A DNA stretch of 64,000 nt from a virus. The translations under genes and the position numbers were made by a program. The notes beneath the pieces were generated by a model. The model did no database searches, was not told where the DNA came from, and was given only the letters and a program-made list of their open reading frames with translations. Numbering within the stretch: position 1 is the first letter of the stretch; each line of letters begins with the position of its first letter. Of the stretch, positions 1 to 64,000 are shown piece after piece. The DNA lies in IMG/VR virus record IMGVR_UViG_3300010883_000009, positions 1 to 64,000 of that record. One strand, written 5' to 3'.

Positions 1-422
1 AAAGAATCTTTGGCTTTGCCAATGGTAATACTTGCTCCACCAAAAAGTGGCAACCATTTAGACATTGCGCCTTGGGATTTCTTTATGTTGTTGCTCCATT
101 TGTCCCAAGTCGTTGCGCTTTTGCCAACAGCTTGATCTAGAGCTTTGGTAGAATCACGAAGTTGCTGTAGGCTGTTATTAGAATGATCCGCCTGCACGTT
201 TTTTGTTTGGATAGATTTGGCAAGCGCTTCCATCTGAGGTGTAACGCGCCCTGCGGCTTTACCCATCGCATCATAACGCGATGCCATATCCGCCCCGCGA
301 GAAAAAATGTCCTGAACAGTTTTAGCCTGATGAGCAATAGCTTCAAGCCCACCGCCTGCCCCGGCAATTGCCCTCATGAGCGACTGGAAATCTTCCGAAG
401 CATTTAATATTTCTTCTGACAT
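1..422 (-). CDS. Tape measure protein, N-terminal fragment (runs off the window)
   Basis: An open frame starts with ATG at 422 (MSEEILNASEDF) and continues to the window edge without a stop, so only about 140 residues are visible. The peptide is Ala/Gln/Lys rich and helical-looking, then becomes Gly-rich (LFGGASITIG). It follows the tail tube and frameshifted tail chaperone genes, which is the conserved position of the tape measure gene that sets tail length and later lines the ejection channel. Identity rests on gene order more than on sequence; the frame is certain, the product is likely. Confidence 0.6.
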   Translation of the reverse strand, partial: MSEEILNASEDFQSLMRAIAGAGGGLEAIAHQAKTVQDIFSRGADMASRYDAMGKAAGRVTPQMEALAKSIQTKNVQADHSNNSLQQLRDSTKALDQAVGKSATTWDKWSNNIKKSQGAMSKWLPLFGGASITIGKAKDS

Positions 423-448
423 GATTTAAAATGAACCCTGTTAAAGGA

Positions 449-1456
449 TTATAGTTTTACTTGAGACATAATCATCGTCAAGACGAGAGCTGTAAATTCT
501 ACAAACGTAGGATGTACCCAATCTCGTTGAGTGAATTCAACGCGAGGAGGAGAATCAACAGTCCCCCTTCCCTTTTCTAACATTAAATCGTAAAAGTACT
601 TATCGAATTCTTGGTCGGTCATTTTTGTGTTAAACCGCATAGCAGAATTGATTAGTAGATTGTAATTAAACTCGTAATCGTCTAAGTCCGTGCGTTTTAA
701 AATGGTTTTAGCGACATCTTGCGCCTGCAAAACCATATAACTTCTATCGCGGGGTAGTCCAGTCAACCTAGATTGTGATAAAGCTTTAGGATTAACCAAA
801 AACATTCGGTCTGATCTTATAGAATCTGCTAAAACATCAAACCCATTGGAATCCAAAATAGAGACGATTTGTTGGCTTGCCTCGTCAATAAGGTAAAGGA
901 ACAACTCTCGTTTTTTCTCATTTTTAGTCAACTTCGTCGGCTTCTGCTGAGTTCCGCCTAGATCACCATACGGTTTATTGACAAGACCCTGAGTATGTTT
1001 CCTGAACTCATTTTCAATCTCTCTAAGGTTCTCTTCTACCAACGGAACATCCGATTCCCCTACGGAATGGAAAATGTCTGTATGAGAAAGAATTTGCTCG
1101 AAAGGTTCGAGTATAGCTGAACCGCTTTTTTGGTAAATCTCTGAAAAACTCAAAATAGTTGGGAGATATTTAGAATTGTTGGTCCCAACAAAGTATTTGA
1201 CAAAATCTGGCTTAGAAATCCCATCAGGGTGAGATTCCAGCATTGTGTCGATAAAACGCAATGTATCTAGAACCACTGGATGTGTGAGAGCAGCTAAAGA
1301 TTTTTTAGCTCCTTGTCCTTTGACCCAAGTAAGGAACTCAGCATCAAAATCCATTGCAATCAGAAAAAGTCTTTGAGACAATAAGCGATCAGAGAAGGAT
1401 TTTGAAAGCTGGACCAGTTCAGATCGCAAATTGTGCAATACTTTAGAGGTTTTCAT
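449..1456 (-). CDS. Tail-region protein of unknown function (335 aa)
   Basis: The protein begins MKTSKVLHNLRSEL, is mixed charged/helical and has no motif I recognise. AAAGG lies just before the ATG. It sits between the chaperone-type genes and the tape measure, so a role in tail assembly or as a tail component is inferred from position only. A family B promoter-like element lies directly upstream at 1476-1508, so it can be transcribed with the tape measure gene independently of the tail tube unit. Confidence 0.75.
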   Translation of the reverse strand: MKTSKVLHNLRSELVQLSKSFSDRLLSQRLFLIAMDFDAEFLTWVKGQGAKKSLAALTHPVVLDTLRFIDTMLESHPDGISKPDFVKYFVGTNNSKYLPTILSFSEIYQKSGSAILEPFEQILSHTDIFHSVGESDVPLVEENLREIENEFRKHTQGLVNKPYGDLGGTQQKPTKLTKNEKKRELFLYLIDEASQQIVSILDSNGFDVLADSIRSDRMFLVNPKALSQSRLTGLPRDRSYMVLQAQDVAKTILKRTDLDDYEFNYNLLINSAMRFNTKMTDQEFDKYFYDLMLEKGRGTVDSPPRVEFTQRDWVHPTFVEFTALVLTMIMSQVKL

Positions 1457-1475
1457 AGCCTTTTATTCCTCTAAA

Positions 1476-1508
1476 GTACTTCAAAGATCTTCACATAAAT
1501 ACCTTCTT
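1476..1508 (-). promoter_or_regulatory. Family B promoter-like element before the 335-aa tail gene
   Basis: On the minus strand AAGGTATT is followed after 14 nt by TGAAGTAC. The match to the AAGGAATT-N13/14-TGAAATAG consensus of this window is moderate. It overlaps the 3' end of the upstream gene. Confidence 0.4.
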
Positions 1509-2058
1509 ATAAGATAGCTTTCATGCCTACTTCGTCGCGTATTCCTTTAAGAATGGCTTTGATAATGTCCGGGTCGAGTTGAACCATACGGGAGATGTCC
1601 TGTTCTAAGCTCCAACTTCTTACTAATGTAACCATTCTTGCCAACTCCAACTGAACGATATCAGAAATTTTCATTTCGTCAGGAGAACGATAAACACTAC
1701 TGTTGATGATAACCTCATAATCGCCTTGGCTCGGAAGTTTAAAGGTAACTGCGAACTCGTTAACATCCTGCGCTTCGTCAAATTCGGTATCTCCATCTTC
1801 AACGAAAAGTTTTTCTTCAATCTTATACCATCTGACCTTTACATCGAAAGTATCGTCTTCGGTAATGAAGATGTCCTCATTCTCTTCTTCCTCTTTCTGT
1901 TCTTCTGAAGTTTCCTTTTCTTCCTTGGCTTCAGGTTCTTCAGTTGTCTCAGCAGTAGCCTCGACAGCAGTTTCAGTTGCTTCAGTTGCTTCGACGACTT
2001 CTTCGACGACTTCTTCGACGGGAGCCTGCTCTTCTTTTACTTCTTTTTCTTCTGACAT
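1507..2058 (-). CDS. Acidic tail-region protein, possibly a second tail assembly chaperone
   Basis: The first ~65 residues are almost only E, A, T, V and K (very acidic, low complexity, disordered). From about residue 65 a compact domain follows that ends IKAILKGIRDEVGMKAIL. AGGAGG precedes the ATG. The folded half has the size and layout (beta segment, then helical C-terminus around a DPDIIKAIL stretch) of the tail chaperone encoded just upstream, whose end has SPDIAETIL. I infer a related assembly role, without proof. The plus-strand Ser-rich frames over this gene are shadows. Confidence 0.7.
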   Translation of the reverse strand: MSEEKEVKEEQAPVEEVVEEVVEATEATETAVEATAETTEEPEAKEEKETSEEQKEEEENEDIFITEDDTFDVKVRWYKIEEKLFVEDGDTEFDEAQDVNEFAVTFKLPSQGDYEVIINSSVYRSPDEMKISDIVQLELARMVTLVRSWSLEQDISRMVQLDPDIIKAILKGIRDEVGMKAIL

Positions 2059-2080
2059 GTCTTCCTCCTAATGTTGTTTA

Positions 2081-2311
2081 TCAAAATCGTTTCGATTGTC
2101 CACTGGACATCGCCTGTCCTCTTCCCTTGCTGTCTTGGACCTGTTGCGCGAAAGCCTGACTTTCTTGTTCGATTTCTCGTTGCTGTCTGCGAACGATATA
2201 GTACTCTTGTAACTGTCGGTAAGGGATCTGTCTTATTTCTTGCGGCAACCAGTGATATGCTTCCATTAATTCTGATTCGATGATCGCTCTTTTAACAGCA
2301 GACGTAACCAA
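2081..2311 (-). CDS. Tail assembly chaperone, second part (frameshift extension)
   Basis: This 76-residue frame (EAYHWLPQEIRQIPYRQLQEYY) has no good start: its first usable codon is TTG. It is in the -1 frame relative to the chaperone gene upstream and is open continuously from the A8 run at 2350-2357. A -1 slip there joins KK to ILEQTYNYIKGKG and then this frame. That is the gene G/GT arrangement known from many tailed phages, in which a minority of ribosomes make the long form that contacts the tape measure. The motif of aromatic and acidic residues resembles C-terminal parts of other long-form chaperones. I regard it as part of one frameshifted product spanning 2081-2775. Confidence 0.75.
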   Translation of the reverse strand: MVTSAVKRAIIESELMEAYHWLPQEIRQIPYRQLQEYYIVRRQQREIEQESQAFAQQVQDSKGRGQAMSSGQSKRF

Positions 2312-2343
2312 CCCCTTACCTTTGATATAATTATACGTCTGCT

Positions 2344-2775
2344 CTAGGATTTTTTTTCCGTCTCCTCATCGATTAGCGTCATCTGATCATATCTGTTCAG
2401 AATCGTTTCCGCTATATCGGGAGACATCTTTGTTATCATTTGTGGAGAAGGAGGTACGACTACAAATTCGCCCTCTTCATTTTTCGCTTTAGCATCCCAA
2501 TTAAGAATGATACTGCGAAGCTTGTTCTCTTTGTATACCTTGTAGTTCCATTTACGGTTGCCTAGTTGATCTGCAACCATCGCGTTTTCTTGAAGGTCGT
2601 TATACAACCCCCAAGTCAATTGTCTAGTATTGACCGTTAATTTCTTGAATTCTGCTTTCTCTTCTTCTGGCATATCAAGATCTTTAAAGGTCTCGTCGTC
2701 GTAGGACACGTAATGGCGTCCCACTTTCTTATAATAGACAACAACCGTCATTAGTTCTTCATCTTCTACAAACAT
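2344..2775 (-). CDS. Tail assembly chaperone, short form
   Basis: The start is chosen at ATG 2775 (MFVEDEELMTVVV), because AAAGGAGGT stands 5 nt before it; a frame 13 codons longer exists but has no ribosome site. The 143-residue product has a C-terminal SPQMITKMSPDIAETILNRY segment typical of helical chaperones. It lies between the tail tube gene and the tape measure gene, the usual place. It ends in GAA AAA AAA TCC TAG, a perfect slippery heptamer right before the stop. The short form should chaperone the tape measure during tail assembly and not be in the mature virion. Confidence 0.75.
   Translation of the reverse strand: MFVEDEELMTVVVYYKKVGRHYVSYDDETFKDLDMPEEEKAEFKKLTVNTRQLTWGLYNDLQENAMVADQLGNRKWNYKVYKENKLRSIILNWDAKAKNEEGEFVVVPPSPQMITKMSPDIAETILNRYDQMTLIDEETEKKS
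2350..2356 (-). promoter_or_regulatory. -1 ribosomal frameshift slippery site (A-AAA-AAA)
   Basis: The minus strand reads G-GAA-AAA-AAA-TCC-TAG, giving an X-XXY-YYZ heptamer of seven A just before the stop codon. Slipping -1 opens a frame that runs into the 76-residue ORF down to 2081. Position between short and long tail chaperones matches the lambda G/GT logic. Confidence 0.8.
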
Positions 2776-2804
2776 AGTACCTCCTTTGGTTATTGTTGTG
2801 ACTG

Positions 2805-2813
2805 TATTATACA
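2805..2813 (-). promoter_or_regulatory. Family A promoter-like element (TGTATAATA)
   Basis: TGTATAATA on the minus strand, 30 nt upstream of the chaperone ATG and just after the terminator that follows the tail tube gene. No -35 hexamer at 16-18 nt is evident. Confidence 0.5.
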
Positions 2814-2846
2814 AGAAAAGTGTTCACCGGAACAGTGATATATATG

Positions 2847-2882
2847 AAAACAGGGCAGGTATAAGAACCTGCCCTGTTTAAA
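2847..2882 (-). terminator. Terminator after the tail tube gene
   Basis: Perfect 10-bp stem CAGGGCAGGT / ACCTGCCCTG with a 6-nt loop, followed on the minus strand by TTTTC. It separates the highly expressed tail tube unit from the chaperone unit. Confidence 0.85.
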
Positions 2883-2916
2883 AAAATGTAACTTTTTTAA
2901 GTAGCCGCTAAAACGC

Positions 2917-3795
2917 TTAGAACGCTTGCGTACCTACTCCAGTAAATGCTACAGTCGAAATAATCGGACCTACGCTAGATGTTGGTTCGACTCTGTGGAA
3001 CTTAACATTAGCGACAATTGTCAAGCCGCCGATCCCAAACGTTACTGTTCCAGTGGCGGATGCTGCATTTTCCGCGTCTGAGTAACCATCCGCTCCGTCT
3101 GTATTAGAAGGAACATTGTAAGCCGAAATACTACCTGTAATCGTTCTCAATCCGGGAACCAGATCGAATGGGTAGTAGTTCGCGCTGCTATGAATCGCAT
3201 AGACAGGTTCTACGTTATTACTTAATGTAAATTCAAAATTGCTATAAACTGTTGAAGATGGAGCGTTTGTTCCGGTACAAGTTACAGAGAGGGCGTCCCA
3301 TGTCAAGAGCTTTTCTGCTGCTGCTCCAGTTACGCCACTCGATCCCCCTATCCATGCAGGAGGAGTTGGATCGCCTGCGCCCAAAACGTCAATAGAAAAC
3401 TGAGCAATATCCCCGGCAGAAGCCGAGAAAGTAATACTGTTGACATACATTTCGCCAAATGATCTTGCCGATTCGCTTCCTGTTGCTGAACCGCAAAAGT
3501 AGTAAAGATCTACTGTTTTAGCTCCTAACAATCCGCATGCGTCACGATCAACAGCCCAGTTCCAAACGGAGCCTGCTCCGCTACTCGCAAAGCTTTCTGT
3601 TACAGGACCAGAAATAGATCCATCTACCTGCGCTGGGCCATAAACGTAAGCCATACGATTAAAGTTCCCCATAATAAGATCTGGGGCATTGACTTCTTGT
3701 TTTACAGATATGTTGGCATCGCTAAAGCGGAGTTCGTTTGTCCCCGCGATGTTAGCATATCCCATGTAGCCTGCTCTAATATCGCCTATCGCCAT
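2917..3795 (-). CDS. Probable major tail tube protein
   Basis: The 292-residue protein starts MAIGDIRAGYMGYANIAGTNELRF after a good AAGGAG site. It is rich in G, S, T, V and A, with alternating beta-strand patterns (SADISVKQ-like, TGSISAYNV, GTVTFGIGGLTIV), as expected for a tube protein of stacked hexameric rings. Supporting context: a strong terminator directly behind it, its own family B promoter in front, and tail chaperone genes plus the tape measure next. No sheath gene is recognised in the window, so a non-contractile tail is possible but not shown. The function is an inference from order and composition. Confidence 0.65.
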   Translation of the reverse strand: MAIGDIRAGYMGYANIAGTNELRFSDANISVKQEVNAPDLIMGNFNRMAYVYGPAQVDGSISGPVTESFASSGAGSVWNWAVDRDACGLLGAKTVDLYYFCGSATGSESARSFGEMYVNSITFSASAGDIAQFSIDVLGAGDPTPPAWIGGSSGVTGAAAEKLLTWDALSVTCTGTNAPSSTVYSNFEFTLSNNVEPVYAIHSSANYYPFDLVPGLRTITGSISAYNVPSNTDGADGYSDAENAASATGTVTFGIGGLTIVANVKFHRVEPTSSVGPIISTVAFTGVGTQAF

Positions 3796-3810
3796 GATTA
3801 TCTCCTTTTT

Positions 3811-3840
3811 CTAATTATTCAAGCTTTGCTGAAATTATCC
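3811..3840 (-). promoter_or_regulatory. Family B promoter-like element before the tail tube gene
   Basis: Minus strand GGATAATT followed after about 11-13 nt by TGAATAATTAG, 15 nt before the ribosome binding site of the tail tube gene. Confidence 0.5.
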
Positions 3841-3853
3841 TGCTTTTTTCATC

Positions 3854-4228
3854 TTAATTGAATTTCATTGGTTTTTGTTCAGCAACAGTAGTACCGTTGT
3901 GGAGGGGGTCATGACCGAGTACGTAATCAGCTAAATAGTCTACAACCATAGATTTAACATTCCCATAAGCTGCTGCCGTATTTGATAAACGTTGTCTTGA
4001 TGTTCCAGGATTTGCACTATTCAAAGCAACATCGCTCAAACTTTCAGAAACCCTTGCGCCATACTTATTACCATCTTCATCTGTCGCCGCAGTTGTAAAC
4101 TTAAAGAAGTACTTTGGATTATCAGAAACGCCATTTGAGCTAGAAGCCAAATAATCATTGACGAAATCTAAGGCGACTGTCTTGCTGGTAGCGTTTCCAT
4201 TACTGTATATGCTGTAATTAATTGGCAT
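3854..4228 (-). CDS. Tail-region structural protein (124 aa)
   Basis: The protein MPINYSIYSNGNATS... has many small polar residues and beta-type stretches, and ends GTTVAEQKPMKFN. It is the last gene before the tail tube and lies 11 nt downstream of the Ser-tailed 132-aa gene, with AAGGAG before its ATG. Position suggests a tail completion or tail terminator type protein; I recognise no family. Confidence 0.65.
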   Translation of the reverse strand: MPINYSIYSNGNATSKTVALDFVNDYLASSSNGVSDNPKYFFKFTTAATDEDGNKYGARVSESLSDVALNSANPGTSRQRLSNTAAAYGNVKSMVVDYLADYVLGHDPLHNGTTVAEQKPMKFN

Positions 4229-4239
4229 TTCCTGTCTCC

Positions 4240-4638
4240 TTAATCATCAAGGGGTGAACTTGAACTTGAACTTTCTCCTAGACTTGAACTTGAACTGCTT
4301 TCGCCCAATGAGCTAGAGGAAGAACTGCTTTCTCCAAACGAACTAGAAGAACTCGAACTAGACTCTGCCAACTGCGCAGTCGTGGTGAAATACTCATAAT
4401 ACATGAGTGCCAACTGGTTAAAGTCAAAAGCCGCAGGATATCCCGGAGGCGTATCTGCCATAGTCCGAACTCTAAACGTCGGGAATGTGCCTCCTGCAAG
4501 AGTTGGAATCGTCGTAGATACCAACAAATAATAATCAACTTCGCCAGTGGTAGTATCGTCCAAAACTCCAGAAGCGATGTTGAGATCGATATTTAACGTA
4601 GTATTCGTCTCTTGATTGTAGATTTTTATTTGTGCCAT
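4240..4638 (-). CDS. Tail-region protein with C-terminal serine repeats
   Basis: Residues 1 to about 92 form an ordinary beta-rich domain (MAQIKIYNQETNTTLNIDL). The last ~40 residues are runs of 5-8 serines separated by GE, LGE, FGE and PLDD. The serines use mixed AGT/AGC/TCA/TCT/TCG/TCC codons, so the repeat is kept at the protein level rather than by simple DNA slippage. Similar tails end the next upstream gene and fill a loop in the 498-aa protein at 17.7-19.2 kb. Such segments are likely flexible, surface-exposed and possibly glycosylated. Its family B element is at 4696-4727. Confidence 0.7.
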   Translation of the reverse strand: MAQIKIYNQETNTTLNIDLNIASGVLDDTTTGEVDYYLLVSTTIPTLAGGTFPTFRVRTMADTPPGYPAAFDFNQLALMYYEYFTTTAQLAESSSSSSSSFGESSSSSSSLGESSSSSSLGESSSSSSPLDD

Positions 4639-4695
4639 CGCTACTCCTCAAATCTCTTATTAAAATTCATTTTCACACTATCTTTATTCTGCATA

Positions 4696-4727
4696 CTATT
4701 TCATATGCCTTACCCGTAATTCCTCTT
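4696..4727 (-). promoter_or_regulatory. Family B promoter-like element before the Ser-tailed 132-aa gene
   Basis: Minus strand GAGGAATTAC, then 13-14 nt, then TATGAAATAG; one of the best matches to the family. About 58 nt lie between it and the ATG at 4638. Confidence 0.55.
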
Positions 4728-4807
4728 TTATTTTTTGAGGATTAACGGCGCTAAGCTTACAATTAATTTGTCTTTAATTTATTCTTCAATAACGGGGTAA
4801 AATCCTC

Positions 4808-4961
4808 CTATCCTAACGGTAAATCCCAAATTGCATTCTGGCTGTCCTCCCTGACAGCGTTCTGCCCGTCCTCAAAAACCTTATTTTGGACTTCTAAACT
4901 GCTCGAAGAACTTGAATCGAGTGAGCTACTTGCATGAACTACTTGAACTGCTTTCAGAGCT
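4808..4961 (-). pseudogene. Decayed continuation of a serine-rich tail
   Basis: Directly after the TAA of the 346-aa gene the serine codons continue: in frame SSESSSSSSCK then TAG, and after a frame change SSLDSSSSSSLEVQNKVFEDGQ down to TAG at 4808. The TAA stands where a TCA codon would continue the run. I read this as a formerly longer tail truncated by a stop and an indel, or a tail that is extended by recoding; it is unlikely to be a separate gene. The rest of 4639-4807 holds only the family B element. Confidence 0.45.
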
Positions 4962-6002
4962 TTAACTACTGCTAGAGCTTGAACTCGAAGAGCTTCCTTC
5001 AGGAATACGATCAAAGTTATCAACTCCATCTGAAGTCTGAGGGAAATAGTGACGATTGACCCATTTTCCGAACCAATTGATTTCAGAAGCCCTTAAAAAG
5101 GCGCTTCCCTTAGAAACTTCTCCATAGTTCACTCCATCTGCTCTGGAATCATAAATGTACAACCCGATATGACGAATGACCGCAAACTCTGTCAACAAAA
5201 AGTTGTTTGCATCTGATCCACCCATCGTTATATGGATATTGCCACCGCCAACAACTCTGTTTGTGATATTGAAAAACCAATGAGACGCGCCCTGATTGTC
5301 TTGCAAACTGTACTCCTTGGGAGCATTTACGTCGGTATTGACTGTAAAATGTAGTCGATTAAAATCATTATCTTCAATAACAACTGTGTTGCCGCCTGCG
5401 GCATAGTCATTAACCAAAGGCGCTTCAACGTTATTAACATCGATATGGAGGTTATTATTAAGTAGAGAGTAAACTGCCCATGAATATCTGTCTAGAATTC
5501 TTCGTCCTTCATCCGTTGTGATTGACTTTCCGTAGACCATAATCCGAACGCGATATTCTTCGCTCAACCCGCCTTGAAGATAAATCCATTCATTGCTTAA
5601 AGAGACTGGTTCGATAGTAATCGCTATATCATCAGTGGGGATAACCTCCCTATCGCCGTACAAAACATTGTCTGAATAAAGAGGCGAATGACCAATGGTT
5701 TTTTGAATGAACGATTGATCGGCAACAAGCCAAGTACCTACAACAGCATCGTGCAAGGTAATGGAAGTTGTACTGTTGACGGATTTAATGCGAGCGTATT
5801 CAAAGACATTGTGATGAGTATGACCTTGCTGATTATATCCGTAATCAATTAAAACGATTTCTTCGTCTGCATGGAAACGGTAAGCGTTGTCAATAGCTAT
5901 ATCAGTGTCTCCGGTAGACACGTCAGAAGTAACATCAGTTTCGGCAATGATGTTTTTCTTAATTATGTCTATAATTCCATCAGCTATTAACTCAATAGAC
6001 AT
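4962..6002 (-). CDS. Tail-region/adaptor protein ending in polyserine (346 aa)
   Basis: The start is placed at ATG 6002 (MSIELIADGIIDIIKKN) because GGAGGATAAA precedes it; a GTG seven codons upstream lacks a site. The body is a globular protein with beta-rich segments around DIAIDNAYRFHADEEIVLIDYG and ends IPEG followed by ten serines and TAA. Location between the head-tail adaptor (6237-6938) and the tail tube suggests a tail terminator or neck function. The polyserine end continues, out of frame, past the stop. Confidence 0.65.
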   Translation of the reverse strand: MSIELIADGIIDIIKKNIIAETDVTSDVSTGDTDIAIDNAYRFHADEEIVLIDYGYNQQGHTHHNVFEYARIKSVNSTTSITLHDAVVGTWLVADQSFIQKTIGHSPLYSDNVLYGDREVIPTDDIAITIEPVSLSNEWIYLQGGLSEEYRVRIMVYGKSITTDEGRRILDRYSWAVYSLLNNNLHIDVNNVEAPLVNDYAAGGNTVVIEDNDFNRLHFTVNTDVNAPKEYSLQDNQGASHWFFNITNRVVGGGNIHITMGGSDANNFLLTEFAVIRHIGLYIYDSRADGVNYGEVSKGSAFLRASEINWFGKWVNRHYFPQTSDGVDNFDRIPEGSSSSSSSSSS

Positions 6003-6003
6003 T

Positions 6004-6237
6004 TTATCCTCCGAAAATGTCACTCAATTTATCTTTAACAAACTGAACGTCTGGATCGGTATTCTGAACCTTGATTAATTCCTCTTTGTTCTTTCGCAAT
6101 CGAGTGACTGGTTCTAAAGACCTACGAGATGCCGGATCGGTGTCTCCTTGTTTCTTTTTATGGACAATAGCCTCAAGATCGCTACCCAAAAGGCGCGTTT
6201 CTCTAGCCATTTCAGCAAGTGTATCAGCTAATGACAT
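6004..6237 (-). CDS. Small coupled neck-region protein (77 aa)
   Basis: The protein starts MSLADTLAEMARETRLLGSDLEAIVHKK, is charged and helical, and ends VKDKLSDIFGG. Its ATG overlaps the TAA of the adaptor gene (TAATG), so translation is coupled. No family recognised. Confidence 0.65.
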   Translation of the reverse strand: MSLADTLAEMARETRLLGSDLEAIVHKKKQGDTDPASRRSLEPVTRLRKNKEELIKVQNTDPDVQFVKDKLSDIFGG

Positions 6238-6938
6238 TATTGTTTTTCCCTACCAAATTGGAACTCGGGCGTCGGGTTTTGGTAAGCGTCAAACAGCGAT
6301 CCTCTAACAAACCTCATACCCGTATGGTCCTGACCAAATAGAAGAGCCGATCCGCTTAGGATGTTATCCATGCTATTGATCGCTAACCTTCTCTGCTCCT
6401 TGCCGTATTCAGAAACGTTCGGAGCTTGTTCTGCCGCGAACAATTGATCGAAGCAGTATGAGATCGCCAAACGAGCGGTTACTAACGGGATGGGATCTGG
6501 AAATTCCAGAATACTAATTTTACTGTTATCCATCACATAAGTATTTTTAACTTGGTTGATAACGAGAGTGGTCATATTTTTGACAGAACCAATATCGTCA
6601 GTTTCCATTTGGCTACGGCTTTGCAGACGCACCATCTGTCCTTTAGAAAAAACCCCTGTATCGTGAACTCTAACCTCAACAGAAGATCCATTCATAACAT
6701 TTTGAAGGATTTCTGTCTCAAAAGTTTTAACTCGACGCAATGGGCAAACGTAATAAGGACGCAAACGGGAATCGACTTCTTCTTCAGCAAACCGTATATA
6801 ACGGATCGCTTCATCAGGCGTCAATTTTGATCGACTTGCTGGATCAGTGCGTCCCGGAGACGGCGTTCCAATATTGGTATCTCCGATTGTAATCGGCTCT
6901 GGCAAGAGCGCTATCATATCTTGTACTGTGCAATACAT
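6237..6938 (-). CDS. Head-tail adaptor, DUF1320/gp6-like
   Basis: MYCTVQDMIALLPE at the N-terminus and TPDEAIRYIRFAEEEVDSRLRPYYVCPL around residues 40-70 resemble the helical connector family (DUF1320, HK97 gp6-like) in which small proteins form a ring under the portal. The 233-residue length is longer than the usual ~130-150, with an extra C-terminal part. It precedes the tail genes, as expected. The family B element at 6975-7006 serves it. Confidence 0.65.
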   Translation of the reverse strand: MYCTVQDMIALLPEPITIGDTNIGTPSPGRTDPASRSKLTPDEAIRYIRFAEEEVDSRLRPYYVCPLRRVKTFETEILQNVMNGSSVEVRVHDTGVFSKGQMVRLQSRSQMETDDIGSVKNMTTLVINQVKNTYVMDNSKISILEFPDPIPLVTARLAISYCFDQLFAAEQAPNVSEYGKEQRRLAINSMDNILSGSALLFGQDHTGMRFVRGSLFDAYQNPTPEFQFGREKQ

Positions 6939-6974
6939 AAAAATTCTCCTATAAAAAGAAAAAGACTCTGGTTA

Positions 6975-7006
6975 TTATTTCAACAACCATAGCCTTAAAT
7001 CCTTGT
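6975..7006 (-). promoter_or_regulatory. Family B promoter-like element before the adaptor gene
   Basis: Minus strand AAGGATTT, then 14 nt, then TGAAATAATAA. Strong match, between the actin-like gene and the adaptor gene. Confidence 0.55.
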
Positions 7007-7015
7007 ATCGGGAGG

Positions 7016-8194
7016 TTATTTGGATTTTTTACTATAGTCAGCCTGTGCGCGGATGCAAGCACCCTGAGAAACCGAATAAAAAGGCGTATCAGAATGCCTA
7101 ACTCGATATACATTAAATGGCAACTCAGAACTTTCGATAGCCTTACTCAGTCTATCACAAAATCCGGGAGCCATTGAAGTTCCTCCAGCAACAACTATCT
7201 CAACCTCGCCGTCCAATTCGCTGTTTAGATCTTTGAATTGCTGACTAATATGATGAACCATACGCTCAACCATCTCGTCACTATATACAGATAGCGCAGC
7301 TTGTATTCTGTCCGACATATCAACATTACCCAAATCAAGCTTCTTTTCCTTGACTTTGATAACTTTGCTTTTCTTAAACCCTGTCATGGTCGCTACCTGT
7401 TCATCCAAATAATCTCCAGATTTAGTGCAAGAAAACTCAACAATACTCAATCCCTTGTAGGCAAGAGCCAAATTCCACATACCTCCGCCGCAACTGCAAG
7501 TTATACCGCTCAATGGAACCTCTTCTTCATCTTCTTTCATGATAGGGTTACAATCATAAGTAATACACATTGCTTCATTGACCGGCTTGGCATCATAACC
7601 CATGCGTTCAAAGAAGTTTTGCAGAATCATTTCATGGAATTTGTTATTGATAGGAGAGTCAACGGGATCAGCAGGGACAGAAAACCTTAACGATTCTCCT
7701 TCCACCTTAGGATCGCCAACTACCGCTTTGATAATGTAGAAAAGCAATTCTGTAGATTCTTGGAGAGAAGGATTAAGAATCCCATCCTGCATAGGACGGA
7801 CTACTTCGCCTTTGCCAATTGCGTTGACTAATGTCAAAGCATCTTCCCCAACTACAAAATACTTCTTGCCAACTTTAACATAGAGATAGCTGCTCTTTTC
7901 GAGCAAATCCATAGCTTCCTCTGAAATATCAAGCGGATAAAGCATGTTACGATGGAAACGGTTTACAAACGTTCCATCTTTTGTTCTACGGGCAACTACA
8001 ATGTTGCTCGTACCAATATCTACGCCACAACCCGGCAAATACTCAACTGCTTCGTCTTCCTCATTAGCGATTTTGACAGTTGTTTGATTTTGAGAATCTT
8101 GGACGGGTTGAGCTTCTTCATTTGATTCTTTCTTAGGTGCTTCGCCGTTGCCAGCTACATCTTCCAAGACCTCATCTAGAATATCGTCGCTCAT
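7016..8194 (-). CDS. Actin/Hsp70-superfamily ATPase-like protein
   Basis: After an acidic ~50-residue N-terminal extension the protein shows the actin-fold signature: phosphate-1 loop CGVDIGTSNIVVA (residues ~57-68), phosphate-2-like SCGGGMWNLAL (~234-244) and adenosine motif VVAGGTSMAPGF (~336-347). Family members such as ParM, MreB, FtsA and PilM bind ATP and often form filaments. Oddly, the phosphate-2 Asp is replaced (S-C-G-G-G instead of D-x-G-G-G), so hydrolysis may be altered. GAGGAG precedes the ATG. It sits with head-tail genes, which is unusual for a segregation filament; it might help virion assembly or positioning in the cell. Confidence 0.7.
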   Translation of the reverse strand: MSDDILDEVLEDVAGNGEAPKKESNEEAQPVQDSQNQTTVKIANEEDEAVEYLPGCGVDIGTSNIVVARRTKDGTFVNRFHRNMLYPLDISEEAMDLLEKSSYLYVKVGKKYFVVGEDALTLVNAIGKGEVVRPMQDGILNPSLQESTELLFYIIKAVVGDPKVEGESLRFSVPADPVDSPINNKFHEMILQNFFERMGYDAKPVNEAMCITYDCNPIMKEDEEEVPLSGITCSCGGGMWNLALAYKGLSIVEFSCTKSGDYLDEQVATMTGFKKSKVIKVKEKKLDLGNVDMSDRIQAALSVYSDEMVERMVHHISQQFKDLNSELDGEVEIVVAGGTSMAPGFCDRLSKAIESSELPFNVYRVRHSDTPFYSVSQGACIRAQADYSKKSK

Positions 8195-8204
8195 TTTATT
8201 CTCC

Positions 8205-8573
8205 TCAGTCGTTTAGTTTAGTCAGTAAGTCAATGGTATTATCCACGTCTTTCTGATCCTTCTTTGTTTTCTCGACATTTCCTAAGTTTTCGAAGTTCGC
8301 TTCGTTATTTCCTCGTTCGACTAACATTTGGTCAGCCAAACGATCCATGGTTTTCGAATCATCAAATGTATCTGGTAAAGTTCCGTCTGAATGAATAATA
8401 TGAGTTGTTTGTTGAGGCAAATTCAAATTGATTGCTTGCGCAACCGCATTTGCCAATACATTAATATCCAAACTCTCTGACTTTTCTTCTTTCGGATCTT
8501 TCTCTACTACTTTTTCTATTACCTTTTCTCTTGTGAAACGCCCGGGTTCTGGTCTCTTGATGTAATGTGGCAT
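8205..8573 (-). CDS. Small charged protein, probable coiled coil (122 aa)
   Basis: The protein MPHYIKRPEPGRFTREKVIEKVVEKDPKEEK is strongly charged, with a Gln/Asn-rich middle and a Lys/Asp-rich C-terminus. It is 10 nt upstream of the actin-like gene in the same unit, so it may be an adaptor for it; this is only neighbourhood inference. Confidence 0.65.
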   Translation of the reverse strand: MPHYIKRPEPGRFTREKVIEKVVEKDPKEEKSESLDINVLANAVAQAINLNLPQQTTHIIHSDGTLPDTFDDSKTMDRLADQMLVERGNNEANFENLGNVEKTKKDQKDVDNTIDLLTKLND

Positions 8574-8585
8574 AAGCCCTCCCGC

Positions 8586-8783
8586 TTAAGCAGTACCTAT
8601 GCGAGGCAAAGGACTGTGCTCCTGTTTTTTCTGCCATGTCTCTACATTCATTTGATTTTCTTTCTTACATTGCGGACATACGAAAAAGATCTTCTGATCA
8701 TAGAAGTCTATTTCTAAACAGAGGTCTTCTTCCCCTTGCATCCAAGTAGCTCGACAATGCTTACATCTTAAGGCTATTTTCAT
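8586..8783 (-). CDS. Small zinc-ribbon protein (65 aa)
   Basis: Two CxxC knuckles, CKHC near residue 8 and CPQC near residue 37, separated by an acidic beta segment, make a classic zinc ribbon. It is the first gene of the unit that includes the actin-like gene, with a family A element 18 nt upstream. Function unknown; zinc ribbons of this type often bind nucleic acid or stabilise protein contacts. Confidence 0.7.
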   Translation of the reverse strand: MKIALRCKHCRATWMQGEEDLCLEIDFYDQKIFFVCPQCKKENQMNVETWQKKQEHSPLPRIGTA

Positions 8784-8800
8784 CTCAGAACCTCAGGTGA

Positions 8801-8809
8801 TATTATACA
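8801..8809 (-). promoter_or_regulatory. Family A promoter-like element (TGTATAATA)
   Basis: TGTATAATA on the minus strand begins immediately behind the U-tract of the terminator at 8811-8846, so terminator and promoter abut. Confidence 0.55.
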
Positions 8810-8810
8810 A

Positions 8811-8846
8811 AAAACGCACCATCTTGATAACAAAATGGTGCGTTTT
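8811..8846 (-). terminator. Terminator of the 13.1-8.9 kb operon
   Basis: 12-bp stem AAAACGCACCAT / ATGGTGCGTTTT with a 12-nt loop; minus strand continues with a T6 tract. Confidence 0.85.
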
Positions 8847-8864
8847 CTTAGTTAATTTTGGTCT

Positions 8865-10184
8865 TTAAGCAACGCGAACCCACTTCTTACTGGAAGCAAT
8901 CCTTCTAACATCAGATGCCGCCAATCTTTCTACTTTACTTTCTGAAGGAGCGCCTTGAGCTCCGGTGTCATATTTAACAACAACTGTTCCATTATCATTA
9001 TGCTGAACTACCGTTCCATCGCCCTTCGGAGTTTTAACTCTTTCTCCGGGAATAAATTTGCCCGTCGCAGGAGTTGGCGCTGTAATCTGGTTTGGCTGCT
9101 CGCGTGTTGCCGGTTCAGGTCGTGATCCCGGGGCAACATCAGGCGCTTGCGTCTGTAAGTTAGTAATGTCTGCATCAGGACTTCCCGGCAAGGCTTGTCC
9201 CATTTGTTCCCAAATATTACCACCCGGCTGCGTTGGCGCTCCGACTTGATTTTGCAACTCTTGGATACGCTCAGGAGAGGCTTCTGCTACATCGCCAACT
9301 TCTTGAGCGCTATCTTGCCCGACAGGTACACTACTTTGTTGACCATCTGGACCTACGGGAACTTTTGTTCTCTTGTAGTTGACTTCTATCTCGTTCAATT
9401 TGTTTAGAATCCCCTGAGAGTTGGTAGTAAACGGTTGTACAATGTTCAAAATATTAGTCAAATCCTGCTTATATGCTGGATCTTGAACCCATTCCTGAGA
9501 CTGATTAAGACTTTGCTGTAAAGCTGTAACATTTTTGATAATGCTTTCCATAATGCTTTTAGATCGAGCTAATCCCGCGCCTACTTTTGAGGGATCGACC
9601 CATCCATGCCCTACGTTCTTGACTTCTTGTCCAAAAGCACCCGCTCCGCCCTTCATGCCAGCCCACCAATCGCTTAAAGCAGCTTCTTGGTGGAGATTAG
9701 AAGATTCGAAAGATGTTTCAAAAGATTTTACGTCCGCTTCTGTTACTGAACCATCTTTAACTTTTTGAGCGAGACGAATTGCCTGCTCTGCGATTTGTGG
9801 CTCAGACTTATCATCTGCATACATCGATACCTTGATTAGATTTTTTGTTAATTCATTTTGTTTCATAGCTGTCCTCCATTTCAAAACTTTATACCTTGGT
9901 GGTATGTCTGTTTTTGCTTCATATCTTACTTTGAAATTTTCATCTCTTGCACCACCCATTTCTATGAGTTTCATGATTTCTCCTACATTCTCTTGGATAT
10001 GTCTCAAATCATCAGGAGATTCAATCATAGAATCAAGAGTTTCGGGTGAAGGCAAATCTTGAATCATGAAACTAACTTTTTCACGAATATCATTGTCACC
10101 CATAAAAGAAAATCCGGACATCCTTAAGCCGTGAATAATGGCTCTAAGGTCTTGAATGCCCAAACTTTGATCTGTATCTGGCAT
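8865..10184 (-). CDS. Virion-associated protein with KOW-like C-terminal domain (439 aa)
   Basis: The N-terminal ~280 residues are helical. A Pro/Gln/Ala-rich linker (~280-375) follows, then GERVKTPKGDGTVVQ...GTVVVKYD, a small SH3/KOW-like barrel. The last residues are ASSKKWVRVA, a terminal copy of the W-x-K/R-x-A motif that recurs in this phage. It is the last gene of the operon before a strong terminator. Likely a virion or internal protein; no family assigned. Confidence 0.65.
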   Translation of the reverse strand: MPDTDQSLGIQDLRAIIHGLRMSGFSFMGDNDIREKVSFMIQDLPSPETLDSMIESPDDLRHIQENVGEIMKLIEMGGARDENFKVRYEAKTDIPPRYKVLKWRTAMKQNELTKNLIKVSMYADDKSEPQIAEQAIRLAQKVKDGSVTEADVKSFETSFESSNLHQEAALSDWWAGMKGGAGAFGQEVKNVGHGWVDPSKVGAGLARSKSIMESIIKNVTALQQSLNQSQEWVQDPAYKQDLTNILNIVQPFTTNSQGILNKLNEIEVNYKRTKVPVGPDGQQSSVPVGQDSAQEVGDVAEASPERIQELQNQVGAPTQPGGNIWEQMGQALPGSPDADITNLQTQAPDVAPGSRPEPATREQPNQITAPTPATGKFIPGERVKTPKGDGTVVQHNDNGTVVVKYDTGAQGAPSESKVERLAASDVRRIASSKKWVRVA

Positions 10185-10186
10185 AA

Positions 10187-10498
10187 TTACGGCAATTGAT
10201 GAATTGTATTACTATCCATCAATATAGGTTCTTCAGATTCTTCAACTTGCGGTTGGCGAATCGTTTGTACTCCGCCCTTAGCCATATCAAGAAGACTCTC
10301 GTACATCTCGCTAAGTCTCGCTTGAAAATCCTCTAACTTCTGCTTATTCTCGCCAAGGTCTTGAACTTCAACTGCTGATCCAACCTTGTCCTGAAAAGCG
10401 ATCAAGTCTTGCAACAAACTAAGAATAGCGTTAACTCCGCCACCCTTCTTAGCTGTAGCTGCAAAAACTAAAATATTGTCTTGACTCCATTCAGTCAT
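10187..10498 (-). CDS. Unknown small protein (103 aa)
   Basis: Begins MTEWSQDNILVFAATAKKGGGVN and continues with a helical Glu/Gln/Leu region, probably coiled coil (VQDLGENKQKLEDFQARL). The stop lies 2 nt before the next ATG, so coupling is likely. No function inferred. Confidence 0.65.
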   Translation of the reverse strand: MTEWSQDNILVFAATAKKGGGVNAILSLLQDLIAFQDKVGSAVEVQDLGENKQKLEDFQARLSEMYESLLDMAKGGVQTIRQPQVEESEEPILMDSNTIHQLP

Positions 10499-10508
10499 AA
10501 TAGTCTCC

Positions 10509-10835
10509 TTATTGATTCCACCAAGCGTTTTGAATCGTTTCCTCTTCCCTTTGGCGTTCCATTTTTTCTATTTGCTGTCTTTGTTGGAGCGACACATTGT
10601 CCAACTCAACCTCAATTTGATATCCCATACTCAAATAATCTTCTAGTTGTGGATACTTCTGCAAGAAAAACAAACGCGCTTGAGCAGGAGAGTACGCATC
10701 TAGACGTACTTCTTCCAATCCTGAAACCGGAACGCCCATGTCGTTCTCTATTTTAACCACCTTATAAGGCGATTTCGGATTTTCATCTTTCTTGTACTTG
10801 CCGTACCAACTACTATATATATTAGGGATTTTCAT
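10509..10835 (-). CDS. Unknown protein with IYSSWYGKYKK start (108 aa)
   Basis: ATG at 10835 is chosen; AGAGGAC precedes it, while the codon before is TTG. The N-terminus MKIPNIYSSWYGKYKKDE contains an S-W-Y-x-K-Y element related to the SWYKIA tag of its neighbours. The C-terminal part is Gln/Arg/Glu-rich helix. Unknown role. Confidence 0.65.
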   Translation of the reverse strand: MKIPNIYSSWYGKYKKDENPKSPYKVVKIENDMGVPVSGLEEVRLDAYSPAQARLFFLQKYPQLEDYLSMGYQIEVELDNVSLQQRQQIEKMERQREEETIQNAWWNQ

Positions 10836-10846
10836 CAAAAAGTCCT

Positions 10847-11944
10847 CTAAATTTGTACCCCGACTGATTTTAAGTCTTCTTTTGCCTTCTCTACATAGGC
10901 TCCCTGATCAATTGCGTCTAAGGTGCTTTTTAAGCCGTCTTCACCAACATCTTGTTCAAGATACTCAACCATATCTCCTGTTTGATGAGCCACATTGAAC
11001 CCCATACTTATCATCGCAGTTAAATTCCCGAGATCTTTTGATGACGCCGCTTTTAAACGAGTATGTATATCTTCCACCGTCTCTCTCGTTTCATCAATTC
11101 CTTGCGCAGACCAATGATCATACCAAGATGGGAAAACCAAATGTTGATAGAATTCTGTTAAAATTCCATCTAAGCTACCCCAATTCTGCAATGACTGAAC
11201 AAACGATTCAACATCTCCGCCAAACAGAACATCAGGTTCAAGATCTACATTCTCAACCGTATAGTAATCTTCAATCCATGCTTCTGCCTCTTCTATCGTT
11301 TCGAATTCTTGATCGTGACTCAAGTTGAAATCTTCCAAATTATATTGAGCCGAATCAATTTCTGAATTCTTATAGTCAGGTAAAAACGCATTCTCGACAT
11401 ACCTTATTAAAGATGGGTAACTCTCTTTGTCATTGAGAGCAGTACTCAATATTTCGTACATGTGAGTAGAATAATCGGGAGAGCTACCAAATCCGCTGTT
11501 GAGCCGCTGCCTGTCGTTATGAACATATTTGTCATACTCCCACAACAAATTGTTAACCATCGATTCAGAATCGCCTTCGCCGTTGACTTCCTGATAGTCC
11601 CGCTCTCCTTGCACTCGCTTAGATGCCCAAGTGTTAGGAGTTAGAATGGCATGGCTATCCAACCATTTCTCCAAAGTTTCCAACAGTTTCTTCTGAAGTT
11701 CTTCAGCAATTTCAATCAAACTTTGTTCTAACTGGCGTTGAATATTCTCTTGTCGTTTAGGATGACCTTGAAAAGGAAGTTCGCGCATCATGGAGAACTT
11801 GAATTCCATTTCATGAAACTCTTTGATTTTGCTAGCGAAGTTTCGTTCATCGTCCCATTCGTTCACATCTTCTTCATCAGGACGATACTCCCATATCTGG
11901 GCAACCTTTCGAAGATCTATGGCTATACGATACCAACTTCTCAT
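10847..11944 (-). CDS. WYRIA-tagged protein of unknown function (365 aa)
   Basis: The protein starts MRSWYRIAIDLRKVAQ, a variant of the shared tag, and overlaps the upstream kinase-like gene by ATGA. The remaining ~345 residues are acidic and mostly helical (YNLEDFNLSHDQEFETIEEAEAWI), without a recognised domain. It is likely co-translated with 11941-12465. Confidence 0.7.
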   Translation of the reverse strand: MRSWYRIAIDLRKVAQIWEYRPDEEDVNEWDDERNFASKIKEFHEMEFKFSMMRELPFQGHPKRQENIQRQLEQSLIEIAEELQKKLLETLEKWLDSHAILTPNTWASKRVQGERDYQEVNGEGDSESMVNNLLWEYDKYVHNDRQRLNSGFGSSPDYSTHMYEILSTALNDKESYPSLIRYVENAFLPDYKNSEIDSAQYNLEDFNLSHDQEFETIEEAEAWIEDYYTVENVDLEPDVLFGGDVESFVQSLQNWGSLDGILTEFYQHLVFPSWYDHWSAQGIDETRETVEDIHTRLKAASSKDLGNLTAMISMGFNVAHQTGDMVEYLEQDVGEDGLKSTLDAIDQGAYVEKAKEDLKSVGVQI

Positions 11945-12465
11945 GCTATGTGCGCCTCGGGTAACTCGCTTTCTAAAACTTTATCAACTGTCAACGGACC
12001 TTCAGCATCGTATTTGTCAACCATATTCTGAATCTCTTCCAACGGAACATCATGTCGATTACGTTCAGCTAACTGTTCTGCGGTCTGACCGCCAGTCCCA
12101 ACTTCTACAAACTCTACTTCATAGCCTTGATTAACAGCCTTTTGGACAGCCGCTTTTGCTTCCCAAGCTTGAAGATTCATATTATCCAAAACCAGAGGGG
12201 TTCTGCCTTCTTCCATAGCTTGACCAATCAACGCGATCAACTGTTGGTGCTTTTCAGAAAGCGGGGACCAATCCTGAGCCTCTTCCATCGCTTCAAAGAA
12301 AGCGTTATAGCCATCAAGGTTGTCGGAAATAAGATCATCTGTCGCAAAGATGTTTTCTGGCACAACTCCTGACAACGACTTGGCGGCAGTACTCTTGCCA
12401 GAGCCACTTATGCCTCGCATAACGTAGAGCTTTTTACCTTTTGATTTGTCGTACCAACTGTCCAT
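11941..12465 (-). CDS. P-loop kinase, polynucleotide kinase/AAA_33-like
   Basis: The start is set at ATG 12465 (MDSWYDKSKG), which overlaps the upstream TAA (TAATG); an ATG four codons earlier is also possible. Walker A is GISGSGKST (residues ~18-26), followed by FATDD and, near residue 100, LVLDNMNLQAWE, then a Y-x-V-x-F-V strand and AERNRHDVPLEEI, which includes the lid-type arginines. This pattern matches small T4 Pnkp-like/NEDD4-binding-protein-2-like kinases that phosphorylate nucleic acid ends or other small substrates. The DSWYDK start is a degenerate form of the tag on neighbouring genes. Confidence 0.75.
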   Translation of the reverse strand: MDSWYDKSKGKKLYVMRGISGSGKSTAAKSLSGVVPENIFATDDLISDNLDGYNAFFEAMEEAQDWSPLSEKHQQLIALIGQAMEEGRTPLVLDNMNLQAWEAKAAVQKAVNQGYEVEFVEVGTGGQTAEQLAERNRHDVPLEEIQNMVDKYDAEGPLTVDKVLESELPEAHIA

Positions 12466-12971
12466 TATACTGTCCATTTATACATGATTTTTGGTTCCGC
12501 CCAATTCTCTGTAGTAACCGTATATCTATCACCTAAAGCGCTTATATCACCTATAATAACTTCAGGAACAGGATCTTCCAACTCGTCATTAAACTGATCT
12601 GCCGTAATGTCAATGATCATGTTGTTCAACTGAACCCAATAATGAAGCGGAGTATATGTTGCAGCTTCCATGGCTTGTTCCGCATATTGCATCTCTTCTT
12701 CTTCAGTCTCCATTGGTTCGGCAGGCAAAAAATCCTTTGCATCCATTTCGCTCCAAGCATCTATATCAGGAGTATCAACTGTAAACGTTCCCTGTGTAAC
12801 AGATGCAGCGTTATATCCGTTGTTAATGAGGATTTGAGCCAGATGCCTTGAAACAGGAAGACAAAGAGCTTTTAAACTATCATCGTCATCACGCAAGAGA
12901 GAATTTCTAACCTGAGTCGCTATCTGTTCTACTGACGGAGGCTCTTGCGCTATCTTATACCAACTTTTCAT
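12465..12971 (-). CDS. WYKIAQ-tagged papain/transglutaminase-fold-like protein
   Basis: ATG 12971 is chosen since TTTGGAGGACT precedes it and the product then starts MKSWYKIAQEPPS. Cys37 begins a helix (CLPVSRHLAQILINNG), His110 starts a strand (HYWVQLNNMIIDITADQF) and Asp121 follows, a Cys-His-Asp order seen in papain-like and transglutaminase-like enzymes. This is a motif-level call; catalysis is not proven. It could be a protease, amidase or transglutaminase acting on host protein. Confidence 0.6.
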   Translation of the reverse strand: MKSWYKIAQEPPSVEQIATQVRNSLLRDDDDSLKALCLPVSRHLAQILINNGYNAASVTQGTFTVDTPDIDAWSEMDAKDFLPAEPMETEEEEMQYAEQAMEAATYTPLHYWVQLNNMIIDITADQFNDELEDPVPEVIIGDISALGDRYTVTTENWAEPKIMYKWTV

Positions 12972-13104
12972 AGTCCTCCAAAGACATTTCTTCGCGTACT
13001 GCTTTATCGCACTCGTCGCAAATACCATGGGAATTGCCGGGGACATCGTATCCGGCATCTAGTCCTTTAAGATGTTTCTTGCACCAAGCACAATAAATCG
13101 GCAT
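12955..13104 (-). CDS. Small zinc-ribbon protein (49 aa)
   Basis: MPIYCAWCKKHL...GICDECDKAV has two CxxC pairs. The start at 13104 gives the usual short zinc-ribbon form; upstream ATGs at 13137 and 13152 would add a hydrophobic stretch and cannot be excluded. It is the first gene after the terminator at 13206 and a family B element, and overlaps the next gene by 17 nt. Confidence 0.65.
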   Translation of the reverse strand: MPIYCAWCKKHLKGLDAGYDVPGNSHGICDECDKAVREEMSLEDYEKLV

Positions 13105-13158
13105 TAAACTTGCTTTAATGTGTCTGAAAATTAGCATAATTAACCCTGTCATATATCA

Positions 13159-13191
13159 GTATTATTTCTCCAACAGAATAGCGAAACCCTT
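13159..13191 (-). promoter_or_regulatory. Family B promoter-like element for the 13.1-8.9 kb operon
   Basis: Minus strand AAGGGTTT, 14 nt, then AGAAATAATAC, starting 15 nt behind the terminator at 13206-13225. Confidence 0.5.
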
Positions 13192-13205
13192 GCCATAAAT
13201 AGAAA

Positions 13206-13225
13206 AGCCCGTCTTTCAACGGGCT
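13206..13225 (-). terminator. Terminator of the 16.5-13.25 kb tag-gene cluster
   Basis: 7-bp stem AGCCCGT / ACGGGCT with 6-nt loop, minus strand followed by TTTTC. Confidence 0.7.
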
Positions 13226-13251
13226 ACGCAATGTAACTAAATCGGTTCAAA

Positions 13252-13440
13252 TTACTTGGATGTAACTAAATCGGTTAAATCCCCATCAACTTTAACATTG
13301 GATGGAACAAGTATGGTTTCGTATGACATATAGTTATCTTCCTTAGATGCCAACGAAATTATCCACCCTCCGCCTTTGCATTTGGTTACTTTAAGTGTAT
13401 TTGTTGGAGTTTTATCTTTAGCTATACGTATTATTTTCAT
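13252..13440 (-). CDS. MKIIRIAK-tagged small protein (62 aa)
   Basis: Starts MKIIRIAKDKTPTNTLKV. The rest is a small beta-type protein (GGWIISLASKEDNYMSYETILVPSN). It is the last gene of the tagged cluster, right before a terminator. Function unknown. Confidence 0.7.
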   Translation of the reverse strand: MKIIRIAKDKTPTNTLKVTKCKGGGWIISLASKEDNYMSYETILVPSNVKVDGDLTDLVTSK

Positions 13441-13507
13441 ATTTCAACTCAACTACTTGAACTACTAGAGTTATCGTCATAAGGCTCGACAAGTCCTGCT
13501 ATTGCAG

Positions 13508-13645
13508 TCAAACTGATGTCGCTACCATACCGGACTCATTTCGTTCAGGATCAAAGAATTGAAAGCCTTCTTCAATCTTAAATCCATTCTTCAACCGATC
13601 TTGAAGTATAGAGGCATTATCATTTGCTATTTTGAAAATTTTCAT
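13508..13645 (-). CDS. MKIFKIAND-tagged mini-protein, frame broken near its end
   Basis: This 45-residue gene, too short for many callers, starts at ATG 13645 overlapping the upstream TGA (TGATG). It reads MKIFKIANDNASILQ... and stops after GMVATSV. In the -1 frame the reading continues YGSDISLTAIAGLVEPYDD-N followed by six serines and a stop at 13449, just before the next gene. A single lost base near 13530-13540 would explain this. The restored product would be about 65 aa with a polyserine end like those of the tail proteins. Confidence 0.6.
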   Translation of the reverse strand: MKIFKIANDNASILQDRLKNGFKIEEGFQFFDPERNESGMVATSV

Positions 13646-13941
13646 CAATCTCTCTTCAAAAAAATGAACTCAAAACCCTTTGTCATAAGGAAATAACACT
13701 CTTTATTGCCCCACATTGACTTTGCGAAATAAGAATCCGGATCGTCTGCAATAAATTCTTCCAATGATTCATCTTCAAGCAAAACAGCATGATCACACAT
13801 CATCTGGAATTCTTCCATAGGAACCTTTTGATGTTGAGCAATCATATTCTGCCAATTATCTTCTCCCACTTTATCACAACGCATTCTGTCGCATTGACCG
13901 AAGTATTGGAAAGGTTGAAATGCTAGTCGATAAATTCTCAT
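13645..13941 (-). CDS. MRIYRLA-tagged small protein (98 aa)
   Basis: ATG 13941 overlaps the upstream GNAT stop by ATGA. It starts MRIYRLAFQPFQYFGQCDRMRC and contains DHAVLLEDESLEEFIADDPDSYFAKSMWGNKECYFLMTKG, which looks like a complete small domain. Unknown function; small size and tag suggest membership of the cargo set. Confidence 0.7.
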   Translation of the reverse strand: MRIYRLAFQPFQYFGQCDRMRCDKVGEDNWQNMIAQHQKVPMEEFQMMCDHAVLLEDESLEEFIADDPDSYFAKSMWGNKECYFLMTKGFEFIFLKRD

Positions 13942-14327
13942 TGCTGAGGTCTCCAATACATAGTCGCAGAAAGTGGGTCTGAAATGGTAAAGTCCGTATT
14001 CCTGCCCCTGTTTGGAACAAAGCCATGCCCTTTGTAAAAGTCGTTTAGTTTCTTTTTGTAGCCTACTTCAGGCTCTGGACTTAAAGAGATGGGCTTTCCT
14101 CTTCTTTGAGCGAACTCTTGTATCGCCCTTATGATTTCACTACCGATACCTTTTCGCCTCATGTCTACAGGCAGACGCAATTCTGATAACTGAATCTTAC
14201 TTTCAGTTTCGTATGCCCAAAGATCTAATTCAGGATATTGATTCATAAAAGAATCAATAATAGACTGCAACTCGGCGTTAGCTTCGTCAAGTTCGTCAGA
14301 TTGCTGCGCTATTCTATAGATCTTCAT
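13938..14327 (-). CDS. MKIYRIAQ-tagged GNAT-family acetyltransferase
   Basis: After MKIYRIAQQSDEL the protein shows the GNAT core: a strand LSELRLPVDM, the acetyl-CoA pyrophosphate loop RRKGIG (residues ~57-62), the helix SEIIRAIQEFAQRRG and the terminal LNDFYKGHGF motif. GNATs transfer acetyl from acetyl-CoA to amines of proteins or small molecules; phages use some to modify host factors. ATG 14327 overlaps the upstream gene end by 14 nt. Its substrate is unknown. Confidence 0.8.
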   Translation of the reverse strand: MKIYRIAQQSDELDEANAELQSIIDSFMNQYPELDLWAYETESKIQLSELRLPVDMRRKGIGSEIIRAIQEFAQRRGKPISLSPEPEVGYKKKLNDFYKGHGFVPNRGRNTDFTISDPLSATMYWRPQQ

Positions 14328-14658
14328 TATTTTGGACCTCAATCAATATGCCCTTATCAATGACGTATATAGAATTAGGTTGCCCACTACCCTCATCTAC
14401 CCAAAAAGAACTAAATCCATTCTCTTGAGCTTCGAAAATACCTTTATCAAAACTAGCTTCATCATAAGCTTTTGGCAATTCAAACGCAGTATATATAGCT
14501 TCAGATGGAATTAAAAACGACTGTATTTCAAAATCTCTACCCGATTGAGTGAATTGTCTTGCCCATTCTCTATCGGTAGTAAAATAATTACCACCTTTAT
14601 TGTAAGAACCCTCGCCTCGATATACCGTTATGTTTTGCGCTATCCTAAAAATCTTCAT
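14314..14658 (-). CDS. MKIFRIAQ-tagged ADP-ribosyltransferase-like protein
   Basis: ATG 14658 overlaps the previous TGA (ATGA). Following MKIFRIAQN comes ITVYRGEGSYNKGGNYFTTDREWARQFT, with the R-G of the NAD pocket and the YFTTD strand-helix step usual in ART-fold proteins, and then IQSFLIPSEAIYT. The length (114 aa) is short for a full ART, so it may be a minimal or non-catalytic version. T4 Alt is an injected ART, giving a precedent for such cargo. Confidence 0.55.
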   Translation of the reverse strand: MKIFRIAQNITVYRGEGSYNKGGNYFTTDREWARQFTQSGRDFEIQSFLIPSEAIYTAFELPKAYDEASFDKGIFEAQENGFSSFWVDEGSGQPNSIYVIDKGILIEVQNNEDL

Positions 14659-15023
14659 TGATAGCTTCCATCCTCTTGTCTCTTCATGACCTTTCTTATC
14701 GCTATCCTTGAAGAATCGAATATAACCCAATTGTGATCTAGATTTATACTGTCAAATCCATTATCTTCAATCTGTTGTAAGAATAACTTTTCATACTCTT
14801 CCCATCCCGCTATATTCTTCACACGCAAATCGACGCTAAGGATATATTTACTGGAATTTGCGCCCGAAGTTCCGCCAATGATTTCATTAATGTCATCTGA
14901 AAACCAAAACACGCCTTGCGCAGAAAAATTCCTATCAAATGTTTCAAAGGGTTTATTCGTCCCATGATAAGCTTGAATGGTCTGTTCTGCCGATTCTTCT
15001 TGAGCTATCCTATAGATCTTCAT
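14655..15023 (-). CDS. MKIYRIAQ-tagged ADP-ribosyltransferase-like protein
   Basis: ATG 15023 is chosen so that the product starts MKIYRIAQEESAEQ; the longer upstream frame is hydrophobic and overlaps the neighbour. The motif AYHGT (residues ~18-22), followed by GVFWFSDDINEIIGG and SKYILSVDLRVKNI, matches the YHGT...G.yFs pattern of ART-superfamily enzymes. It ends by overlapping the next tag gene (ATGA). Confidence 0.55.
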   Translation of the reverse strand: MKIYRIAQEESAEQTIQAYHGTNKPFETFDRNFSAQGVFWFSDDINEIIGGTSGANSSKYILSVDLRVKNIAGWEEYEKLFLQQIEDNGFDSINLDHNWVIFDSSRIAIRKVMKRQEDGSYQ

Positions 15024-15513
15024 AATCCTCAATATATTCTGAAATATCGTCAAAATTACTCGATAATTCACTAATGGAAACATCTCCTTGATTAAAATGT
15101 ATATCGGGACGTTTGTTCCAAGAAAATCCTCCACCAGTCTCATATAAAGAGTGATGAATGTCAACTTCATAAATCCCTTCTCGAACTTGAACAATGCAAT
15201 ACACATGTTGTTCAAAAGAAGACGATTGAGTAAAACATGCTATTCCGTTATCATTCAAAATAGATGCGATTTGATCTGCTATGAAATGACAAATGCCGCC
15301 GCCTGCATAAGTATCTATTTTTGCTTCATCCCATTCATCATATTCTTTTTGTGCTGCTTTAACAATATGTGGGATTAAAACGCCTACATCGTTAATACTC
15401 TTTAACTCATTAAATTTAGAACGATATTTTTGTATTCTTTCATTTTGGCTTTCGTCCTCCGCATCATACCACCATGGATCTTCAACCTCTTGCGCTAGTC
15501 GATAAATTCTCAT
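15010..15513 (-). CDS. MRIYRLAQ-tagged Cys-His-Asp (papain-fold-like) protein
   Basis: After MRIYRLAQEVEDPWW, Cys75 heads a helix (GGICHFIADQIASILNDNG), His103 begins a strand (HVYCIVQVREG) and Asp118 lies in YEVDIHHS. This is the catalytic order and spacing of transglutaminase/NlpC-like cysteine enzymes and parallels 12465-12971. A host-targeting protease, deamidase or peptidoglycan amidase are all possible. Confidence 0.6.
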   Translation of the reverse strand: MRIYRLAQEVEDPWWYDAEDESQNERIQKYRSKFNELKSINDVGVLIPHIVKAAQKEYDEWDEAKIDTYAGGGICHFIADQIASILNDNGIACFTQSSSFEQHVYCIVQVREGIYEVDIHHSLYETGGGFSWNKRPDIHFNQGDVSISELSSNFDDISEYIEDYEDL

Positions 15514-15917
15514 GCAGGCGGTTCCCATTTTTTACTTCTATGGAATTCTGAAATATATTGAGGGGGAATTACTCCATGATATTCTAAAGTTTTCCCATTA
15601 GAATTATTTGAATCTTGTTTTAAAAGCTCTGGATCTATTCCTTCAGTATCAATTTGTAAAATAACTATTTCATCTAACCATTTCTCTTCAACAACATCTG
15701 ACGATTCAGCATATGATTCAGCCACCCATGGATCAAAAGCCAGATATACATTTTCTTGACTCATATCCCAGTTTTTAGTTTTATTGCCTTTAAGTCCATT
15801 TGTCATTATAGACTCTAAATGAAGCAAATATGTGGCATGATATAAATACTTCTCCGAAATATATTCTGGTTCAGGAATTTCTACCAACGAACTTTGTGAT
15901 ATCTTATAAATCTTCAT
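15510..15917 (-). CDS. MKIYKISQ-tagged ART/RNA-phosphotransferase-like protein
   Basis: The protein reads MKIYKISQSSLVEIPEPE, then KYLYHATYLLHLESIMTNGLKG (Y-H-A-T, residues ~26-29), VYLAFDPWVAESYAE and near the end LEYHGVIPPQYI. This is the layout of ART-like proteins related to Tpt1/DarT-type folds: an NAD-binding YHAT, a strand-helix with A-x-x-Y, and a late glutamate-containing strand. Coupled by ATGA to both neighbours. Substrate unknown. Confidence 0.55.
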   Translation of the reverse strand: MKIYKISQSSLVEIPEPEYISEKYLYHATYLLHLESIMTNGLKGNKTKNWDMSQENVYLAFDPWVAESYAESSDVVEEKWLDEIVILQIDTEGIDPELLKQDSNNSNGKTLEYHGVIPPQYISEFHRSKKWEPPA

Positions 15918-16501
15918 ATCTGATATTCCTTAAATACCTTTTGAAAAGACTTATTGAATATCAATATCTCTTGCGTAGGGGTCTCTCCAATGAAAATATC
16001 ATTGGGGTTATTTGTACCTACAAATACAACAACATCAAACTTAGAAAACTTTTGTGTTGCGATTTTAGAAACCCATTCAGAATATTCTAATCCCAAATCA
16101 GGATAATACAATCCTACCGCCGCGAGCGCCTCAATAATTGATTCATAAGGGCTATAAGATGCTTTTTTTATCTGTTCATTGAAAACCATTTTGAATTCCA
16201 TGTCCGTTGCCCAATAATCTATCTTAACCTTCTTCAAAGCCCTTTTTAGAATATCACCTATTGCCGACTCAGCTTTAGAAGGATTAATCTTCTTGATTAC
16301 CGCATCATCTGGAACTTGAACTTCATAAACGTTTTCGCCAAACATATTCGCAAATTCGGGCTTATTGGTAACATACATCGCTTCTCCCAAAGGATTGTAG
16401 TGCTGTTCTTCCTTTGCCGCCTGAGAAGGATCATATTCGTCAAATTCAGGGCTGTCTGTACCATGATAATACGTTGGAGTAGCTTTCCTATAAATTTTCA
16501 T
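15914..16501 (-). CDS. MKIYRKA-tagged ADP-ribosyltransferase-like protein
   Basis: MKIYRKATPTYYHGTDSPEFDEYD places YHGT at residues 12-15 directly after the tag. The LGEAMYVTNKPEFANMFG segment and VYEVQVPDDAVIKKI are typical of ART/Mom-like 'YHGT ... yvT ... Ya' domains. It is the first gene of the tagged cluster. GAAGAAG lies about 12 nt before ATG. A plus-strand homing endonuclease gene diverges from it. Confidence 0.6.
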   Translation of the reverse strand: MKIYRKATPTYYHGTDSPEFDEYDPSQAAKEEQHYNPLGEAMYVTNKPEFANMFGENVYEVQVPDDAVIKKINPSKAESAIGDILKRALKKVKIDYWATDMEFKMVFNEQIKKASYSPYESIIEALAAVGLYYPDLGLEYSEWVSKIATQKFSKFDVVVFVGTNNPNDIFIGETPTQEILIFNKSFQKVFKEYQI

Positions 16502-16581
16502 TCTATATTACTTCTTCGCAGTTTCCCGTCTTCCTTGGGTAACTTATTTTTAAAGGTTTCACTTACATCCTCTACGATTAT

Positions 16582-16590
16582 TGTATAATA
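16582..16590 (+). promoter_or_regulatory. Family A promoter-like element for the homing endonuclease
   Basis: TGTATAATA on the plus strand, 41 nt before the ATG at 16631; AAGGAG at 16621-16626 is the ribosome site. The 129-nt divergent spacer (16502-16630) holds nothing else that I can identify. Confidence 0.5.
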
Positions 16591-16630
16591 TAAACAATGG
16601 AACTTCCATAATATAAATTCAAGGAGAATT

Positions 16631-17710
16631 ATGCATAAAACTATAACAAAGGAAACTAAAAAGAAAATAGCAAAAACAAAAAGCGAAGCAGGTAGAACGC
16701 AAATCCTAGAAGGAGCAAAATCTTTCACCCAAACGCCTTCAGAAAATAATCTGAAAGTGTCTTCCCATAGAAAACATAACTTCATATCACTCGATGAATA
16801 TAAACAACTACTATCTCAAGGTAAAACTACCCTAGAAGTATGCAAAATAACCTCTAAACACTTAATCTACTTCTATAATGCACTACTTAAAGGTAGAATA
16901 ACCCTATCCAAAGAAGACTTCGAAACAATGTATGACAATGGACTATCCCTAAATGAAATAGCCTTGAAATCCAACACCCCAAGAGAATATATCACCCAAC
17001 TAAGAAACTTCTATGCCATTAAGCGTAAAGGCGCTACCTTCCAAAAACGCCTAAATAACGAACAACCTCTCCCTCAAGAAGCGAAAAATATCATCATCGG
17101 TTCTATGCTAGGAGATGGGCATATTACAAAAAATGGTTACTTTTCAGAAAAACATTCCCCAGCCCAATTAGAATATTTACAATGGAAAGCATCTTTCTTC
17201 CCCAACCTAACAACTGACAAATCTTGGGCTTATTATGAATCAATAGATAAACGTTCAGGATCTTTAATCAAAACCCATTCGTTCAGAACTACTGTACATT
17301 CTTGGATTCAGGAAATGGAGAAATTATGGTACAAAGAAATTGATGGCAAACGAATTAAAGTTGTTCCTGAAGAAATCGAAGGATGGATGAATGAACAAGT
17401 CTTAGCCGTTTGGTTTATGGATGATGGGCTTACAGATTGGCACTATCGAAATGGGATAAAAACGTATGCAAACATTCAACCAAACTGCTACCTGTGTACG
17501 GATTCTTTTAATGGGAAAAACATGGATAAACTTTTGAAAACCCTTGAGTCTAAATTTTTACTAAAAAGCAAAATAAACTCTAGAAACAGAGTCTCATTTA
17601 ACGTCTATAACACTAAGTTATTAATGAAAACAATAATCTCTTATACTCATAAAACAATGCTTTACAAAGTAGATGAAAAAAGTTATTGTGAATTGTTGAA
17701 AAGCAGATAG
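16631..17710 (+). CDS. Free-standing LAGLIDADG homing endonuclease
   Basis: Two dodecapeptide motifs, IIGSMLGDGHI (~residues 154-164) and LAVWFMDDGLT (~262-272), each with the catalytic Asp/Gly, define a single-chain LAGLIDADG enzyme. The first ~140 residues are Lys/Ser-rich with repeated helix-turn-helix-like segments that may read DNA. The gene lies on the plus strand between minus-strand genes, with its own promoter and A/T-richer codons, and looks like a mobile insertion. Its cut site is presumably in the allele lacking the insertion. Confidence 0.85.
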   Translation: MHKTITKETKKKIAKTKSEAGRTQILEGAKSFTQTPSENNLKVSSHRKHNFISLDEYKQLLSQGKTTLEVCKITSKHLIYFYNALLKGRITLSKEDFETMYDNGLSLNEIALKSNTPREYITQLRNFYAIKRKGATFQKRLNNEQPLPQEAKNIIIGSMLGDGHITKNGYFSEKHSPAQLEYLQWKASFFPNLTTDKSWAYYESIDKRSGSLIKTHSFRTTVHSWIQEMEKLWYKEIDGKRIKVVPEEIEGWMNEQVLAVWFMDDGLTDWHYRNGIKTYANIQPNCYLCTDSFNGKNMDKLLKTLESKFLLKSKINSRNRVSFNVYNTKLLMKTIISYTHKTMLYKVDEKSYCELLKSR

Positions 17711-17736
17711 TTGTAAATGGTTTAGATACTCCTTTA

Positions 17737-19233
17737 TTAACTCCCTGATTTAAACAAATATCTAAACCACCGCGATCTCCCTCCCGGCAATGTATATTCG
17801 GGCGTGACGTATAGCGCGATGCCCGGAAGTTTACGGGTTTTGACGTTCTTGCCGAACTCCACCCATGTCTCTTGATATGATTTGTAAAGATCTTGGTAAA
17901 GAGACGCTGCATTTTGAGCATCTTCTGGACGACCATAAATTATGCGCTTCTCCTGCCAAGTCAACCCGAAAATCAAACGTTTCATAGCGGTTGCAGCGGC
18001 ATACAGTAGAATCCCAGCGTCCCAAATCGCAGGAGCGGCTTCTAAGGAACTGAATGCCTCACTTGCTGGCGGCAAACCATTCATCATCTTAAGTCCTAGA
18101 CGCAAGAACGAAAGCATCTCTTCTTTACTAAAATAGGAGAAGTTGAAAGCTGCCGAAATACTGTCTTCAGGTGCCATAAGGGAATCGAAATACAGCTTGC
18201 CCATATAGTCTGCATGCCATCCGTCATCAACAATTCGGTTGTTAACTCTAACTACAGGTCTTGGAAATTGATTCCAATTCTCATATGCAAAATTGTAAAC
18301 AGTAGAGAACGTACTTTCTTTCTTAGTATACTCTGTGTAGGTAATAGACGGATCTCCATCGCCGTCAGCCAACAGAAGCGTACCATAAGCAGTCGGATCT
18401 CCAGTCCCAACGCATGTTAACACGATCTTATGACTATACGGAGTCGTAGTCGTTGTAATTAGCTCTTCGGAAGTACTTGAACTAGTGGTATCTGATGAAG
18501 AAGATTCCCCTAAGGCTGACTCTGATGACGTAGAAGAGGAGCGCTGTTCGCTACTAGAACTATCTGAGCTAGATGAATCGACAGAGCTACTCGAACTAGA
18601 ATCTAAACTGGATGAGCTACTAGATTGGTTTGACGAGCTACTAGAGTAATTTGAGTATGGCAACGATTCATAGACAGTAAAGCTTTGACCGTTGTTCATG
18701 TACTTGTCGCCCTCGTAAGCTTCTTGCCCTTCGCTATCGATGACAAAATAGTAGTAGCTTTTTGTACGCTTCTGCTGATTGTCCTGCTGGATACGCATCC
18801 CTTGTTCAAAATACAAAGGAATATGCTGTGACTCATATATGAAATCGTTCGACAAATCAATTAATAGTTGGCTTGCCCTGTCGGAAACATCTGTCGCTTT
18901 ACCCTTTGACAGGAAATTGATGTACGATTCCAAACTGTACACATCGAACAGCATTGTCTGTTCTTCGATGTTAGAAGAAGAACTGAATTGGTATGTCCAT
19001 CGGTCATAGTAATGACCAAGAGGCAAATTGGCAGGAACGTACCAGTCCGCATACCATACGCCCAAGTTCTCTTCTTGAGCGGGTACAGTATCTAAAACCG
19101 TTACGCCGTCTGTGTCGAGGATCTCAACAAATGGTTGCCCCGCTGGATCGCAAAGCCTTCCATCACGACTAAAATGGCAATACAGTCGGACAAGTTCGTT
19201 CTGTAAAGCCGTTGTTCTTGTTTGAATTGACAT
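17737..19233 (-). CDS. Virion protein with an internal Ser-rich linker (498 aa)
   Basis: Residues 1 to ~190 include a beta-sandwich-like region (FVEILDTDGVTVLDTVPA ... LPLGHYYDRWTYQF) as in phage adhesion or neck proteins. Residues ~196-262 are almost all serine with D, E, L and T spacers. The C-terminal ~230 residues form another domain (YSHKIVLTCVGTG...). The linker uses mixed serine codons. A role as an exposed head or neck-associated protein is inferred. The 26-nt gap to the homing endonuclease end is convergent, with no clear terminator. Confidence 0.65.
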   Translation of the reverse strand: MSIQTRTTALQNELVRLYCHFSRDGRLCDPAGQPFVEILDTDGVTVLDTVPAQEENLGVWYADWYVPANLPLGHYYDRWTYQFSSSSNIEEQTMLFDVYSLESYINFLSKGKATDVSDRASQLLIDLSNDFIYESQHIPLYFEQGMRIQQDNQQKRTKSYYYFVIDSEGQEAYEGDKYMNNGQSFTVYESLPYSNYSSSSSNQSSSSSSLDSSSSSSVDSSSSDSSSSEQRSSSTSSESALGESSSSDTTSSSTSEELITTTTTPYSHKIVLTCVGTGDPTAYGTLLLADGDGDPSITYTEYTKKESTFSTVYNFAYENWNQFPRPVVRVNNRIVDDGWHADYMGKLYFDSLMAPEDSISAAFNFSYFSKEEMLSFLRLGLKMMNGLPPASEAFSSLEAAPAIWDAGILLYAAATAMKRLIFGLTWQEKRIIYGRPEDAQNAASLYQDLYKSYQETWVEFGKNVKTRKLPGIALYVTPEYTLPGGRSRWFRYLFKSGS

Positions 19234-19242
19234 AAATCATCC

Positions 19243-19533
19243 TTAAACCAATCTTTTATCAAACCATCGCTTTTTCCCAAACCTTGCTTCTAAAGCTTCT
19301 TGGAGTCGATGGTTATCCCCTTGCTTTGCGGCTTGAATGCCTTCGTAAATATCAGGAAAAGTAGAATCGGAAGAATCGTATCTCCATAAATCACTATTTG
19401 TAATATCATACTGGAAAAGCAAATTCATTGCTTCCTGATCCAAACCAGAACCGTATTCTTGCTCAGATGGAAGACGACGATCTAGTAATCCTGATTCTTT
19501 CCATACATCGTTTGCTTTTCTAATAATCTTCAT
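19243..19533 (-). CDS. MKIIRKAND-tagged small protein (96 aa)
   Basis: ATG 19533 overlaps the preceding stop by ATGA and gives MKIIRKANDVWKESGLLDRR. The remaining sequence is helical and acidic (QEAMNLLFQYDITNSDLWRYD). No family recognised. Confidence 0.7.
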   Translation of the reverse strand: MKIIRKANDVWKESGLLDRRLPSEQEYGSGLDQEAMNLLFQYDITNSDLWRYDSSDSTFPDIYEGIQAAKQGDNHRLQEALEARFGKKRWFDKRLV

Positions 19534-19874
19534 TCTGTTTCTCCGTCTGTTGGCCAAAGAGGAATGTCACCTAAATTCGTTTGAATACTTTCGGCAACTG
19601 CATCGCATGTATGCCGAGCGTTATCAATGTCGCCTAAAAACCTTTCATTGATGAAAGGGTTTTCTGACTGAACGTTTTGCAATTCTCGAATAGAACTCGC
19701 TACATTTTGAGCAGACTGAAGTTGCTTCCTTTGAATTTCTTCAGTAAGAGCCTGTTGCGTTTCAGCCGCGTAAAGTTTTTTCCTCGGAATCCACCCTTTG
19801 TCTTTGCCTATCTTCTCCCATTCACTTCTCGAAAGGACAAGTTGCTTTTTACCCCCAGACATAACCACCTTCAT
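19530..19874 (-). CDS. Small protein with the S-x-x-E-W-x-x-I-G-x-x-x-G-W motif
   Basis: The N-terminus MKVVMSGGKKQLVLSRSEWEKIGKDKGW matches three other proteins of this window (36223, 56760, 57251) in the pattern of a beta hairpin followed by S-x-x-E-W-x-x-I-G-x-x-x-G-W. The rest is Gln-rich helix. I infer a shared small domain with variable tails; function unknown. Confidence 0.7.
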   Translation of the reverse strand: MKVVMSGGKKQLVLSRSEWEKIGKDKGWIPRKKLYAAETQQALTEEIQRKQLQSAQNVASSIRELQNVQSENPFINERFLGDIDNARHTCDAVAESIQTNLGDIPLWPTDGETE

Positions 19875-19904
19875 AATAGCTCCTTAATCTTTTTGGCGTT
19901 TAAT

Positions 19905-20258
19905 TTAACAACTCGTACAGGCTTTCTTCTCTTTCTTACGATCTAAATTGTCTTCTTTTATGTGTTTTACGCAGCGCTCATATTTCTCTGGGTCTTCGTC
20001 CTTATCTACTGTCGTATGACAAACAGCCCAAGGGTTATAAGGAGTCTCATCAGCAGAACGTTTCTTCTTGCCCTTCTTAGCTTCTATATCTACTGAAGCC
20101 TTCTTCTTTTTCTTTGGCTTGTTGCGCTTTTCTCGGGTCTTCTTTACAATGTCTCTATCCGCAAGAGTACCTTCGCATTCAGGATACATCTGCGTATCAA
20201 GATGACCTTTAGGTTTCTGATATGTTCCGCAATTTGATTGAAGTCTGTAAATTTTCAT
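19905..20258 (-). CDS. MKIYRL-tagged Lys-rich protein with NPWAVC motif
   Basis: MKIYRLQSNCGTYQK is followed by a very basic stretch (residues ~45-70, mostly K and R), then NPWAVCHTTVDKD...YERCVKHIKED and a C-terminal CTSC. The NPWAVC...ERCV pattern recurs in small phage structural-region proteins I have seen, but no function is established. The basic stretch suggests nucleic acid binding, consistent with an internal capsid protein. Confidence 0.65.
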   Translation of the reverse strand: MKIYRLQSNCGTYQKPKGHLDTQMYPECEGTLADRDIVKKTREKRNKPKKKKKASVDIEAKKGKKKRSADETPYNPWAVCHTTVDKDEDPEKYERCVKHIKEDNLDRKKEKKACTSC

Positions 20259-20270
20259 ATTACTGAGGAG

Positions 20271-21011
20271 TTATACCATGTCCTCATAATTGACTTCATA
20301 ATCAACTGTGATAGCTGCTGTATTTGTTTCCAAATGCAAAGCCTGATCAATGTCTAAAATCTTCAGATCATCAAAAAAGCTCTCAGTTACAATGCTAGCG
20401 GTTTCGTCAATGATCCACGCTTCTTGGTTAAGACCAAAAACCGTTTCATTGCTAGCAATCGGACTTCCGTAGGCAACATCTGCGGTTAATCCGAAAAGAT
20501 GTCCTGCGATGCTGTCTTGGTAACGAGGAGTTGTCATTGTATTGGCGTTCCAATACCGAATGTTTCCTGCGCTTGGGGTAATTGTGAAAAGACCTGTCGT
20601 GGCAGAATAAGCAACCGTGAATGTAACGCTCAATGCTGTAAATGCAGCATTGGCATCCATTTGGGTTTTCAATTCTGCGGCTAATTCCGTCCCCGTATAA
20701 AACCCGGCGTCAAGAGTTATCTCTTGCGGTAACGTATCAGCGTGTTGAAACCATAGCGAGTCATTACGGTCTGCTACGACTTGTCTGCCGCCTAATATCT
20801 TAGCAGAAAAGTTTCGTGCACCCGCCCCGCTGAAGGTAAACTTGATGCTGTTGATTTGCCAATCGTCATTTGTGCTAACGACAACATCCAGCCCAGATGC
20901 AGTAATGTCTTGAGAGCCTCGAACAAGCTGAGGCTTTCTCATCGCCATTACTCTGTCAATAGCAGGAACGGTTTGCTTTTGTATCCTGTTAGGGTAATCT
21001 TTGATAGCCAT
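20271..21011 (-). CDS. Beta-rich virion protein (246 aa)
   Basis: AGGAG precedes ATG 21011 (MAIKDYPNRIQKQ). The central part (ITLDAGFYTGTELAAELKTQMDANAAFTALSVTFTVAYSATTG, given here in pieces: DAGFYTGTELAAEL and VAYSATTGLFTI) follows a repeat found in viral spike or coat-associated proteins. A 9-bp hairpin (TGAAATAGA/TCTATTTCA, 21022-21058) lies just before its ribosome site, overlapping the family B element. Likely a structural protein of the virion surface. Confidence 0.65.
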   Translation of the reverse strand: MAIKDYPNRIQKQTVPAIDRVMAMRKPQLVRGSQDITASGLDVVVSTNDDWQINSIKFTFSGAGARNFSAKILGGRQVVADRNDSLWFQHADTLPQEITLDAGFYTGTELAAELKTQMDANAAFTALSVTFTVAYSATTGLFTITPSAGNIRYWNANTMTTPRYQDSIAGHLFGLTADVAYGSPIASNETVFGLNQEAWIIDETASIVTESFFDDLKILDIDQALHLETNTAAITVDYEVNYEDMV

Positions 21012-21048
21012 TTATTTCTCCTGAAATAGATTAGAGTACATGTCTCCG

Positions 21049-21080
21049 TTCTATTTCAAGAAAAAAGTGGCTGAATCCTT
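21049..21080 (-). promoter_or_regulatory. Family B promoter-like element before the 246-aa virion gene
   Basis: Minus strand AAGGATTC, 14 nt, then TGAAATAGAA. The TGAAATAGA also forms one arm of a 9-bp hairpin in the leader. Confidence 0.5.
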
Positions 21081-21086
21081 TACCTA

Positions 21087-22148
21087 TTATGCGCGAGAGA
21101 TTGTTTTGACGCCTTTAGAATTGGCTTCTGAATCATTTCCTACAATCTTTTGAGACCTAGAGCCTCCCTCACCATGATATGAGACCCTAGATCCTCCGTC
21201 ATCTGTATCATTCATAGGAGTCAAATTCATCAATCCCGCTAGCTGCTCCTGATCGCTTGGACCCGTATCATCAACGGGAATGTCAATTTGAGCCGCCTGA
21301 GGAACATGGGTGTCTCCATCTATTGCATTTTCAGCTTCGCCCCTCGTACTGTATACTTCTAGTCCGGGCTTCTGGACTCCTTGTTCTGCGAGCACTCTGT
21401 ACTGGTCAACATCATTTGGAGCAATGAACTTAATTACATTAGACCGCAACATTGCCTTTAAATCACCACTCGTCTCAAGTCTCTTAGCAGAAATATTTGA
21501 GAGATTGATCGGCATATTAAGGTTTAGGTTTAAGTCAATGTCATTTAGAGTTACAGAACTACAACTGTCATTAACAACATAAGCGGGTATATCTATCGCT
21601 TCGGCTTGCTCTTTCATTTCTATAGCGATTGCTTTTTGCCTTGGGTCTTCAATCGTGCTGGGATCAATCTCTGCCTCTTTACCCTGCGCAGCCTTGATAG
21701 CCATCATAAGTTCTTCAATATTGGAAACAAATTGCTGATAGGCAGGCTCTTGGGTTTCAGAAAAGGCATCTGGAGTTGCAATTTCCTCTGAACGCTTCAT
21801 GGCATGCGAAATTTTATTTTTATCTGGAGCCGCTGTTACTGCAATTTGATCTACGGCTGTCCTTGGACCTTGTTGCGTCAAATTACCTGTTGCAAAAATA
21901 GCAGAGACAGGAGTATCCGAAGGAATCTCTTCTTTGATATTGAAAGGAGTAAACTGTATACTGGTTTCTTTATCAATGGCTTGACGGACAACGTTAGAGT
22001 TCAAGTTGTCTCCTGAAATTAACAAGGTTCCCTGCCCCGTTCCGTTATGAACAGAATCAACAATGAGAACAACTCTGCCCTCACTATCTCCAATAATCGA
22101 TCTTAGTTTTTTACTTAGTGAAACATTACATTCTAGACTAACGTCCAT
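21087..22148 (-). CDS. Virion-region protein of unknown function (353 aa)
   Basis: GAGGAGGTAATC before ATG 22148 decides the start (MDVSLECNVSLSKKLRSI). The N-terminal part is a beta-rich domain (GRVVLIVDSVHNGTGQG), the middle is helical, and the end is Ser/Gly/Asp-rich, closing with KGVKTISRA, similar to the K-T-x-x-A motifs elsewhere. It overlaps the end of the glycosyltransferase gene by 11 nt. Confidence 0.65.
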   Translation of the reverse strand: MDVSLECNVSLSKKLRSIIGDSEGRVVLIVDSVHNGTGQGTLLISGDNLNSNVVRQAIDKETSIQFTPFNIKEEIPSDTPVSAIFATGNLTQQGPRTAVDQIAVTAAPDKNKISHAMKRSEEIATPDAFSETQEPAYQQFVSNIEELMMAIKAAQGKEAEIDPSTIEDPRQKAIAIEMKEQAEAIDIPAYVVNDSCSSVTLNDIDLNLNLNMPINLSNISAKRLETSGDLKAMLRSNVIKFIAPNDVDQYRVLAEQGVQKPGLEVYSTRGEAENAIDGDTHVPQAAQIDIPVDDTGPSDQEQLAGLMNLTPMNDTDDGGSRVSYHGEGGSRSQKIVGNDSEANSKGVKTISRA

Positions 22149-23790
22149 GATTACCTCCTCTTGAAATTTCATTTAAACGGTTATATACTCTATCTATTGC
22201 AATGTCCCAAGTATAGTTCTCCCGAACCGTCTTGCCCAATATTGCAGATTTGATGTCAGCGCTATCGTAATCTTCGTAAATGCTACGCATGTGTTCTTTC
22301 GTTTTCTCAATAGCAGTACGCCCAAAATCCGGGAAAATCTGATCTTCATAGAAGCCGCAATGCTTGGCAAGCTTAGACATGTTGCCGTTAATCCTAGCTT
22401 CTGAATACGTATCTGGATCAACAAGATAACAGTTTTCTTCATTAAGTATATCCTTTTGTCCTGAACAATTGCTACCAATAACCGGCAACCCTGAAGATGC
22501 TGCCTCGTAATATGGCAACCCAAATCCTTCGCCTCTAGAGATTAGAACAAACGCATCTGATGCAGCATAAACCCCGGGCATATCCTTCTCTTTAATCGGC
22601 TGATCATAAAGAGCAATATGAGGCAACTCCTCGTCTTTCTTAAGAATGCCGCTTCGTATGCTCTTGAAATCCTCAAGAATAACTTGAGGCTTATGCGTTA
22701 CATCTGTACGAGACACAATGAGAAGACTTACATCGTCATCTGCACCAAATTCTTCCATGAAAGACTTTAACAGAACATCATACCCTTTTCTGTATCCCCA
22801 TTTGAAAACGCTAAGAAAGACAAACTTCTTTAACCCAAACCCAAATTTCATAGGACTGGCGTTAGGATGATATCTAACCGTATCTACTCCTAGCGGCATA
22901 ACATGGATAGAGGGTCTTACCCCATTTTTCTCGAATAACTCTTTACCTTGATTTGTAGGAACCCAAATCTCATCATAGAGATTGATTCTACCCACGTACC
23001 CTTCATGTAGCGTTTCTGAAGTCTCCATCATGGTGTACAATATTTTACGCCCTCCGTGAGCTAAGCGCAAAGGTACAGTAGCTCCATAAACTTTAGGAGC
23101 AGCAGGATCAATTTCAGTTTGAGACAGCAATTTAAGTTCGTTCTGAGTGGCTTTGTTAACTTCAACCGTTGATTCTTGAATGTCAGTTTTGATTTTTACG
23201 TTACGGTTTGCCAATCCAAAAGCATAAGCTCTGTTTTGACGACTGAAGCCGGAATAGGATGTAAAATGTCCGTACCAATGAGCCTCTATGGGCGGTCCAT
23301 CATAACTAGGAGTTTTAGGGGGCATAGGTGTCTCTTCCTCTATTTGAGTGTTAGGTTCCTGAGATTCTTCCTCGTCTTCTGGTTGAGATTCTACAATAGC
23401 GCCTGCTTTGTGAAATTCGCTTTTTGGTCCTTCCTCGATCATCATGGGAGGAGATTCTCCCTTGTCAGGTCGTTCCCATGCTTCTACAAAATCAGGCAAT
23501 TGATCTGATTCATCTTCTTTTGGCTCTAACCCAACAATATTTTCGAATCCTTCTTTGTCTACAATTTTGGGAGAGTCTTCTGATAATGAGTCAATGCTAT
23601 TGGAAGCTTCATAGAGAATAGGCCATACGCAATATCTCATCATGGCATCCCCGTCGAAGCCATCGCTCTCCATTTTGACAAGAGATTCTGACATTACTTG
23701 GAACGCATCAACAACGATTTGATTCGCTACACCGTCAATCTTTTCGGGATTATCTGAAGTTGTTTTATTCTCTTCCATAGTAAAAACCAC
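22138..23790 (-). CDS. Glycosyltransferase, GT4 family
   Basis: The C-terminal half has the GT-B signatures of GT4 enzymes: HVMPLGVDTVRYHP, KFVFLSVFKWGYRKGYDVLLKSF, and the donor-site motif VLISRGEGFGLPYYEAASSGLPVIG with the E-x(7)-E pair, then NCYLVDPD. The first ~150 residues are acidic and disordered. The start is GTG 23790 or ATG 23778; both lie just behind the family A element, so the leader is very short. The enzyme transfers a sugar from a nucleotide-sugar donor; its location among Ser/Thr-rich virion proteins suggests virion protein glycosylation, though host-surface or DNA modification cannot be excluded. Confidence 0.85.
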   Translation of the reverse strand: MVFTMEENKTTSDNPEKIDGVANQIVVDAFQVMSESLVKMESDGFDGDAMMRYCVWPILYEASNSIDSLSEDSPKIVDKEGFENIVGLEPKEDESDQLPDFVEAWERPDKGESPPMMIEEGPKSEFHKAGAIVESQPEDEEESQEPNTQIEEETPMPPKTPSYDGPPIEAHWYGHFTSYSGFSRQNRAYAFGLANRNVKIKTDIQESTVEVNKATQNELKLLSQTEIDPAAPKVYGATVPLRLAHGGRKILYTMMETSETLHEGYVGRINLYDEIWVPTNQGKELFEKNGVRPSIHVMPLGVDTVRYHPNASPMKFGFGLKKFVFLSVFKWGYRKGYDVLLKSFMEEFGADDDVSLLIVSRTDVTHKPQVILEDFKSIRSGILKKDEELPHIALYDQPIKEKDMPGVYAASDAFVLISRGEGFGLPYYEAASSGLPVIGSNCSGQKDILNEENCYLVDPDTYSEARINGNMSKLAKHCGFYEDQIFPDFGRTAIEKTKEHMRSIYEDYDSADIKSAILGKTVRENYTWDIAIDRVYNRLNEISRGGNHGR

Positions 23791-23800
23791 AAGTCCCCCA

Positions 23801-23809
23801 TATTATACA
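23801..23809 (-). promoter_or_regulatory. Family A promoter-like element, leftward arm
   Basis: TGTATAATA on the minus strand, reading into the glycosyltransferase gene; mirror image of the element at 23820-23828, 10 bp away. Confidence 0.55.
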
Positions 23810-23819
23810 GCGTTTAAGG

Positions 23820-23828
23820 TGTATAATA
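23820..23828 (+). promoter_or_regulatory. Family A promoter-like element, rightward arm
   Basis: TGTATAATA on the plus strand, 22 nt before ATG 23851 with AAAAAGGAG between. The two back-to-back elements leave no room for ordinary -35 boxes. Confidence 0.55.
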
Positions 23829-23850
23829 GAACAAAAAGGAGTTAAGAACC

Positions 23851-24159
23851 ATGAATAGATATTGGAGAGGAAGAACGAAAAACGGAAAATTTGTCAGTGA
23901 AGCGCATGGCGCTCAATGGCATGAAATAGAAACAGACTTAGAAGCTCTTGAACTTGTAACAGAAGAGAGGGTAATCAAACTTCCCGACGCCATGGAATAC
24001 GTGCAGGCTAAAACTGCATCTGCCGACCTTGGATCTAGCGATGTAACGATAGAATCAAGGTATATTGGGTTTTTTATCAACAACGACTCAAAAATTATCG
24101 TTAGAGTTGATGAAAAAACAGGAGATGTAGGTATAGAAATCGAATCAACCGATCCCTAA
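23851..24159 (+). CDS. Small protein opening the plus-strand fibre cluster (102 aa)
   Basis: MNRYWRGRTKNGKFVSEAHG opens a protein ending VRVDEKTGDVGIEIESTDP. AAAGGAG precedes ATG. A second, partly decayed copy of its 3' end lies at 24339-24412. The last codons are GAT CCC TAA A, a possible +1 frameshift site (tRNA-Pro slipping from CCC to CCT), which would add about 58 codons to 24331. Function unknown. Confidence 0.65.
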   Translation: MNRYWRGRTKNGKFVSEAHGAQWHEIETDLEALELVTEERVIKLPDAMEYVQAKTASADLGSSDVTIESRYIGFFINNDSKIIVRVDEKTGDVGIEIESTDP

Positions 24160-24412
24160 AAAATCCTGCATATTCTTAAAATACTTTGAGTATGTACGGT
24201 TAGGGTTAGAAGGTATGTTGTCTGGTCTTTCGCCAGAGCTAGAAAAGCTCTTCCATTCCGACCATGATTCTGCACATACATCCACAAATCCTTTCAGAAA
24301 GTTTATAATAGGAGAAAGTCCTTCAAACTGAGAAATAATACTGTACGCATTCGAGTCGATGAGAAGACTGGAGATGTCGGAGTAGAAGTCTCTTAACCCC
24401 AAAATCCTAATA
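24094..24412. repeat. Direct repeat of a gene 3' end flanking a ~170-bp insert
   Basis: Copy 1 (about 24094-24170) and copy 2 (about 24339-24412) share the V-D-E-K-T-G-D-V-G-x-E coding stretch and the CC(T)AAAA(AA)TCCT sequence behind the stop. Differences are mostly at third codon positions. The block between them carries competing frames on both strands. It looks like a duplication with inserted DNA or the remains of a tandem paralogue. Confidence 0.5.
24145..24402 (-). CDS. Doubtful minus-strand ORF between the repeats (85 aa)
   Basis: The frame reads TTG-start MGLRDFYSDISSLL ... SPIINFLKGFVDVCAESWSEWKSF ... and ends FKNMQDFLGIG. The middle looks protein-like, but the start is TTG without a ribosome site and its first 20 codons are antisense to the repeated 3' end. 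A plus-strand frame across the same bases also looks plausible. I cannot decide whether it is expressed. Confidence 0.2.
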   Translation of the reverse strand: MGLRDFYSDISSLLIDSNAYSIISQFEGLSPIINFLKGFVDVCAESWSEWKSFSSSGERPDNIPSNPNRTYSKYFKNMQDFLGIG

Positions 24413-24416
24413 CATT

Positions 24417-27296
24417 ATGGCTTGGCTAAACATTAACGGAAATGATCTGGCTAATCGGGTAAAATTTACCGTCGATAACACGTATATCGACAGTAACCTG
24501 ACCGATTATCCGTTTATGATCCTCAAAGGGGGAGGGCATTCTGTGCCATCTGAGGTTATTAGCCACCTCGGAACATCTGCCAACGTCAAAAAGACCTACG
24601 TTACAACTTCTGATGGGATTACCCAATGTGATGTAGTCAATTCATACACAGATACCAACCTTAACTGGTGGATCATGTGGATCAAAGCTCCCATTTTGTC
24701 TGCATCCTCTTCGAATGAATTCTATCTATACTACGATACTTCAACAGTTGATAATCCTTCGCATTCCAGTTCGCATGATGTCTTCAATACATTAAATGAT
24801 ATCATCGCATACTGGAAATTAGACGACACCCACACATCTTCTACAGCCGATGACCTCTCGATACAAAACAATACCGGCACCATCACCAATGTAGAAAATG
24901 TAATTGGTGTCAAAGGGTTGAGAGCATTACGAAATGGATACTTCACTGTTGACAACTACACGGGAGGATTCCCTGCATACAACCCTACTGGCGGATATTC
25001 TATCTCAGGATGGGTAAGCGAAGACGTTGGAACTGGTGTAGGAACAATCTACAGAGAATGGCATACCAGCGGGAGCGCCATGTTCGAAATAAAAGGAACT
25101 GGCAAAGATGCTCCGCTCAGAGTAGTAATTACAAACGACAGTGGTACAGTCTTGTTAGACAAAACAGGACTGACTAACCTTATGCAATCTGGATCAAGTT
25201 GGCATAATATTGCTTGGACGGATAATAATGGTAGCGCGAATTTGTACATTGATGGCGTTGCAGATGGGCAAAACTTTAGTTATACTCCGGGGACTCTTAC
25301 TCTAAACCAAACAAGCGTAGGATTTGATTTCAGCGGATCTGTCGATGAATTTACCATTTACAATGCTGCTAAAAATGCTTCATGGTTGAAAGTCGATGCA
25401 GCCAAATTTCGCGGGAGTAACAACAATGCTCTAGACATAACATTTTCAACACCCGAATCTGCAAATGCTATCGATTACACAAACTACGGCGACAAATGGA
25501 TATTGGTAGATGCTAACGAGAGTACAAGTAGCTTAGCCTCTTTAAGAATCTATGATAATAATTGGTCATACGAAGAGACTATCACCGTTCCTGTAAACAA
25601 CATTGTTAACTACGGGCAGTTCGGGTCACATTCTCATACGAGTTCTTTCTATTATGTGGCTCCTATCGGCACATCGTTAGAAGAAGTAAGTTATGGCGGA
25701 GTTTCTCTGTCCAGCTTGGGCGTGAATTTAGCGGGAGCGGGAAACAACTTGGGAGATATTTTTGTAGACACAAACAATAATATCCTTTACGCAGCAGAAA
25801 GAGGGGCTGGCTTAGGCATGGCGAAATTGCGCAAAATAGACCTAAACAATCCGGGTACTAATTTAGCTTCGTTATCACTTGATACCGTAACTTCGGGGGA
25901 CAGTCGTCCTCGTTCCGTCTTCTTCGACAACAACAATTTGTTTTTGCAGATGTTTGACGAAACAATACTTAAAATAGACACTGATCTCAATTTAGTTGCT
26001 TCAACAAACCTGCCATCAGATGGTAAAAGATGGAACATTCGTTATTGGATTCAGGATGGATTCGGTTATGTTTTTTATCAACTTGCTTCTTCTTTGTCCA
26101 TATATGAAGCGCGTGTATCTAAATGGCAATTAGATTCCAATAATCTTCCCTTCGTTCAAGTCAATGATTATCTTCTTGTTAGCGAAGCAAGCTTGACCTA
26201 TTTCGATTTAGACATAGGTAGAGGAACGCCCTCTAGCTCTCCTACAACTCCTACTACGACAACCGAAACGACGACATCAGGAGCTACCTCCTCAACTACT
26301 ACCACCGGTACCACGACTCCTACTACGACAACTACCACGACAACAACCAGACCGCCTCGTTACGCAGTTCTTGAAAAAGTAGAAACGGTTGAGGTGTTAG
26401 CCGATGGAACAACAAAAATTGAGCAAGACGGTAGCGACAGCAAAGCAACCATCAATACTATAGATTCTGAATCTCTTGAATTAGGTCCAATTGCTCCCGG
26501 AGAAACGTCTATAACCAAAATTATCTACTTACGGGTTCCTGCATCAATTGGGATCGACAACATTAAGCTGAGCCTAATTGATAGTGGAGGGATTGATTTC
26601 AAAAATACAACATTTGGGGTTGAAACACTAAATTATTTAGACTATAATGTTGTACCGTCTACCTTCTTTCAGGGGATTAACTCCGAGAAGTTGCCGGATA
26701 ACGTATATAATTTCGATGTTCCCAACAATGGTGCGCTTCAGTCGCAGTACGTCTATATAAACGTATCTCTGCCTCGGAATCATGCCTTCGGGGGGAATAC
26801 TATACGGTATAAATGGTTCTTTGATTATGATAGCGGTGTTTCAGCGACAGCGGGATCAATCAGTTCAACTGGATCTGGTTCATCTGGCATTGCACAGACA
26901 GGAAGCGGAATAGGAGAAGATGTTACTCAAATTTCAGGACAGTCAACATATACAGCCAGCGGATTCAATAGAAGTGCCATTAACGGGAATTATTATGGGC
27001 CAGTTACAACCAACCCCGGACTTATCAGCCTATTGACCTCTAATTTCATAAAGGGATATTATCTAGAAGGGAATGACCCATCAGATGCAAAGCAGCCATG
27101 GCTTTGTAAAATCGGAACATCAACTTGGTCTAATTGGATTATATATTACTACGGTTCGCCTCCGGTATACGGAACTGTTATTAGATCTTCTTTACTTATC
27201 AACCCATTGACCTCTAATGACCCGGATCTTACACCTGTTGGACAATGGGAATACGAACCTGATTTCTATCCAAACCCAGCAGGAAGGGTTGACTAG
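24417..27296 (+). CDS. Tail fibre/adhesin with DUF2341- and LamG-like domains and Thr-rich linker
   Basis: The N-terminal ~110 residues (MAWLNINGNDLANRVKFTVDN ... WWIMWIKAPIL ... NEFYLYYDTS) match the DUF2341 type. Residues ~130-330 form a LamG/concanavalin-like fold (IIAYWKLDDTHT, GYSISGWVSED, ANLYIDGVADG, GSVDEFTIYNAA). Residues ~340-600 look like a beta-propeller-like region. A Thr-rich linker follows (~610-645) and then a C-terminal ~310-residue region rich in G, S and N. Such proteins bind glycans on the host. There is no Shine-Dalgarno site before ATG 24417, so it may be coupled to upstream translation. Confidence 0.75.
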   Translation: MAWLNINGNDLANRVKFTVDNTYIDSNLTDYPFMILKGGGHSVPSEVISHLGTSANVKKTYVTTSDGITQCDVVNSYTDTNLNWWIMWIKAPILSASSSNEFYLYYDTSTVDNPSHSSSHDVFNTLNDIIAYWKLDDTHTSSTADDLSIQNNTGTITNVENVIGVKGLRALRNGYFTVDNYTGGFPAYNPTGGYSISGWVSEDVGTGVGTIYREWHTSGSAMFEIKGTGKDAPLRVVITNDSGTVLLDKTGLTNLMQSGSSWHNIAWTDNNGSANLYIDGVADGQNFSYTPGTLTLNQTSVGFDFSGSVDEFTIYNAAKNASWLKVDAAKFRGSNNNALDITFSTPESANAIDYTNYGDKWILVDANESTSSLASLRIYDNNWSYEETITVPVNNIVNYGQFGSHSHTSSFYYVAPIGTSLEEVSYGGVSLSSLGVNLAGAGNNLGDIFVDTNNNILYAAERGAGLGMAKLRKIDLNNPGTNLASLSLDTVTSGDSRPRSVFFDNNNLFLQMFDETILKIDTDLNLVASTNLPSDGKRWNIRYWIQDGFGYVFYQLASSLSIYEARVSKWQLDSNNLPFVQVNDYLLVSEASLTYFDLDIGRGTPSSSPTTPTTTTETTTSGATSSTTTTGTTTPTTTTTTTTTRPPRYAVLEKVETVEVLADGTTKIEQDGSDSKATINTIDSESLELGPIAPGETSITKIIYLRVPASIGIDNIKLSLIDSGGIDFKNTTFGVETLNYLDYNVVPSTFFQGINSEKLPDNVYNFDVPNNGALQSQYVYINVSLPRNHAFGGNTIRYKWFFDYDSGVSATAGSISSTGSGSSGIAQTGSGIGEDVTQISGQSTYTASGFNRSAINGNYYGPVTTNPGLISLLTSNFIKGYYLEGNDPSDAKQPWLCKIGTSTWSNWIIYYYGSPPVYGTVIRSSLLINPLTSNDPDLTPVGQWEYEPDFYPNPAGRVD

Positions 27297-27355
27297 AGGA
27301 TACAAGAGCTTAAAGCTACAAGGACAAAAAACACAACAAATAGAAGTATATAACC

Positions 27356-29491
27356 ATGAACGAAGTAAATGTAGATATAGCGTCAAATTTGACACCTTTC
27401 GAAGAAAAGGTCTTCGAGGTGATAGAAGGAGTGCGTCAAAAAAGAGCGCCTAATACAGTAGTTCGCGTAGCAGGCGGATGGGTCAGGGATAAACTTCTTG
27501 ATACTCCATCGGATGATATCGACATTATGGTTGACAATATGAGCGGAGAAGCTTTCGCTCAAATCATGGCTGAAGAAATGGGTCTAAAAGGACCGGCTGT
27601 CATAAAAAGCAATCCCGATAAAACAAAAAACATTGAAACAGCCACGATGCGTGTTCCTATTGACGGAGAAGAAGTTGAATTAGATTTTGCCCAATGTCGA
27701 ACAGAAGAATATGGGGAAAATCGCAGAGAAGTAATTACTACCCCCGCTACCGCTGAAGAAGATGCTATGCGTAGAGATCTTACCATCGGTGCATTGTTCT
27801 ACAACGTTAACGAAAAGAAAGTCGAAGACTTCACTGGTAAGGGCTTGACAGACCTAATTACAGGAACCATTCGTACTCCTTACGATACCGGAGACGAATC
27901 CTCTACAGAGGAAGTTAAGAAAACCTTTATCGAAGATCCGCTGCGAGTCTTCAGGGCAATCCGTTTTGCTGCAAAGTACGAAGGAAATATTTCTCCTGCA
28001 ACTTTGGCATCTTTACAAGATCCAGAGGTAATCAACGCCATCTTCTTCTCTGAACGCAAGATCGCTACAGAAAGAATTGGTCAAGAATTCCAGAAAATGC
28101 TCAAAGGTCCGAACCCCGCCCTTGCAATTAAGCTCTTGAAAGAAACCGGGCTTATGCAGCACATTCTAAATGAATCTCTTAAGGGAACGGAATACGAAGA
28201 GGGCATGGAAGAACTCGATATGGAGCAGAATAATCCTCATCATGAAATGAATGTATGGGAACATACTTATCAGGTTCTAACCAACCTTATTCAACACTTC
28301 CCTGAAGATGATGAAGAAAAACGGATAATAATGATACTAGGAGCTTTGACGCATGATTTGGGCAAGCTATACACCAAGGTGCATGGCGATAGCGCGAGTC
28401 ATCCCGGCAGAACCTCTTATCATGGTCATGAAAAGGAAAGCAAATTTATTGCTGAGCATATCTTGCGCTTCTTGAAATTCGAGAATCAGATTGTAAAACA
28501 AGTCGCAGGACTAGCTCGTTATCATATGCAGCCTCACTCTCTTGAGAGAGGAGATGCTGCTTCGGGTTCTATGAGAAAGTTCATTCGTCGTATGGGAGAA
28601 CAGTCATTGAACTGGCTTGACGTATTCAACCTTTCTGTTGCGGATGCATACTCGAAAGGTCTTGAGGTTAAGCCTGAAACCATCGAATCTTATCAGCAAC
28701 TAAGAGAACAGCTAGAACAAGCGCTTGCATCAATGCAGATGGAAGAGACGAAAGTTAAACCTGTTCTTGATGGTCATCAAATCATGGAAGCCTTGCAAGT
28801 TAAGCCGGGTCCGCACATGGGTGTTGTTCAGGAATACCTTAAAGACATGATCGATAAATACCCTGAAACAACTGTTGAAGAAGCGGCAAGTCGCTTGCGG
28901 CAAGTCAGAGATCAAGCAGAAGTCATGATGAATGACGACACGAACCCGACAATTATCGAAGATTACATCGTCAATGTTATTCAAGCAGATGTAAAAACCG
29001 CTAGCGGATCGGGTAAGTACATTTCTGCCTGCGTTTGCCCACAACAACTCTTCAAACAGAAACATTCAGATGTACATCAATGTTTAAGAGAAGGCAATCT
29101 AACAAAAGCGGTTGCAATCATGAAAGAGTTCTCCTCAAAGTACCCTGAGGATGATAAGGTGGCTCGAATGACAGCTATTTCGATGTTTAATATCTTGTCG
29201 CAAGACATTAAGTTGCGCGACAATGACCTATTGCAATTTGCCCTCGACAGAACGGAGCACAGTATGTTTGACCCCGTATTGCATTCATATGCTGCTGGGC
29301 TTTTGATTCTTCTTAAGACGGTAACTGAACCTGATATCATTTTGCAAATGGGTAATGATATGGCTAAAATAAACCCCGGCATTCTTAGAGGCGTTCTCGA
29401 TGCTTTGCCGAAAGAGGTTTACCACGATGATATTCGCCAGCAACTAAAGGCAGCAATAGATGGAGATTTGAAAGATGGATCAGATGGTTAA
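27356..29491 (+). CDS. CCA-adding enzyme/poly(A) polymerase family nucleotidyltransferase with HD domain
   Basis: Residues 38-60 hold VAGGWVRDKLLDTPSDDIDIM, the G-G-x-V-R-D and D-x-D catalytic motif of class II tRNA nucleotidyltransferases. MRRDLTIGALFYN and LRVFRAIRFAAKY, the flexible-loop and arginine motifs, follow, and an HD domain with His333-Asp334 (LTHDLGKLY) and further histidines. The last ~190 residues (from about 530) are an extra helical part. The enzyme adds CCA to tRNA 3' ends using CTP and ATP, and HD members can also remove 2',3'-cyclic phosphates. No tRNA lies in the window; repair of cleaved host or phage tRNA during defence is a reasonable guess. Confidence 0.85.
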   Translation: MNEVNVDIASNLTPFEEKVFEVIEGVRQKRAPNTVVRVAGGWVRDKLLDTPSDDIDIMVDNMSGEAFAQIMAEEMGLKGPAVIKSNPDKTKNIETATMRVPIDGEEVELDFAQCRTEEYGENRREVITTPATAEEDAMRRDLTIGALFYNVNEKKVEDFTGKGLTDLITGTIRTPYDTGDESSTEEVKKTFIEDPLRVFRAIRFAAKYEGNISPATLASLQDPEVINAIFFSERKIATERIGQEFQKMLKGPNPALAIKLLKETGLMQHILNESLKGTEYEEGMEELDMEQNNPHHEMNVWEHTYQVLTNLIQHFPEDDEEKRIIMILGALTHDLGKLYTKVHGDSASHPGRTSYHGHEKESKFIAEHILRFLKFENQIVKQVAGLARYHMQPHSLERGDAASGSMRKFIRRMGEQSLNWLDVFNLSVADAYSKGLEVKPETIESYQQLREQLEQALASMQMEETKVKPVLDGHQIMEALQVKPGPHMGVVQEYLKDMIDKYPETTVEEAASRLRQVRDQAEVMMNDDTNPTIIEDYIVNVIQADVKTASGSGKYISACVCPQQLFKQKHSDVHQCLREGNLTKAVAIMKEFSSKYPEDDKVARMTAISMFNILSQDIKLRDNDLLQFALDRTEHSMFDPVLHSYAAGLLILLKTVTEPDIILQMGNDMAKINPGILRGVLDALPKEVYHDDIRQQLKAAIDGDLKDGSDG

Positions 29492-30110
29492 AACAGCAGT
29501 AAAGAAAATCCCTGATGCTGAAGAGCTAGCCGCGTATGTGGAAGCCCTGAATATTCATTTGGAAAACGGCAAGATCAAAGACCCCGATATTGAGAAGTTA
29601 GTCAAAAATCTCCCTTACCCTGACTCTATCCGAATCGGCTTTTCAGAAGAAGAATGCAGAATCGTATTCGAGTCCATTGGGTATGCTTGGAAAAAGATTT
29701 CAGGTCAGGATATTATTGAAGAAGCAAAAATCGAACGTCCTCCAAAAGGGTTGGAAGGAAACTATTGGATGATGACAAACGGAGTTCTGCTCGAAGGTCC
29801 AAATCATTTTACCATCGTAAAGCAAAATATGGGAATGTTTTCGACTCTATTGAATATTTCAACGTTTGTTATGCATGAAAAAATAGCATCTCCGCCTGAC
29901 GAGTTGATTAAAACCATCATTGATCACGGCGGTATGCGTATTTTCATCAACAAAGACAAGAAGATGTACTGCCAAGTCAACGCCAAAGAGTACTCAAAAT
30001 GGGCTAGACAAAAGATTAAAAAGCTTGATATGAAAAACAAAATAATAAAAGTCATAGATACTTCACGTCCCTATCATGGTTGGAAGACTGGGGTTACTAT
30101 TCTGCTTTAA
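29475..30110 (+). CDS. Unknown protein coupled to the nucleotidyltransferase (211 aa)
   Basis: MDQMVKTAVKKIPDAEELAAYVE overlaps the previous gene by 17 nt. The middle (GNYWMMTNGVLLEGPNHFTIVKQNMGMF) is beta-rich; the end is KKLDMKNKIIKVIDTSRPYHGWKTGVTILL. A 35-bp tandem duplication downstream repeats the last 12 codons in another frame (KGWKSGILIKL). VKTAVKK at the start recalls the K-T-A motif. No function recognised. Confidence 0.65.
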   Translation: MDQMVKTAVKKIPDAEELAAYVEALNIHLENGKIKDPDIEKLVKNLPYPDSIRIGFSEEECRIVFESIGYAWKKISGQDIIEEAKIERPPKGLEGNYWMMTNGVLLEGPNHFTIVKQNMGMFSTLLNISTFVMHEKIASPPDELIKTIIDHGGMRIFINKDKKMYCQVNAKEYSKWARQKIKKLDMKNKIIKVIDTSRPYHGWKTGVTILL

Positions 30111-30145
30111 AGGGTTGGAAATCAGGAATCCTAATCAAACTCTAA
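30075..30145 (+). repeat. Tandem duplication of the last 12 codons of the 211-aa gene
   Basis: Unit 1 (30075-30110) reads HGWKTGVTILL-stop and unit 2 (30110-30145) reads KGWKSGILIKL-stop. The period is 35 nt, so unit 2 is in the -1 frame. Nucleotides differ but residues are conserved. Confidence 0.5.
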
Positions 30146-33100
30146 ACGACATTAGATCTGTGAATCGCTAAGGCCGTCTTATACCAATTGTAATTGCTTC
30201 CACGAACAAGTTTTCTGTCAACACTTTTTGCAAGCCACATCCAATCTGCCCCATAATCTTGTTCCATCTCTGCAATAAACTGTCCACCATCTTCTGCATC
30301 TTGTGGACTAACTGGAGTCGGTTTTTGTTCTTGAAAATCAGCGGACTTCAACTGTTTTTCCCTTTCTACCATTTCTACTACATCCTTTAAAAGAGATTGC
30401 GGCAAAGCTTCTTCAAACAAGCTGTTGACAGTTGTCATATCTACGCTATAAAGTGTCGATGGTGGCCCAAACATTAACAACAACAAATCCTCAATTCCAA
30501 ACAACGTTCTTAGTTTTTGTGGAGTGTTCCGATCTATGTAGCTTTTGAAACGACTAACAAACGCATCCGCATCATAGAAATTATACGCATTTTGAAGAAT
30601 CTCTTGACACCCGTTTAAAAACTGCTTATAGTCTTCTCTTTGACTCAATTCATTAATAAACTTATCTGGTGAATAAGGGTTTCGTTCAGTCGTGTCCTCT
30701 GGTACAACGATCTCTTCATCAAATGTTATATCCTCAACTTTTTTCCCAACGTCTGACAATTGAGATTGCAATTGGTCTTCAACCTTAGATCTCATGAATT
30801 TACGCAAAAAGAACTGAGTGAACATATTCGTCATATTGTCTATCTGTTCTTCTTTAGACATGCTATTTAATGCTTCGATAGCGCTATCGTTAAATTCAGG
30901 CATTGCCGTATCCATTTTTGACAACGCTTCCTGTTTGCTCATCCCTAAAAACTCCCATGCAAAAGCGTCAATTATATCAGATTTGATTTGACTCAAGAAG
31001 CCTTCTGTTATTCTATCAGGGAACGGATAATTAGATTCAAAATACTCATGGATTCTTTGTTTAATATGTTGAAGGTTTCCATATGTAATTGCGGCAATTT
31101 CTTGGGGAGAACTTACCCATTGAGACTCACTCTCTATCTCCTCGCTTCTGCCTTCTACGACTTGATCTAAAAACGAATGGGCAATTTCATGCCATAACGT
31201 GTTTTCTTCAGAGAAAGACAGATCTTTTTCTATTGCATCAATTCCTAATTCGTTCAAAACCTGCTCTGAAGTGGGCATGCCGTTGATTTGATCAGTAAAT
31301 ACAACTATTGTAGCATCTGTTCCAAACATGCTATATTTACCTGCAAAAAAGCCATTAGCATCTTGTGGAGTAGCTGGGAAATATTTAGCTCCTTCTTCTC
31401 CTAACAAACTCATATATTTAGATGCGTTAATAAAATAGATATTCATCTTTTTAAGTTCTTGCATCGCTCGTTCAGTTTTAGGTATATATCCTTCTGAATC
31501 AGGGGAATATGCCTCTTCAGTACCAACATTAGAGTTTACGAAATCTACTACTCGTTGATATACTTCTGGGAAATCTGTTATCTTATTCTTTTTAACTGCA
31601 TCCGATTCTAAAAACGATGGAAGTTTACTCCTCACTTCTTTATGGACTTCCTTCTCTTTGCTTTCAAGTATTTTGCGTACCGCTTCCCTTAGCTTTTCTG
31701 AGTCTCCTGCGCATTGCATGTGGTCAATTACTTTTTTAATATCGTTTACGCTTCCCTGCGCTTTCTCAAGAACTTTGGAACAAGGGAACAATCCTGACAA
31801 ATAGAAAAACCATGAGCCTACATCTCCAGAAACGGCGGATCTAACTCGCATTGGAACCTTACTCCAAAAATCCATTGCAGATTGCATTTTGAAAGGCCAC
31901 ATTTGCGTCCAATGGATTTTTGAATCTTGTCGATAAGTACCGGCATCAAGTATTTCATTCCCTTGAACTAAATTAGAAAACATATCCGTTCCTGCCGCTT
32001 CCGTTAAATCCTTTATGGTTTTTGACTTTACTATTTGCAAATAATCATGATCTGTCATGTCCTCACTAGATAACTTTTGATTTATCCATTCGTTAGACAA
32101 ATCGGCTTCTTCCTTAATGGTCATTCTAGTGGCTCTTTTTAGATAGTCAATATAAGAGTCGCTATAGGATGACGTAACAGAATTAGGATCGGTTCTATCT
32201 TGACCCCCTTTGGCTAAATCTTGATATATTCCTTTTTCTTCATTTATAGCATACACACTTGGCGGTAAGCTTTCTGGTATATTTTCAACGTCTCTAGATC
32301 TAAGGTCTCTGTCTAAATCCTGTTGCCAATTAATTTCCCAGTAATCTTCAATACTAGAATTTATAACCTTGCCCGCTTCATGCAATACTTCTATGCGTAT
32401 TACTTGTGGCCCTAACATCAAATTTTTAACTATTCCAAATTGGGCAGAATTATCAATCGTCACAGTAAGCGGATTGTCTTCAGTCAAAAACTCTTGATTG
32501 TTTTCATAAGCGTTATTTACATCTTGCAACTCCTGAAGCATTTCAGTCCCATACAACATCCAATTTTCCCCGTTATAATGCTGTTGAGATCTAACTTTTT
32601 CCATTTTGTCTCTAAAGTTCCCACTATTTAATAAATAACGGTATATGTCAAATGAAAGCGCCCTTTCTTGTGGAGAAAGCTTCTTCCAATTATCAGGGTT
32701 GCTTGTGTCCATCTCTGACATCTTTTGCGATCCATCCAATATAGCAAAGGTCTCTTTTGATGGAAATTCTAGATAGTCTTTTACATATTGCTTTCTTTGT
32801 TCAATTGATCCGTTTTGCATTGCAGACGCTATCGACGGATATTGTTGAGATATAAATTGTACAAAATCATCTGGATATGAATTGGGGGTTGACAATATGT
32901 CGCTAGCCGTTTCTGCACTAAACCTAGACCTAGAGAATTTTTGCATTATGGTCTGATATACCCAATCTGGCATGTCAGATGGAATTCCGTATTTGAGTTG
33001 GGCTTTTTGTAGGAACGAGTCTAATGCCCCCTTGATCATTCTCTCATCCATATTCCATTGTAAACATTTTTGGATGTCCCATAAGCTCAAATATACATAG

Positions 33101-33279
33101 TTTGGATACCTGACAAAATACTTCAGACGCATAGAGGCATCATTCGTATCAAGAGTGAATCTCCTTATCTTGTCTTTTTGGTCGTTTGTAAGTTCGTTCT
33201 CAGGAGGCATATTGTCAATATCATGACCGCCGACACCGGACATGAACTCATCAACCCCTGATAATCTATATATATTCAT
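30142..33279 (-). CDS. MNIYRL-tagged large protein with zincin motif (1045 aa)
   Basis: The start MNIYRLSGVDEFMSG is the shared tag. The long body is helical and polar. Around residue 697 NTLWHEIAHSFLDQVVEGRSEEIESE has HEIAH plus a downstream Glu, the zinc site of gluzincin/metzincin-like peptidases. Near the C-terminus SNYNWYKTALAIHRS holds a second tag-like W-Y-K-T-A. Large size and tags suggest an internal virion protein, perhaps ejected with the DNA, with peptidase activity toward host proteins or cell wall. Confidence 0.7.
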   Translation of the reverse strand: MNIYRLSGVDEFMSGVGGHDIDNMPPENELTNDQKDKIRRFTLDTNDASMRLKYFVRYPNYVYLSLWDIQKCLQWNMDERMIKGALDSFLQKAQLKYGIPSDMPDWVYQTIMQKFSRSRFSAETASDILSTPNSYPDDFVQFISQQYPSIASAMQNGSIEQRKQYVKDYLEFPSKETFAILDGSQKMSEMDTSNPDNWKKLSPQERALSFDIYRYLLNSGNFRDKMEKVRSQQHYNGENWMLYGTEMLQELQDVNNAYENNQEFLTEDNPLTVTIDNSAQFGIVKNLMLGPQVIRIEVLHEAGKVINSSIEDYWEINWQQDLDRDLRSRDVENIPESLPPSVYAINEEKGIYQDLAKGGQDRTDPNSVTSSYSDSYIDYLKRATRMTIKEEADLSNEWINQKLSSEDMTDHDYLQIVKSKTIKDLTEAAGTDMFSNLVQGNEILDAGTYRQDSKIHWTQMWPFKMQSAMDFWSKVPMRVRSAVSGDVGSWFFYLSGLFPCSKVLEKAQGSVNDIKKVIDHMQCAGDSEKLREAVRKILESKEKEVHKEVRSKLPSFLESDAVKKNKITDFPEVYQRVVDFVNSNVGTEEAYSPDSEGYIPKTERAMQELKKMNIYFINASKYMSLLGEEGAKYFPATPQDANGFFAGKYSMFGTDATIVVFTDQINGMPTSEQVLNELGIDAIEKDLSFSEENTLWHEIAHSFLDQVVEGRSEEIESESQWVSSPQEIAAITYGNLQHIKQRIHEYFESNYPFPDRITEGFLSQIKSDIIDAFAWEFLGMSKQEALSKMDTAMPEFNDSAIEALNSMSKEEQIDNMTNMFTQFFLRKFMRSKVEDQLQSQLSDVGKKVEDITFDEEIVVPEDTTERNPYSPDKFINELSQREDYKQFLNGCQEILQNAYNFYDADAFVSRFKSYIDRNTPQKLRTLFGIEDLLLLMFGPPSTLYSVDMTTVNSLFEEALPQSLLKDVVEMVEREKQLKSADFQEQKPTPVSPQDAEDGGQFIAEMEQDYGADWMWLAKSVDRKLVRGSNYNWYKTALAIHRSNVV

Positions 33280-33358
33280 ACATTATATCTTCTTTTTTAT
33301 ACTGCTAAAAACATTTTTATTTTTGGTTGACACCCCTGTTTGATATTGCAATTGATAT

Positions 33359-33367
33359 TGTATAATA
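33359..33367 (+). promoter_or_regulatory. Family A promoter-like element for the Ycf35-like gene
   Basis: TGTATAATA on the plus strand, 21 nt before ATG 33389, with AAAAAGGAGA between. A TTGATA box stands 15 nt upstream of TATAAT. Confidence 0.6.
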
Positions 33368-33388
33368 CTAAAAAGGAGATTTAATATC

Positions 33389-33868
33389 ATGAGCGCATGG
33401 GTAGAAGGTAAACTTGATCTTAAATGTAGCTTAGACGTTTTACGTAAAGCTATCATCAATATCCATCCTGAATGGGAAGACCATCTTATAATTGACAAAG
33501 AAGGTCATATCCCGATGTATCGCTTCGACGGACAGAGAGAATACAACGGGAAAGGTGGAGACAAAGAGGTTCATGTCCTGATTCCCGGTAGCGGTCATCC
33601 AATAACAGAAACTCCTCCAAATCGCGGAGCGCATAACGATTGGGGATTCCGTCGTTCACAAGACGGAAAATGGGAAGTAACTTTTGCAGACTTCGGATTG
33701 TCACAAGCCAATCATCTTGAGAATCAAATAAAGAGCGAAGTAGCCCTTATGAAAGCAAAAGCGATTGCTAAAATGCGAGGGTTTGAAGTTCTAGCTCAAG
33801 ATGAAACTGACCAAGAGAAGCACGTTGACATAAGAGTTGACTCAAGCGTTTACGAACAAATGTCGTAA
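33389..33868 (+). CDS. Ycf35/DUF1257-like protein, copy 1
   Basis: MSAWVEGKLDLKCSLDVLRKAIINIHPEW and the C-terminal KAKAIAKMRGFEVLAQDE pair with MSHWQTGKIELKCSLNILKKALINVMPEW and KALALAQMRGYEVL of the gene at 62391-62822; the two are clear paralogues. The start and end motifs resemble the DUF1257 (Ycf35) family. It has its own promoter on the plus strand and overlaps the convergent 792-aa gene by 27 nt. Function unknown; in bacteria the family is often beside a Ycf46-like AAA+ ATPase. Confidence 0.65.
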   Translation: MSAWVEGKLDLKCSLDVLRKAIINIHPEWEDHLIIDKEGHIPMYRFDGQREYNGKGGDKEVHVLIPGSGHPITETPPNRGAHNDWGFRRSQDGKWEVTFADFGLSQANHLENQIKSEVALMKAKAIAKMRGFEVLAQDETDQEKHVDIRVDSSVYEQMS

Positions 33869-36220
33869 ACTGTCAATCCTCTTGGCGTACTTATACCAAC
33901 TCATAACACTAGCTTGTTGAGGATAAACAGGTACAACCTGCCCTCTTTCGTTAATAGTATATTCATTGGTCGGCATTTCATCGAAAAACGGCAAGTTCTG
34001 CTGTCCCTGATCTTTAAGAGATTTCTCCCCTTGCATACGTTTTGCTCGTTCTTCATAGTTGTATAGTAACGCCTGAACGTTAGGTGGCATTTCCTTGAAA
34101 TCAACATCTACATCAGAAGCAACTATTCCCTGCACAAGCCTTTGTAACTGTTCAGGGGACATTTCTTCTATCGCAGCCTTTCCATCATGTGTTAACATAG
34201 ATTCCCAGTTACCTTTCAAAAAGTAATTTAACCATATCCCCGTAAAATGTCGCTCTCGATCTTGCTCGTCATAGGGAGTCTCGTAGTAGTTATCCCTGAA
34301 GTTATCAGGAGCATAGTCCATTTCAGTTGGATCTTCCGCGATCTTCTCCCACCATATGTTTTCTACCATTTCCCTTATTTGTTCTTGGTCGCCGGGGTAT
34401 CCTTCTGACTCTTCAACATAGTATTGGGTGTATTCGCTTTGATCATACATCGCATCAGTTTCGTATTTAGTAGGATCTGTTTCAATGTATTTCATCCAAG
34501 CATTGTCTAAAGCGTCTTTAACCTCTTGGATTCCGCGAATGTCGCTTTCACCTATGGGTTCAAGCAAAGTATTATTTTTCTCCCATGCCTCATGGTCAAC
34601 TGCATAATCTGTTTCTTCATTCTCGTCACCCCTCCAATAAGATCTGCGATAATCGTCTTCTTGGGGTTCTCTCCATTCTTCTGCGAGAATGGATTCAGGG
34701 TTTGTGTCCCCTTCAGATTGTTTTAGTTTCTCAATGGCTTGAGAGAAAGGATGCTTCTTAGCTTTCTCTATAATGTCATCAGGAAAGGTTGCCAAAGTCT
34801 CATCCTTAAGATTGTACATCTTCCAAGGTTCAGTTTGTACGATCTCTTCCAAGGTTCTACGAATAGTTTCGTTTACTTCTACATCTTCCAAAATCTCTTT
34901 AGGCAAGTGGTCAATTTCTCGGAAGAAATTGTTTCGTAATTTCCCGTTTTCGTTAGGAACCCTAAGCGATATTAGAACAGACTGTGTGACAAAATCTAAT
35001 GTCTCTGGCAGTACTTGAACGCGAATGTCTTGAGGAAGTTCAGAGTAATAACCAACCTCATTATTTAGCTGAAAATAGTGTCGCCCTTTTTCCTGTTTCC
35101 GAATTCCAACGTCAATCGCCTTGACAATATCCTGTACAACTTCAGGGTTCTGTCTGTTCTCTTTAGAAAGACGATCAATCAGCCGAGGCTCTTTAGTGAT
35201 CTGCTCAACGAATTTTTTGTATTTCTGAGGGTCGAGAAGATTATCATTTAGCTTCTTGGCTTCCATTAACTCTGCGTAATGGTAATCATTGCCGGGATCA
35301 ATGCCCTTCGCGTTAAGGAACTCTTCGATCTCTTCTGTATAAGCAAACGGTGCTCTATTTCTCTCGCCTTGGATTTCTGCCAATCGCCCTCCATCCATAC
35401 GAATAGCTACTTCCGCCTTACCATCAAGGATATACAGATAGAAGTCTCCCTTGGTAAGATATGGTACTGCCATGCCCGATCCAGTACACCATCCATTAGG
35501 AACGCTATAGCCTACGAGTTTGTTGACATTATCTTGGAAGTTGGAAGGATCGTTTTGTTGGCTAGGAAGCCTGATCCAACCGTTACCATCCTTCATTTTC
35601 GTCCCCGGGACTACTTCTGTGGACTGCTGATTGGCAACATTAACCTCGTTCATATACTGCTTATCGATTCTAAATTGCTCCGTGCCGCCCCCGTTGCGCA
35701 CTTTTTCATACAGAGCTGCTACTGCCATCTCATTCAGAGGCATCGTAGAACGTTTATTATTTGCTTTTGATTTATCGAAAATAGGTTTTAGTACTGTGTA
35801 CGCAAATGCGGGGGTTTGGGCGTATACGTCATTTCCTGATGTAAAATAAGACCACCAAGAGTCGAATATTCGCTGTTTCTGTCCATTGATAGCCTCTAAT
35901 ATGGATTCTTGAGCCTTTTCAGGGTCTTGCTGGTAGATTGCCCATGCCTGCTGAACTTGTGGATCTCCGGGATTCTGGTTGAATTCCGCTTCAAGGTCTA
36001 TTTCCTTGAGATATCGGTTAGAGTCTGATTTAGGGTCGATAGAGCGTTGCAAATCGGGTAGCAGGGAGGACGATATATGGGCATTAATGTCCTCTGAGGA
36101 CTTGATCTTATTCCACGGGATCAAGTTCTCATATTTTTGAATGAAGAAAGTAAGAAAGGGATCATCGATATTGTATCGCTGAACTTTCTCCTTAAAAGCT
36201 GCTAGCCGATAGATCCTCAT
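33842..36220 (-). CDS. MRIYRLA-tagged large protein (792 aa)
   Basis: Begins MRIYRLAAFKEKVQ and ends with SVMSWYKYAKRIDSL, so tag-like peptides stand at both ends. A central domain contains SVPNGWCTGSGMAVPYLTKGDFYLYILDGKAEVAIRMDGG (quoted in parts: NGWCTGSGM, DFYLYILDG, VAIRMDGG), a conserved-looking unit with a Cys that may be catalytic or structural. The rest is acidic helix with many Tyr, Asp and Glu. Likely another large internal virion protein; function unknown. Confidence 0.65.
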   Translation of the reverse strand: MRIYRLAAFKEKVQRYNIDDPFLTFFIQKYENLIPWNKIKSSEDINAHISSSLLPDLQRSIDPKSDSNRYLKEIDLEAEFNQNPGDPQVQQAWAIYQQDPEKAQESILEAINGQKQRIFDSWWSYFTSGNDVYAQTPAFAYTVLKPIFDKSKANNKRSTMPLNEMAVAALYEKVRNGGGTEQFRIDKQYMNEVNVANQQSTEVVPGTKMKDGNGWIRLPSQQNDPSNFQDNVNKLVGYSVPNGWCTGSGMAVPYLTKGDFYLYILDGKAEVAIRMDGGRLAEIQGERNRAPFAYTEEIEEFLNAKGIDPGNDYHYAELMEAKKLNDNLLDPQKYKKFVEQITKEPRLIDRLSKENRQNPEVVQDIVKAIDVGIRKQEKGRHYFQLNNEVGYYSELPQDIRVQVLPETLDFVTQSVLISLRVPNENGKLRNNFFREIDHLPKEILEDVEVNETIRRTLEEIVQTEPWKMYNLKDETLATFPDDIIEKAKKHPFSQAIEKLKQSEGDTNPESILAEEWREPQEDDYRRSYWRGDENEETDYAVDHEAWEKNNTLLEPIGESDIRGIQEVKDALDNAWMKYIETDPTKYETDAMYDQSEYTQYYVEESEGYPGDQEQIREMVENIWWEKIAEDPTEMDYAPDNFRDNYYETPYDEQDRERHFTGIWLNYFLKGNWESMLTHDGKAAIEEMSPEQLQRLVQGIVASDVDVDFKEMPPNVQALLYNYEERAKRMQGEKSLKDQGQQNLPFFDEMPTNEYTINERGQVVPVYPQQASVMSWYKYAKRIDSLRHLFVNA

Positions 36221-36222
36221 GG

Positions 36223-36771
36223 TTATGTATTCAGTCCAACACCCTGTCCAGCATCATACATGTTAACGTTGGGTTGGATTTTTTCTTCAATCCATTTCGC
36301 ATTCGTTTTAATACCTTCTAAAGCTTCACGAACAGCGTCTAAATTAGCCGGATTTTCCTTGAAAGCTTTATAAAGTTTATCGCTCAGGGCGTTCATATGC
36401 AATGCCCGTGCTTCTGCCTCTTTAAGACTCTGAACTGTTTGTGCTTCTTTTTTGATGCCTTTTTCTTTCTTAGCTTGTTTCCCTGAAGATCCCCTACAAT
36501 TGTCGCAATAACTCTCCGTTGGATTAGATGGGTCGAATGTAAATACATTCTTGCACCCTTTCTTTTCACATCCCAACGTCTTAGGCTTTGCGGATGAACC
36601 TTCTGCTGCGTCAGATGTTTGAACTCCATCGAGAGGCTGAAGCTGATCAACTTGAGCAGTTGTACTTAAATCTGAGTCGTCTAACCATCCTGTTTGACGA
36701 CCTATCTGACTCCATTCTTTATGGGATAGTTTAATCGTAGCTTTACCTTCTGCTGTTCTTGTGATCTTCAT
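36223..36771 (-). CDS. EW-IG-GW domain protein with zinc knuckle (182 aa)
   Basis: MKITRTAEGKATIKLSHKEWSQIGRQTGW is the shared small domain. Residues ~68-95 hold CEKKGC ... YCDNC, a four-Cys zinc site, and a basic KKEKGIKKEAQ stretch follows. The C-terminus is helical. Its ATG overlaps the stop of the 28-codon gene upstream (TAATG). Confidence 0.65.
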   Translation of the reverse strand: MKITRTAEGKATIKLSHKEWSQIGRQTGWLDDSDLSTTAQVDQLQPLDGVQTSDAAEGSSAKPKTLGCEKKGCKNVFTFDPSNPTESYCDNCRGSSGKQAKKEKGIKKEAQTVQSLKEAEARALHMNALSDKLYKAFKENPANLDAVREALEGIKTNAKWIEEKIQPNVNMYDAGQGVGLNT

Positions 36772-36857
36772 TATTTCTCTCCTGTAAATTCAAAATCAAT
36801 TGCCATGATCATGTCTTTATTTCTGACTAACTGGTTCGTTTTACGGTAAATTCTCAT
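36771..36857 (-). CDS. MRIYRK-tagged 28-residue mini-protein
   Basis: ATG 36857 opens MRIYRKTNQLVRNKDMIMAIDFEFTGEK and its TAA overlaps the next ATG by one base. The complete product is hardly more than the tag, so either the tag alone is useful or this is a truncated member. No strong ribosome site is visible. Confidence 0.5.
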   Translation of the reverse strand: MRIYRKTNQLVRNKDMIMAIDFEFTGEK

Positions 36858-36895
36858 GGATAATATTTCCACGAACCTAGATGAAAACCCTTGTA

Positions 36896-37459
36896 TTAGA
36901 CCATATACTCTACGGCTAACCCTTCGTCTACCAAAAGTCGATTCACATTTACGTTGTCGAAGTATACAGTTGCTAGATAGCGACCATATTTGCCTTTCTT
37001 ATCTTGATTGGTCTCAATGGTTATCTCTTTGTCCAAGATAAGCCCTTTAAGGCGGTCTCTAGCGACTCTTCCTTCAATAAGGGTTGGTCTTCTTAACTCA
37101 GGGGTGTTAATGCCATACAATCGAAATTTGGCGACAACAGTGGTATTAAAACCTAGATTAACTATGGATCGAGTAATGGTATCGCCGTCATAGATTCTTT
37201 CTACTTGACATTTGTACTTACAAACGCGATGCCAAGGTTCGGTAACGACAGTTGCCTGCCAGAATCTACTGTTGGGATCTTTGGGGTGTTTTGTATCAAA
37301 GACATAGGTTTCGCCAAGATCTAGTTTTGTCTTTTTGCTAACAAGTAAATCTTTTTCAGCAAAGACGCCAAACCCTAATGCGAAACGAACTGGAACTGCA
37401 CCATTAGGCAATCTGCTTCCAGCGATATACCCTTCGTATCTGTACAGTTTGGGACTCAT
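36896..37459 (-). CDS. Thermonuclease (SNase) domain protein
   Basis: The C-terminal ~110 residues are a staphylococcal-nuclease fold: VERIYDGDTI, AKFRLYGINTPE, EGRVARDRLKGLI, GKYGRYLATVYFDNVNVNRLLVDEGLAV. The catalytic Arg (FRLYG), Glu (TPE) and Arg (YGRYLA) are kept. Family members cut DNA and RNA with Ca2+. The first ~75 residues (MSPKLYRYEGYIAGSR...) are an extra beta-rich part. No signal peptide. It overlaps the 55-aa gene by ATGA. Host DNA degradation or trimming of phage DNA is plausible. Confidence 0.8.
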   Translation of the reverse strand: MSPKLYRYEGYIAGSRLPNGAVPVRFALGFGVFAEKDLLVSKKTKLDLGETYVFDTKHPKDPNSRFWQATVVTEPWHRVCKYKCQVERIYDGDTITRSIVNLGFNTTVVAKFRLYGINTPELRRPTLIEGRVARDRLKGLILDKEITIETNQDKKGKYGRYLATVYFDNVNVNRLLVDEGLAVEYMV

Positions 37460-37623
37460 AATTCATCTTCGTTGATGAATTCACAATGTTCCTTGCAAGA
37501 AGGGCATATGCCCGTGTCTGAATAGTTAGGTCCATCTTCAGAAACCATACGATCTTTGGTTCCGCAACAATTAGATATAAGGATTTCTTCTACGAAAGCT
37601 ATAGCTAATCTGTATATTTTCAT
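37456..37623 (-). CDS. MKIYRLA-tagged zinc-ribbon mini-protein (55 aa)
   Basis: MKIYRLAIAFVEEILISNCCGTKDRMV...GICPSCKEHCEF has Cys pairs CC and CPSC, a small zinc ribbon fused directly to the tag. ATGA overlap with the nuclease gene and a 1-nt gap from the upstream stop show it belongs to the operon although short. Confidence 0.65.
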   Translation of the reverse strand: MKIYRLAIAFVEEILISNCCGTKDRMVSEDGPNYSDTGICPSCKEHCEFINEDEL

Positions 37624-37624
37624 C

Positions 37625-37873
37625 TTATCGACTTACGTTCTGGAAATATTTTGTTACAGTATCAATTGGAGCATGACCTATTTGAATAAAAAACTTGTGA
37701 AATGCTGATGGATCTTGAGCAATTGCCTGAACAATACCTTGACTCCTGCCTAGTTGGTCGTAGCTTTCTACTGTTTCGGTCATAGATTGCCCAAAACAAA
37801 AATTGTAAAACCTAACCATTTCCGACTGTCTTTCATTAAAAGGCTCTTCCTGAGCTAATCTGTATATTTTCAT
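37625..37873 (-). CDS. MKIYRLAQ-tagged small protein (82 aa)
   Basis: MKIYRLAQEEPFNERQSEMVRFYNFCFGQSM leads a helical protein ending TVTKYFQNVSR. First gene after the capsid-gene terminator. GAAGAAG and TATAAT precede the ATG by few bases, so the leader would be very short. Unknown function. Confidence 0.7.
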   Translation of the reverse strand: MKIYRLAQEEPFNERQSEMVRFYNFCFGQSMTETVESYDQLGRSQGIVQAIAQDPSAFHKFFIQIGHAPIDTVTKYFQNVSR

Positions 37874-37877
37874 ACTG

Positions 37878-37886
37878 TATTATACT
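37878..37886 (-). promoter_or_regulatory. Family A-like element after the capsid terminator
   Basis: GTATAATAC on the minus strand only 5 nt before ATG 37873; a transcript from it would be almost leaderless. It is a weaker candidate than the others. Confidence 0.35.
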
Positions 37887-37902
37887 TCTTCGGCACAAAA
37901 AA

Positions 37903-37932
37903 GAACCCTCTAGGAAAAAACCTAGAGGGTTC
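37903..37932 (-). terminator. Terminator after the major capsid gene
   Basis: 12-bp stem GAACCCTCTAGG / CCTAGAGGGTTC with a 6-nt loop, minus strand followed by six T. Confidence 0.9.
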
Positions 37933-37960
37933 CTTAAAACTTTTAGTTAATCGTTACCGA

Positions 37961-38827
37961 TTAGCTGCCAGCCGTAACCGTTACCTTCGCCGTAGCGTAG
38001 GAGTTGATTACTACGATACCGACTTCCTCGTAGATAACCCATCCGAGACGAAGCTTCTTTGGATCGTCCGCTGGGAGAACGGTGATATCCTGACGAATCG
38101 GGAATGCACCAACGTACTCTGCGGGAGCGAGCAAGAAGACTGTATCAGTAGGGCACTTCGAAGAAACATGGATGTCAGCCGTGAACAAGTGTCCGAAGAG
38201 ACCTGTAGTCAAGACTTCCTTCTGTGTCGCTTCATCGTAAACGGTCTTACCGAAGTTACGGATGTCTGCGTAACGCAAAGCGTGGCAAACGATCTTTCCT
38301 ACAGTAAGGTCGTGCTGTTCGATAGTTGCGAATGCTTGGTTCAATGCGTTAAGCGTCAAAGCACCACCAGTCGAAACGACGGTATGTGCAGCGTCAACTG
38401 CGGCATTGATAGCGTTGAAGATGTTTAAGTCCTCTTCCTTCTGGATCGCTTCCTTCGCCTTGATCTGTGCTCTGTCTACAATGTAGAAACGACGAGCCTT
38501 GACTTCGGAAAGTCTGATCGTGGGGTTAGTTGCAATTTCGAACGTAGGTACGAGGATTTCCTCACCTTCTGTGATCATGTCAGGTACAGCGCCACGACGT
38601 GAAATGACGTGTGCGGTAGCTCTAACATCCTTCTCATAACGGGCATACGCGCCCTGAGGAAGTTCATCAACCATAAGCAATTTTCGGCCTACGGCTTGGT
38701 ATTCCAGCGCTCGACGGATAGGCTCCACCATTGCCTGTGCTAACGCAACTCGACCTTGGGGGGTATCCAACGCTTGAGCGATGAGACTTTCTCTCTCAGC
38801 ATTTACTGCTCTTTTGTCAATAGCCAT
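37961..38827 (-). CDS. Major capsid protein, HK97-fold type
   Basis: The 288-residue protein begins MAIDKRAVNAERESLIAQ. Long helix-like N-terminus, then ARYEKDVRATAHVISRRGAVPDMITEGEEILVPTFEI (extended loop and beta region) and RDIRNFG-like and VFLLAPAEYVGAFPIRQDITVLP segments fit HK97-type capsid subunits. AAGGAGAAAG precedes ATG, codon use is strongly biased (few rare codons), and a strong terminator follows, all as expected for the most abundant virion protein. It directly follows the decoration-protein gene. Confidence 0.8.
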   Translation of the reverse strand: MAIDKRAVNAERESLIAQALDTPQGRVALAQAMVEPIRRALEYQAVGRKLLMVDELPQGAYARYEKDVRATAHVISRRGAVPDMITEGEEILVPTFEIATNPTIRLSEVKARRFYIVDRAQIKAKEAIQKEEDLNIFNAINAAVDAAHTVVSTGGALTLNALNQAFATIEQHDLTVGKIVCHALRYADIRNFGKTVYDEATQKEVLTTGLFGHLFTADIHVSSKCPTDTVFLLAPAEYVGAFPIRQDITVLPADDPKKLRLGWVIYEEVGIVVINSYATAKVTVTAGS

Positions 38828-38890
38828 TTTACTTTCTCCTTAAGTTGTTTTATAGGGGTTATAGCCTATAAAAAGAACTATTACTTAACC

Positions 38891-39403
38891 TTATATGGTT
38901 AGTTTAACTTCGATATAGGTGTTACTGTTTTCTCCACTAAGAGCCTGATCGCCGTTGGAGTCAACGCCCGGTACGCCCGAAGGATATGTACCAGCAGCTT
39001 TGATCAAACGACCAACTTCGCCCGAAGCGAATGAGTTTGTGGGGGACAATACACCGCTTACAGCGTAAAGAAGGTCACCGATAGTAGAAGAGGATACGTT
39101 TGCAAGGAACTGATCCGTTGCAAATTCACCACCACTATGGTAAACAGTCATTTTGCCAGAAGCTTTAGTTTCATCGAAATAATCCGATGCCCTATTTTGC
39201 CAGTCACCGGAAACTCCGGGCATGGCTGATGCGCTAGTTGATTTGGTGTCGCCTGCGATTCCGTAAGGAGCTGCATTCGTCGCACTTTGCAGTACAACTT
39301 CGCCAGATGAGTTCAAAGAAACAATCTGTCCTTCCTTAATAGTTTCGCCTGAAGCAACAGCCCTCTCAGCAGCAACAACGTGATATCTTTCTATAAGAGC
39401 CAT
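38891..39403 (-). CDS. Head decoration/stabilisation protein
   Basis: MALIERYHVVAAERAVASGETIKEGQIVSLNSSGEVVLQSATNAAPYGIAGDTKS resembles small capsid decoration proteins that open with a beta-barrel built around G-x-x-V-x-L-N-x-x-G-E-V. It lies immediately upstream of the capsid gene, the usual place. A short TATAGG...CCTATA hairpin (38851-38870) sits in the 63-nt spacer to the capsid gene. Its own family B element is at 39559-39589. Confidence 0.7.
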   Translation of the reverse strand: MALIERYHVVAAERAVASGETIKEGQIVSLNSSGEVVLQSATNAAPYGIAGDTKSTSASAMPGVSGDWQNRASDYFDETKASGKMTVYHSGGEFATDQFLANVSSSTIGDLLYAVSGVLSPTNSFASGEVGRLIKAAGTYPSGVPGVDSNGDQALSGENSNTYIEVKLTI

Positions 39404-39558
39404 TTTATTTTCTCCTTTTAATTTGAGTTACTTCGCTTGAATTATTGGCGGATTGTTCTTCTTTTTATTAAAATCAGTTAATGCTGAATGAGTAAGTCGT
39501 TTTTTCTTCGTTTTAGTGCTATCGATTTGATTATGTGATTATGCCAATTTACGTTAAA

Positions 39559-39589
39559 CCTATTCTATAACTTTAGGTGAAATCCCTTT
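39559..39589 (-). promoter_or_regulatory. Family B promoter-like element for decoration and capsid genes
   Basis: Minus strand AAAGGGATTTC, 12-13 nt, then TAGAATAGG. It follows the terminator at 39621-39645 by 32 nt; the rest of the leader down to 39404 (about 155 nt) shows nothing clear. Confidence 0.45.
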
Positions 39590-39620
39590 TTTTAATTAGT
39601 AATTTTTACGGATACAGAAA

Positions 39621-39645
39621 AGCCCGTTCAAAAAATGAACGGGCT
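39621..39645 (-). terminator. Terminator after the protease/scaffold gene
   Basis: 10-bp stem AGCCCGTTCA / TGAACGGGCT with a 5-nt loop; minus strand then TTTTC. Confidence 0.85.
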
Positions 39646-39663
39646 GCTTCTGCGTAACGTAAA

Positions 39664-42600
39664 TTACTTCTCTCCGTAGATCGTCAAATCCTTATCGAAC
39701 TTGGTATTGCCAATCGTGAAAGAATTTTCCAACTGACTTTGCAGATCATTTACTCCAGCAGTTACCATAGGAGTAGACTCCTGCACGATTGCAGGGATGC
39801 TGTAACCAGCTTCAACTGTCTGTCCTGACTGAGCTTCTGCTGTCTTAATAGTCGTCTCAGGGAACATACGATTCGCCATAACCTGAATCTGATCCGTCTC
39901 AAAGCCCATAAGAGCTTGTACGACAGTATCAAATGTATCCTTGTCCTTGGCGACTCGTTGATTCGCTACGAGCCATGCAGCCGTCTGAACCGCTTCGTTC
40001 TTGCGAGCTTGGGCGATTCTGTCAAGCTGTACCTGACGCTTCTGCTGTACCTGCTTTAGGATCTCGTCGTTAGTTCCGGGCATTCCCTTACCAGTATTGG
40101 CATGATCATATCCTTGCTGAACTTCCTTTTCGTGACCCATGTAAGCGTCTGATACAGGAACGTCTGGTCCATCTGCCTTGGGGTTGATGTTATCTGCGCC
40201 TTCGTTACCCATCTCAGCATTTGCTCGGGGTACATCGGGCTTAGCAGCAGGAACGTCGATGTTATCCGGTCCTTCGTTGCGGATTGTAGCGTCAGAGCGT
40301 GGAACGCCTGCTTCTACATCGCCTTCAACCGTATCAACTTCCTTCAACTTCTTTGCCTGCTTCTCTTGAGAAGCCTGCTTGATTTCATCATCACCTTCAG
40401 CAATGACGGTTCCCTTGATCTCGTTATTAATGGCAGGCATTCCCTTACCAGTATTGGCATGATCATATCCTTGCTGAACTTCCTTTTCGTGACCCATGTA
40501 GGAACTGTCTACGGGAGTCTCGGGGAGACCAGCCTTAGGATTGATGTTGTCTGCGCCTTCATTGCCAAGTTCGGCATTTGCGCGAGGAACATCGGGTTGC
40601 GCCATTGAGACATCAATGTTATCTGCGCTTTCATTTCTGATAGTCGCGTCAGATCTTGGGACTCCAGCTTCTACATTGCCTTCGATGTCCTTTACCTGTT
40701 TTGGGGTACTTGCCATCTTCAAAACCTCCTCATTAGTATTTCTAACTCTTTTGGAATTCATAGTCAAAGCTAGTCGCATTTCTTCCTCAGGGTCAATTTC
40801 TTCCTCTGAAGCTTCAACTTGAACTTCAACTGATGCTACAATGTTCTCTTTTTCAGAAGCAGACTCTTTTTTGTCATCGTCTTTGCCTTTGCCTTTGCAT
40901 TCGCAAGGATCACATTCGCATTTCTTGCAGCAATCCCCATCATCCTTGTCGCACTTGCAACTAGCTTTTGGGTTTTTGCAGTCATCGCAGAAGAAACCTT
41001 TAGCTTCAACAACGATTTCGTCCTCAACTTCTGCTTCAACTTCGATATAATCCGCAGGAGGAAGTTCGGTTCCGATATCCTCTTCGTCAGCCTGAGCTAA
41101 CTTCTGATGCTCTGCTTCGACCTCAGCAGATTTTTCTTCTGCCAAAATACGATCCAAAGTAGCTAAGTCGCCAGCCGTGATTCCATCTTCTCGACCCTCT
41201 TCGGCGTCATCTGAGAATGCCTGAGCGTAAACGTTCTGCATCCATTCAGAAGCGAAACGCTTCTTGATGCAGTTACAGATAGCCTCAGCTTCCTTCAAAG
41301 TATGCCCTTCGCTGTCGGTCTGATCCTCAATGCACTCGTCCCATGGGTCTTTCTCCATCGAAATAGAGGCAAGCTTGTTCAAGTGACGAATCTTTCGGAA
41401 TCCAAGCTTCTGAAGCTGTCCGCATACGCATTCAGCTAAAAGCTTACCTTTGCAAGGACCAAACGATGCAACCGTGTCGCCGCCATATCTGCGAGCTAAA
41501 CGTTCCATGCAAGCGCTTACGGGGAATTCGTCTGCATTTGCAGCAGCCGTCTTCAACATTTGAGCAACTCTGACCTCAGAAGCAAACTTAAGAGCCTCTT
41601 CCTTGCAGCTTTCGCAATTCTCAACGTCAGGGAAGAGATCCCATTGTACTCTGAGATAACCGACCTCTGGGTTGCTTGCGCTTACCATGAAGTCCTTCTC
41701 TACAGGAGTTCCGCATGCTGTGCAAGAGAACTCAGTATGACCATCTTCTTCTGCCGATGCTTCGCAGTTATCCTTGCCGCAAGCTGGGCAAACATGTCCG
41801 TGCTCTTCCTGATTCTTGGCGATACGAACAATCGCATCCTTGCCAAGGCTAGTCTGAGCCGCTACGGGCAATGCAGGAACCTCAGGAACTTCAGGAGCTT
41901 CAGGAGTATCAACTCCCTCTTCGCCTACGCTCTTAGTAGGTTTGATGATCTTGAATTCAACTTCCTTCTTGATAAGGGCTTCATATTCGGCTGTGCAAGC
42001 GTTGCATGTGCCATGAATATCTCCGCCTTCATTCGTAACGTCTACGTCGGTACTTCCGCACTCAGGACATACTGTCCAAGGCATCTGACGTTCGCCAGTC
42101 GTAGGAATGTCATCTTCTGCGCTTGTGTCTTCCGTTGTCAAAGCCTGTACGGGGTCTCCCTCCATAGGTGCTGGACCCGGCAAACCCTGTTCAGGTGCTG
42201 CGCCGCCTGCGCCGGGCATTCCGCCGCCCATAGGGGACTGTGCTTCTCGCGTCATCTTGTCCTTGGACGATGCCCAAGAGTTTTCAAGACCTTCGCCTGC
42301 CATATCGCCTTCAGGGACGGTTTCGGCAGGAGCATCAAGACCTTCAAGACCTTCGCCAATAGGAATCTCGGTTGTTCCTTCGCCCGTATCAATGTTGACC
42401 TCATTCTCTTCGGTGTCCGTTTGGACTGCGATTTGAATGGTGTCGCCGCTGATTGTTACGTTCGTAATGGAACCTAAACGAAGATTCTGAGAAGCGAGTG
42501 CGCCTTTCGTGAAAGCAACAACTGATGGCTTATTGTCGCCCAACTGTCCCGGCTCAACGCCCAACTCTTTAAAACTGGTTTCAATTACCGTGTCAGCCTC

Positions 42601-45258
42601 TCCAATCTCTTCCTTGTTGAGGATTTCCTGTTCTTGATCCTTAACGGAAGCGAGAAGATTCTCACGTTCTGAGTCTCTTTCTGCTCTCGAAGACTCAACA
42701 TCAACCTGAGGCTTCAACGCAGCGCGAAGTTCATCCTTACGGCTGACCTTAGCGGTTGTCTCTTCCTTGGCTGCTTCGAGCTTCTCTTCGACTAAAGAAG
42801 AAACGCTATCGATACCTTCCTGTCCTTCAGAAATGATATCTACGGCATCCATGAGAAGGTCAGGGTTGATTGTTTCGTCAGACGCATGAGCGCGAAGACT
42901 GTCTACGACAACCTCTGCAATCTCTTTAGTTCCAACGCTAGCAACCCTAAGATTCTTATTCTGCCAATAGGCAACTCTCTTTGCGTAATCGATATCTTCT
43001 CTTGATTTTGAATCTTCGAAAAGCGATACGCCCAAATTGTATCTACTTTCAAGCGAGTCAACCAAGGATGCTGCTACAGAACATGCTTCCTCGGGAGTAC
43101 AACCCGTCTTGATAGCGGACGAGGCCATAACATCAACTACCGTCTGCATATGCTCGGACGCGCTCTTGAACCTAGCTGCATCCCTTCCGGCGGCTCTCGC
43201 CCAAGGTGCTGCTACGTTACGAAGTTGATCCTCGGTAATTGTATTTGGCTCGTTATCAACGCGCTTGCCCTCATCAGGCAATTGCTGTTGTGTAATAGAG
43301 TGCTGGTCGCCTTCGATCCTATTATCGCCTTCCATTTGTCCTTCTTGGACTTGATCCGGAGCGTCACCCTCTCTTGGGTGCTGCTTCAATTCAGGATCAT
43401 CCAATTGACCTTCGGTGATCTCATTCTTTTCGCCCGAGCGCTTCTCTTCGAGTTGCTCTTGGGTAATAGAATGTTTTTCATCCTTCTGTCTGGCGTGATA
43501 AAGATCGGAACGCTCAAGCTGACCCTCTTGAACCTGATCTGGAGTCGTTGCTCCAGCTTCTTTGCTGATATCAGTCATCTTTTTTACTCCTTCTTTTGTA
43601 GTATTGAGATTATTCGCAAATGTATCCAATAACTTAATTGCTGCGTCTTTAGGGGAATCGATAATTTCTCCACGTTCTTGTTCTGTCAGGTCTTCATACG
43701 TCCAAACCTTTTTCGCAGAAGAGTCTTTATCTTCCGCGACGATGATGAACGAGTCATCACGTTTATTGACAGACAAGCGATGATCATTGTTTTGTATTGA
43801 TGGTACTTTCTTTATATACTCGAAAAAGGATTGTTTTTCCTCCCACGAATTTGATAGAACTTCAATAGCCTTCTTTTTTTGTGCTTGCTTCTCAGCAATT
43901 GTTCGTCTTGCTCCCATCTCTGTTTCTCCTGTTTTGTTGATTCTTTCACAAATATTCGATGCATTTCTTACAATTGCTTTTCCGTCCGCTACGCGCTGTT
44001 CAAAGGGAACGTCCTTAATTGCGCAGCTTATATCTGAGACTCTCTGAATTGAACGACTGTCCTGAACATCCGATGTTCTCGGCTTAACAGGAGCAGTAAT
44101 AGGTAAATTTGGGGAAGATGTTGCTGGTGAAGCAGGAGATCCCGAAATACTACCCACTCCCGCCGTAGATTCCGCAGCAGGCATAGCCGATGGCATTCCT
44201 CCGGGCGCAGGCGGCATACCTTCAGGCATAGGTGGTTCTGCTCCAACTGGTCCAGCCCCGCCTTCTTCTAGATTTCCAACAGTTCCCGGTACTTCATCGC
44301 CCATGTTCCCGTATCCTGCTCCTACCAATTCTTCCATCCAAGTCTGAAGATCAGACATAATCTGCACCAAATCGCTAGAAAACTCCATTTCGACTTGTTG
44401 ACGATTTTGAATAAGGTTGATAGCAATTTGTTCCAATATCTCTAGACATTGTTCAATTTGATCAATTTCTTCTTGGCTGGCTTCCTTCTCAATAGCCGCA
44501 GTACGAACCATTCGAAGCTCGTTCTCTATGGACGCAACCTTAGCTAAGAAGTTTTCGTTAGGAATAATGCCCTCAATATGACAATTCGGGCAGGCAGGAT
44601 CAACTACAGCGCTCAACTCAATAAACTTGAGTCCGTAGTTGAATTCAAATACATCTTGATCCTTAAAAGACTTTTCTTCACCAGTTTTAACGTCTCTGGC
44701 TCGACCTGTAAATGTTCTTCCCTTGCGGTTACGAATATGCGTACAATAATCTTCGGTACGCTCAGCTTGGTTATTGCAAATATTACAAACGCTGTATTCA
44801 ACCGAACAACCCATGCTGACGCCGGTTACATACTCTTCCTCGATTGAACGACAAATATGCGGATATGCATCTCTATCAATAAAACAGATAGTGTAGATTG
44901 CCTGCTCTTCAGGGACAGCTTCAGCAAAAATAACCTTCCCGCGAGCATTCTCTACGTTCTGATTATCATGGTTGGTGAAAAAAGGAACGCCTTCAAAGCT
45001 CTTGTATGCGGAAAGAAGTTCGTCCCATGAAAAATAATCGCCGTTAGTATTAGGGCAATCGGCTTCAATAGCTTTAGCACGGAAGAACAAAGCATTGGGA
45101 TGCTTCTTTATCTCGGCTTCAACGATTTTCGCCTTATCAGAACCGGGTTCAACAATAACCCTACCTGATGCTGTACGCATCATTCGGTCACCGTCTTCAT
45201 TCGCACCCACTAATGGGTTAATGTCTGTAAAGTTAAAAGATGCTTCTTTTACTATCAT
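39664..45258 (-). CDS. Fused prohead maturation protease and scaffold-like polyprotein (1864 aa)
   Basis: Residues ~55-230 look like the assemblin-type prohead protease: PFFTNHD (His97), YVTGVSMGCSVEYSVC (Ser148 region) and FIELSAVVDPACPNC (Asp220), with a Cys/His cluster (C158, C161, C172, H174) that may bind zinc. Then come long acidic helical and Pro/Gly-rich parts, a set of I-T-x-x-Q-L repeats (~585-680), two four-Cys zinc ribbons (~1065-1090, ~1155-1180), a Cys-rich acidic patch (~1415-1455), two 119-residue repeats (~1520-1740) and a helical end. Scaffold and protease are usually separate or nested proteins of 200-600 residues, so this length is exceptional. It should shape the prohead and cut head proteins. 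It overlaps the upstream gene by ATGA. Confidence 0.7.
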   Translation of the reverse strand: MIVKEASFNFTDINPLVGANEDGDRMMRTASGRVIVEPGSDKAKIVEAEIKKHPNALFFRAKAIEADCPNTNGDYFSWDELLSAYKSFEGVPFFTNHDNQNVENARGKVIFAEAVPEEQAIYTICFIDRDAYPHICRSIEEEYVTGVSMGCSVEYSVCNICNNQAERTEDYCTHIRNRKGRTFTGRARDVKTGEEKSFKDQDVFEFNYGLKFIELSAVVDPACPNCHIEGIIPNENFLAKVASIENELRMVRTAAIEKEASQEEIDQIEQCLEILEQIAINLIQNRQQVEMEFSSDLVQIMSDLQTWMEELVGAGYGNMGDEVPGTVGNLEEGGAGPVGAEPPMPEGMPPAPGGMPSAMPAAESTAGVGSISGSPASPATSSPNLPITAPVKPRTSDVQDSRSIQRVSDISCAIKDVPFEQRVADGKAIVRNASNICERINKTGETEMGARRTIAEKQAQKKKAIEVLSNSWEEKQSFFEYIKKVPSIQNNDHRLSVNKRDDSFIIVAEDKDSSAKKVWTYEDLTEQERGEIIDSPKDAAIKLLDTFANNLNTTKEGVKKMTDISKEAGATTPDQVQEGQLERSDLYHARQKDEKHSITQEQLEEKRSGEKNEITEGQLDDPELKQHPREGDAPDQVQEGQMEGDNRIEGDQHSITQQQLPDEGKRVDNEPNTITEDQLRNVAAPWARAAGRDAARFKSASEHMQTVVDVMASSAIKTGCTPEEACSVAASLVDSLESRYNLGVSLFEDSKSREDIDYAKRVAYWQNKNLRVASVGTKEIAEVVVDSLRAHASDETINPDLLMDAVDIISEGQEGIDSVSSLVEEKLEAAKEETTAKVSRKDELRAALKPQVDVESSRAERDSERENLLASVKDQEQEILNKEEIGEADTVIETSFKELGVEPGQLGDNKPSVVAFTKGALASQNLRLGSITNVTISGDTIQIAVQTDTEENEVNIDTGEGTTEIPIGEGLEGLDAPAETVPEGDMAGEGLENSWASSKDKMTREAQSPMGGGMPGAGGAAPEQGLPGPAPMEGDPVQALTTEDTSAEDDIPTTGERQMPWTVCPECGSTDVDVTNEGGDIHGTCNACTAEYEALIKKEVEFKIIKPTKSVGEEGVDTPEAPEVPEVPALPVAAQTSLGKDAIVRIAKNQEEHGHVCPACGKDNCEASAEEDGHTEFSCTACGTPVEKDFMVSASNPEVGYLRVQWDLFPDVENCESCKEEALKFASEVRVAQMLKTAAANADEFPVSACMERLARRYGGDTVASFGPCKGKLLAECVCGQLQKLGFRKIRHLNKLASISMEKDPWDECIEDQTDSEGHTLKEAEAICNCIKKRFASEWMQNVYAQAFSDDAEEGREDGITAGDLATLDRILAEEKSAEVEAEHQKLAQADEEDIGTELPPADYIEVEAEVEDEIVVEAKGFFCDDCKNPKASCKCDKDDGDCCKKCECDPCECKGKGKDDDKKESASEKENIVASVEVQVEASEEEIDPEEEMRLALTMNSKRVRNTNEEVLKMASTPKQVKDIEGNVEAGVPRSDATIRNESADNIDVSMAQPDVPRANAELGNEGADNINPKAGLPETPVDSSYMGHEKEVQQGYDHANTGKGMPAINNEIKGTVIAEGDDEIKQASQEKQAKKLKEVDTVEGDVEAGVPRSDATIRNEGPDNIDVPAAKPDVPRANAEMGNEGADNINPKADGPDVPVSDAYMGHEKEVQQGYDHANTGKGMPGTNDEILKQVQQKRQVQLDRIAQARKNEAVQTAAWLVANQRVAKDKDTFDTVVQALMGFETDQIQVMANRMFPETTIKTAEAQSGQTVEAGYSIPAIVQESTPMVTAGVNDLQSQLENSFTIGNTKFDKDLTIYGEK
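40081..40500 (-). repeat. In-frame 357-nt repeat within the scaffold gene
   Basis: More than 60 bases starting at 40081 recur exactly at 40438, a 357-nt (119-codon) period. The protein units share EAGVPRSDATIRNE, PDVPRANAE and YMGHEKEVQQGYDHANTG motifs; the whole two-unit array covers roughly 40070-40700. Confidence 0.8.
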
Positions 45259-46958
45259 AACGTTGTCCTTCCTTGATACTTTTTAATTACCCGTTCAATC
45301 CCCCAAGCACTTTTACCCTTGCCTTGACTTCGTAAATCTTTAGCAATTTTTTGCAATGCTCCAAGCGTCCTTGTCAGAGTAACCTTCTCTTCTTCCGCTT
45401 CTTCCTGCTGTTCTTCGCCGTCTTGAGGCGGAGTTTTCACGGAAGGTCTATCAACCTCTATATTTTCAATTCCTTCAGAAGGTACTTCGCCTGTATCTTC
45501 TACTAACAGTTGTTCTTCATCTTCTACTAACAGTTGTTCTTCATTTTGTGGGATAAATCCTTCTCCGGATCTCATTTGAGTTAGATCTAGACTTGTCATA
45601 TTCACATTAGTTGGCATCTCGAACATAGATGGTATCATAACGAGTTTAGCCCTAGACACTGGGTCAATCTCTGTGGACTGTACCTCTGCGAACCTCAAAG
45701 CGGCAATTTTCAAAGCAGTTTCCATGTCATCGAAACCCTGCCTCATTTCAACTAAATTATTAGCAAACTCTCCCACCATCTCTTCATAACCCTTGACCTG
45801 TTGAACGTTACCATCCGCATCATGACTCTCTTGAAACGTCCGCACTTGTTGAAGCCAATGAGTAACAATGTCAGGCGTAAAAAGTCCCTGAGCTTTGCCT
45901 TTCTTTTTTGGGCGTTTATTGTTAAGACCTTGAGCTATTGACTCCGGATCATCGCTACCTGTCTCAACAATAATCTCACAAATCTCTTTCATAAGCTTGA
46001 TCATTTGAGTTTGTTCTCGGGAAGGCTTAAGCGCTTCAGATCTCTGGCTTCCTGAACGGCGAGGTTTCATAATATCTTCAGCCAAAGGATTAACCTGCGC
46101 AAATTGTTCAGAAACTTCTTGAGCGAAGTCGTTGTCCATTTTTGCTGCTTCTAAAATTTGATCTTCAGGGATACCTCTGCGACCCGCTACTGCCTGAATA
46201 ATCCCTTTGAGTTGCTCTTCTTGTTGGTTATTCTCTGCAACTCGCATAAGTAGCTTGAAAACCCCCTGAGGTTTAATCATAAAATAACTACCTACGCCCA
46301 TAGCTGTTCGATAAGGTGGATCGTTACCTTCATCTAATGACTTCTGATAATCATTAGCCGCCAAAAATTCAGGAGTCATATCTATCAACTCGTAATCTTC
46401 TCCCGGCGTTCCTTTGCCAGAACCAGTTCGCTGACGTACCTGAAGCAAAAAATCGTCTGGAGCAACAACTTCACCCAATCTAGCAACTCCAAGATCATCA
46501 GTAATCTTTTTGTAAGCAGAATGCCCCATCAAAAACTTATTCCAAAGAGTCAAAAGATTTCTAGAATCAGTACTAGGATAACGCATGGTAAAGTAACCAA
46601 ACTTATTCTCTTCATCTTCTTGTTTAGTACCTACATATGGTCCTACGCCAACCATATAGGCACCATATGCGGGATGATATCCCACATTCATGCTATAGAA
46701 CTCTTTAACCTGTTCAGGATTGACTTGGTATCGTTCTGCAAATGTATCAACATAATCTTGATACTCAGATTGGACATGATGGATGATTTTTTCGAGCGAG
46801 GGATTTTTGGCGACTAATTGATTCCACTTTTCATCTTGTCCGCTCAAAATATTATCGAGTGTGAACCATTCATATTCAGGACGGTACGACTGCCAATCCC
46901 ATCCCATAGCAAATCGATGAAGGTTGAATCGAGCTTTACTTGTCATCTTTCTTTTCAT
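45255..46958 (-). CDS. Head-region structural protein (567 aa)
   Basis: MKRKMTSKARFNLHRFAMGWDW begins the protein (ATG 46958 with GGAAAG before it; ATG 46946 also possible). The sequence is helical and polar, with an acidic Pro/Glu-rich region near residue 480 that includes a duplicated EEQLLVED (24-nt direct repeat around 45495-45545), then a basic C-terminus. It lies between portal and protease genes, so a head accessory, minor capsid or ejection protein is likely. NLHRFA recalls the tag motif. Confidence 0.65.
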   Translation of the reverse strand: MKRKMTSKARFNLHRFAMGWDWQSYRPEYEWFTLDNILSGQDEKWNQLVAKNPSLEKIIHHVQSEYQDYVDTFAERYQVNPEQVKEFYSMNVGYHPAYGAYMVGVGPYVGTKQEDEENKFGYFTMRYPSTDSRNLLTLWNKFLMGHSAYKKITDDLGVARLGEVVAPDDFLLQVRQRTGSGKGTPGEDYELIDMTPEFLAANDYQKSLDEGNDPPYRTAMGVGSYFMIKPQGVFKLLMRVAENNQQEEQLKGIIQAVAGRRGIPEDQILEAAKMDNDFAQEVSEQFAQVNPLAEDIMKPRRSGSQRSEALKPSREQTQMIKLMKEICEIIVETGSDDPESIAQGLNNKRPKKKGKAQGLFTPDIVTHWLQQVRTFQESHDADGNVQQVKGYEEMVGEFANNLVEMRQGFDDMETALKIAALRFAEVQSTEIDPVSRAKLVMIPSMFEMPTNVNMTSLDLTQMRSGEGFIPQNEEQLLVEDEEQLLVEDTGEVPSEGIENIEVDRPSVKTPPQDGEEQQEEAEEEKVTLTRTLGALQKIAKDLRSQGKGKSAWGIERVIKKYQGRTTL

Positions 46959-47349
46959 TAGCTTCTTTCCATTTATCTACCTTGCCTTTAATGCCGAATA
47001 GCTGGGCAGAAGTATAAGGCTTCAATTCTCTTGGGGTATCTACTCCCCAAGTTTCCTTAGCATAACGAGCGGCGGCATCCATGCTGTCAAAGTACTTGCC
47101 GCCTGCTGAAAAAGTAGCTGGTAAACGTCTAACTCCCGCAAAAAATTTAGCTCGGGGTTTATGGACTTGAGCAGGACCAATAATGCAGTAATACCCTACA
47201 CTTTCGTCTGACTTACCTTCGAAACGAAAATAACTGCCGGGTCCAACTACATCCTCAAACATGTCCTTAAGGAACTGAGTTTTTTGAGTGTAGACTTGTT
47301 TCCAGCCGATATGCTTTTCGACCAATTTTTCTCTAGATAATTTTTCCAT
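46936..47349 (-). CDS. Small head-region protein (137 aa)
   Basis: ATG 47349 (MEKLSREKLVEKHIGW) is preferred over a TTG two codons upstream. The middle has beta-rich GSYFRFEGKSDESVGYYCIIGP and the end is Lys-rich. Its ribosome site GAGAGG lies inside the stem of the hairpin that follows the portal gene, so folding could limit its translation. No family recognised. Confidence 0.6.
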   Translation of the reverse strand: MEKLSREKLVEKHIGWKQVYTQKTQFLKDMFEDVVGPGSYFRFEGKSDESVGYYCIIGPAQVHKPRAKFFAGVRRLPATFSAGGKYFDSMDAAARYAKETWGVDTPRELKPYTSAQLFGIKGKVDKWKEANEKKDDK

Positions 47350-47354
47350 AAACA

Positions 47355-47399
47355 AAACGCCGCCTCTCTTACAGTTTTTCTGTAGAGAACGCGGCGTTT
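47355..47399 (-). terminator. Terminator/attenuator hairpin after the portal gene
   Basis: Outer 9-bp stem AAACGCCGC / GCGGCGTTT and inner ACAG/CTGT stem; minus strand followed by TTTTGTTT. No promoter is evident between it and the next gene, so partial read-through is expected. Confidence 0.7.
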
Positions 47400-47418
47400 C
47401 CTCTTTTATTTAGTTTTT

Positions 47419-49698
47419 CTATGTGGTATTTGGGGCTGTCAGGCTTGGTTTAGCCTGAAGATCTTGGGCGTTCTGCTCAAGCCACATGCGTTTACGCATG
47501 ATTTCTTGGAGAACTGTGCGAACAATTTGTGGACCTGAACGTTCAATTTCGGTATCAGTAAAACGAAGAATTGTCCATCCTTGTTGCTGTAGTTTCATGT
47601 CCCTTGCGTTATCTCTATCGACTTGTTCTCGGGAACCATGAAAGACTTCTCCATCAGCTTCGATACCGATTTTAAGTTCAGGAATACCAAAGTCAAGAGA
47701 ATATTCTTGACCAGCAGCGTTAACTCTATATTGTGGATAAATAGTTTCTTTTAACAGACCGTCTTGCTGCGCCTGCATTAATTTAGGAATTAAATCTCTT
47801 TCAGCTTTAGTAAACGCTATACGCCCTTTCTCATCTCTAAAATACCCTTGCTCATCTTTTCCCATGACTCCCTGAGTTTCTTGTTCCCTGAATATCTTCT
47901 CTTGTTCCGACTGTATGCGTTCTCTCGTTCTCTTTTTTAGAACTTTTCCCCCAAACTGGGTGGGATCTGCTACCTCAGCCGTAATGCTTGTGCTTTTTGG
48001 CATTGGTCCTCCGACTCCCCCTCCTACGGGAGAAGGCATTCCTCCTCCTCCTACTGGAGTTCCGGGTCCACCCATCTCTCCGGGCGCTCCAATCGGTGGC
48101 TCTCCTCCTAATCCGCCGCCTCCGTCTAACGGCGGCATAGCTGAACCGCCTGCTCCGAATCCGCCGCCGCCTGCTCCTCCCGGAGCCGAAGGTCCAAATC
48201 CTTGTCCAATTGCCATGAACTGCAAGGCATCGTAACGCTTTCTCTCGATTTCCTGATCAGGATCAAGATCGAACGCCTCAAGTACCGTTTGAGCACTTAA
48301 GAGACCCTTATCGTAAAGCTGAATAATAAATGTTCTGTATTGCTGCTGATCGCGCAGATGCATCGAAGCCCATTTGATCTTGGGAATAATGTACTCATCT
48401 TCACCCGTATCAGGATTCTTGTCAACGAACCCTTGTCGTTTCGCTTCTGGAAGATAAATGTTTTTCTCGATCCATCTAGCGACTTCACTACGGAAAGTAT
48501 TGAGACGCTGAATCATTGCCTCGATACCGACAGCCGCCGAACTGAAGTTTGGTCCCTCTCCGTTCAACAGCGCATTGTTGATCATCATACCGTCGAGAAT
48601 TTCTTGATTAATGAACTCAAACTCATTAGAAAGAGTAAGAACTCTTCCTGCTGCGCCAACAAAGTCTAATTCGAAAGCATGGTGAGTAACAATAGTAAGG
48701 TTAGGATCGTTAGCTGTTTGAGATAACTGAGACTGTACGTCTGCAATATCAGCGGGACCAGCAGGACGCTCATCGCTACCGACCTTGACGATCTTGATTG
48801 GGACAATTAAACGCTCTGCAACTATCCACTGAGCAACCATCAGTTTCGTTTTGTAGGAAAGAATAGGAAACAAACGACGAACCATTCCTATACCAAACTT
48901 CTGATATCCACATTCTCCGTACTTTAAATGCGACACATTGCGATTGTCAAGGCGAATAGGTTGTCCTGTAGCGATAAGGGCAACAACTTCAGGAGACAAT
49001 TTCTCATAACCCGGAATCTTTCTTTGTACCATGTTAATCAACTCTTCGTCAGGACGAAGCGCAATCATTGGGTCAGGGTTAATGGAAGTCGTGTGAACCT
49101 CTACATAATCAGGATTTAGGAGAACAACACGGCGTACTGTCCCGCCCTCATGTTCGCATATCTCGTCTCCGACCTTACCTGCTCCGAAACAATGAGGACA
49201 ATCGATTTCAATAAAAGGGAAGCAATCTCCCAAAAGGTGAACTTCATGACTAATTAAACGACACCATTTAGGGAGTTCAATCTTGTCTTTAAGTTTATCG
49301 AAATGAATCTTAACGTCTCGATTACGACATTCATGCTCGAAGTCGCTCATGGGAAAATCGCTGTAGAAGTCAACAGCAGCAGCTACTTTGGGTTCGTTCT
49401 CGTAAAAGAAACGCGCCCACTGATACTGTTCTAGACGCTTAGAAGGTATCTGCCAGTTGATCGGGGTGTGAACTGGTGAGAAGAATTGAGGCTGACCATA
49501 TACGATACCGGCTGAGGTCGCAGCAGTACGCGACATTCCCGTTCCCCATCCGCCAGTTTCTACTGCGGTAGTTGGGGCATAGTTATGTTGGGGAATCCTT
49601 TTGTAGTCAGGATGGGGCGCTACAATTTTCTTCCCGACTTTAGCGGGATCTCGATTTTTAAGTGCTTGAAAAGCTTGTTGTAGTCCTGAATCTGCCAT
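47419..49698 (-). CDS. Portal protein with C-terminal DUF559 (VSR-like) nuclease domain
   Basis: Residues ~1-480 look like a portal: PINWQIPSKRLEQYQWARFFYENEPKVAAAVDFYSDFPMSDF near the start, VVLLNPDYVEVHTT, LFPILSYKTKLMVAQWIVAERL and FEFINQEILDGMMINNALL. After a Gly/Pro-rich linker (~485-570) residues ~615-745 match DUF559, a restriction-endonuclease-like fold: FTKAERDLIPKLM, SLDFGIPELKIGIEADGEVFHG (Asp669, Glu680, Asp682) and RDMKLQQQGWTILRFTDTEI. The portal ring of twelve is the DNA entry and exit gate. The fused nuclease-like domain is unusual and could act on packaged or incoming DNA, or only bind it. Its own family A element lies upstream. Confidence 0.8.
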   Translation of the reverse strand: MADSGLQQAFQALKNRDPAKVGKKIVAPHPDYKRIPQHNYAPTTAVETGGWGTGMSRTAATSAGIVYGQPQFFSPVHTPINWQIPSKRLEQYQWARFFYENEPKVAAAVDFYSDFPMSDFEHECRNRDVKIHFDKLKDKIELPKWCRLISHEVHLLGDCFPFIEIDCPHCFGAGKVGDEICEHEGGTVRRVVLLNPDYVEVHTTSINPDPMIALRPDEELINMVQRKIPGYEKLSPEVVALIATGQPIRLDNRNVSHLKYGECGYQKFGIGMVRRLFPILSYKTKLMVAQWIVAERLIVPIKIVKVGSDERPAGPADIADVQSQLSQTANDPNLTIVTHHAFELDFVGAAGRVLTLSNEFEFINQEILDGMMINNALLNGEGPNFSSAAVGIEAMIQRLNTFRSEVARWIEKNIYLPEAKRQGFVDKNPDTGEDEYIIPKIKWASMHLRDQQQYRTFIIQLYDKGLLSAQTVLEAFDLDPDQEIERKRYDALQFMAIGQGFGPSAPGGAGGGGFGAGGSAMPPLDGGGGLGGEPPIGAPGEMGGPGTPVGGGGMPSPVGGGVGGPMPKSTSITAEVADPTQFGGKVLKKRTRERIQSEQEKIFREQETQGVMGKDEQGYFRDEKGRIAFTKAERDLIPKLMQAQQDGLLKETIYPQYRVNAAGQEYSLDFGIPELKIGIEADGEVFHGSREQVDRDNARDMKLQQQGWTILRFTDTEIERSGPQIVRTVLQEIMRKRMWLEQNAQDLQAKPSLTAPNTT

Positions 49699-49721
49699 AC
49701 TTACTCCAAAATGTCACTCTT

Positions 49722-49730
49722 CATTATACA
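49722..49730 (-). promoter_or_regulatory. Family A promoter-like element before the portal gene
   Basis: TGTATAATG on the minus strand, 24 nt before ATG 49698, with TTTGGAG as ribosome site. Confidence 0.55.
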
Positions 49731-49752
49731 AATAAAGAGCGTTTTTGTGCGA

Positions 49753-51114
49753 TTAACTTGGCTGGAGTTCCGTTACGGCAAAGTCTTGCCCATAGGCAGG
49801 TTCGGCATTTTGCGTTTCCAATGCCGCTTCAGCCATTGCCTCCTGATCATCTTCATTGAGACCAATCTCTGTAGCTACATCCTGAATCGGCGTTGTTGAA
49901 GCAACTTCGAAATCCATGTTAGCGAAGCTTACGCGACTTCCAACCAAATTTGCGTTTACTGGGTGATCAACGATCTCGAAGACATTTGTAACGTTAGGAA
50001 CGTTAACAAACATTGCCCCCGGATCTAAGTAAATTTGCTGATTAGCATCACCGCTGAGAACACCATACGCTCCGTTTTGATCTGTAACTTTAATGTTGCT
50101 CGTACCAGCGTGTTCCAACATCTCCTGTAATGTTTCAGCCTTTTTGACTACCGCTTCGTAACCGATGCCTGCATGCTTAGATACTAGCCGTTGAGCAACT
50201 TGATCAATTTGTGCAACTCCCATGACTGAAGCTCTGTAATGGTCGCAAATAGAATCAACCATTGTTTCATATTCGACACCTGCTTCTCGCATTTCAATTG
50301 TATCTTTGAAAATATGATAGATACGATCTTGTTCAGCTTCTTTAAGATTCTTATTTGAAGCAACCTTTACGACCTTCTCAAACGAGTCAGCAGCAACGGT
50401 AATGCTATCTGCCTTATTGTCTCTCGCTTCTTCCAAGCGTCTTTCGGTAGAGTACTGATGCGGTCTTGGCTTGCGAGTCCTTTCTCCGTCTGCCAATTCC
50501 ATCTGATTCCCTCCGTCTCTTGGAGCGTCAGGATTAGCAGGAGTTCCGGCAGTTGGGAAAACATGGAAACGGTCATTGATGTAACCACCAACTACTTTCC
50601 CATCATTATCTTTGTAATCCCTGTAGAACTTATCCATTACATATGTTCGCCAAATAGATTCTCCGCTATAGATGTGATGAGGATCTTCATCAAAACGAAT
50701 TTCATCGGTTGCGTAGTGCGTGAAGTCATAATACTTATCGCGTCCTACTCTCCAAGGAGTATTTTCGTTGTAAGCGTCTACAACTCTGTTCCATTTGTTT
50801 CTGCTGGATCTAGTCCATTCATTACGCTGACGAGGATCTGAAGATTCTTTTTTCATAGCTGTTGCCTGTTTTGTTAGTTTTGTAATATCATGTTTAGCGA
50901 GAACGCCGAACAAAATCTCAGAAGCATTGCTATTCTCTCCCTGTTCTAAAATTGCTTGACAGGAATCATGAATGTCTTGCTCGTCATCCGGAATTTCAGA
51001 CATGTCTGGAACCGTCTCAATCATTTTCATGAGTTCTTGCGCAGCTTCTTCAGCCGAACCTCTTGAACGAACCCACGCTTCTAAATCCTTAGGATTCTGA
51101 AAATACTCTGCCAT
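49753..51114 (-). CDS. Head-region protein of unknown function (453 aa)
   Basis: MAEYFQNPKDLEAWVRSRGSAEEAAQEL opens a helical part; the centre has DFTHYATDEIRFDEDPHHIYSGESIWRTYVMDKFYRDY, an aromatic-rich domain; the C-terminal third includes VYLDPGAMFVNVPNVTNVFEI and ends AVTELQPS. Two K-x-A sites (KVVKVASNK, VVKKAETLQ) could be cut by the maturation protease. It lies just upstream of the portal gene. Function unknown. Confidence 0.65.
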   Translation of the reverse strand: MAEYFQNPKDLEAWVRSRGSAEEAAQELMKMIETVPDMSEIPDDEQDIHDSCQAILEQGENSNASEILFGVLAKHDITKLTKQATAMKKESSDPRQRNEWTRSSRNKWNRVVDAYNENTPWRVGRDKYYDFTHYATDEIRFDEDPHHIYSGESIWRTYVMDKFYRDYKDNDGKVVGGYINDRFHVFPTAGTPANPDAPRDGGNQMELADGERTRKPRPHQYSTERRLEEARDNKADSITVAADSFEKVVKVASNKNLKEAEQDRIYHIFKDTIEMREAGVEYETMVDSICDHYRASVMGVAQIDQVAQRLVSKHAGIGYEAVVKKAETLQEMLEHAGTSNIKVTDQNGAYGVLSGDANQQIYLDPGAMFVNVPNVTNVFEIVDHPVNANLVGSRVSFANMDFEVASTTPIQDVATEIGLNEDDQEAMAEAALETQNAEPAYGQDFAVTELQPS

Positions 51115-51124
51115 GTCTAGCTCC

Positions 51125-52120
51125 TTATTGTGCTACGCCCAAGTTTGATGCTAAAGAACTTGCGAAATCATCAGAAATCTGACGAGAACTTTGTTTACAA
51201 GGCTTCTCCCAATCGTCGTTCTCTTTCGGACGCTGGATAGAGGCTTTGTACTCTTTGTTATGTTTCGCAATCTTTTCGCCTTCAGTCAAATCGGGCAAAG
51301 TTTGTTTTCCGCTACCATAAACGCCGCCTTGAACGGGTTCGTGATTAAGACCCGTATGAGCATTAAGTGATTCGGTTGGGAATACCGTTCCTTTCGGAAT
51401 TATATCTCCTCCAGACATTTCATCAGCCTTATCTTGCTGCCATTCGGTATGATTCGCCTTCTTCTGCTCTTCTTTGTCTTTTGCTTGCTGCTTCAAGCGT
51501 TCGCCGTTATCAGGAGTTTCACTCTCTGCAAATTCTTTGATAGCGTCAGGATTCGTGATGCTGTTTTGGTTAGGAGCGGGGTTAACATCCGAATTTTCGA
51601 AATAATTCTCTCCGCCACCAATCGCAATGACATCACCTGTAAACAGGGATGGTTCGGACAAGTTGTCTTGTTTCTTAACCTGTTCCCAGTTAGCAGGCTC
51701 CATGTGAGACGTATCTGAACGCTCATCAATGCGGAAAGGATCTTTCCATACACCTCGTAAATTTTGCGTTTCCTCAGATGGAGCCGCTGCTTGCGCAGTT
51801 CTAACCATCGTATCGGATGCTGATTCTCTTTGAATATCGACAGGATTAAACCCCTTAAACTTGGACAAATCCATGCCGCAAGCAATGGCGTATTCTCTCA
51901 AATGACGAACAACACCATCATCCCAATTGGAATTATAATGGTAAGGCTTACCGTTAGAAGAACATGCTTCAATCCTATCGCACTCTTGAGCTAATACCAA
52001 TTCGTCCACTTCCTCAGAAACATTTATTTCCTCAACTTCTTCAGTTGGAATGGAAGGTTTTTGTTCTTCGGTCATGAACCAAGGAATGCTCTGTTCGTCT
52101 GCGACTCGTAATATGTTCAT
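51125..52120 (-). CDS. MNILRVAD-tagged head-region protein (331 aa)
   Basis: Begins MNILRVADEQSIPWFMTEEQKPS and contains DTMVRTAQAAAPSEETQN near residue 105, a second tag-like site. The remainder is Asn/Glu/Lys-rich and probably disordered, ending SSLASNLGVAQ. Family B element at 52177-52207 directly upstream. Likely an internal or scaffold-associated protein; unassigned. Confidence 0.65.
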   Translation of the reverse strand: MNILRVADEQSIPWFMTEEQKPSIPTEEVEEINVSEEVDELVLAQECDRIEACSSNGKPYHYNSNWDDGVVRHLREYAIACGMDLSKFKGFNPVDIQRESASDTMVRTAQAAAPSEETQNLRGVWKDPFRIDERSDTSHMEPANWEQVKKQDNLSEPSLFTGDVIAIGGGENYFENSDVNPAPNQNSITNPDAIKEFAESETPDNGERLKQQAKDKEEQKKANHTEWQQDKADEMSGGDIIPKGTVFPTESLNAHTGLNHEPVQGGVYGSGKQTLPDLTEGEKIAKHNKEYKASIQRPKENDDWEKPCKQSSRQISDDFASSLASNLGVAQ

Positions 52121-52176
52121 AAATCAGTCCTTTTTAGTGGTTACATGGAAATTCACGTACCTATTTTTCCTAATGT

Positions 52177-52207
52177 CTATTTCATACATCCTGCGGTAAT
52201 TCCTTCT
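52177..52207 (-). promoter_or_regulatory. Family B promoter-like element before the 331-aa gene
   Basis: Minus strand AAGAAGGAATTAC, then 12-13 nt, then TATGAAATAG; among the closest matches. It follows the terminator at 52220 by about 13 nt. Confidence 0.6.
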
Positions 52208-52219
52208 TTTTTGAGCAAC

Positions 52220-52251
52220 AAAAAACCCCGCACTTAGACGCGGGGGTTTTT
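52220..52251 (-). terminator. Terminator after the AAA+ ATPase unit
   Basis: Stem CCCCGC / GCGGGG with an 8-nt loop flanked by A and T tracts; minus strand followed by TTTTTTGTT. Confidence 0.8.
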
Positions 52252-52255
52252 GCTT

Positions 52256-52465
52256 CTAGCGATTTCTACGCTTTCTTATATTATGTATCGACATATAGTC
52301 GATAAAAGTCATATAGCTTTGAGCAAAACGATATTGCTCCGACTCAGGCAAAGAAAGCCAAAATTTAGTTACTTCGTTGTATTTCTCCGACTTCTTTTTG
52401 CGTCTATATACAGTAACTCTGTATCTATAATTGTAATCCTTGGCTTCTTGTGATTCGCCTTTATT
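52256..52465 (-). CDS. Start-less 69-codon frame after the ATPase (probable frameshift extension or broken gene)
   Basis: An open frame (..KDYNYRYRVTVYRRKKKSEKYNEV.., ..FWLSLPESEQYRFAQSYMTFIDYMS..) begins only 4 nt before the ATPase stop and runs to a TAG 4 nt before the terminator. It has a TGA just upstream and no ATG, GTG or TTG before its middle. Reading AAA TAA A with a +1 step would join it to the ATPase. It fills the space to the terminator and looks genuinely coding. A lost base or true recoding are both possible. Confidence 0.45.
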   Translation of the reverse strand, partial: NKGESQEAKDYNYRYRVTVYRRKKKSEKYNEVTKFWLSLPESEQYRFAQSYMTFIDYMSIHNIRKRRNR

Positions 52466-55400
52466 TCAACTCTTTGAAGCCGGGTTCAGGCTCAGTCTTC
52501 TTCTTGTCAAAATCAAACTGCTCTTGTTCCTCTTTGTCACCCTTTTTCATACGACGAAATACCTCTCGATCTCCAAGAATCAACTCACCTGTTGAATCAT
52601 CGTCTTTCATGGAACCTTCGCAATATTCCAGCACCTTGACGAAGTTTTCCGTATTCCATTCCAAACCCTTCTCACCTCGTTTGAGATAGTAATGATGAGC
52701 CGCCATTTCCATAACAAGAGTTTCAACGTCTCGAACAGTAAAGCCCTTCATGGTACAAAGTTCTGCAACTTGATCCAAATCAAGACCGTCAATGGCTTTT
52801 TGCAACGCTTCATGCGTCATGAAGCCAAGAACCTTGATCTCTCGATTTTTCATTCTACGACCCGTTGTTTTGAGGGTCTCCTTCATAGATTCCGAATCAA
52901 AATTGTCAATGTCAATTACCAAATCTACACGACCTGATCTCAACATTGGACCTGTAATCGTTTCTTTATGGTTCGTAGTCATGACAACGAAAATGTTTCG
53001 CTTAGCGAATTCGTTCTCTTCTTGACCATTCTGCAACCAAGCCATGAACTCAGACTCGACTTGCTTATGAGCCTCATGCATACCTGCCGCAGAGTCATTA
53101 GTTGCACCGATTGCTCTATCATATTCATCGATACGAACGATTACATGAGAAGAGTTCATAATAGCCTGAATTGACTTCCTTGCTTGTTCGGAACCCTCTC
53201 CAACCCATTTAGAGTGAACTGCATTAACATTGAAATCCCAAATATCGAATCCCAAAAGTCCTGCCAAGTGGATCGGGAATGCAGAGTTATGAGTTACTGT
53301 GTAGTCTCCAAGTAAAAATTGGTTATCTCCATCTACTTCAAAACCAAAGTAATCGCCAACACCAATCGGTTCAACATCAATACCACATTTTACTCCAATT
53401 TTTTGAGGATTGTCATGCGCTTGTTTCCTCTCTAGAAGCGTAGGGATTTCGGATAGGTTTCCCCCAAACGTAACCGTATAGCATCTTATTTTGTAGTTTC
53501 TAGATTTAAGCGTCTTTATAGATGATGTCTCAAAAACCTTAAAACCTAAACTTCTACCCAAGTCAGCCACATCTTTTGCCAATCTTTCATTGACGTTAAA
53601 GAACTGTAACGAGCCGCTTTTGGTTTGATATCCGTCAGAGTCTATTAATCCTGCCAAAAGAGCCAATCGATTCTTTCTAGAATTAACCTTATAAACATTT
53701 GGAATGTGTTTATTTCCATATATATCTGTTGACCTGAGCGCAGCCTTTACAAAATTGTCTGCATATCCGCTACCTTGACGAGGTGAGAAATTTATTACCT
53801 CTGCTTTAGTTGTCGTCCGGTTTTCAACTCTGACGAATAAATTATTCGCCTTAGCCCAATCCATTAACCATTCCCGAACTGAATTATCTTTATCACCAAC
53901 GGTTATTGCAGGTTTTTTAGAAGTACCGTCTCCTAACCATAGTCCTGTCCAGTACGGGTCAAGGGGCAAATCTTGCTTAGGATACTCAACACCTGTTTTC
54001 CATCCGTAGTGAGTTTTCTTCCATGTTTCCCCTTTCTGTACATATTCTTCAGCAGAAATAAAAACCGGATCGTCTTGGAATCTCCCCTCTTTCTTCAAAG
54101 ACAAAATGTGTTTGTCATTGCAAATATAGTTGTCGCCATTTCTTTGACTAATCTTGTATAGCTCTCCTACGCCCTTTGTCGTTCCGAGAATCTTGCGGGG
54201 AGTCGAATCTGGACCCATTAAGATGTCATCCAATTGCACGTCTTCTACATTCTTCTTGGACCCATCAAACATGATAACTGGAGTTCCTTGACCAAGGCAT
54301 TTACCAACTCCGCCTTTGCCGAATAGAACAGAAACGTGAGGCATCCGCGTTTGAATGCGTTCAATCAGATCTTCGAATTGAGATTCATCCTTTCCTGCTT
54401 CAACAGCCTTTTGAGAACGCTTACGAAGCTCAGAAACCTCTCTGAAGTCTCTGAGTAACTTCTCTACATCCCAAGTAAAGTTGCTTGACTCAGGCGCAAT
54501 GTAATCTTCCCATGGACGAGGCGTTAACTGTGTTAAACCATATCCTTTGTCCATGAATTTCTGATTGATTGTTTTACGAAGAGTTTTTATCGCTTTAATG
54601 CTGTCGATCTTCTTAGATTTTGGGGGTTCTTCAGAAGCAGCCAACGAAGCAGCCAAAACATCTCCCGCTTCAGTATAAGTCAAACCTGCCAACTTACGAA
54701 CAATCTGTTCGCGCTGCGCTTTGCTGAATTTAACTTGGTATTTTGCGTTAGTGTACAGATCAGTGAAACTCTCAATGATATGATTAGCTTCATGCTCATC
54801 AACTGGACTTATTTCAAGCGTTCTAACTTGGAAAGGCAATTTTAGTTTGACGTTTGAAATCAATAACATACGGCAACCCTTTTTGATGCTAGGGTTGCGG
54901 AAATTATCGAAAACGTTCAATGCCTTAGGCTCAACTACTCCGGGATTCTCCTTGAAGCAGAAGTCAACTGCGAAATCAACATTTTTGATGATCAACAGCT
55001 TATCCTTGAATCTACCTTGTAGAACTTCTCGACGACTAACAAATCCGTCAGGCTTCCTTTTGCGTTTTCCAGTTTGAGGATCTGTTTTCGGTATTGGGAT
55101 ATCCATGTCTGGATCTTGTTCTGTTTCGATAGAACCGTAGATCAACTCGTCAAGATAACCATAACTACGCCCTTTGCCGGGTTGACCATGCTGAAGCTCA
55201 ACAGCATCAATGTCAGCGGTGTTGTTGTAGAGTTCTTGCATTTTGAAACATTCCTTCATTAACGCATCTACTAAGCAAGGGTCTTCGTGATTAACTACGA
55301 AATTTGTAATACCGGTCAACGACAGCTTGGTAGAGACTATAAGCTCTTCCTTGAGCTTTTGGAATGTCTCGCTAGACTTGACCAAAGACGTAAAATTGAT

Positions 55401-55511
55401 ATCCGACCCTTTCTTGGGCGGAGCGGTGGCTGCGGATGCTGCCGATGCTGCCGGGGGCTTTACAGCAACCGTTTTTGAGTCAGTTTTTTGTGTTGTGTTA
55501 GTCGTTGGCAT
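52461..55511 (-). CDS. AAA+ ATPase (Ycf46-like) interrupted by an intein
   Basis: ATG 55511 (MPTTNTTQKTDSK) is chosen because TTGGAGACGCTT precedes it. The host protein has an N-terminal degenerate AAA-like part (~1-330: LLIIKNVDFAVDF, RMLLISNVKLKLP, LTYTEAGDVLAAS) as in Ycf46 proteins and a C-terminal active AAA+ module: Walker A GKGGVGK|S, WVGEGSEQARKSI, Walker B VIVRIDEYDRAIG, sensor MTTNHKETI and the arginine finger LRSGRVDLVIDI. A 338-residue intein sits between K and S of Walker A, so ATPase activity depends on splicing. Role: probable remodelling of proteins during infection. Ycf35-like partners are encoded at 33.4 and 62.4 kb. Confidence 0.8.
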   Translation of the reverse strand: MPTTNTTQKTDSKTVAVKPPAASAASAATAPPKKGSDINFTSLVKSSETFQKLKEELIVSTKLSLTGITNFVVNHEDPCLVDALMKECFKMQELYNNTADIDAVELQHGQPGKGRSYGYLDELIYGSIETEQDPDMDIPIPKTDPQTGKRKRKPDGFVSRREVLQGRFKDKLLIIKNVDFAVDFCFKENPGVVEPKALNVFDNFRNPSIKKGCRMLLISNVKLKLPFQVRTLEISPVDEHEANHIIESFTDLYTNAKYQVKFSKAQREQIVRKLAGLTYTEAGDVLAASLAASEEPPKSKKIDSIKAIKTLRKTINQKFMDKGYGLTQLTPRPWEDYIAPESSNFTWDVEKLLRDFREVSELRKRSQKAVEAGKDESQFEDLIERIQTRMPHVSVLFGKGGVGKCLGQGTPVIMFDGSKKNVEDVQLDDILMGPDSTPRKILGTTKGVGELYKISQRNGDNYICNDKHILSLKKEGRFQDDPVFISAEEYVQKGETWKKTHYGWKTGVEYPKQDLPLDPYWTGLWLGDGTSKKPAITVGDKDNSVREWLMDWAKANNLFVRVENRTTTKAEVINFSPRQGSGYADNFVKAALRSTDIYGNKHIPNVYKVNSRKNRLALLAGLIDSDGYQTKSGSLQFFNVNERLAKDVADLGRSLGFKVFETSSIKTLKSRNYKIRCYTVTFGGNLSEIPTLLERKQAHDNPQKIGVKCGIDVEPIGVGDYFGFEVDGDNQFLLGDYTVTHNSAFPIHLAGLLGFDIWDFNVNAVHSKWVGEGSEQARKSIQAIMNSSHVIVRIDEYDRAIGATNDSAAGMHEAHKQVESEFMAWLQNGQEENEFAKRNIFVVMTTNHKETITGPMLRSGRVDLVIDIDNFDSESMKETLKTTGRRMKNREIKVLGFMTHEALQKAIDGLDLDQVAELCTMKGFTVRDVETLVMEMAAHHYYLKRGEKGLEWNTENFVKVLEYCEGSMKDDDSTGELILGDREVFRRMKKGDKEEQEQFDFDKKKTEPEPGFKELK
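53286..54299 (-). mobile_element. Intein with LAGLIDADG endonuclease inside the ATPase Walker A motif
   Basis: It starts with Cys (CLGQGTPVIMFDG, block A) and ends YTVTHN followed by Ser+1. Block B is represented by ICNDKHILSL. The endonuclease part holds TGLWLGDGTS and LLAGLIDSDGYQ. Block F is DYFGFEVDGDNQFLLGDYTV. All splicing residues (Cys1, block B His, penultimate His, Asn, Ser+1) are present, so it should splice and be mobile. Confidence 0.92.
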
Positions 55512-55545
55512 AAGCGTCTCCAAGTTCTAGTTATAGATTTGAATC

Positions 55546-55554
55546 TATTATACA
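55546..55554 (-). promoter_or_regulatory. Family A promoter-like element before the ATPase gene
   Basis: TGTATAATA on the minus strand, 35 nt before ATG 55511 and 16 nt behind the terminator stem at 55571. Confidence 0.55.
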
Positions 55555-55570
55555 ACGCCCCCCAACAAAA

Positions 55571-55609
55571 AAGGCAGACAATAACGCATTATGCGCTATC
55601 GTCTGCCTT
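55571..55609 (-). terminator. Terminator after the acidic protein gene
   Basis: 9-bp outer stem AAGGCAGAC / GTCTGCCTT extended by ATA and CGCA/TGCG pairing; minus strand followed by TTTTTTG. Confidence 0.88.
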
Positions 55610-55629
55610 GAAAAAATCGGTAACGACGC

Positions 55630-56415
55630 TTATTTTTCGTAGTTCGTGGTCATCAACTTGGCGTAGTCGGCTACGTATCCCAAGTCGTCTTTCCAGAACT
55701 TCAAAACTTTCTTGCGAGTGGTCGGGCTGATTTTACTCGTCTTAACGAGATCATCTACGCTAGCTTCCTTCAGAAGCTCTTCCTTATCGGACTTTGCAAA
55801 TGCTCCACAAGCTTCAGCCTCTTCGTCAGACTCTTGAATAATGTCTTCGCCGCCTTCTTCAACGTCTTCAACAATATCAATCTCGATAACCGCTTCGTCA
55901 GAAACGTCAGTAATGTCTTCAACAACGTCTTCAACAACGTCTTCGGCTGCGTCGGCTGTTACGCCTACGGCATCCTTAACGGCTTCAACTGCTTCTTCGA
56001 CTTTAGCAACTGCTTCTGTAACTGCTTCCGCGACCTCATCGGCTGCTTCTGATTTCTCTACGAGGTCGGCAACTGCTTCCTGAACGTCTCCGCTAACTGC
56101 TTCTTCAACGTCATCAGTTACGTCAGTTACTTCGTCAGCTTCGTCGTCGTCGTCGTCATCATCGTCAACTTCGTCCACTTCCGTGTCGTCGAATTGAGCT
56201 TCTACTACCTTCTTGGCTGCTTCGTACAGCAAATCCTTATCGGTCTTTGCCTCAACAACCGCTTCTTGAGAAGCTTGCTCGTCGGCTTGTTCGGTATTTT
56301 CTTCGATTGATGCTTCGGTGGATTCCTCGTTGGCAGAAGCCGTTCTTACCATCTCTTCTGGGTCTGTAGGACTCCATTCGAAGTCTGTTTTTCCAACTGG
56401 TGTAATAACTGCCAT
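55630..56415 (-). CDS. Acidic scaffold-like protein (261 aa)
   Basis: After MAVITPVGKTDFEWSPTDPEEMVRTASANEES the protein is dominated by D, E, V and A (residues ~45-205), including a run of eight Asp, then a more normal C-terminal ~60 residues (SDKEELLKEASVDDLVKTSKISPTTRKKVLKFWKD, in parts). EEMVRTASA is a tag-like/cleavage-like site. Such proteins serve as scaffolds or internal decoys. Its plus-strand Ser/Thr-rich frames are shadows. A family B-like element is at 56455-56486. Confidence 0.65.
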   Translation of the reverse strand: MAVITPVGKTDFEWSPTDPEEMVRTASANEESTEASIEENTEQADEQASQEAVVEAKTDKDLLYEAAKKVVEAQFDDTEVDEVDDDDDDDDEADEVTDVTDDVEEAVSGDVQEAVADLVEKSEAADEVAEAVTEAVAKVEEAVEAVKDAVGVTADAAEDVVEDVVEDITDVSDEAVIEIDIVEDVEEGGEDIIQESDEEAEACGAFAKSDKEELLKEASVDDLVKTSKISPTTRKKVLKFWKDDLGYVADYAKLMTTNYEK

Positions 56416-56454
56416 TTTATGTCTCCTTTTGTGATTAAACTTCAGTCTTTTCTT

Positions 56455-56486
56455 TTAATTCTTTATTATGTTCTCGATTCCTTCTT
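56455..56486 (-). promoter_or_regulatory. Family B-like element before the acidic protein gene
   Basis: Minus strand AAGAAGGAATC, 13 nt, then AGAATTAA; the -10-like half is weak. Confidence 0.35.
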
Positions 56487-56712
56487 ATTTCTTGCTTTGT
56501 GCTGAAGCATATTTGAACGACCAATCTCCGCCACTCAAATCTTGATACTCTTCTATACAAGAAGTAATCGCCGCTTGCGCTGCCATTCCTGCCGAAACCT
56601 TAGCCTTGTAACAGTCCATCCAGTTACGACTTTGGCTTTTCATCAACGCCTGAGCATCTTCGTAGTAAGCTGTACGTCGAAATGCCTTCAGGTTAAACAC
56701 AGTAGTTTTCAT
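56485..56712 (-). CDS. Unknown small protein (75 aa)
   Basis: MKTTVFNLKAFRRTAYYEDAQALMKSQSRNWMDCYKAK starts a small helical protein with two Cys and ends WSFKYASAQSKK. FRRTAYY and FKYASAQ resemble the x-R/K-x-A motif. No family recognised. Confidence 0.65.
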   Translation of the reverse strand: MKTTVFNLKAFRRTAYYEDAQALMKSQSRNWMDCYKAKVSAGMAAQAAITSCIEEYQDLSGGDWSFKYASAQSKK

Positions 56713-56717
56713 GGTGT

Positions 56718-56748
56718 CTTATTCACGGTTTATTGGCGAATTCCTTCT
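56718..56748 (-). promoter_or_regulatory. Family B promoter-like element before the 75-aa gene
   Basis: Minus strand AGAAGGAATTCG, 12-13 nt, then GTGAATAAG, ending only a few bases from the ATG at 56712. Confidence 0.4.
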
Positions 56749-56759
56749 CTTATCTTTGT

Positions 56760-57239
56760 TTAAAAGCTTTGACCGGGTGATCCCGGCTGCATTCGTGCTT
56801 CAGGAGACATTTGATCAAATACGCTTTGGTCTGGTGCTTCAGCTTGTTGTTGCGGAACAATCTGGTTGATTACTTCCATAACACCTTGTGGCGTTGTTAA
56901 CGTTTGCAAACTTGAAATGTCAGTTTTACCAAAACGAACATTAGTTATCAATCCAGATAGTTGATTCATAAGAGTTAGAACTACCCCTCTGTTAATTGGA
57001 AGCAATTTAGCTAATGTTTCTTCTACCGTTTCTAGTTCAAATTGTCCCTGATCTTGACTATTCGGATATTGACTAACAAATGTTGCCATTGCTTGCGCTG
57101 CTGTTTGTGCAATGTTTTCTTTGCTCGCCTCATCAATTACTTGAGCCGTTTTCGTCCACCCAGCTTTCTTACCAATGTCTTGCCATTCTTTTTGAGACAT
57201 CTTAACTTTACTTTTTCCGTTAGCTGTAATTATTTTCAT
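56760..57239 (-). CDS. EW-IG-GW domain protein (159 aa)
   Basis: MKIITANGKSKVKMSQKEWQDIGKKAGWTKTAQVIDE is the shared N-terminal unit, here ending in GWTKTAQ, which equals the tag-like site. The remaining part is a helical, Gln-rich region with AKLLPINRGVVLTLMNQLSGLI. Close to its paralogue at 57251. Function unknown. Confidence 0.7.
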   Translation of the reverse strand: MKIITANGKSKVKMSQKEWQDIGKKAGWTKTAQVIDEASKENIAQTAAQAMATFVSQYPNSQDQGQFELETVEETLAKLLPINRGVVLTLMNQLSGLITNVRFGKTDISSLQTLTTPQGVMEVINQIVPQQQAEAPDQSVFDQMSPEARMQPGSPGQSF

Positions 57240-57250
57240 ATTTGTGCCTG

Positions 57251-57592
57251 TTAAGCTTTCGTATTATATCTGTCATATATTCTATTCACAAGATTAGAAA
57301 TTTTGTTTCGTACATCTTTCCTTGTTTCGCCTAAAAAATTGATCATATCGACAACATCGGGATAAACCTCTCCCCATTCAGGGTCGTCTCGCATTTCGTT
57401 CTTTACAACAAAAAGATATTGTATTAGAGAATCTATCTTTTGAGAACATCTAAAAGACTCGTCACTTAAATTCTTACCAAGATTGACACCTTCTTGAGCC
57501 GTTTTCGTCCACCCATTGTTTTCGCCAATGGATTTCCATTCACTTTTCGAAATCTTGATTTGCTTCTTACCGTTTGCCATTACTATTTTCAT
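57251..57592 (-). CDS. EW-IG-GW domain protein (113 aa)
   Basis: MKIVMANGKKQIKISKSEWKSIGENNGWTKTAQEG has the same unit, identical in GWTKTAQ to the downstream gene, so the pair arose by duplication. The C-terminal ~75 residues are helical (DPEWGEVYPDVVDMINFLGETRKDVRN, in parts). Function unknown. Confidence 0.7.
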   Translation of the reverse strand: MKIVMANGKKQIKISKSEWKSIGENNGWTKTAQEGVNLGKNLSDESFRCSQKIDSLIQYLFVVKNEMRDDPEWGEVYPDVVDMINFLGETRKDVRNKISNLVNRIYDRYNTKA

Positions 57593-57601
57593 TTGGTTCT
57601 C

Positions 57602-58387
57602 CTATTCCACAAATTCTTCCAACACTTCTAATGCAATGATGTTGGAGAACAAAAACCTTTTTATCTGATTCCCCAAAATCTGCCATTTTCCTCCATTTAT
57701 TGTAGGAGATGCGTCAAATGCTACAAAATACTCCCCTCCATTACTTACTCGTATTGGATACCCTTCTCCGGGAGATGGCATTAATTTTCTAGGCGGCAAA
57801 GTTTGACCACTTTCCTTTGACTGATAAATTATCTGCAATGCAAGATTCTTCTGCTCTGCATATCTTACCTTTGCTCTGTCATCCAATACCATTTCAGCGC
57901 GAGGACTTGTCGGTTGCTCCTGTTGCGCTGGTTGCTCCTGCATAGGATCGGGCATTGGCGGCTCTTCAACGACAGGACCATTCTGTAAAACGTCTTGATT
58001 AACAGGGAAGGCAGGATTGCCAATAGTAGATTGAGCTTGACGATGAGTTTTTTCTCCGATATCTACTCCTGCAATTTTGTCCCCAACTCCTAAGTCATTT
58101 TTCAGGAACCACCCGTGATTAACTTCGAGTGCTAACTTGCATGGTTTATCAGATGATGTTAAACGGGTACTAAGAGGATACATCTCTGCGATTTGGAAAA
58201 TAGTACCATCGTCTTCTAAAAAAGCTATGTCCAATGGTATATAAGTGGACTGCATCCAAAAACGAAGATTGTCGGCGCGGGTAAACTTAAACAGCATCCC
58301 TGCATTCTCCGCGAGATTTTTTCTATGCATTAAACCCGTTGCTCTGAGCGTAGGGGTATCTGCTATTTCTACTGAAAGTCTCTTCAT
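57602..58387 (-). CDS. DUF192 family protein with long C-terminal extension
   Basis: ATG 58387 overlaps the preceding TGA (ATGA) and yields MKRLSVEIADTPTLRATGLMHRKNLAENAGMLF. DUF192 marks follow: GLMHR, MLFKF, RFWMQSTYIPLDIAFLEDDGTI and LEVNHGWFLKN. DUF192 proteins are small beta-rich proteins of unknown biochemical role, usually secreted, ~110-150 residues. Here a Pro/Gln-rich linker and an extra ~80-residue domain are added. No signal peptide is visible. Confidence 0.75.
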   Translation of the reverse strand: MKRLSVEIADTPTLRATGLMHRKNLAENAGMLFKFTRADNLRFWMQSTYIPLDIAFLEDDGTIFQIAEMYPLSTRLTSSDKPCKLALEVNHGWFLKNDLGVGDKIAGVDIGEKTHRQAQSTIGNPAFPVNQDVLQNGPVVEEPPMPDPMQEQPAQQEQPTSPRAEMVLDDRAKVRYAEQKNLALQIIYQSKESGQTLPPRKLMPSPGEGYPIRVSNGGEYFVAFDASPTINGGKWQILGNQIKRFLFSNIIALEVLEEFVE

Positions 58388-58611
58388 GAACTTTCCTGCC
58401 ACGATACGGAGCTATCATCTAAACCATCTCGCAGTTCTTTGGCAGCTTCAACGTCAGGGCAGAAAAAATGTAAAGCTCTTGACCCCGCCTTGTTTCGCAA
58501 CATCACCCCATGAGGAACTTCAACAGATACCTGTCCCGTCTGAACGAGGTTGTATTGCTTTTTACTTAACTCGGCGTAAATCTCGATTGGTCGATCTTCT
58601 TTAGTTTCCAT
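58384..58611 (-). CDS. Unknown small protein (75 aa)
   Basis: METKEDRPIEIYAELSKKQYNLVQTGQVSVEVPHGVMLRNKAGSR is a compact alpha/beta protein with LHFFCPDVEAAKELRDGL. ATGA overlap with the DUF192 gene suggests they work together. No family recognised. Confidence 0.65.
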   Translation of the reverse strand: METKEDRPIEIYAELSKKQYNLVQTGQVSVEVPHGVMLRNKAGSRALHFFCPDVEAAKELRDGLDDSSVSWQESS

Positions 58612-58620
58612 TTCAGAACC

Positions 58621-59085
58621 TTAAAATGAGACAAGATGAGAATGCTCGTCAAAAACGCAAGCAATACGATATCCTTTCTTCCCTCTCTTGTTCATGCTTG
58701 CTAAAATTTCGGTATAACTCTTGTCCTTTCTGTTTTTCAAGAAAAGGTTATTTTCTCCCAACGACATTGTTGAGATTACCTTTCTTCCCTTCTCGGTAAA
58801 TTTGACTTCATTTGTATTGCCGCTTAAAAGACCTCTTGATTTGAGGCGAATCAACTCTTTATTTGCAACATCTATGTTTGCAACTTTGTAAGTTTCGTTG
58901 CTGCTCTTCTCTGCGTTCAACCAAATCTCCATTAACACATTTGCGTCTTTATCCGCAACTGTTACAGAGAAGTCGCTAGCTTCCTTGGGTATATGGTTTG
59001 CCAAAAAAGAGATATCCAACAAACCTTCTGCTTGCGGTTCTGTTTGTAATGTATTTTGGTTTACTAATCCAATTGGTATAGGCAT
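58621..59085 (-). CDS. Winged-helix-like unknown protein (154 aa)
   Basis: MPIPIGLVNQNTLQTEPQAEGLLDISFLANHIP leads a protein whose centre (KVANIDVANKELIRLKSRGLLSGNTNEVKFTEKGRKVISTM, in parts) has the helix-strand layout of a winged helix: IRLKSRGLLSG then VKFTEKGRKVI. It could bind DNA or be a structural adaptor. GGAGATAAT precedes the ATG. Confidence 0.6.
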   Translation of the reverse strand: MPIPIGLVNQNTLQTEPQAEGLLDISFLANHIPKEASDFSVTVADKDANVLMEIWLNAEKSSNETYKVANIDVANKELIRLKSRGLLSGNTNEVKFTEKGRKVISTMSLGENNLFLKNRKDKSYTEILASMNKRGKKGYRIACVFDEHSHLVSF

Positions 59086-59095
59086 AATTATCTCC

Positions 59096-59476
59096 TTATC
59101 CGCTTACGTCTGGCATCTCGCCGCCCTGCATTTCGTGAATATCACCCATAACAAACTCGGTTTCATGTCCCCTACTATTCCACCACATTGCTTGGACTCT
59201 ATCTAAACTTATCAAAAGGTTTTCCATTTGTTTTAAAGATCCTCCATCCATTTCATTAAGCACAGCAAGCAGTTGAGACTTGATTTGATTAGCCCTAGAC
59301 TGAATTTCAGGATCATCAATATCATTTGTCAAATCCTCTAACTTTTCAATGTTATCAGCGTATGCTCTTAATGTATTAGCTATCACATTGAATTCATGAT
59401 TAAATTCAAATGCATTTTCGCTAACGACTGGCTGCGCCTCTTTAATGATCGTAACTTGTCCGTCGTCAATATGCAT
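59096..59476 (-). CDS. Unknown helical protein (126 aa)
   Basis: MHIDDGQVTIIKEAQPVVSENAFEFNHEFNVIANTLRAYADNIEKLEDLTND is helical, with possible coiled coil, ending MQGGEMPDVSG. It sits 10 nt behind the large zincin gene. Function unknown. Confidence 0.65.
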   Translation of the reverse strand: MHIDDGQVTIIKEAQPVVSENAFEFNHEFNVIANTLRAYADNIEKLEDLTNDIDDPEIQSRANQIKSQLLAVLNEMDGGSLKQMENLLISLDRVQAMWWNSRGHETEFVMGDIHEMQGGEMPDVSG

Positions 59477-59486
59477 GTCTTCTCTC

Positions 59487-61928
59487 CTATTTCATCTTTC
59501 GTAGCTTCCACAGCCCGAAATCATCAAATAATCTATCTGCTTCTTTCTTTCCTTCAGAACGGATACTTTCCCTTGCAAATAAAAGATCGAACTCTGAAAT
59601 ACCTCCTTTGAACAAAGAAGCAGAACTAGATATCATAGAATGAACTAAATCTCTATCAATATCCAAATCATACTGCAACTTTAACTTCAAAGCTCTCAAA
59701 ATAATCACTGGGTTATTCTTAACAAGTCTCTTTGGATCAGAGTAAGTCTTAAGAATACCCTTACGAACTGCCTTCTGAGCAACCCTTAGTGGATCAATAA
59801 CGTCCCCCGTGACTACGTTAAAGGCGAACATATTGATCGTAAAATCTCGGCGTAACAAATCAATAACGATTTGACTACGCTGCGACTTGCGTAACATAGA
59901 GAGACGAGCAAGCTCTTCTTTTCTTGATGTCAAGCTAAATTCTACCTTAATTCCCTTATAGGCAAATGTTAAATCGTCACCGATTTCTGGAACAACTCCC
60001 AATTCGCTAGCCAACAACTGTCCAATCTGACCGTTGGTACGTGCTGATTTTGTTGAAAAATCTAGTTGCTCTACATCGGGATTATCATTCCCCATCACCC
60101 TTTCTCTTGCATACATCCCAACGATATGAAGATCCTCAATTTCTGCTCTCTCGGCAATCGACTTGGCAATATCAACGATCTCTTCGACTGCCTGAGATCT
60201 GCAATAAGAAAATCCAAGAAGATCTTCGATCAAATCATCCAAATCTTCAGAAGACTTATCACTTTGGAAACGAGCTTCTGCTTTACGCAACGTATCGGCA
60301 GGAACAGAAGTATCGGTAATCCATATCGAATAGATGAACTCTTCATCCATTGTTCTTCCAAAACGAAATGACTTGAGATTGATGCCTTCGCATTCAACAA
60401 CCTTTTTAATGAACGGATAAATATCGCTAGTGACAACTAATCGAGTAGCTTTCATCTTCCCCAACAATATACGTTCTTTGATTACTTCCAAGATACGCAA
60501 AATCTGCGGAATGTCACTTTCTACATCTGTTTCTACTTTGGCAAAACGTTTTGCAGGATGTACATTAGAATTATCCTCTACCATTTCATCCCATAGTTGC
60601 GGTTTAAAACGTGGCTCAATCCATCTGTAATAGAATCCCTTAAGATCGTATGACGGATTGTATCGAGGTTGGCTCTTAATCCATGTCTCTTCTTCGGAGA
60701 AACTTTCATCTCTATCATCCCACGCCATAACCCTGTCTCCAAGACCGGGAATAGTAGAACCGTCCGAAATCTCAAGATTGTTATACCATCCGAAAAGCGT
60801 AGCTTCTTTCTTCATCTTAGAAGCCGTCTTTCCTAATGGGACCATAAGAGGTTGCGGTCTACGTTCCTCCATCAACTGTTCAAGGGTCTTATACCCAGCA
60901 GTTTCATCATGGTCTTTGGAAAGCAACTCTTCATATATTAACTGAGGATTTGGAACAAAATCATTAGCGAACTGTTTGCGGAGTTGCTTCTCTACGATAT
61001 CGTGAATCTGACTAAGATCAGGGGCTAATGGCCACGTGAAACCTCTACCCAATCGTTCCTCAATAGGAACATTCTGATCTTGTTGAGCCATCATACCCCA
61101 ATCTGCCATACCTGCTTCAGGAGATGGCGATCTACCTGTCCGTCCTGACAAATCAGAACCCGTTGGTTTGTTTTGCATGGACTTAGGAACATAACTCGTA
61201 TATTGAGAAAAACGATACCAATTCCTTTTACCAGCCATGATAGGCATATCTTCGCCGGACTCCGTTTGGTATTTCTGTTTGATGTTTTCCATCATCTGTC
61301 CAGCAAAATCTGCTTCTCTACCTTGAGCGGCACCTTCGTCTCCGCCCATGGAGTGCTCCCATTCATGAACTATGGTAGCTCCTAACTCCAGCATGATTAA
61401 CATATCCCAAAGAAGGTTTGGATTGGAGATAGGGACTCCCGCTGCTTCAGCATCATTAGCAATCTTCAGCATATTTTGTTCTGTAGCGCTTTTGACTTTA
61501 TTCATGTTAACGCCAAGAACTTCACTCTTACCGGTATTAATCTGATCCCAAACCTGTTTGATTTCTGATTGGACTTGTTCGTTAGGCTTATCCTGATCCT
61601 TTGGGTAGGCAACGAGCATCTTGTTCTCTTCTTTAATCTCGTACCCTCTGCCCTCTAATTGCGCTTGCAACTCGTTAGCTTTAACTTCTTCTACGAGAGA
61701 GGGGATATATACGCCGTAAGCTCCTTGATTAGAAAAGTCAAAAATGTAAGATACATCTTGCGATATTTGAGGAGCATATTGGTACACCAACTCCATAGTT
61801 TCGGCTGTTCTTGAGAACATAGAAGAAAGCTGAGAGAAGTCGATACTACCGCCGGGACTGTATTTAGGAGTGTCCCCGCTATAGTACTGAGAATAATCTT
61901 GATTTTGAGATTCCTTTTCCATATTCAT
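59487..61928 (-). CDS. Zincin-like and degenerate nucleotidyltransferase fusion (813 aa)
   Basis: N-terminal part: ELGATIVHEWEHSMGGDEGAAQGREADF holds HEWEH (His188, Glu189, His192) and a following Glu205, a metallopeptidase zinc site. A tag-like NWYRFSQYTSYV lies near residue 229. The C-terminal ~320 residues resemble the tRNA nucleotidyltransferase head: VGMYARERVMG, EQLDFSTKSA, GIKVEFSL, RRDFTINMFAFNVVTGDVIDPL and RALKLKLQYDLD. In the usual D-x-D one Asp is replaced (Q621-L-D623), so catalysis may be lost. It is likely a virion protein. A second, intact nucleotidyltransferase is at 27.4 kb. Confidence 0.7.
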   Translation of the reverse strand: MNMEKESQNQDYSQYYSGDTPKYSPGGSIDFSQLSSMFSRTAETMELVYQYAPQISQDVSYIFDFSNQGAYGVYIPSLVEEVKANELQAQLEGRGYEIKEENKMLVAYPKDQDKPNEQVQSEIKQVWDQINTGKSEVLGVNMNKVKSATEQNMLKIANDAEAAGVPISNPNLLWDMLIMLELGATIVHEWEHSMGGDEGAAQGREADFAGQMMENIKQKYQTESGEDMPIMAGKRNWYRFSQYTSYVPKSMQNKPTGSDLSGRTGRSPSPEAGMADWGMMAQQDQNVPIEERLGRGFTWPLAPDLSQIHDIVEKQLRKQFANDFVPNPQLIYEELLSKDHDETAGYKTLEQLMEERRPQPLMVPLGKTASKMKKEATLFGWYNNLEISDGSTIPGLGDRVMAWDDRDESFSEEETWIKSQPRYNPSYDLKGFYYRWIEPRFKPQLWDEMVEDNSNVHPAKRFAKVETDVESDIPQILRILEVIKERILLGKMKATRLVVTSDIYPFIKKVVECEGINLKSFRFGRTMDEEFIYSIWITDTSVPADTLRKAEARFQSDKSSEDLDDLIEDLLGFSYCRSQAVEEIVDIAKSIAERAEIEDLHIVGMYARERVMGNDNPDVEQLDFSTKSARTNGQIGQLLASELGVVPEIGDDLTFAYKGIKVEFSLTSRKEELARLSMLRKSQRSQIVIDLLRRDFTINMFAFNVVTGDVIDPLRVAQKAVRKGILKTYSDPKRLVKNNPVIILRALKLKLQYDLDIDRDLVHSMISSSASLFKGGISEFDLLFARESIRSEGKKEADRLFDDFGLWKLRKMK

Positions 61929-61958
61929 CTATTTCTTGATTTGCTCTCCAAATCCCTA
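61926..61958 (-). promoter_or_regulatory. Family B promoter-like element before the zincin fusion gene
   Basis: Minus strand TAGGGATTT, 13 nt, then AGAAATAG, running into the ATG; 8 nt behind the terminator at 61966. Confidence 0.45.
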
Positions 61959-61965
61959 TAAAAAA

Positions 61966-61994
61966 AAGAGGTAGAGCCATAAGCTCTACCTCTT
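61966..61994 (-). terminator. Terminator after the DUF2997-like gene
   Basis: 12-bp stem AAGAGGTAGAGC / GCTCTACCTCTT with a 5-nt loop; minus strand followed by about eight T. Confidence 0.9.
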
Positions 61995-62061
61995 AAACCA
62001 CCAACCAGTATGATTTAGTCTTACTTGCCTAGAGCATATGCCCTTCTCGTAAGAAAACTGT

Positions 62062-62379
62062 TTAAACGCCGTATCCCAAGCCCAAATCTTTTTCTTTGGT
62101 CTCTTCTTCCTCGTCGCCGTCGCCTTCGTCACCTTCATTGTAACGATATTTATGAGGTCTTTGCTTCGCTTGGCGCTCTTCAAAATATTCGCAGGTCTTT
62201 CCTGAGTCTTCAGGAGTTATCAATTCACCAAACCCCGGGACTTCAGCATTCAAGAGATCTTCTAAGATATCTTCATCGATACCATCTCCGCAGCTTGTTC
62301 CCCCTTCGTGACCTAGAACCTTGGCTTCATAGGTTCCATTTTTCTTGTTAACCGTTAATCTGACAATTACATCGCCCAT
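62062..62379 (-). CDS. DUF2997-like small protein with acidic tail (105 aa)
   Basis: ATG 62379 (MGDVIVRLTVNKKNG) fits TAAGGAG at 7 nt; a GTG two codons earlier is too close. The first ~45 residues (YEAKVLGHEGGTSCGDGIDEDILEDLL) have the short beta hairpin plus G-x-x-C pattern of DUF2997 proteins, which commonly accompany DUF1257/Ycf35. The rest is acidic and Lys-rich. It follows a Ycf35-like gene, strengthening the pairing. Function unknown. Confidence 0.55.
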   Translation of the reverse strand: MGDVIVRLTVNKKNGTYEAKVLGHEGGTSCGDGIDEDILEDLLNAEVPGFGELITPEDSGKTCEYFEERQAKQRPHKYRYNEGDEGDGDEEEETKEKDLGLGYGV

Positions 62380-62390
62380 GATCACTCTCC

Positions 62391-62822
62391 TTACGTCAAT
62401 AGCTCTCTGGCTTTTTCGGCGTCAACGCGAATGTCGGTAACAATTTCCTCGTCACCATTCTCGTTGCGTAATACTTCGTATCCTCGCATTTGAGCGAGTG
62501 CCAAAGCTTTCATACGCATTACTTCGCCAGTTAATTTTTGCTTCAGCGCTCCGATAGAGTAATCTCCACCGATTTCCCATGTCCCGTTCTCGTTACGATT
62601 CAAACCGATATCGCTATAAAGATTGGGGATTTTACGTCCGGAACCTTCAACAACAATTTGGAATATATCCTTGACTGGACTGCCATGAAATTTTGCTTGT
62701 AACCCACCCTGTTCATCAACCTTAACATGTTCTTCCCATTCGGGCATAACATTAATCAAAGCTTTTTTCAGGATATTGAGGCTGCATTTTAGCTCAATTT
62801 TACCTGTTTGCCAATGGCTCAT
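62391..62822 (-). CDS. Ycf35/DUF1257-like protein, copy 2
   Basis: ATG 62822 is chosen for TAAGGAGAACCAGT before it; product MSHWQTGKIELKCSLNILKK. It is the paralogue of the plus-strand gene at 33389-33868, and MSHW plus the C-terminal ALAQMRGYEVLRNENGDEEIV match the DUF1257 style. A family A element lies 55 nt upstream inside the protease gene end. Probably a partner of the Ycf46-like ATPase. Confidence 0.65.
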   Translation of the reverse strand: MSHWQTGKIELKCSLNILKKALINVMPEWEEHVKVDEQGGLQAKFHGSPVKDIFQIVVEGSGRKIPNLYSDIGLNRNENGTWEIGGDYSIGALKQKLTGEVMRMKALALAQMRGYEVLRNENGDEEIVTDIRVDAEKARELLT

Positions 62823-62855
62823 ACTGGTTCTCCTTATCAACTTCTAAATGACAAT

Positions 62856-63920
62856 TTACTTTGTCTTTATGTCATTCATTATACAGAAGTTTTTAAAATA
62901 ATAAGAAGGTAAACCGACATTCAATCCATACTCTCCATCCTGTGCAACAATGGATGTCAACATGCCAACAACCTCTCCATTATCTGTCTTGACGATAGGA
63001 CCGCCGCTATTGCCTTGAAAAACTGGTGCATCTATGAAGAAATACTTAGGAGAACCCTGATGACCATAGATCTGTCTACCCATAGATCCAACGTTGCCAA
63101 ACGATACATTATTTTCAAAACCATGGGGACTTCCAATGGTTAAGATATCGTCTCCGATCTGCATCGAGGCTACGTCTAGTGCAAATGGCTCTACGTCTAT
63201 CTCAGCTTTCAATATGGCTATATCCCATGCAGCATTCATAGCAACAATCTTGGCAGGGATGCGCCGTCCATTCTGAATGATATGGACTTCGACTCGATCT
63301 GTATAGTCTTCTAAATCTATATGAGACTCAATGCTCTTATCATAATTGATGATGACATGTGCGCAAGTTAAAAAGGTTTGGGGAGCTATGCAAAATGCTG
63401 CGCCAGTTTCTTTGACAGAATGATAAGTGTCAACTGACTCAACTTTAAAGGTACGTCTTAGGGATGCCGAAACAGTTTGAACACGATCTTGATTTTGAGC
63501 AACGCGAGCGATCCATTTGATAGGAACATTCTTTTCTCGCATCTTCTCTCTAAACTGCTGTACCAAGTTGAATGACGGAAATGTTTTGGCTCCGCCCGGG
63601 ATCTTAACTTTCCAAGTTTCGCTTTCGTCAGGATAAAGAGCGGTCATCTTGTTAAAGATTTCCATGTCCCGTTCTTTACGTTTGTAAAGGTCGCCTTCGT
63701 CTTTGTACGAACTGAAAAGTTCGTCAGACTTTTCGCCTCTACCCCAATCCCCGCCTGCATTCGGTAATACGTAATTACGTCCGTCCATAACGTCCTGAAT
63801 AGTATGGACATTATTTGTGGGAACAACCGAGCGATTAGTTGGTGTAGATAGACCAGTACCCGGAGCAATAATCTCGGGCATGAAAGTACGTGACTCTTTC
63901 TTTAACTTGATAAATTTCAT
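62856..63920 (-). CDS. Trypsin-like serine protease (S1/HtrA-type)
   Basis: The C-terminal ~190 residues carry the chymotrypsin-fold triad: FLTCAHVI (His188), AWDIAILK (Asp233) and FQGNSGGPIV (Ser305), with GSPHGFENNVSFGNVG in the second barrel. No signal peptide or PDZ domain is seen. The first ~130 residues are a separate region, and KWIARVAQNQDRV (~136-146) is a tag-like site right before the protease, perhaps autoprocessed. In a phage this enzyme may act during assembly or be delivered to the host. Confidence 0.82.
   Translation of the reverse strand: MKFIKLKKESRTFMPEIIAPGTGLSTPTNRSVVPTNNVHTIQDVMDGRNYVLPNAGGDWGRGEKSDELFSSYKDEGDLYKRKERDMEIFNKMTALYPDESETWKVKIPGGAKTFPSFNLVQQFREKMREKNVPIKWIARVAQNQDRVQTVSASLRRTFKVESVDTYHSVKETGAAFCIAPQTFLTCAHVIINYDKSIESHIDLEDYTDRVEVHIIQNGRRIPAKIVAMNAAWDIAILKAEIDVEPFALDVASMQIGDDILTIGSPHGFENNVSFGNVGSMGRQIYGHQGSPKYFFIDAPVFQGNSGGPIVKTDNGEVVGMLTSIVAQDGEYGLNVGLPSYYFKNFCIMNDIKTK
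62877..62885 (-). promoter_or_regulatory. Family A promoter-like element inside the protease gene end
   Basis: TGTATAATG on the minus strand, 55 nt before ATG 62822. It overlaps coding sequence, so it could be chance. Confidence 0.35.
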
Positions 63921-63928
63921 AACAAATA

Positions 63929-63959
63929 CAATTTCAATGTATTCGCTGTAAATTCCTTT
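63929..63959 (-). promoter_or_regulatory. Family B promoter-like element before the serine protease gene
   Basis: Minus strand AAAGGAATTTA, 13-14 nt, then TTGAAATTG, immediately behind the stop of the partial gene at the window edge. Confidence 0.5.
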
Positions 63960-63960
63960 C

Positions 63961-64000
63961 TTAGTACTCTAAGAAGTCGAGATCGTCTTTTTCGCTTTTT
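63961..64000 (-). CDS. C-terminal fragment of an upstream gene
   Basis: The minus strand enters the window reading KSEKDDLDFLEY and a stop at 63961. The acidic end and position right before a promoter-like element make a gene end plausible, but only about 12 codons are visible. Confidence 0.35.
   Translation of the reverse strand, partial: KSEKDDLDFLEY

What the first reader, a model, noticed from the sequence alone, without database searches (positions are those of the whole stretch)
1476..63959. Family B promoter-like element before twelve genes
On the minus strand AAGG(A)ATT, 12-14 nt, TGAAATAG-like boxes occur at 1476, 3811, 4696, 6975, 13159, 21049, 39559, 52177, 56455, 56718, 61926 and 63929, each close upstream of a gene start and mostly in intergenic gaps. 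This does not match a sigma-70 promoter; GGAATT plus TGAAA is loosely reminiscent of extracytoplasmic-function sigma promoters. A phage-encoded or hijacked sigma factor for late structural genes is the inference.
Basis: partly seen in the sequence, partly recalled or inferred. Interest (0 to 1): 0.74.

Follow-up and report, generated by a model that had tools for sequence, protein, structure and literature searches.

The report
Sigma-H-type promoters in a jumbo phage
This giant phage and its relatives carry more than a hundred copies of a promoter that matches the one read by the bacterial sporulation-onset factor sigma-H; large relatives encode their own sigma-H-like protein, and many of the resulting messages appear to start exactly at the gene's first codon.

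Summary
A matrix trained only on nine related phages scores all twelve listed sites at 15.4 or more and adds further sites (4810, 13683, 36895, 27317+). A plain AGGDW...GAAWWA pattern in ten phage genomes gives 97 and 24 noncoding-sense hits at spacers of 18 and 17 nt, against 0-12 at 18 other spacings; coding-sense counts stay flat. Genes with a site keep it in relatives (55/70 ortholog pairs, against 12/68 for control genes). Boxes and spacing equal those of sigma-H promoters (AGGA, 17-18 nt, GAAT). The phage matrix scores 28 of 40 Clostridioides difficile SigH promoters at 13 or more, against 1.25% of shuffles. The 476-kb relative (capsid protein 93% identical) encodes a SigH-like sigma factor; nine other relatives have one with the same region-4 helix. 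Bacillus phage G's sigma lacks that helix, and the 91 kb of phage G scanned lacks the promoter. ATG codons peak 12-13 nt after GAA, where SigH transcripts start, so many mRNAs are probably leaderless. Most likely a phage-encoded SigH-family sigma factor steers host RNA polymerase to late virion genes. Binding, timing and starts are inferred; the window's record is a 93.9-kb fragment without a sigma gene.

The parts
1476..1508 (-). SigH-type promoter (AGGT..18 nt..GAAG) upstream of gene 449-1456
   Evidence: score 16.1 with matrix trained without this genome
3814..3845 (-). SigH-type promoter upstream of minor tail protein gene 2917-3795
   Evidence: score 16.0; orthologs in G007 and G006 keep it
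4696..4728 (-). SigH-type promoter, downstream member of a tandem pair, upstream of 4240-4638
   Evidence: score 15.7
   Evidence: score 20.2; orthologs in G007 and G006 score 20.6 and 20.8
6975..7007 (-). SigH-type promoter between the Volactin (actin-family) gene 7016-8194 and gene 6237-6938
   Evidence: score 19.9; rank 3 of both strands of the 93.9-kb record with a C. difficile SigH matrix
13162..13194 (-). SigH-type promoter upstream of small ORF 12955-13152
   Evidence: score 16.2
13651..13683 (-). additional SigH-type promoter, with an ATG 12 nt after the G of GAA
   Evidence: score 17.9
21051..21083 (-). SigH-type promoter upstream of gene 20271-21011
   Evidence: score 16.7; kept in G007, G001, G006, G011
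27317..27349 (+). additional SigH-type promoter; ATG of the poly(A) polymerase/CCA-enzyme gene 27356-29491 lies 13 nt after the G of GAA
   Evidence: score 14.2; same leaderless layout in the related G005 gene
36863..36895 (-). additional SigH-type promoter; an ATG follows 12 nt after the G of GAA; upstream of gene 36223-36771
   Evidence: score 15.6; G007 ortholog 21.1
39559..39591 (-). SigH-type promoter of the decoration protein gene 38891-39403, followed by the major capsid gene; lies just after a terminator hairpin
   Evidence: kept at the same place in ten relatives; score 19.7; rank 2 of both strands with the C. difficile SigH matrix
52177..52208 (-). SigH-type promoter upstream of gene 51125-52120 (operon that reaches the portal gene)
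   Evidence: score 16.6; kept in G001, G002, G003
56455..56486 (-). SigH-type promoter upstream of gene 55630-56415
   Evidence: score 17.9; rank 4 with the C. difficile SigH matrix
56718..56749 (-). SigH-type promoter of the leaderless 75-aa gene 56485-56712 (ATG 12 nt after the G of GAA)
   Evidence: score 16.3; same layout in G001, G002, G003, G006; promoter kept in 7 of 8 orthologs
61929..61961 (-). SigH-type promoter of the 813-aa gene 59487-61928; conserved leaderless ATG 13 nt after the G of GAA
   Evidence: score 17.4; same layout in G001 and G003
63929..63961 (-). SigH-type promoter of the trypsin-like protease gene 62856-63920; ATG 15 nt after the G of GAA
   Evidence: score 15.4; motif at 14 or more in 8 of 9 orthologs; related layout in G003, G004, G006

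Best explanation
The boxes are the -35 (AGGA) and -10 (GAAnWA) elements of one promoter class recognised by a phage-encoded sigma factor of the sigma-H (Spo0H) family. That protein binds the host's core RNA polymerase and directs it, after the early phase, to transcription units for virion and associated genes. The promoters often lie just behind the previous unit's terminator. Transcription starts 12-13 nt after the G of GAA. For roughly a sixth of strong sites this puts +1 on the A of the ATG, giving leaderless mRNAs; the other units have short leaders with a ribosome-binding site. Shown here: the motif, its spacing, its conservation, its identity with sigma-H promoters, a SigH-like gene in large relatives, and the ATG peak. 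Inferred: binding, timing, transcription starts, and that this phage's missing part carries the sigma gene.
For: Spacing: noncoding-sense AGGDW-GAAWWA hits number 97 at 18 nt and 24 at 17 nt, against 0-12 elsewhere, with flat coding counts; the same with a classification independent of gene calls (87 and 25 against 1-8). Leave-one-genome-out 124 against 14. Conservation 55/70 against 12/68, p 2.7e-13. Published sigma-H promoters: -35 AGGA, -10 GAAT, 17-18 nt spacer (PMC12456013). The phage matrix scores 28 of 40 C. difficile SigH promoters (PMC7438776) at 13 or more, shuffles 1.25%; 20 of 29 aligned ones end, taken as the mapped start, 12-13 nt after GAA. SigH-like sigma in the closest long relative (best NCBIfam matches all SigH/PRK08295, 2.2e-25) and in nine others, with invariant K, D, N, R, K in region 4, aligned with solved sigma-H 3mzy. 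In G021 and G010 it is the only sigma-70 region-2 protein found, and both show an excess of noncoding-sense promoters (14 against 3 and 3 against 0). No RNA polymerase beta subunit in ten virus records and phage G. Early/late split in G007: 2 and 19 sites, with sigma-70-like sites 35 and 9, p 8e-8. ATG at 12-13 nt: 34 observed, 6.5 expected.
Against: No sigma gene lies in the window's own 93.9-kb record, which is a fragment. The phage proteins score below NCBI's curated SigH cut-offs. G007 encodes three other sigma-70-family proteins, so assignment to the SigH-like one rests on family resemblance. The fourth base of GAAT is as often A as T. Some non-virion genes carry sites. No RNA data exist. 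In one relative, G018, the excess is absent at score 15 (2 against 2).
Confidence: 0.8

Rival explanations
1. The promoters are read by the host's own sigma-H, as in Firmicutes entering stationary phase, and the phage SigH-like protein does something else, such as disturbing sporulation.
For: The phage matrix fits C. difficile SigH promoters well. Published work found phage sporulation-like sigma factors dispensable or aimed at host dormancy (PMC9429907).
Against: Ten relatives keep a SigH-like gene. The one isolated relative, phage G (Bacillus host), has a divergent sigma and lacks the promoter in the 91 kb scanned. Virion genes depending on a stationary-phase host factor would be unusual.
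Confidence: 0.12
2. The promoters are read by one of the other phage-encoded sigma factors (RpoD/RpoS/RpoH-like; three in G007).
For: G007 carries three such proteins.
Against: Two relatives in which only the SigH-like sigma was found still show the promoters. Only the SigH-like proteins carry the KxVDNxxxRxRKK-type helix shared with solved sigma-H.
Confidence: 0.05
3. The boxes are an activator or repressor site upstream of an ordinary -10 (in the style of T4 MotA), not a sigma -35 and -10 pair.
For: TAGAAT and TGAAAT resemble TATAAT loosely (sequence).
Against: Both boxes, the 17-18 nt spacer and the start distance equal those of mapped sigma-H promoters; a SigH-like sigma is present in relatives.
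Confidence: 0.03
4. Chance motif or by-product of A+T-rich intergenic DNA and ribosome-binding sites.
For: The first unguided motif search returned the ribosome-binding site.
Against: Mirror, spacing and leave-one-out controls and ortholog conservation.
Confidence: 0.005

Closest known systems
Sigma-H (Spo0H/SigH) promoters of Firmicutes
   Same: -35 AGGA, -10 GAA(T/A), 17-18 nt spacer, start 12-13 nt after GAA
   Different: Located in phage genomes before virion genes; fourth base of GAAT is relaxed; a strong A at the sixth position of GAANWA; many leaderless genes
Phage sigma factors for phage gene classes (T4 gp55, phiEco32 gp36, SPO1 gp28 and gp34)
   Same: Logic: a phage sigma redirects host core polymerase to a middle or late class (cited in PMC5312081 and PMC9429907)
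   Different: Different sigma family; SPO1 gp28 and T4 gp55 promoters have other -10 boxes (from memory)
Phage sporulation-like sigma factors (SigF/SigG-like, PMC9429907; SigH among those listed in gut phages, PMC10294663)
   Same: Phage homologs of a bacterial sporulation-cascade sigma factor
   Different: Those were dispensable or changed host sporulation; here the phage genomes themselves carry the matching promoters in quantity
Bacillus phage G
   Same: Capsid relative (56% identity) with a weak SigH-like sigma, gp69
   Different: gp69 lacks the SigH recognition helix and the 91 kb scanned shows no excess of the promoter

Membership tests
Sigma-H promoter class | -35 AGGA | tested here: met
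   AGG nearly invariant, A the commonest next base
Sigma-H promoter class | -10 GAAT | tested here: inconclusive
   GAA 93-98%, fourth base A 39%, T 37%; C. difficile SigH promoters also have A in 9 of 29
Sigma-H promoter class | 17-18 nt spacer | tested here: met
   97 and 24 against 0-12
Sigma-H promoter class | start 12-13 nt after GAA | tested here: inconclusive
   Indirect: ATG peak at 12-13 nt; no RNA data
Sigma-H promoter class | loss of transcription without SigH | not testable with these tools
   needs an experiment
SigH-family sigma factor (relatives, not the window) | homology over regions 2 to 4 | tested here: met
   SigH models are the best matches, 2.2e-25
SigH-family sigma factor (relatives, not the window) | NCBI curated SigH cut-off | tested here: not met
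   89.5 bits against a cut-off of 212; so a distant relative, not an equivalog
SigH-family sigma factor (relatives, not the window) | region-4 recognition helix KxVDNxxxRxRKK | tested here: met
   invariant K, D, N, R, K in ten proteins; aligned with 3mzy
   -10 is GAANWA; ECF consensus from memory
Sigma-70 (housekeeping) promoters | TTGACA - 17 - TATAAT | tested here: not met
   matrix; sigma-70-like sites have a different distribution in G007

The most novel reading that the evidence does not exclude
A widespread group of jumbo phages related to phage G has made a SigH-family sigma factor its main late-gene switch, with a large set of cognate promoters, and couples it to a conserved set of leaderless mRNAs whose +1 is the start codon, so that sigma choice and translation mode are linked for these genes.
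Probability: 0.6. Interest if true: 0.78.

Novelty: new variant of a known kind. Interest (0 to 1): 0.7.

Why it matters
Phage homologs of sporulation sigma factors have been read mainly as tools against host dormancy. Here a SigH-like phage sigma comes with a large matching set of promoters in the phages' own genomes, which points to a core role in virion gene expression. It gives a transcription strategy for a large uncultured group of jumbo phages in which no RNA polymerase beta subunit was found, predicts transcription starts base by base, and offers conserved leaderless genes to test how such messages are translated. The papers searched hold no such promoter class for jumbo phages, but only open-access text was searched.

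Tried and rejected
Unguided two-box motif search on upstream regions returned the ribosome-binding site, so a matrix was built from orthologs of one site instead. The literal consensus AAGGAATT/TGAAATAG found little in relatives, mostly coding matches, because the true right box is GAANWA. EM trained on mirrored DNA also fits something, so counts from self-trained matrices were not used as proof; leave-one-out, plain-pattern and spacing tests were. Phage collections held no near DNA match. Searching viral contigs with the G007 SigH-like protein found only itself, and the alignment of these proteins was too divergent for that tool. The single-subunit RNA polymerase search rang in no control and says nothing. 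The capsid search in bacterial genomes gave no clear host. ECF, sigma-70 and T4-late readings were rejected on box and spacing.

Full report
What the window is. The window is the first 64 kb of a 93,875-base virus record. Its capsid protein is 56% identical to that of Bacillus phage G, a 497-kb phage, and relatives by capsid protein lie on contigs of up to 548 kb. The record is therefore most likely a fragment of a jumbo phage. Identified genes include portal, capsid, decoration, tail and protease genes.

Check of the observation. All twelve sites are present. The literal consensus gave six hits at 14 or more of 16 matches on the minus strand, none on the plus strand and none in reversed DNA. 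To avoid circularity I took one site, 39559, found the same intergenic gap in relatives, and saw the element kept there in ten of them while the flanks had diverged. A matrix from those orthologs was refined on ten phage genomes. Trained without the window's genome, it scores all twelve reader sites at 15.4-19.9 and adds others.

Controls. Leave-one-genome-out at score 16: noncoding gene-sense 124 against 14 in mirrored DNA; coding-sense 41 against 43. A plain pattern without any matrix, AGG[AGT][AT]-Nx-GAA[AT][AT]A, gives 97 noncoding-sense hits at an AGGN-to-GAA spacer of 18 nt and 24 at 17 nt, but 0-12 at the other 18 spacings tested, while coding-sense counts stay between 11 and 31 at all. 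Replacing gene predictions by a simple long-ORF mask gives 87 and 25 against 1-8. Among all trinucleotide pairs at that distance, AGG-N19-GAA and its reverse complement rank highest. Own genes with a site keep it upstream of 55 of 70 orthologs; control genes with at least 80 nt of upstream space show it in 12 of 68 (p 2.7e-13; the scoring matrix there had seen these genomes, equally for both groups).

What it is. The published sigma-H promoter has AGGA, a 17-18 nt spacer and GAAT (PMC12456013). I scored 40 SigH promoters of C. difficile (PMC7438776) with the phage matrix: median 15.4, 28 at 13 or more, against 1.25% of shuffles. The reverse test, a matrix from the C. difficile promoters, finds 125 noncoding-sense sites in the phages against 37 in mirrored DNA, and ranks reader sites 39559, 6975, 56455 and 63929 at 2, 3, 4 and 6 on both strands of the record; others rank lower, 56718 at 109.

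The sigma factor. The window's record has none. G007, the longest close relative (476 kb, capsid 93% identical), has four sigma-70-family proteins. One of them (163344-164222) matches SigH models best, 2.2e-25, below the curated cut-off. SigH-like proteins at 77-135 bits occur in nine further relatives, with an invariant K..DN...R...K region-4 helix that aligns with solved sigma-H 3mzy. In G010 and G021 it is the only sigma-70 region-2 protein found, and the promoter is in excess there. Phage G's gp69 lacks the helix and its scanned DNA lacks the promoter. No RNA polymerase beta subunit was found in ten virus records of the group or in phage G, so host core polymerase is presumed.

Timing. In G007 the promoters are rare in the first 80 kb (2) and common in the last 96 kb (19), which holds the capsid region; sigma-70-like sites show the opposite, 35 and 9. 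This supports a late class but is not a time course.

Leaderless messages. Among 180 strong noncoding-sense sites, ATG peaks at 12 and 13 nt after the G of GAA: 34 observed, 6.5 expected. C. difficile SigH transcripts start at the same distance, if the last base of each listed promoter is the mapped start, as the table's format suggests. The layout recurs in orthologs: the 75-aa gene in five genomes, the 813-aa gene in three, the CCA-enzyme gene in two. I infer that these messages start at their start codon.

Verdict. The finding is confirmed and its inference supported, with sigma-H in place of ECF. It is a new variant of a known kind: phage sigma factors and sigma-H promoters are both known, but I found no report of their pairing as a late system in jumbo phages.

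Noticed in passing
window 39403-39560 (leader of gene 38891-39403) and the same place in L003-L011: The roughly 160-nt leader of the decoration protein gene keeps a long-range TTGGC...GCCAA complement near its two ends; L010 has TTGGT...ACCAA instead, a possible compensatory change.
   Followed up: partly
window 7016-8194 (-): Actin-family protein matching Pfam Volactin at 1.4e-61 in a phage genome.
   Followed up: no
window 52461-55523 (-): AAA ATPase gene interrupted by an intein with Hint and LAGLIDADG endonuclease domains.
   Followed up: no
window 27356-29491 (+) and 59487-61928 (-): Two separate proteins with poly(A) polymerase/CCA-enzyme head domains, both apparently leaderless.
   Followed up: partly
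L222:2001-2834: A capsid protein 59% identical sits on a 1.36-Mb contig labelled Armatimonadetes: possible host hint or mis-binning.
   Followed up: no
window 47419-49698 (-): Portal protein with an HNH endonuclease-like C-terminal part.
   Followed up: no

What the first reader, a model, noticed from the sequence alone, without database searches (positions are those of the whole stretch)
13252..16501. A shared N-terminal peptide (M-K/R-I-Y-R-I/L-A-Q) on about 17 unrelated proteins
Nine consecutive genes here start MKIIRIAK, MKIFKIAN, MRIYRLAF, MKIYRIAQ, MKIFRIAQ, MKIYRIAQ, MRIYRLAQ, MKIYKISQ and MKIYRKAT. The same start recurs at 19243, 19905, 30142, 33842, 36771, 37456, 37625 and 51125, with W-Y-K/R-I-A variants at 10847 and 12465. 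Behind the tag the proteins are unrelated in sequence and length (28 to 1045 aa). Codons for the tag differ between genes, so the peptide is conserved, not just copied DNA. Known precedent: T4 internal proteins share a ~10-residue capsid-targeting sequence. I infer a virion packaging (or processing) signal that defines this phage's cargo.
Basis: partly seen in the sequence, partly recalled or inferred. Interest (0 to 1): 0.92.

Follow-up and report, generated by a model that had tools for sequence, protein, structure and literature searches.

The report
Packaging-and-cleavage tag on huge-phage cargo proteins
In this uncultured huge phage, a relative of Bacillus phage G, more than twenty unrelated proteins start with the same seven-to-nine-residue tag, which matches the inferred cutting site of the phage's own head protease, so the tag probably marks proteins to be loaded into the virus particle, trimmed there and injected into the host.

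Summary
In detail: all 19 listed starts exist, and the tag is strongly enriched at N-termini (20/108 genes against 5/631 internal methionines, p=1e-13). At least six more tagged genes lie in the rest of the 94-kb record. The tag sits outside the folded domain: homologous bodies carry different tags, or none, in relatives. It recurs in phage-specific dialects: MKIYR[IL]A here, MKIIK[IV]A, MKIFK[IL][AS], MNWYKxAQ, and MKRLIKK[AS] in the cultured phage G.

The new evidence is that the tag belongs to a wider head motif, hydrophobic-x-[KR]-x-A. That motif recurs about 20 times at conserved positions in the 1,864-aa fusion of the head-maturation protease to a probable scaffold (22 conserved sites, 3.8 expected). 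It brackets the protease domain and is conserved in the portal and other head proteins. Contigs fetched by the MNWYKxAQ tag alone encode this protease polyprotein in 7 of 18 cases; contigs fetched by T4's tag do so in 0 of 18.

Best explanation: a cleavable capsid-targeting leader, like T4's CTS but with protease specificity [KR]xA, on an arsenal of (predicted) injected enzymes such as ADP-ribosyltransferases and acetyltransferases. Packaging and cleavage are inferred; no virion proteomics was available.

The parts
13252..16501 (-). Nine-gene cassette of tagged proteins: unknown 62 aa, 45 aa and 98 aa; GNAT-like 13938; 14314 (unknown, ART-like by eye); ART-PolyVal-like 14655; 15010 (unknown, papain-like by eye); ART-like 15510 (weak KptA match); ART-like 15914 (weak DRAT match)
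10847..11944 (-). Tagged MRSWYRIA, 365 aa, unknown
11941..12465 (-). P-loop kinase-like protein with a degenerate tag (MDSWYDKSK); its homologue in G010 starts MNWYKKAQ
12465..12971 (-). Tagged MKSWYKIAQ, weak YunG-like domain; the G001 homologue starts MKIIKVAR
19243..19533 (-). Tagged MKIIRKAN, 96 aa, unknown
19905..20258 (-). Imperfect tag MKIYRLQS (no Ala); homologue G001_532 starts MRLIRTAQ
30142..33279 (-). Tagged MNIYRLS, 1045 aa; HEIAH zincin-like motif by eye; second motif NWYKTA near the C-terminus (30172-30189)
33842..36220 (-). Tagged MRIYRLA, 792 aa; second motif SWYKYA near the C-terminus (33884-33901)
36771..37873 (-). Short tagged ORFs at 36771 (28 aa), 37456 (55 aa) and 37625 (82 aa), next to the major capsid gene
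37961..38827 (-). Major capsid protein (phrog_2522, E 7e-72); 56% identical to phage G gp27
39664..45258 (-). 1864-aa polyprotein: N-terminal tag MIVKEA, head maturation protease domain (residues about 49-222), then a long probable scaffold region full of conserved [KR]xA sites
45169..45183 (-). Second inferred cleavage site MMRTA|S ahead of the protease domain
44479..44547 (-). Inferred sites LAKVA|S, MVRTA|A and IEKEA|S just after the protease domain
49519..49536 (-). Conserved MSRTA|A at residue 55-60 of the portal (portal gene 47419-49698)
50356..50373 (-). Conserved VVKVA|S inside the 453-aa head-cluster protein 49753-51114
51125..52120 (-). Tagged MNILRVAD, 331 aa, next to the portal; conserved second site MVRTA|Q at residue 105 (51791-51808); a recognisable tag at the start of most homologues
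56335..56352 (-). Conserved MVRTA|S at residue 22 of the acidic 261-aa protein 55630-56415
56665..56682 (-). Conserved FRRTA near the start of the 75-aa protein 56485-56712
61203..61220 (-). Internal W-Y-[KR]-x-[AS]-Q (WYRFSQ) at residue 237 of the 813-aa protein 59487-61928; conserved in all six relatives
56760..57592 (-). Two proteins with the longer shared leader ending GWTKTAQ (also at 19530, 36223 and record position 79369)

Best explanation
The tag is a cleavable capsid-targeting leader. Late in infection the tagged proteins are recruited through their first 7-9 residues into the prohead core, which is built from the 1,864-aa protease-scaffold polyprotein. The head-maturation protease then cuts after [KR]-x-A: within the polyprotein (shredding the scaffold and freeing the protease), in the portal and other head proteins, and right behind the tag, leaving mature cargo free in the head. 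The cargo (ADP-ribosyltransferase-like, acetyltransferase-like and kinase-like proteins, a zincin candidate and unknowns) is injected with the DNA to act in the host. Shown by sequence: the tag is real, separable from the protein bodies, linked to virion gene clusters, and matches the repeated conserved motif of the protease polyprotein. Inferred: that this motif is the cut site, that the tagged proteins are in the virion, that the tag itself directs packaging, and that the cargo is injected.
For: N-terminal enrichment with a clean T4 control. Unbiased test on the aligned protease polyproteins: [KR]xA conserved 22 times, expected 3.8, next pair 4 against 0.7. In 13 polyprotein sequences only spacing +2 is enriched (502 against 276), with Ser favoured 4-fold after the Ala and M/L/W/I at P5; polyproteins take nearly all top ranks among 407 proteins of at least 350 aa. 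Sites bracket the protease domain in all relatives and in phage G gp19. Conserved sites in portal, g056, g057, g059, g060 and g067, little or none in most other conserved families; the exceptions (g010, MCP, terminase) mostly lack the hydrophobic context. In the 476-kb relative, 15 of 18 tags lie in the virion cluster. Same body with different tag: 70% identical bodies with MKIYRIGN versus MNWYKRAQ; MNWYKKAQ versus MDSWYDKSK; MKIFKLA as a 10-residue extension of an untagged family. Tags within one phage are more alike than between phages among non-homologous cargo (3.0 versus 1.9 matches of 6, p=0.0005). MNWYKxAQ: 27 IMG/VR stretches versus 1 for the scrambled control; 7/18 of those records encode the protease polyprotein versus 0/18 records found with T4's CTS, and those seven polyproteins also begin with a tag-like motif and are enriched for [KR]xA. 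Weak fold matches of the protease model to HCMV assemblin and T4 gp21. In T4, CTS leaders of 10-19 residues target internal proteins and are then cut by gp21; the Alt propeptide is 7 residues (PMC9026906).
Against: No virion proteomics or N-terminal sequencing could be consulted; the phage G mass-spectrometry paper is not in the library. The residue after the tag's Ala is often Q/N/D, while internal sites favour S, so the tags may be poor or special substrates. Some tags lack the Ala (19905, 36771). One tagged gene is a lysozyme (75013) that may act at lysis, and tagged G6PD and 2-hydroxyacid dehydrogenase in other phages are odd cargo. The structure model is low confidence (pLDDT 55) and its fold hits have E of at least 0.03. 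Eleven of 18 tag-bearing records show no protease, although all may be fragments.
Confidence: 0.75

Rival explanations
1. Processing site only: the N-terminal motif is cut by the head protease, but the proteins reach the head by other means (binding DNA or scaffold through their bodies); the leader is a maturation or activation peptide.
For: The motif coincides with the polyprotein sites, and in the portal and g056-g060 the same motif is a site without being a leader.
Against: Cargo bodies share no fold or sequence, so a common entry signal other than the leader is not evident; a cut seven residues in would do little else; dialects are shared within a phage beyond the [KR]xA core.
Confidence: 0.12
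2. The tag addresses proteins to a place in the infected cell (phage-encoded compartment, membrane or replication body), not to the virion.
For: Many cargo proteins are enzymes rather than structural proteins; the tag is short, basic and hydrophobic.
Against: Linked to the virion gene cluster and to the head protease; the same motif is conserved inside portal and scaffold.
Confidence: 0.06
3. DNA- or translation-level signal: similar starts reflect a shared initiation region or recently copied DNA.
For: A-rich starts; ATA is over-used for Ile in the tags (15/28 against 22% genome-wide); in G007 five tandem genes share near-identical leaders.
Against: Codons and upstream sequences vary between genes; the same peptide pattern occurs internally and near C-termini; the pattern is position-specific at the residue level (P3 K/R, P1 A) with a free P2.
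Confidence: 0.02
4. Paralogy: the tagged genes are diverged copies of one ancestral gene.
For: Clustered genes of similar size; several ART-like members.
Against: Different folds (GNAT, ART, P-loop, cREC, G6PD, lysozyme, rhodanese); homologues elsewhere lack the tag or carry another.
Confidence: 0.01

Closest known systems
Phage T4 capsid targeting sequence (CTS) of internal proteins IPI-III, with the Alt propeptide, and gp21 prohead protease
   Same: Short N-terminal leader on otherwise unrelated proteins, coupled to a head-protease motif; even the first residues look alike (T4 MKTYQEFIAE, IPI MKTFKEF; here MKIYRIA); cargo includes ADP-ribosyltransferases
   Different: Protease specificity [KR]xA instead of [LI]xE; dozens of cargo genes rather than about four; dialects per phage; protease fused to a long probable scaffold in one polyprotein; the phage lineage is phage-G-like, not Tevenvirinae
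phiKZ / SPN3US inner-body and ejection proteins with prohead protease gp175 / gp245
   Same: Huge phages; portal and internal proteins cut at a P3-x-P1 motif (S/A-X-E; A-X-E) with repeated sites in propeptides
   Different: Mostly long propeptides without a shared short leader; Glu at P1
Phage P1 DarB capsid targeting signal
   Same: N-terminal stretch sufficient to send a reporter to the capsid (PMC9024508)
   Different: A shared tag on many proteins is not described there
Polyvalent proteins (Iyer et al. 2017)
   Same: ART-PolyVal and other effector domains in virion-linked genes, predicted to be injected (PMC5512222)
   Different: Those are large multidomain proteins; no shared leader was found described there; here mainly separate single-domain proteins each carry a tag
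Bacillus (Lysinibacillus) phage G
   Same: MCP 56% and protease 33% identical; its own tag MKRLIKK[AS] on about 15 proteins, several ART-like
   Different: Dialect; protease gp19 is a separate 300-aa protein; tagged genes scattered over the genome

Membership tests
T4-type capsid targeting sequence | Short N-terminal leader shared by unrelated proteins | tested here: met
T4-type capsid targeting sequence | Ends in the recognition motif of the phage's head protease | tested here: inconclusive
   The motif equals the repeated conserved [KR]xA of the protease polyprotein; that this is the protease's cut site is inferred from sequence only
T4-type capsid targeting sequence | gp21-type [LI]xE cleavage motif | tested here: not met
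   The motif is [KR]xA; hence 'works like', not a member of the T4 family
T4-type capsid targeting sequence | Sufficient for packaging; removed in the mature virion | not testable with these tools
   needs virion proteomics and fusion assays
Phage head maturation protease (assemblin / gp21 superfamily), for 39664-45258 | Profile match and invariant candidate catalytic His and Ser | tested here: met
   phrog_18299 E 2e-15; H97 and S148 invariant in 12 homologues including phage G; catalytic role assigned by analogy
Phage head maturation protease (assemblin / gp21 superfamily), for 39664-45258 | Fold | tested here: inconclusive
   pLDDT 55; best PDB matches are HCMV protease and T4 gp21, E 0.03-0.18
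Polyvalent proteins | ART-PolyVal or similar effector domain | tested here: met
   In relatives: L088 E 7e-13 and L123 E 1e-17, above the cut-off; window 14655 is below it
Polyvalent proteins | Several effector domains in one polypeptide | tested here: not met
   Most cargo is short, with at most one recognised domain

The most novel reading that the evidence does not exclude
Phage-G-like huge phages use one exchangeable address label, [I/W]-[Y/F/I]-[K/R]-x-A read by the protease-scaffold polyprotein, to load a large changing arsenal of dozens of unrelated enzymes into the virion, including host-metabolism enzymes such as glucose-6-phosphate dehydrogenase. Any gene becomes cargo by gaining about eight codons, and the label diverges into phage-specific dialects together with its reader.
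Probability: 0.5. Interest if true: 0.88.

Novelty: new variant of a known kind. Interest (0 to 1): 0.78.

Why it matters
It gives a sequence-only way to list what huge phages put into their virions, most of which is otherwise hypothetical protein. It predicts the cleavage specificity ([KR]xA) of the head protease of phage G and, from the same motif enrichment, of Bixzunavirus mycobacteriophages, both cultured and directly testable. It also shows how one leader can turn unrelated enzymes into candidate injected effectors, and offers a second, independent capsid-loading signal for comparison with T4's.

Tried and rejected
Exact DNA pattern for MKIYRIAQ in IMG/VR: no hit, so the I-dialect is rare. 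Protein 30142 has no match in the six portal-linked relatives. Protein 15010 has no match in cultured phages. The protease in GTDB genomes: none confirmed. A crude a-x-b test over all N-terminal 30 residues of each proteome was too diluted to single out [KR]xA; family-wise and polyprotein-wise tests were used instead. PADLOC: no defence match apart from a weak P-loop hit. C-terminal enrichment of the motif as a general rule: not found, although two proteins have a WYK copy near the C-terminus. Translation signal, paralogy and DNA copying were considered and rejected (see rivals). Two literature searches found no description of this tag; the library holds open-licence papers only.
Full report
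1. The observation. All listed starts are in the window at the stated places, on the minus strand. Against internal methionines as control, hydrophobic2-[KR]-x-[AS] near the N-terminus is found in 20/108 genes versus 5/631 (p=1e-13). A 49-kb part of phage T4 gives 0/64 versus 9/273. Codons and upstream sequences differ between the genes, so the peptide is what is kept. Two listed starts lack the alanine (19905, 36771), and 36771 and 37456 are very short. The record is a 93,875-base virus fragment; its remaining 30 kb hold at least six more tagged genes, one of them a lysozyme.

2. What the phage is. The portal, capsid and terminase are recognisable, and the portal matches IMG/VR contigs up to 476 kb. 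The capsid protein is 56% identical to that of Bacillus phage G, the closest isolate, and the protease domain 33%. The window is thus probably a piece of a huge, phage-G-like genome.

3. The tag is separable from the proteins. Homologous bodies carry different tags or none. G003_001 (MKIYRIGN) and G009_006 (MNWYKRAQ) are 70% identical behind the tag. A P-loop kinase is MNWYKKAQ in G010 and MDSWYDKSK here. Record position 80211 (MKSWYKTAQ) matches G006_033 (MKIFKISQ). G006_056 gains MKIFKLA as an extension of an otherwise untagged family. Recognised domains begin after the tag, for example glucose-6-phosphate dehydrogenase from residue 18 in L119.

4. Dialects. Tags within a phage resemble one another more than tags of different phages, among non-homologous cargo (3.0 versus 1.9 of 6 matches, p=0.0005). 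Examples: MKIYR[IL]A here, MKIIK[IV]A in the 476-kb phage, MKIFK[IL][AS] in G006, MNWYKKA in G010, and MKRLIKK[AS] on about 15 proteins of phage G, five of them with an ART-like HGT/HTT start by eye and three with weak PARP-family matches.

5. The link to the head protease. Gene 39664-45258 encodes 1,864 aa: tag MIVKEA, head maturation protease (phrog_18299, E 2e-15, residues 65-222), then a long region I read as scaffold. In all relatives the tag and a second site (MMRTA|S, IVRTA|A, MIKTA|S ...) precede the protease, and further sites (LAKVA|S, MVRTA|A) follow it; phage G gp19 shows the same bracketing. An unbiased test of all residue pairs a-x-b conserved in four aligned polyproteins gave [KR]xA 22 observed versus 3.8 expected; the next pair was 4 versus 0.7. 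Among 407 proteins of at least 350 aa in these phages, the polyproteins occupy nearly all top ranks; only spacing +2 is enriched (502 versus 276), with Ser 4-fold favoured after the Ala and M/L/W/I at P5. The same pair, again only at spacing +2, leads in gp90 of mycobacteriophage Alice (35 versus 19.8). Family by family, conserved hydrophobic-[KR]-x-A sites lie in the portal (residue 55), g056, g057, g059, g060 and g067 (where W-Y-[KR]-x-[AS]-Q is kept in six phages), and little or nothing comparable is seen in most tail, AAA and other conserved families; the MCP, terminase and g010 have [KR]xA columns in a different context. A repeated fixed P3/P1 pattern with a free P2 is what a prohead-protease specificity looks like: T4 [LI]xE, phiKZ [SA]xE, SPN3US AxE (PMC9026906, PMC10052503; the T4 motif partly from my own knowledge).

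6. Independent association. The start MNWYKxAQ occurs in 27 IMG/VR stretches, against one for the W/Y-swapped control. These stretches hold runs of tagged genes, eight in L141. Seven of 18 such records, found by the tag alone, encode the same protease in open frames of 1,861-2,309 aa, versus 0 of 18 records found with T4's CTS. The seven new polyproteins also begin with a tag-like motif (for example MYKRA, FMKKA) and have [KR]xA as first or second most enriched pair. The 0/18 control is biased towards T4-like phages; a random set of huge-phage contigs was not tested.

7. Mechanism. The anatomy matches T4's capsid targeting sequence: leaders of 10-19 residues that take internal proteins into the prohead core and are removed by gp21; the Alt propeptide is only seven residues. 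I infer that the tag is both address and cut site. Cargo domains (ART, GNAT, KptA-like, cREC, P-loop kinase, SLOG, rhodanese) fit early takeover or counter-defence, as proposed for polyvalent proteins (PMC5512222). Not shown: presence in virions, cleavage, sufficiency of the leader, injection. The residue after the Ala is often Q/N/D in tags but S inside the polyprotein; this is unexplained.

8. Novelty. Capsid-targeting leaders are known from T4 and P1. I found no description of this one; the search covered open-licence papers only. I file it as a new variant of a known kind: it works like a T4 CTS, but fails T4's cleavage-motif criterion.

Noticed in passing
window 19530, 36223, 56760, 57251; record 79369; G007 22255-24090: A second, longer shared leader MK[LIV]xKTASGK...[KS]xEWxxIGxxxGWxKxAQ on otherwise unrelated proteins; in G007 it heads five tandem genes. 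It both begins and ends with the [KR]xA motif.
   Followed up: partly
window 7016-8194: Actin-like 'Volactin' protein (PF25216, E 1e-61) in the virion gene cluster, 64-67% identical in two relatives.
   Followed up: no
window 52461-55511: AAA ATPase interrupted by an intein with a homing endonuclease (Hom_end_hint, LAGLIDADG); head polyproteins and portals of relatives are also unusually long, some probably with inteins.
   Followed up: no
window 27356-29491 and C-terminus of 59487-61928: Two tRNA nucleotidyltransferase-like regions (phrog_2244); the second is in a protein that is tagged in relatives.
   Followed up: no
L119 11652-12974; L121 2511-3527: Glucose-6-phosphate dehydrogenase (MNWYKWAQ) and a 2-hydroxyacid dehydrogenase (MNWLKWAK) carrying the tag in other large phage contigs.
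   Followed up: partly
window 16631-17710: Opposite-strand ORF that looks by eye like a homing endonuclease, next to the tagged cassette; 48% identical copy in G006.
   Followed up: no
window 4240-6002 and 17737-19233: Long serine-rich low-complexity runs in three tail-cluster proteins.
   Followed up: no
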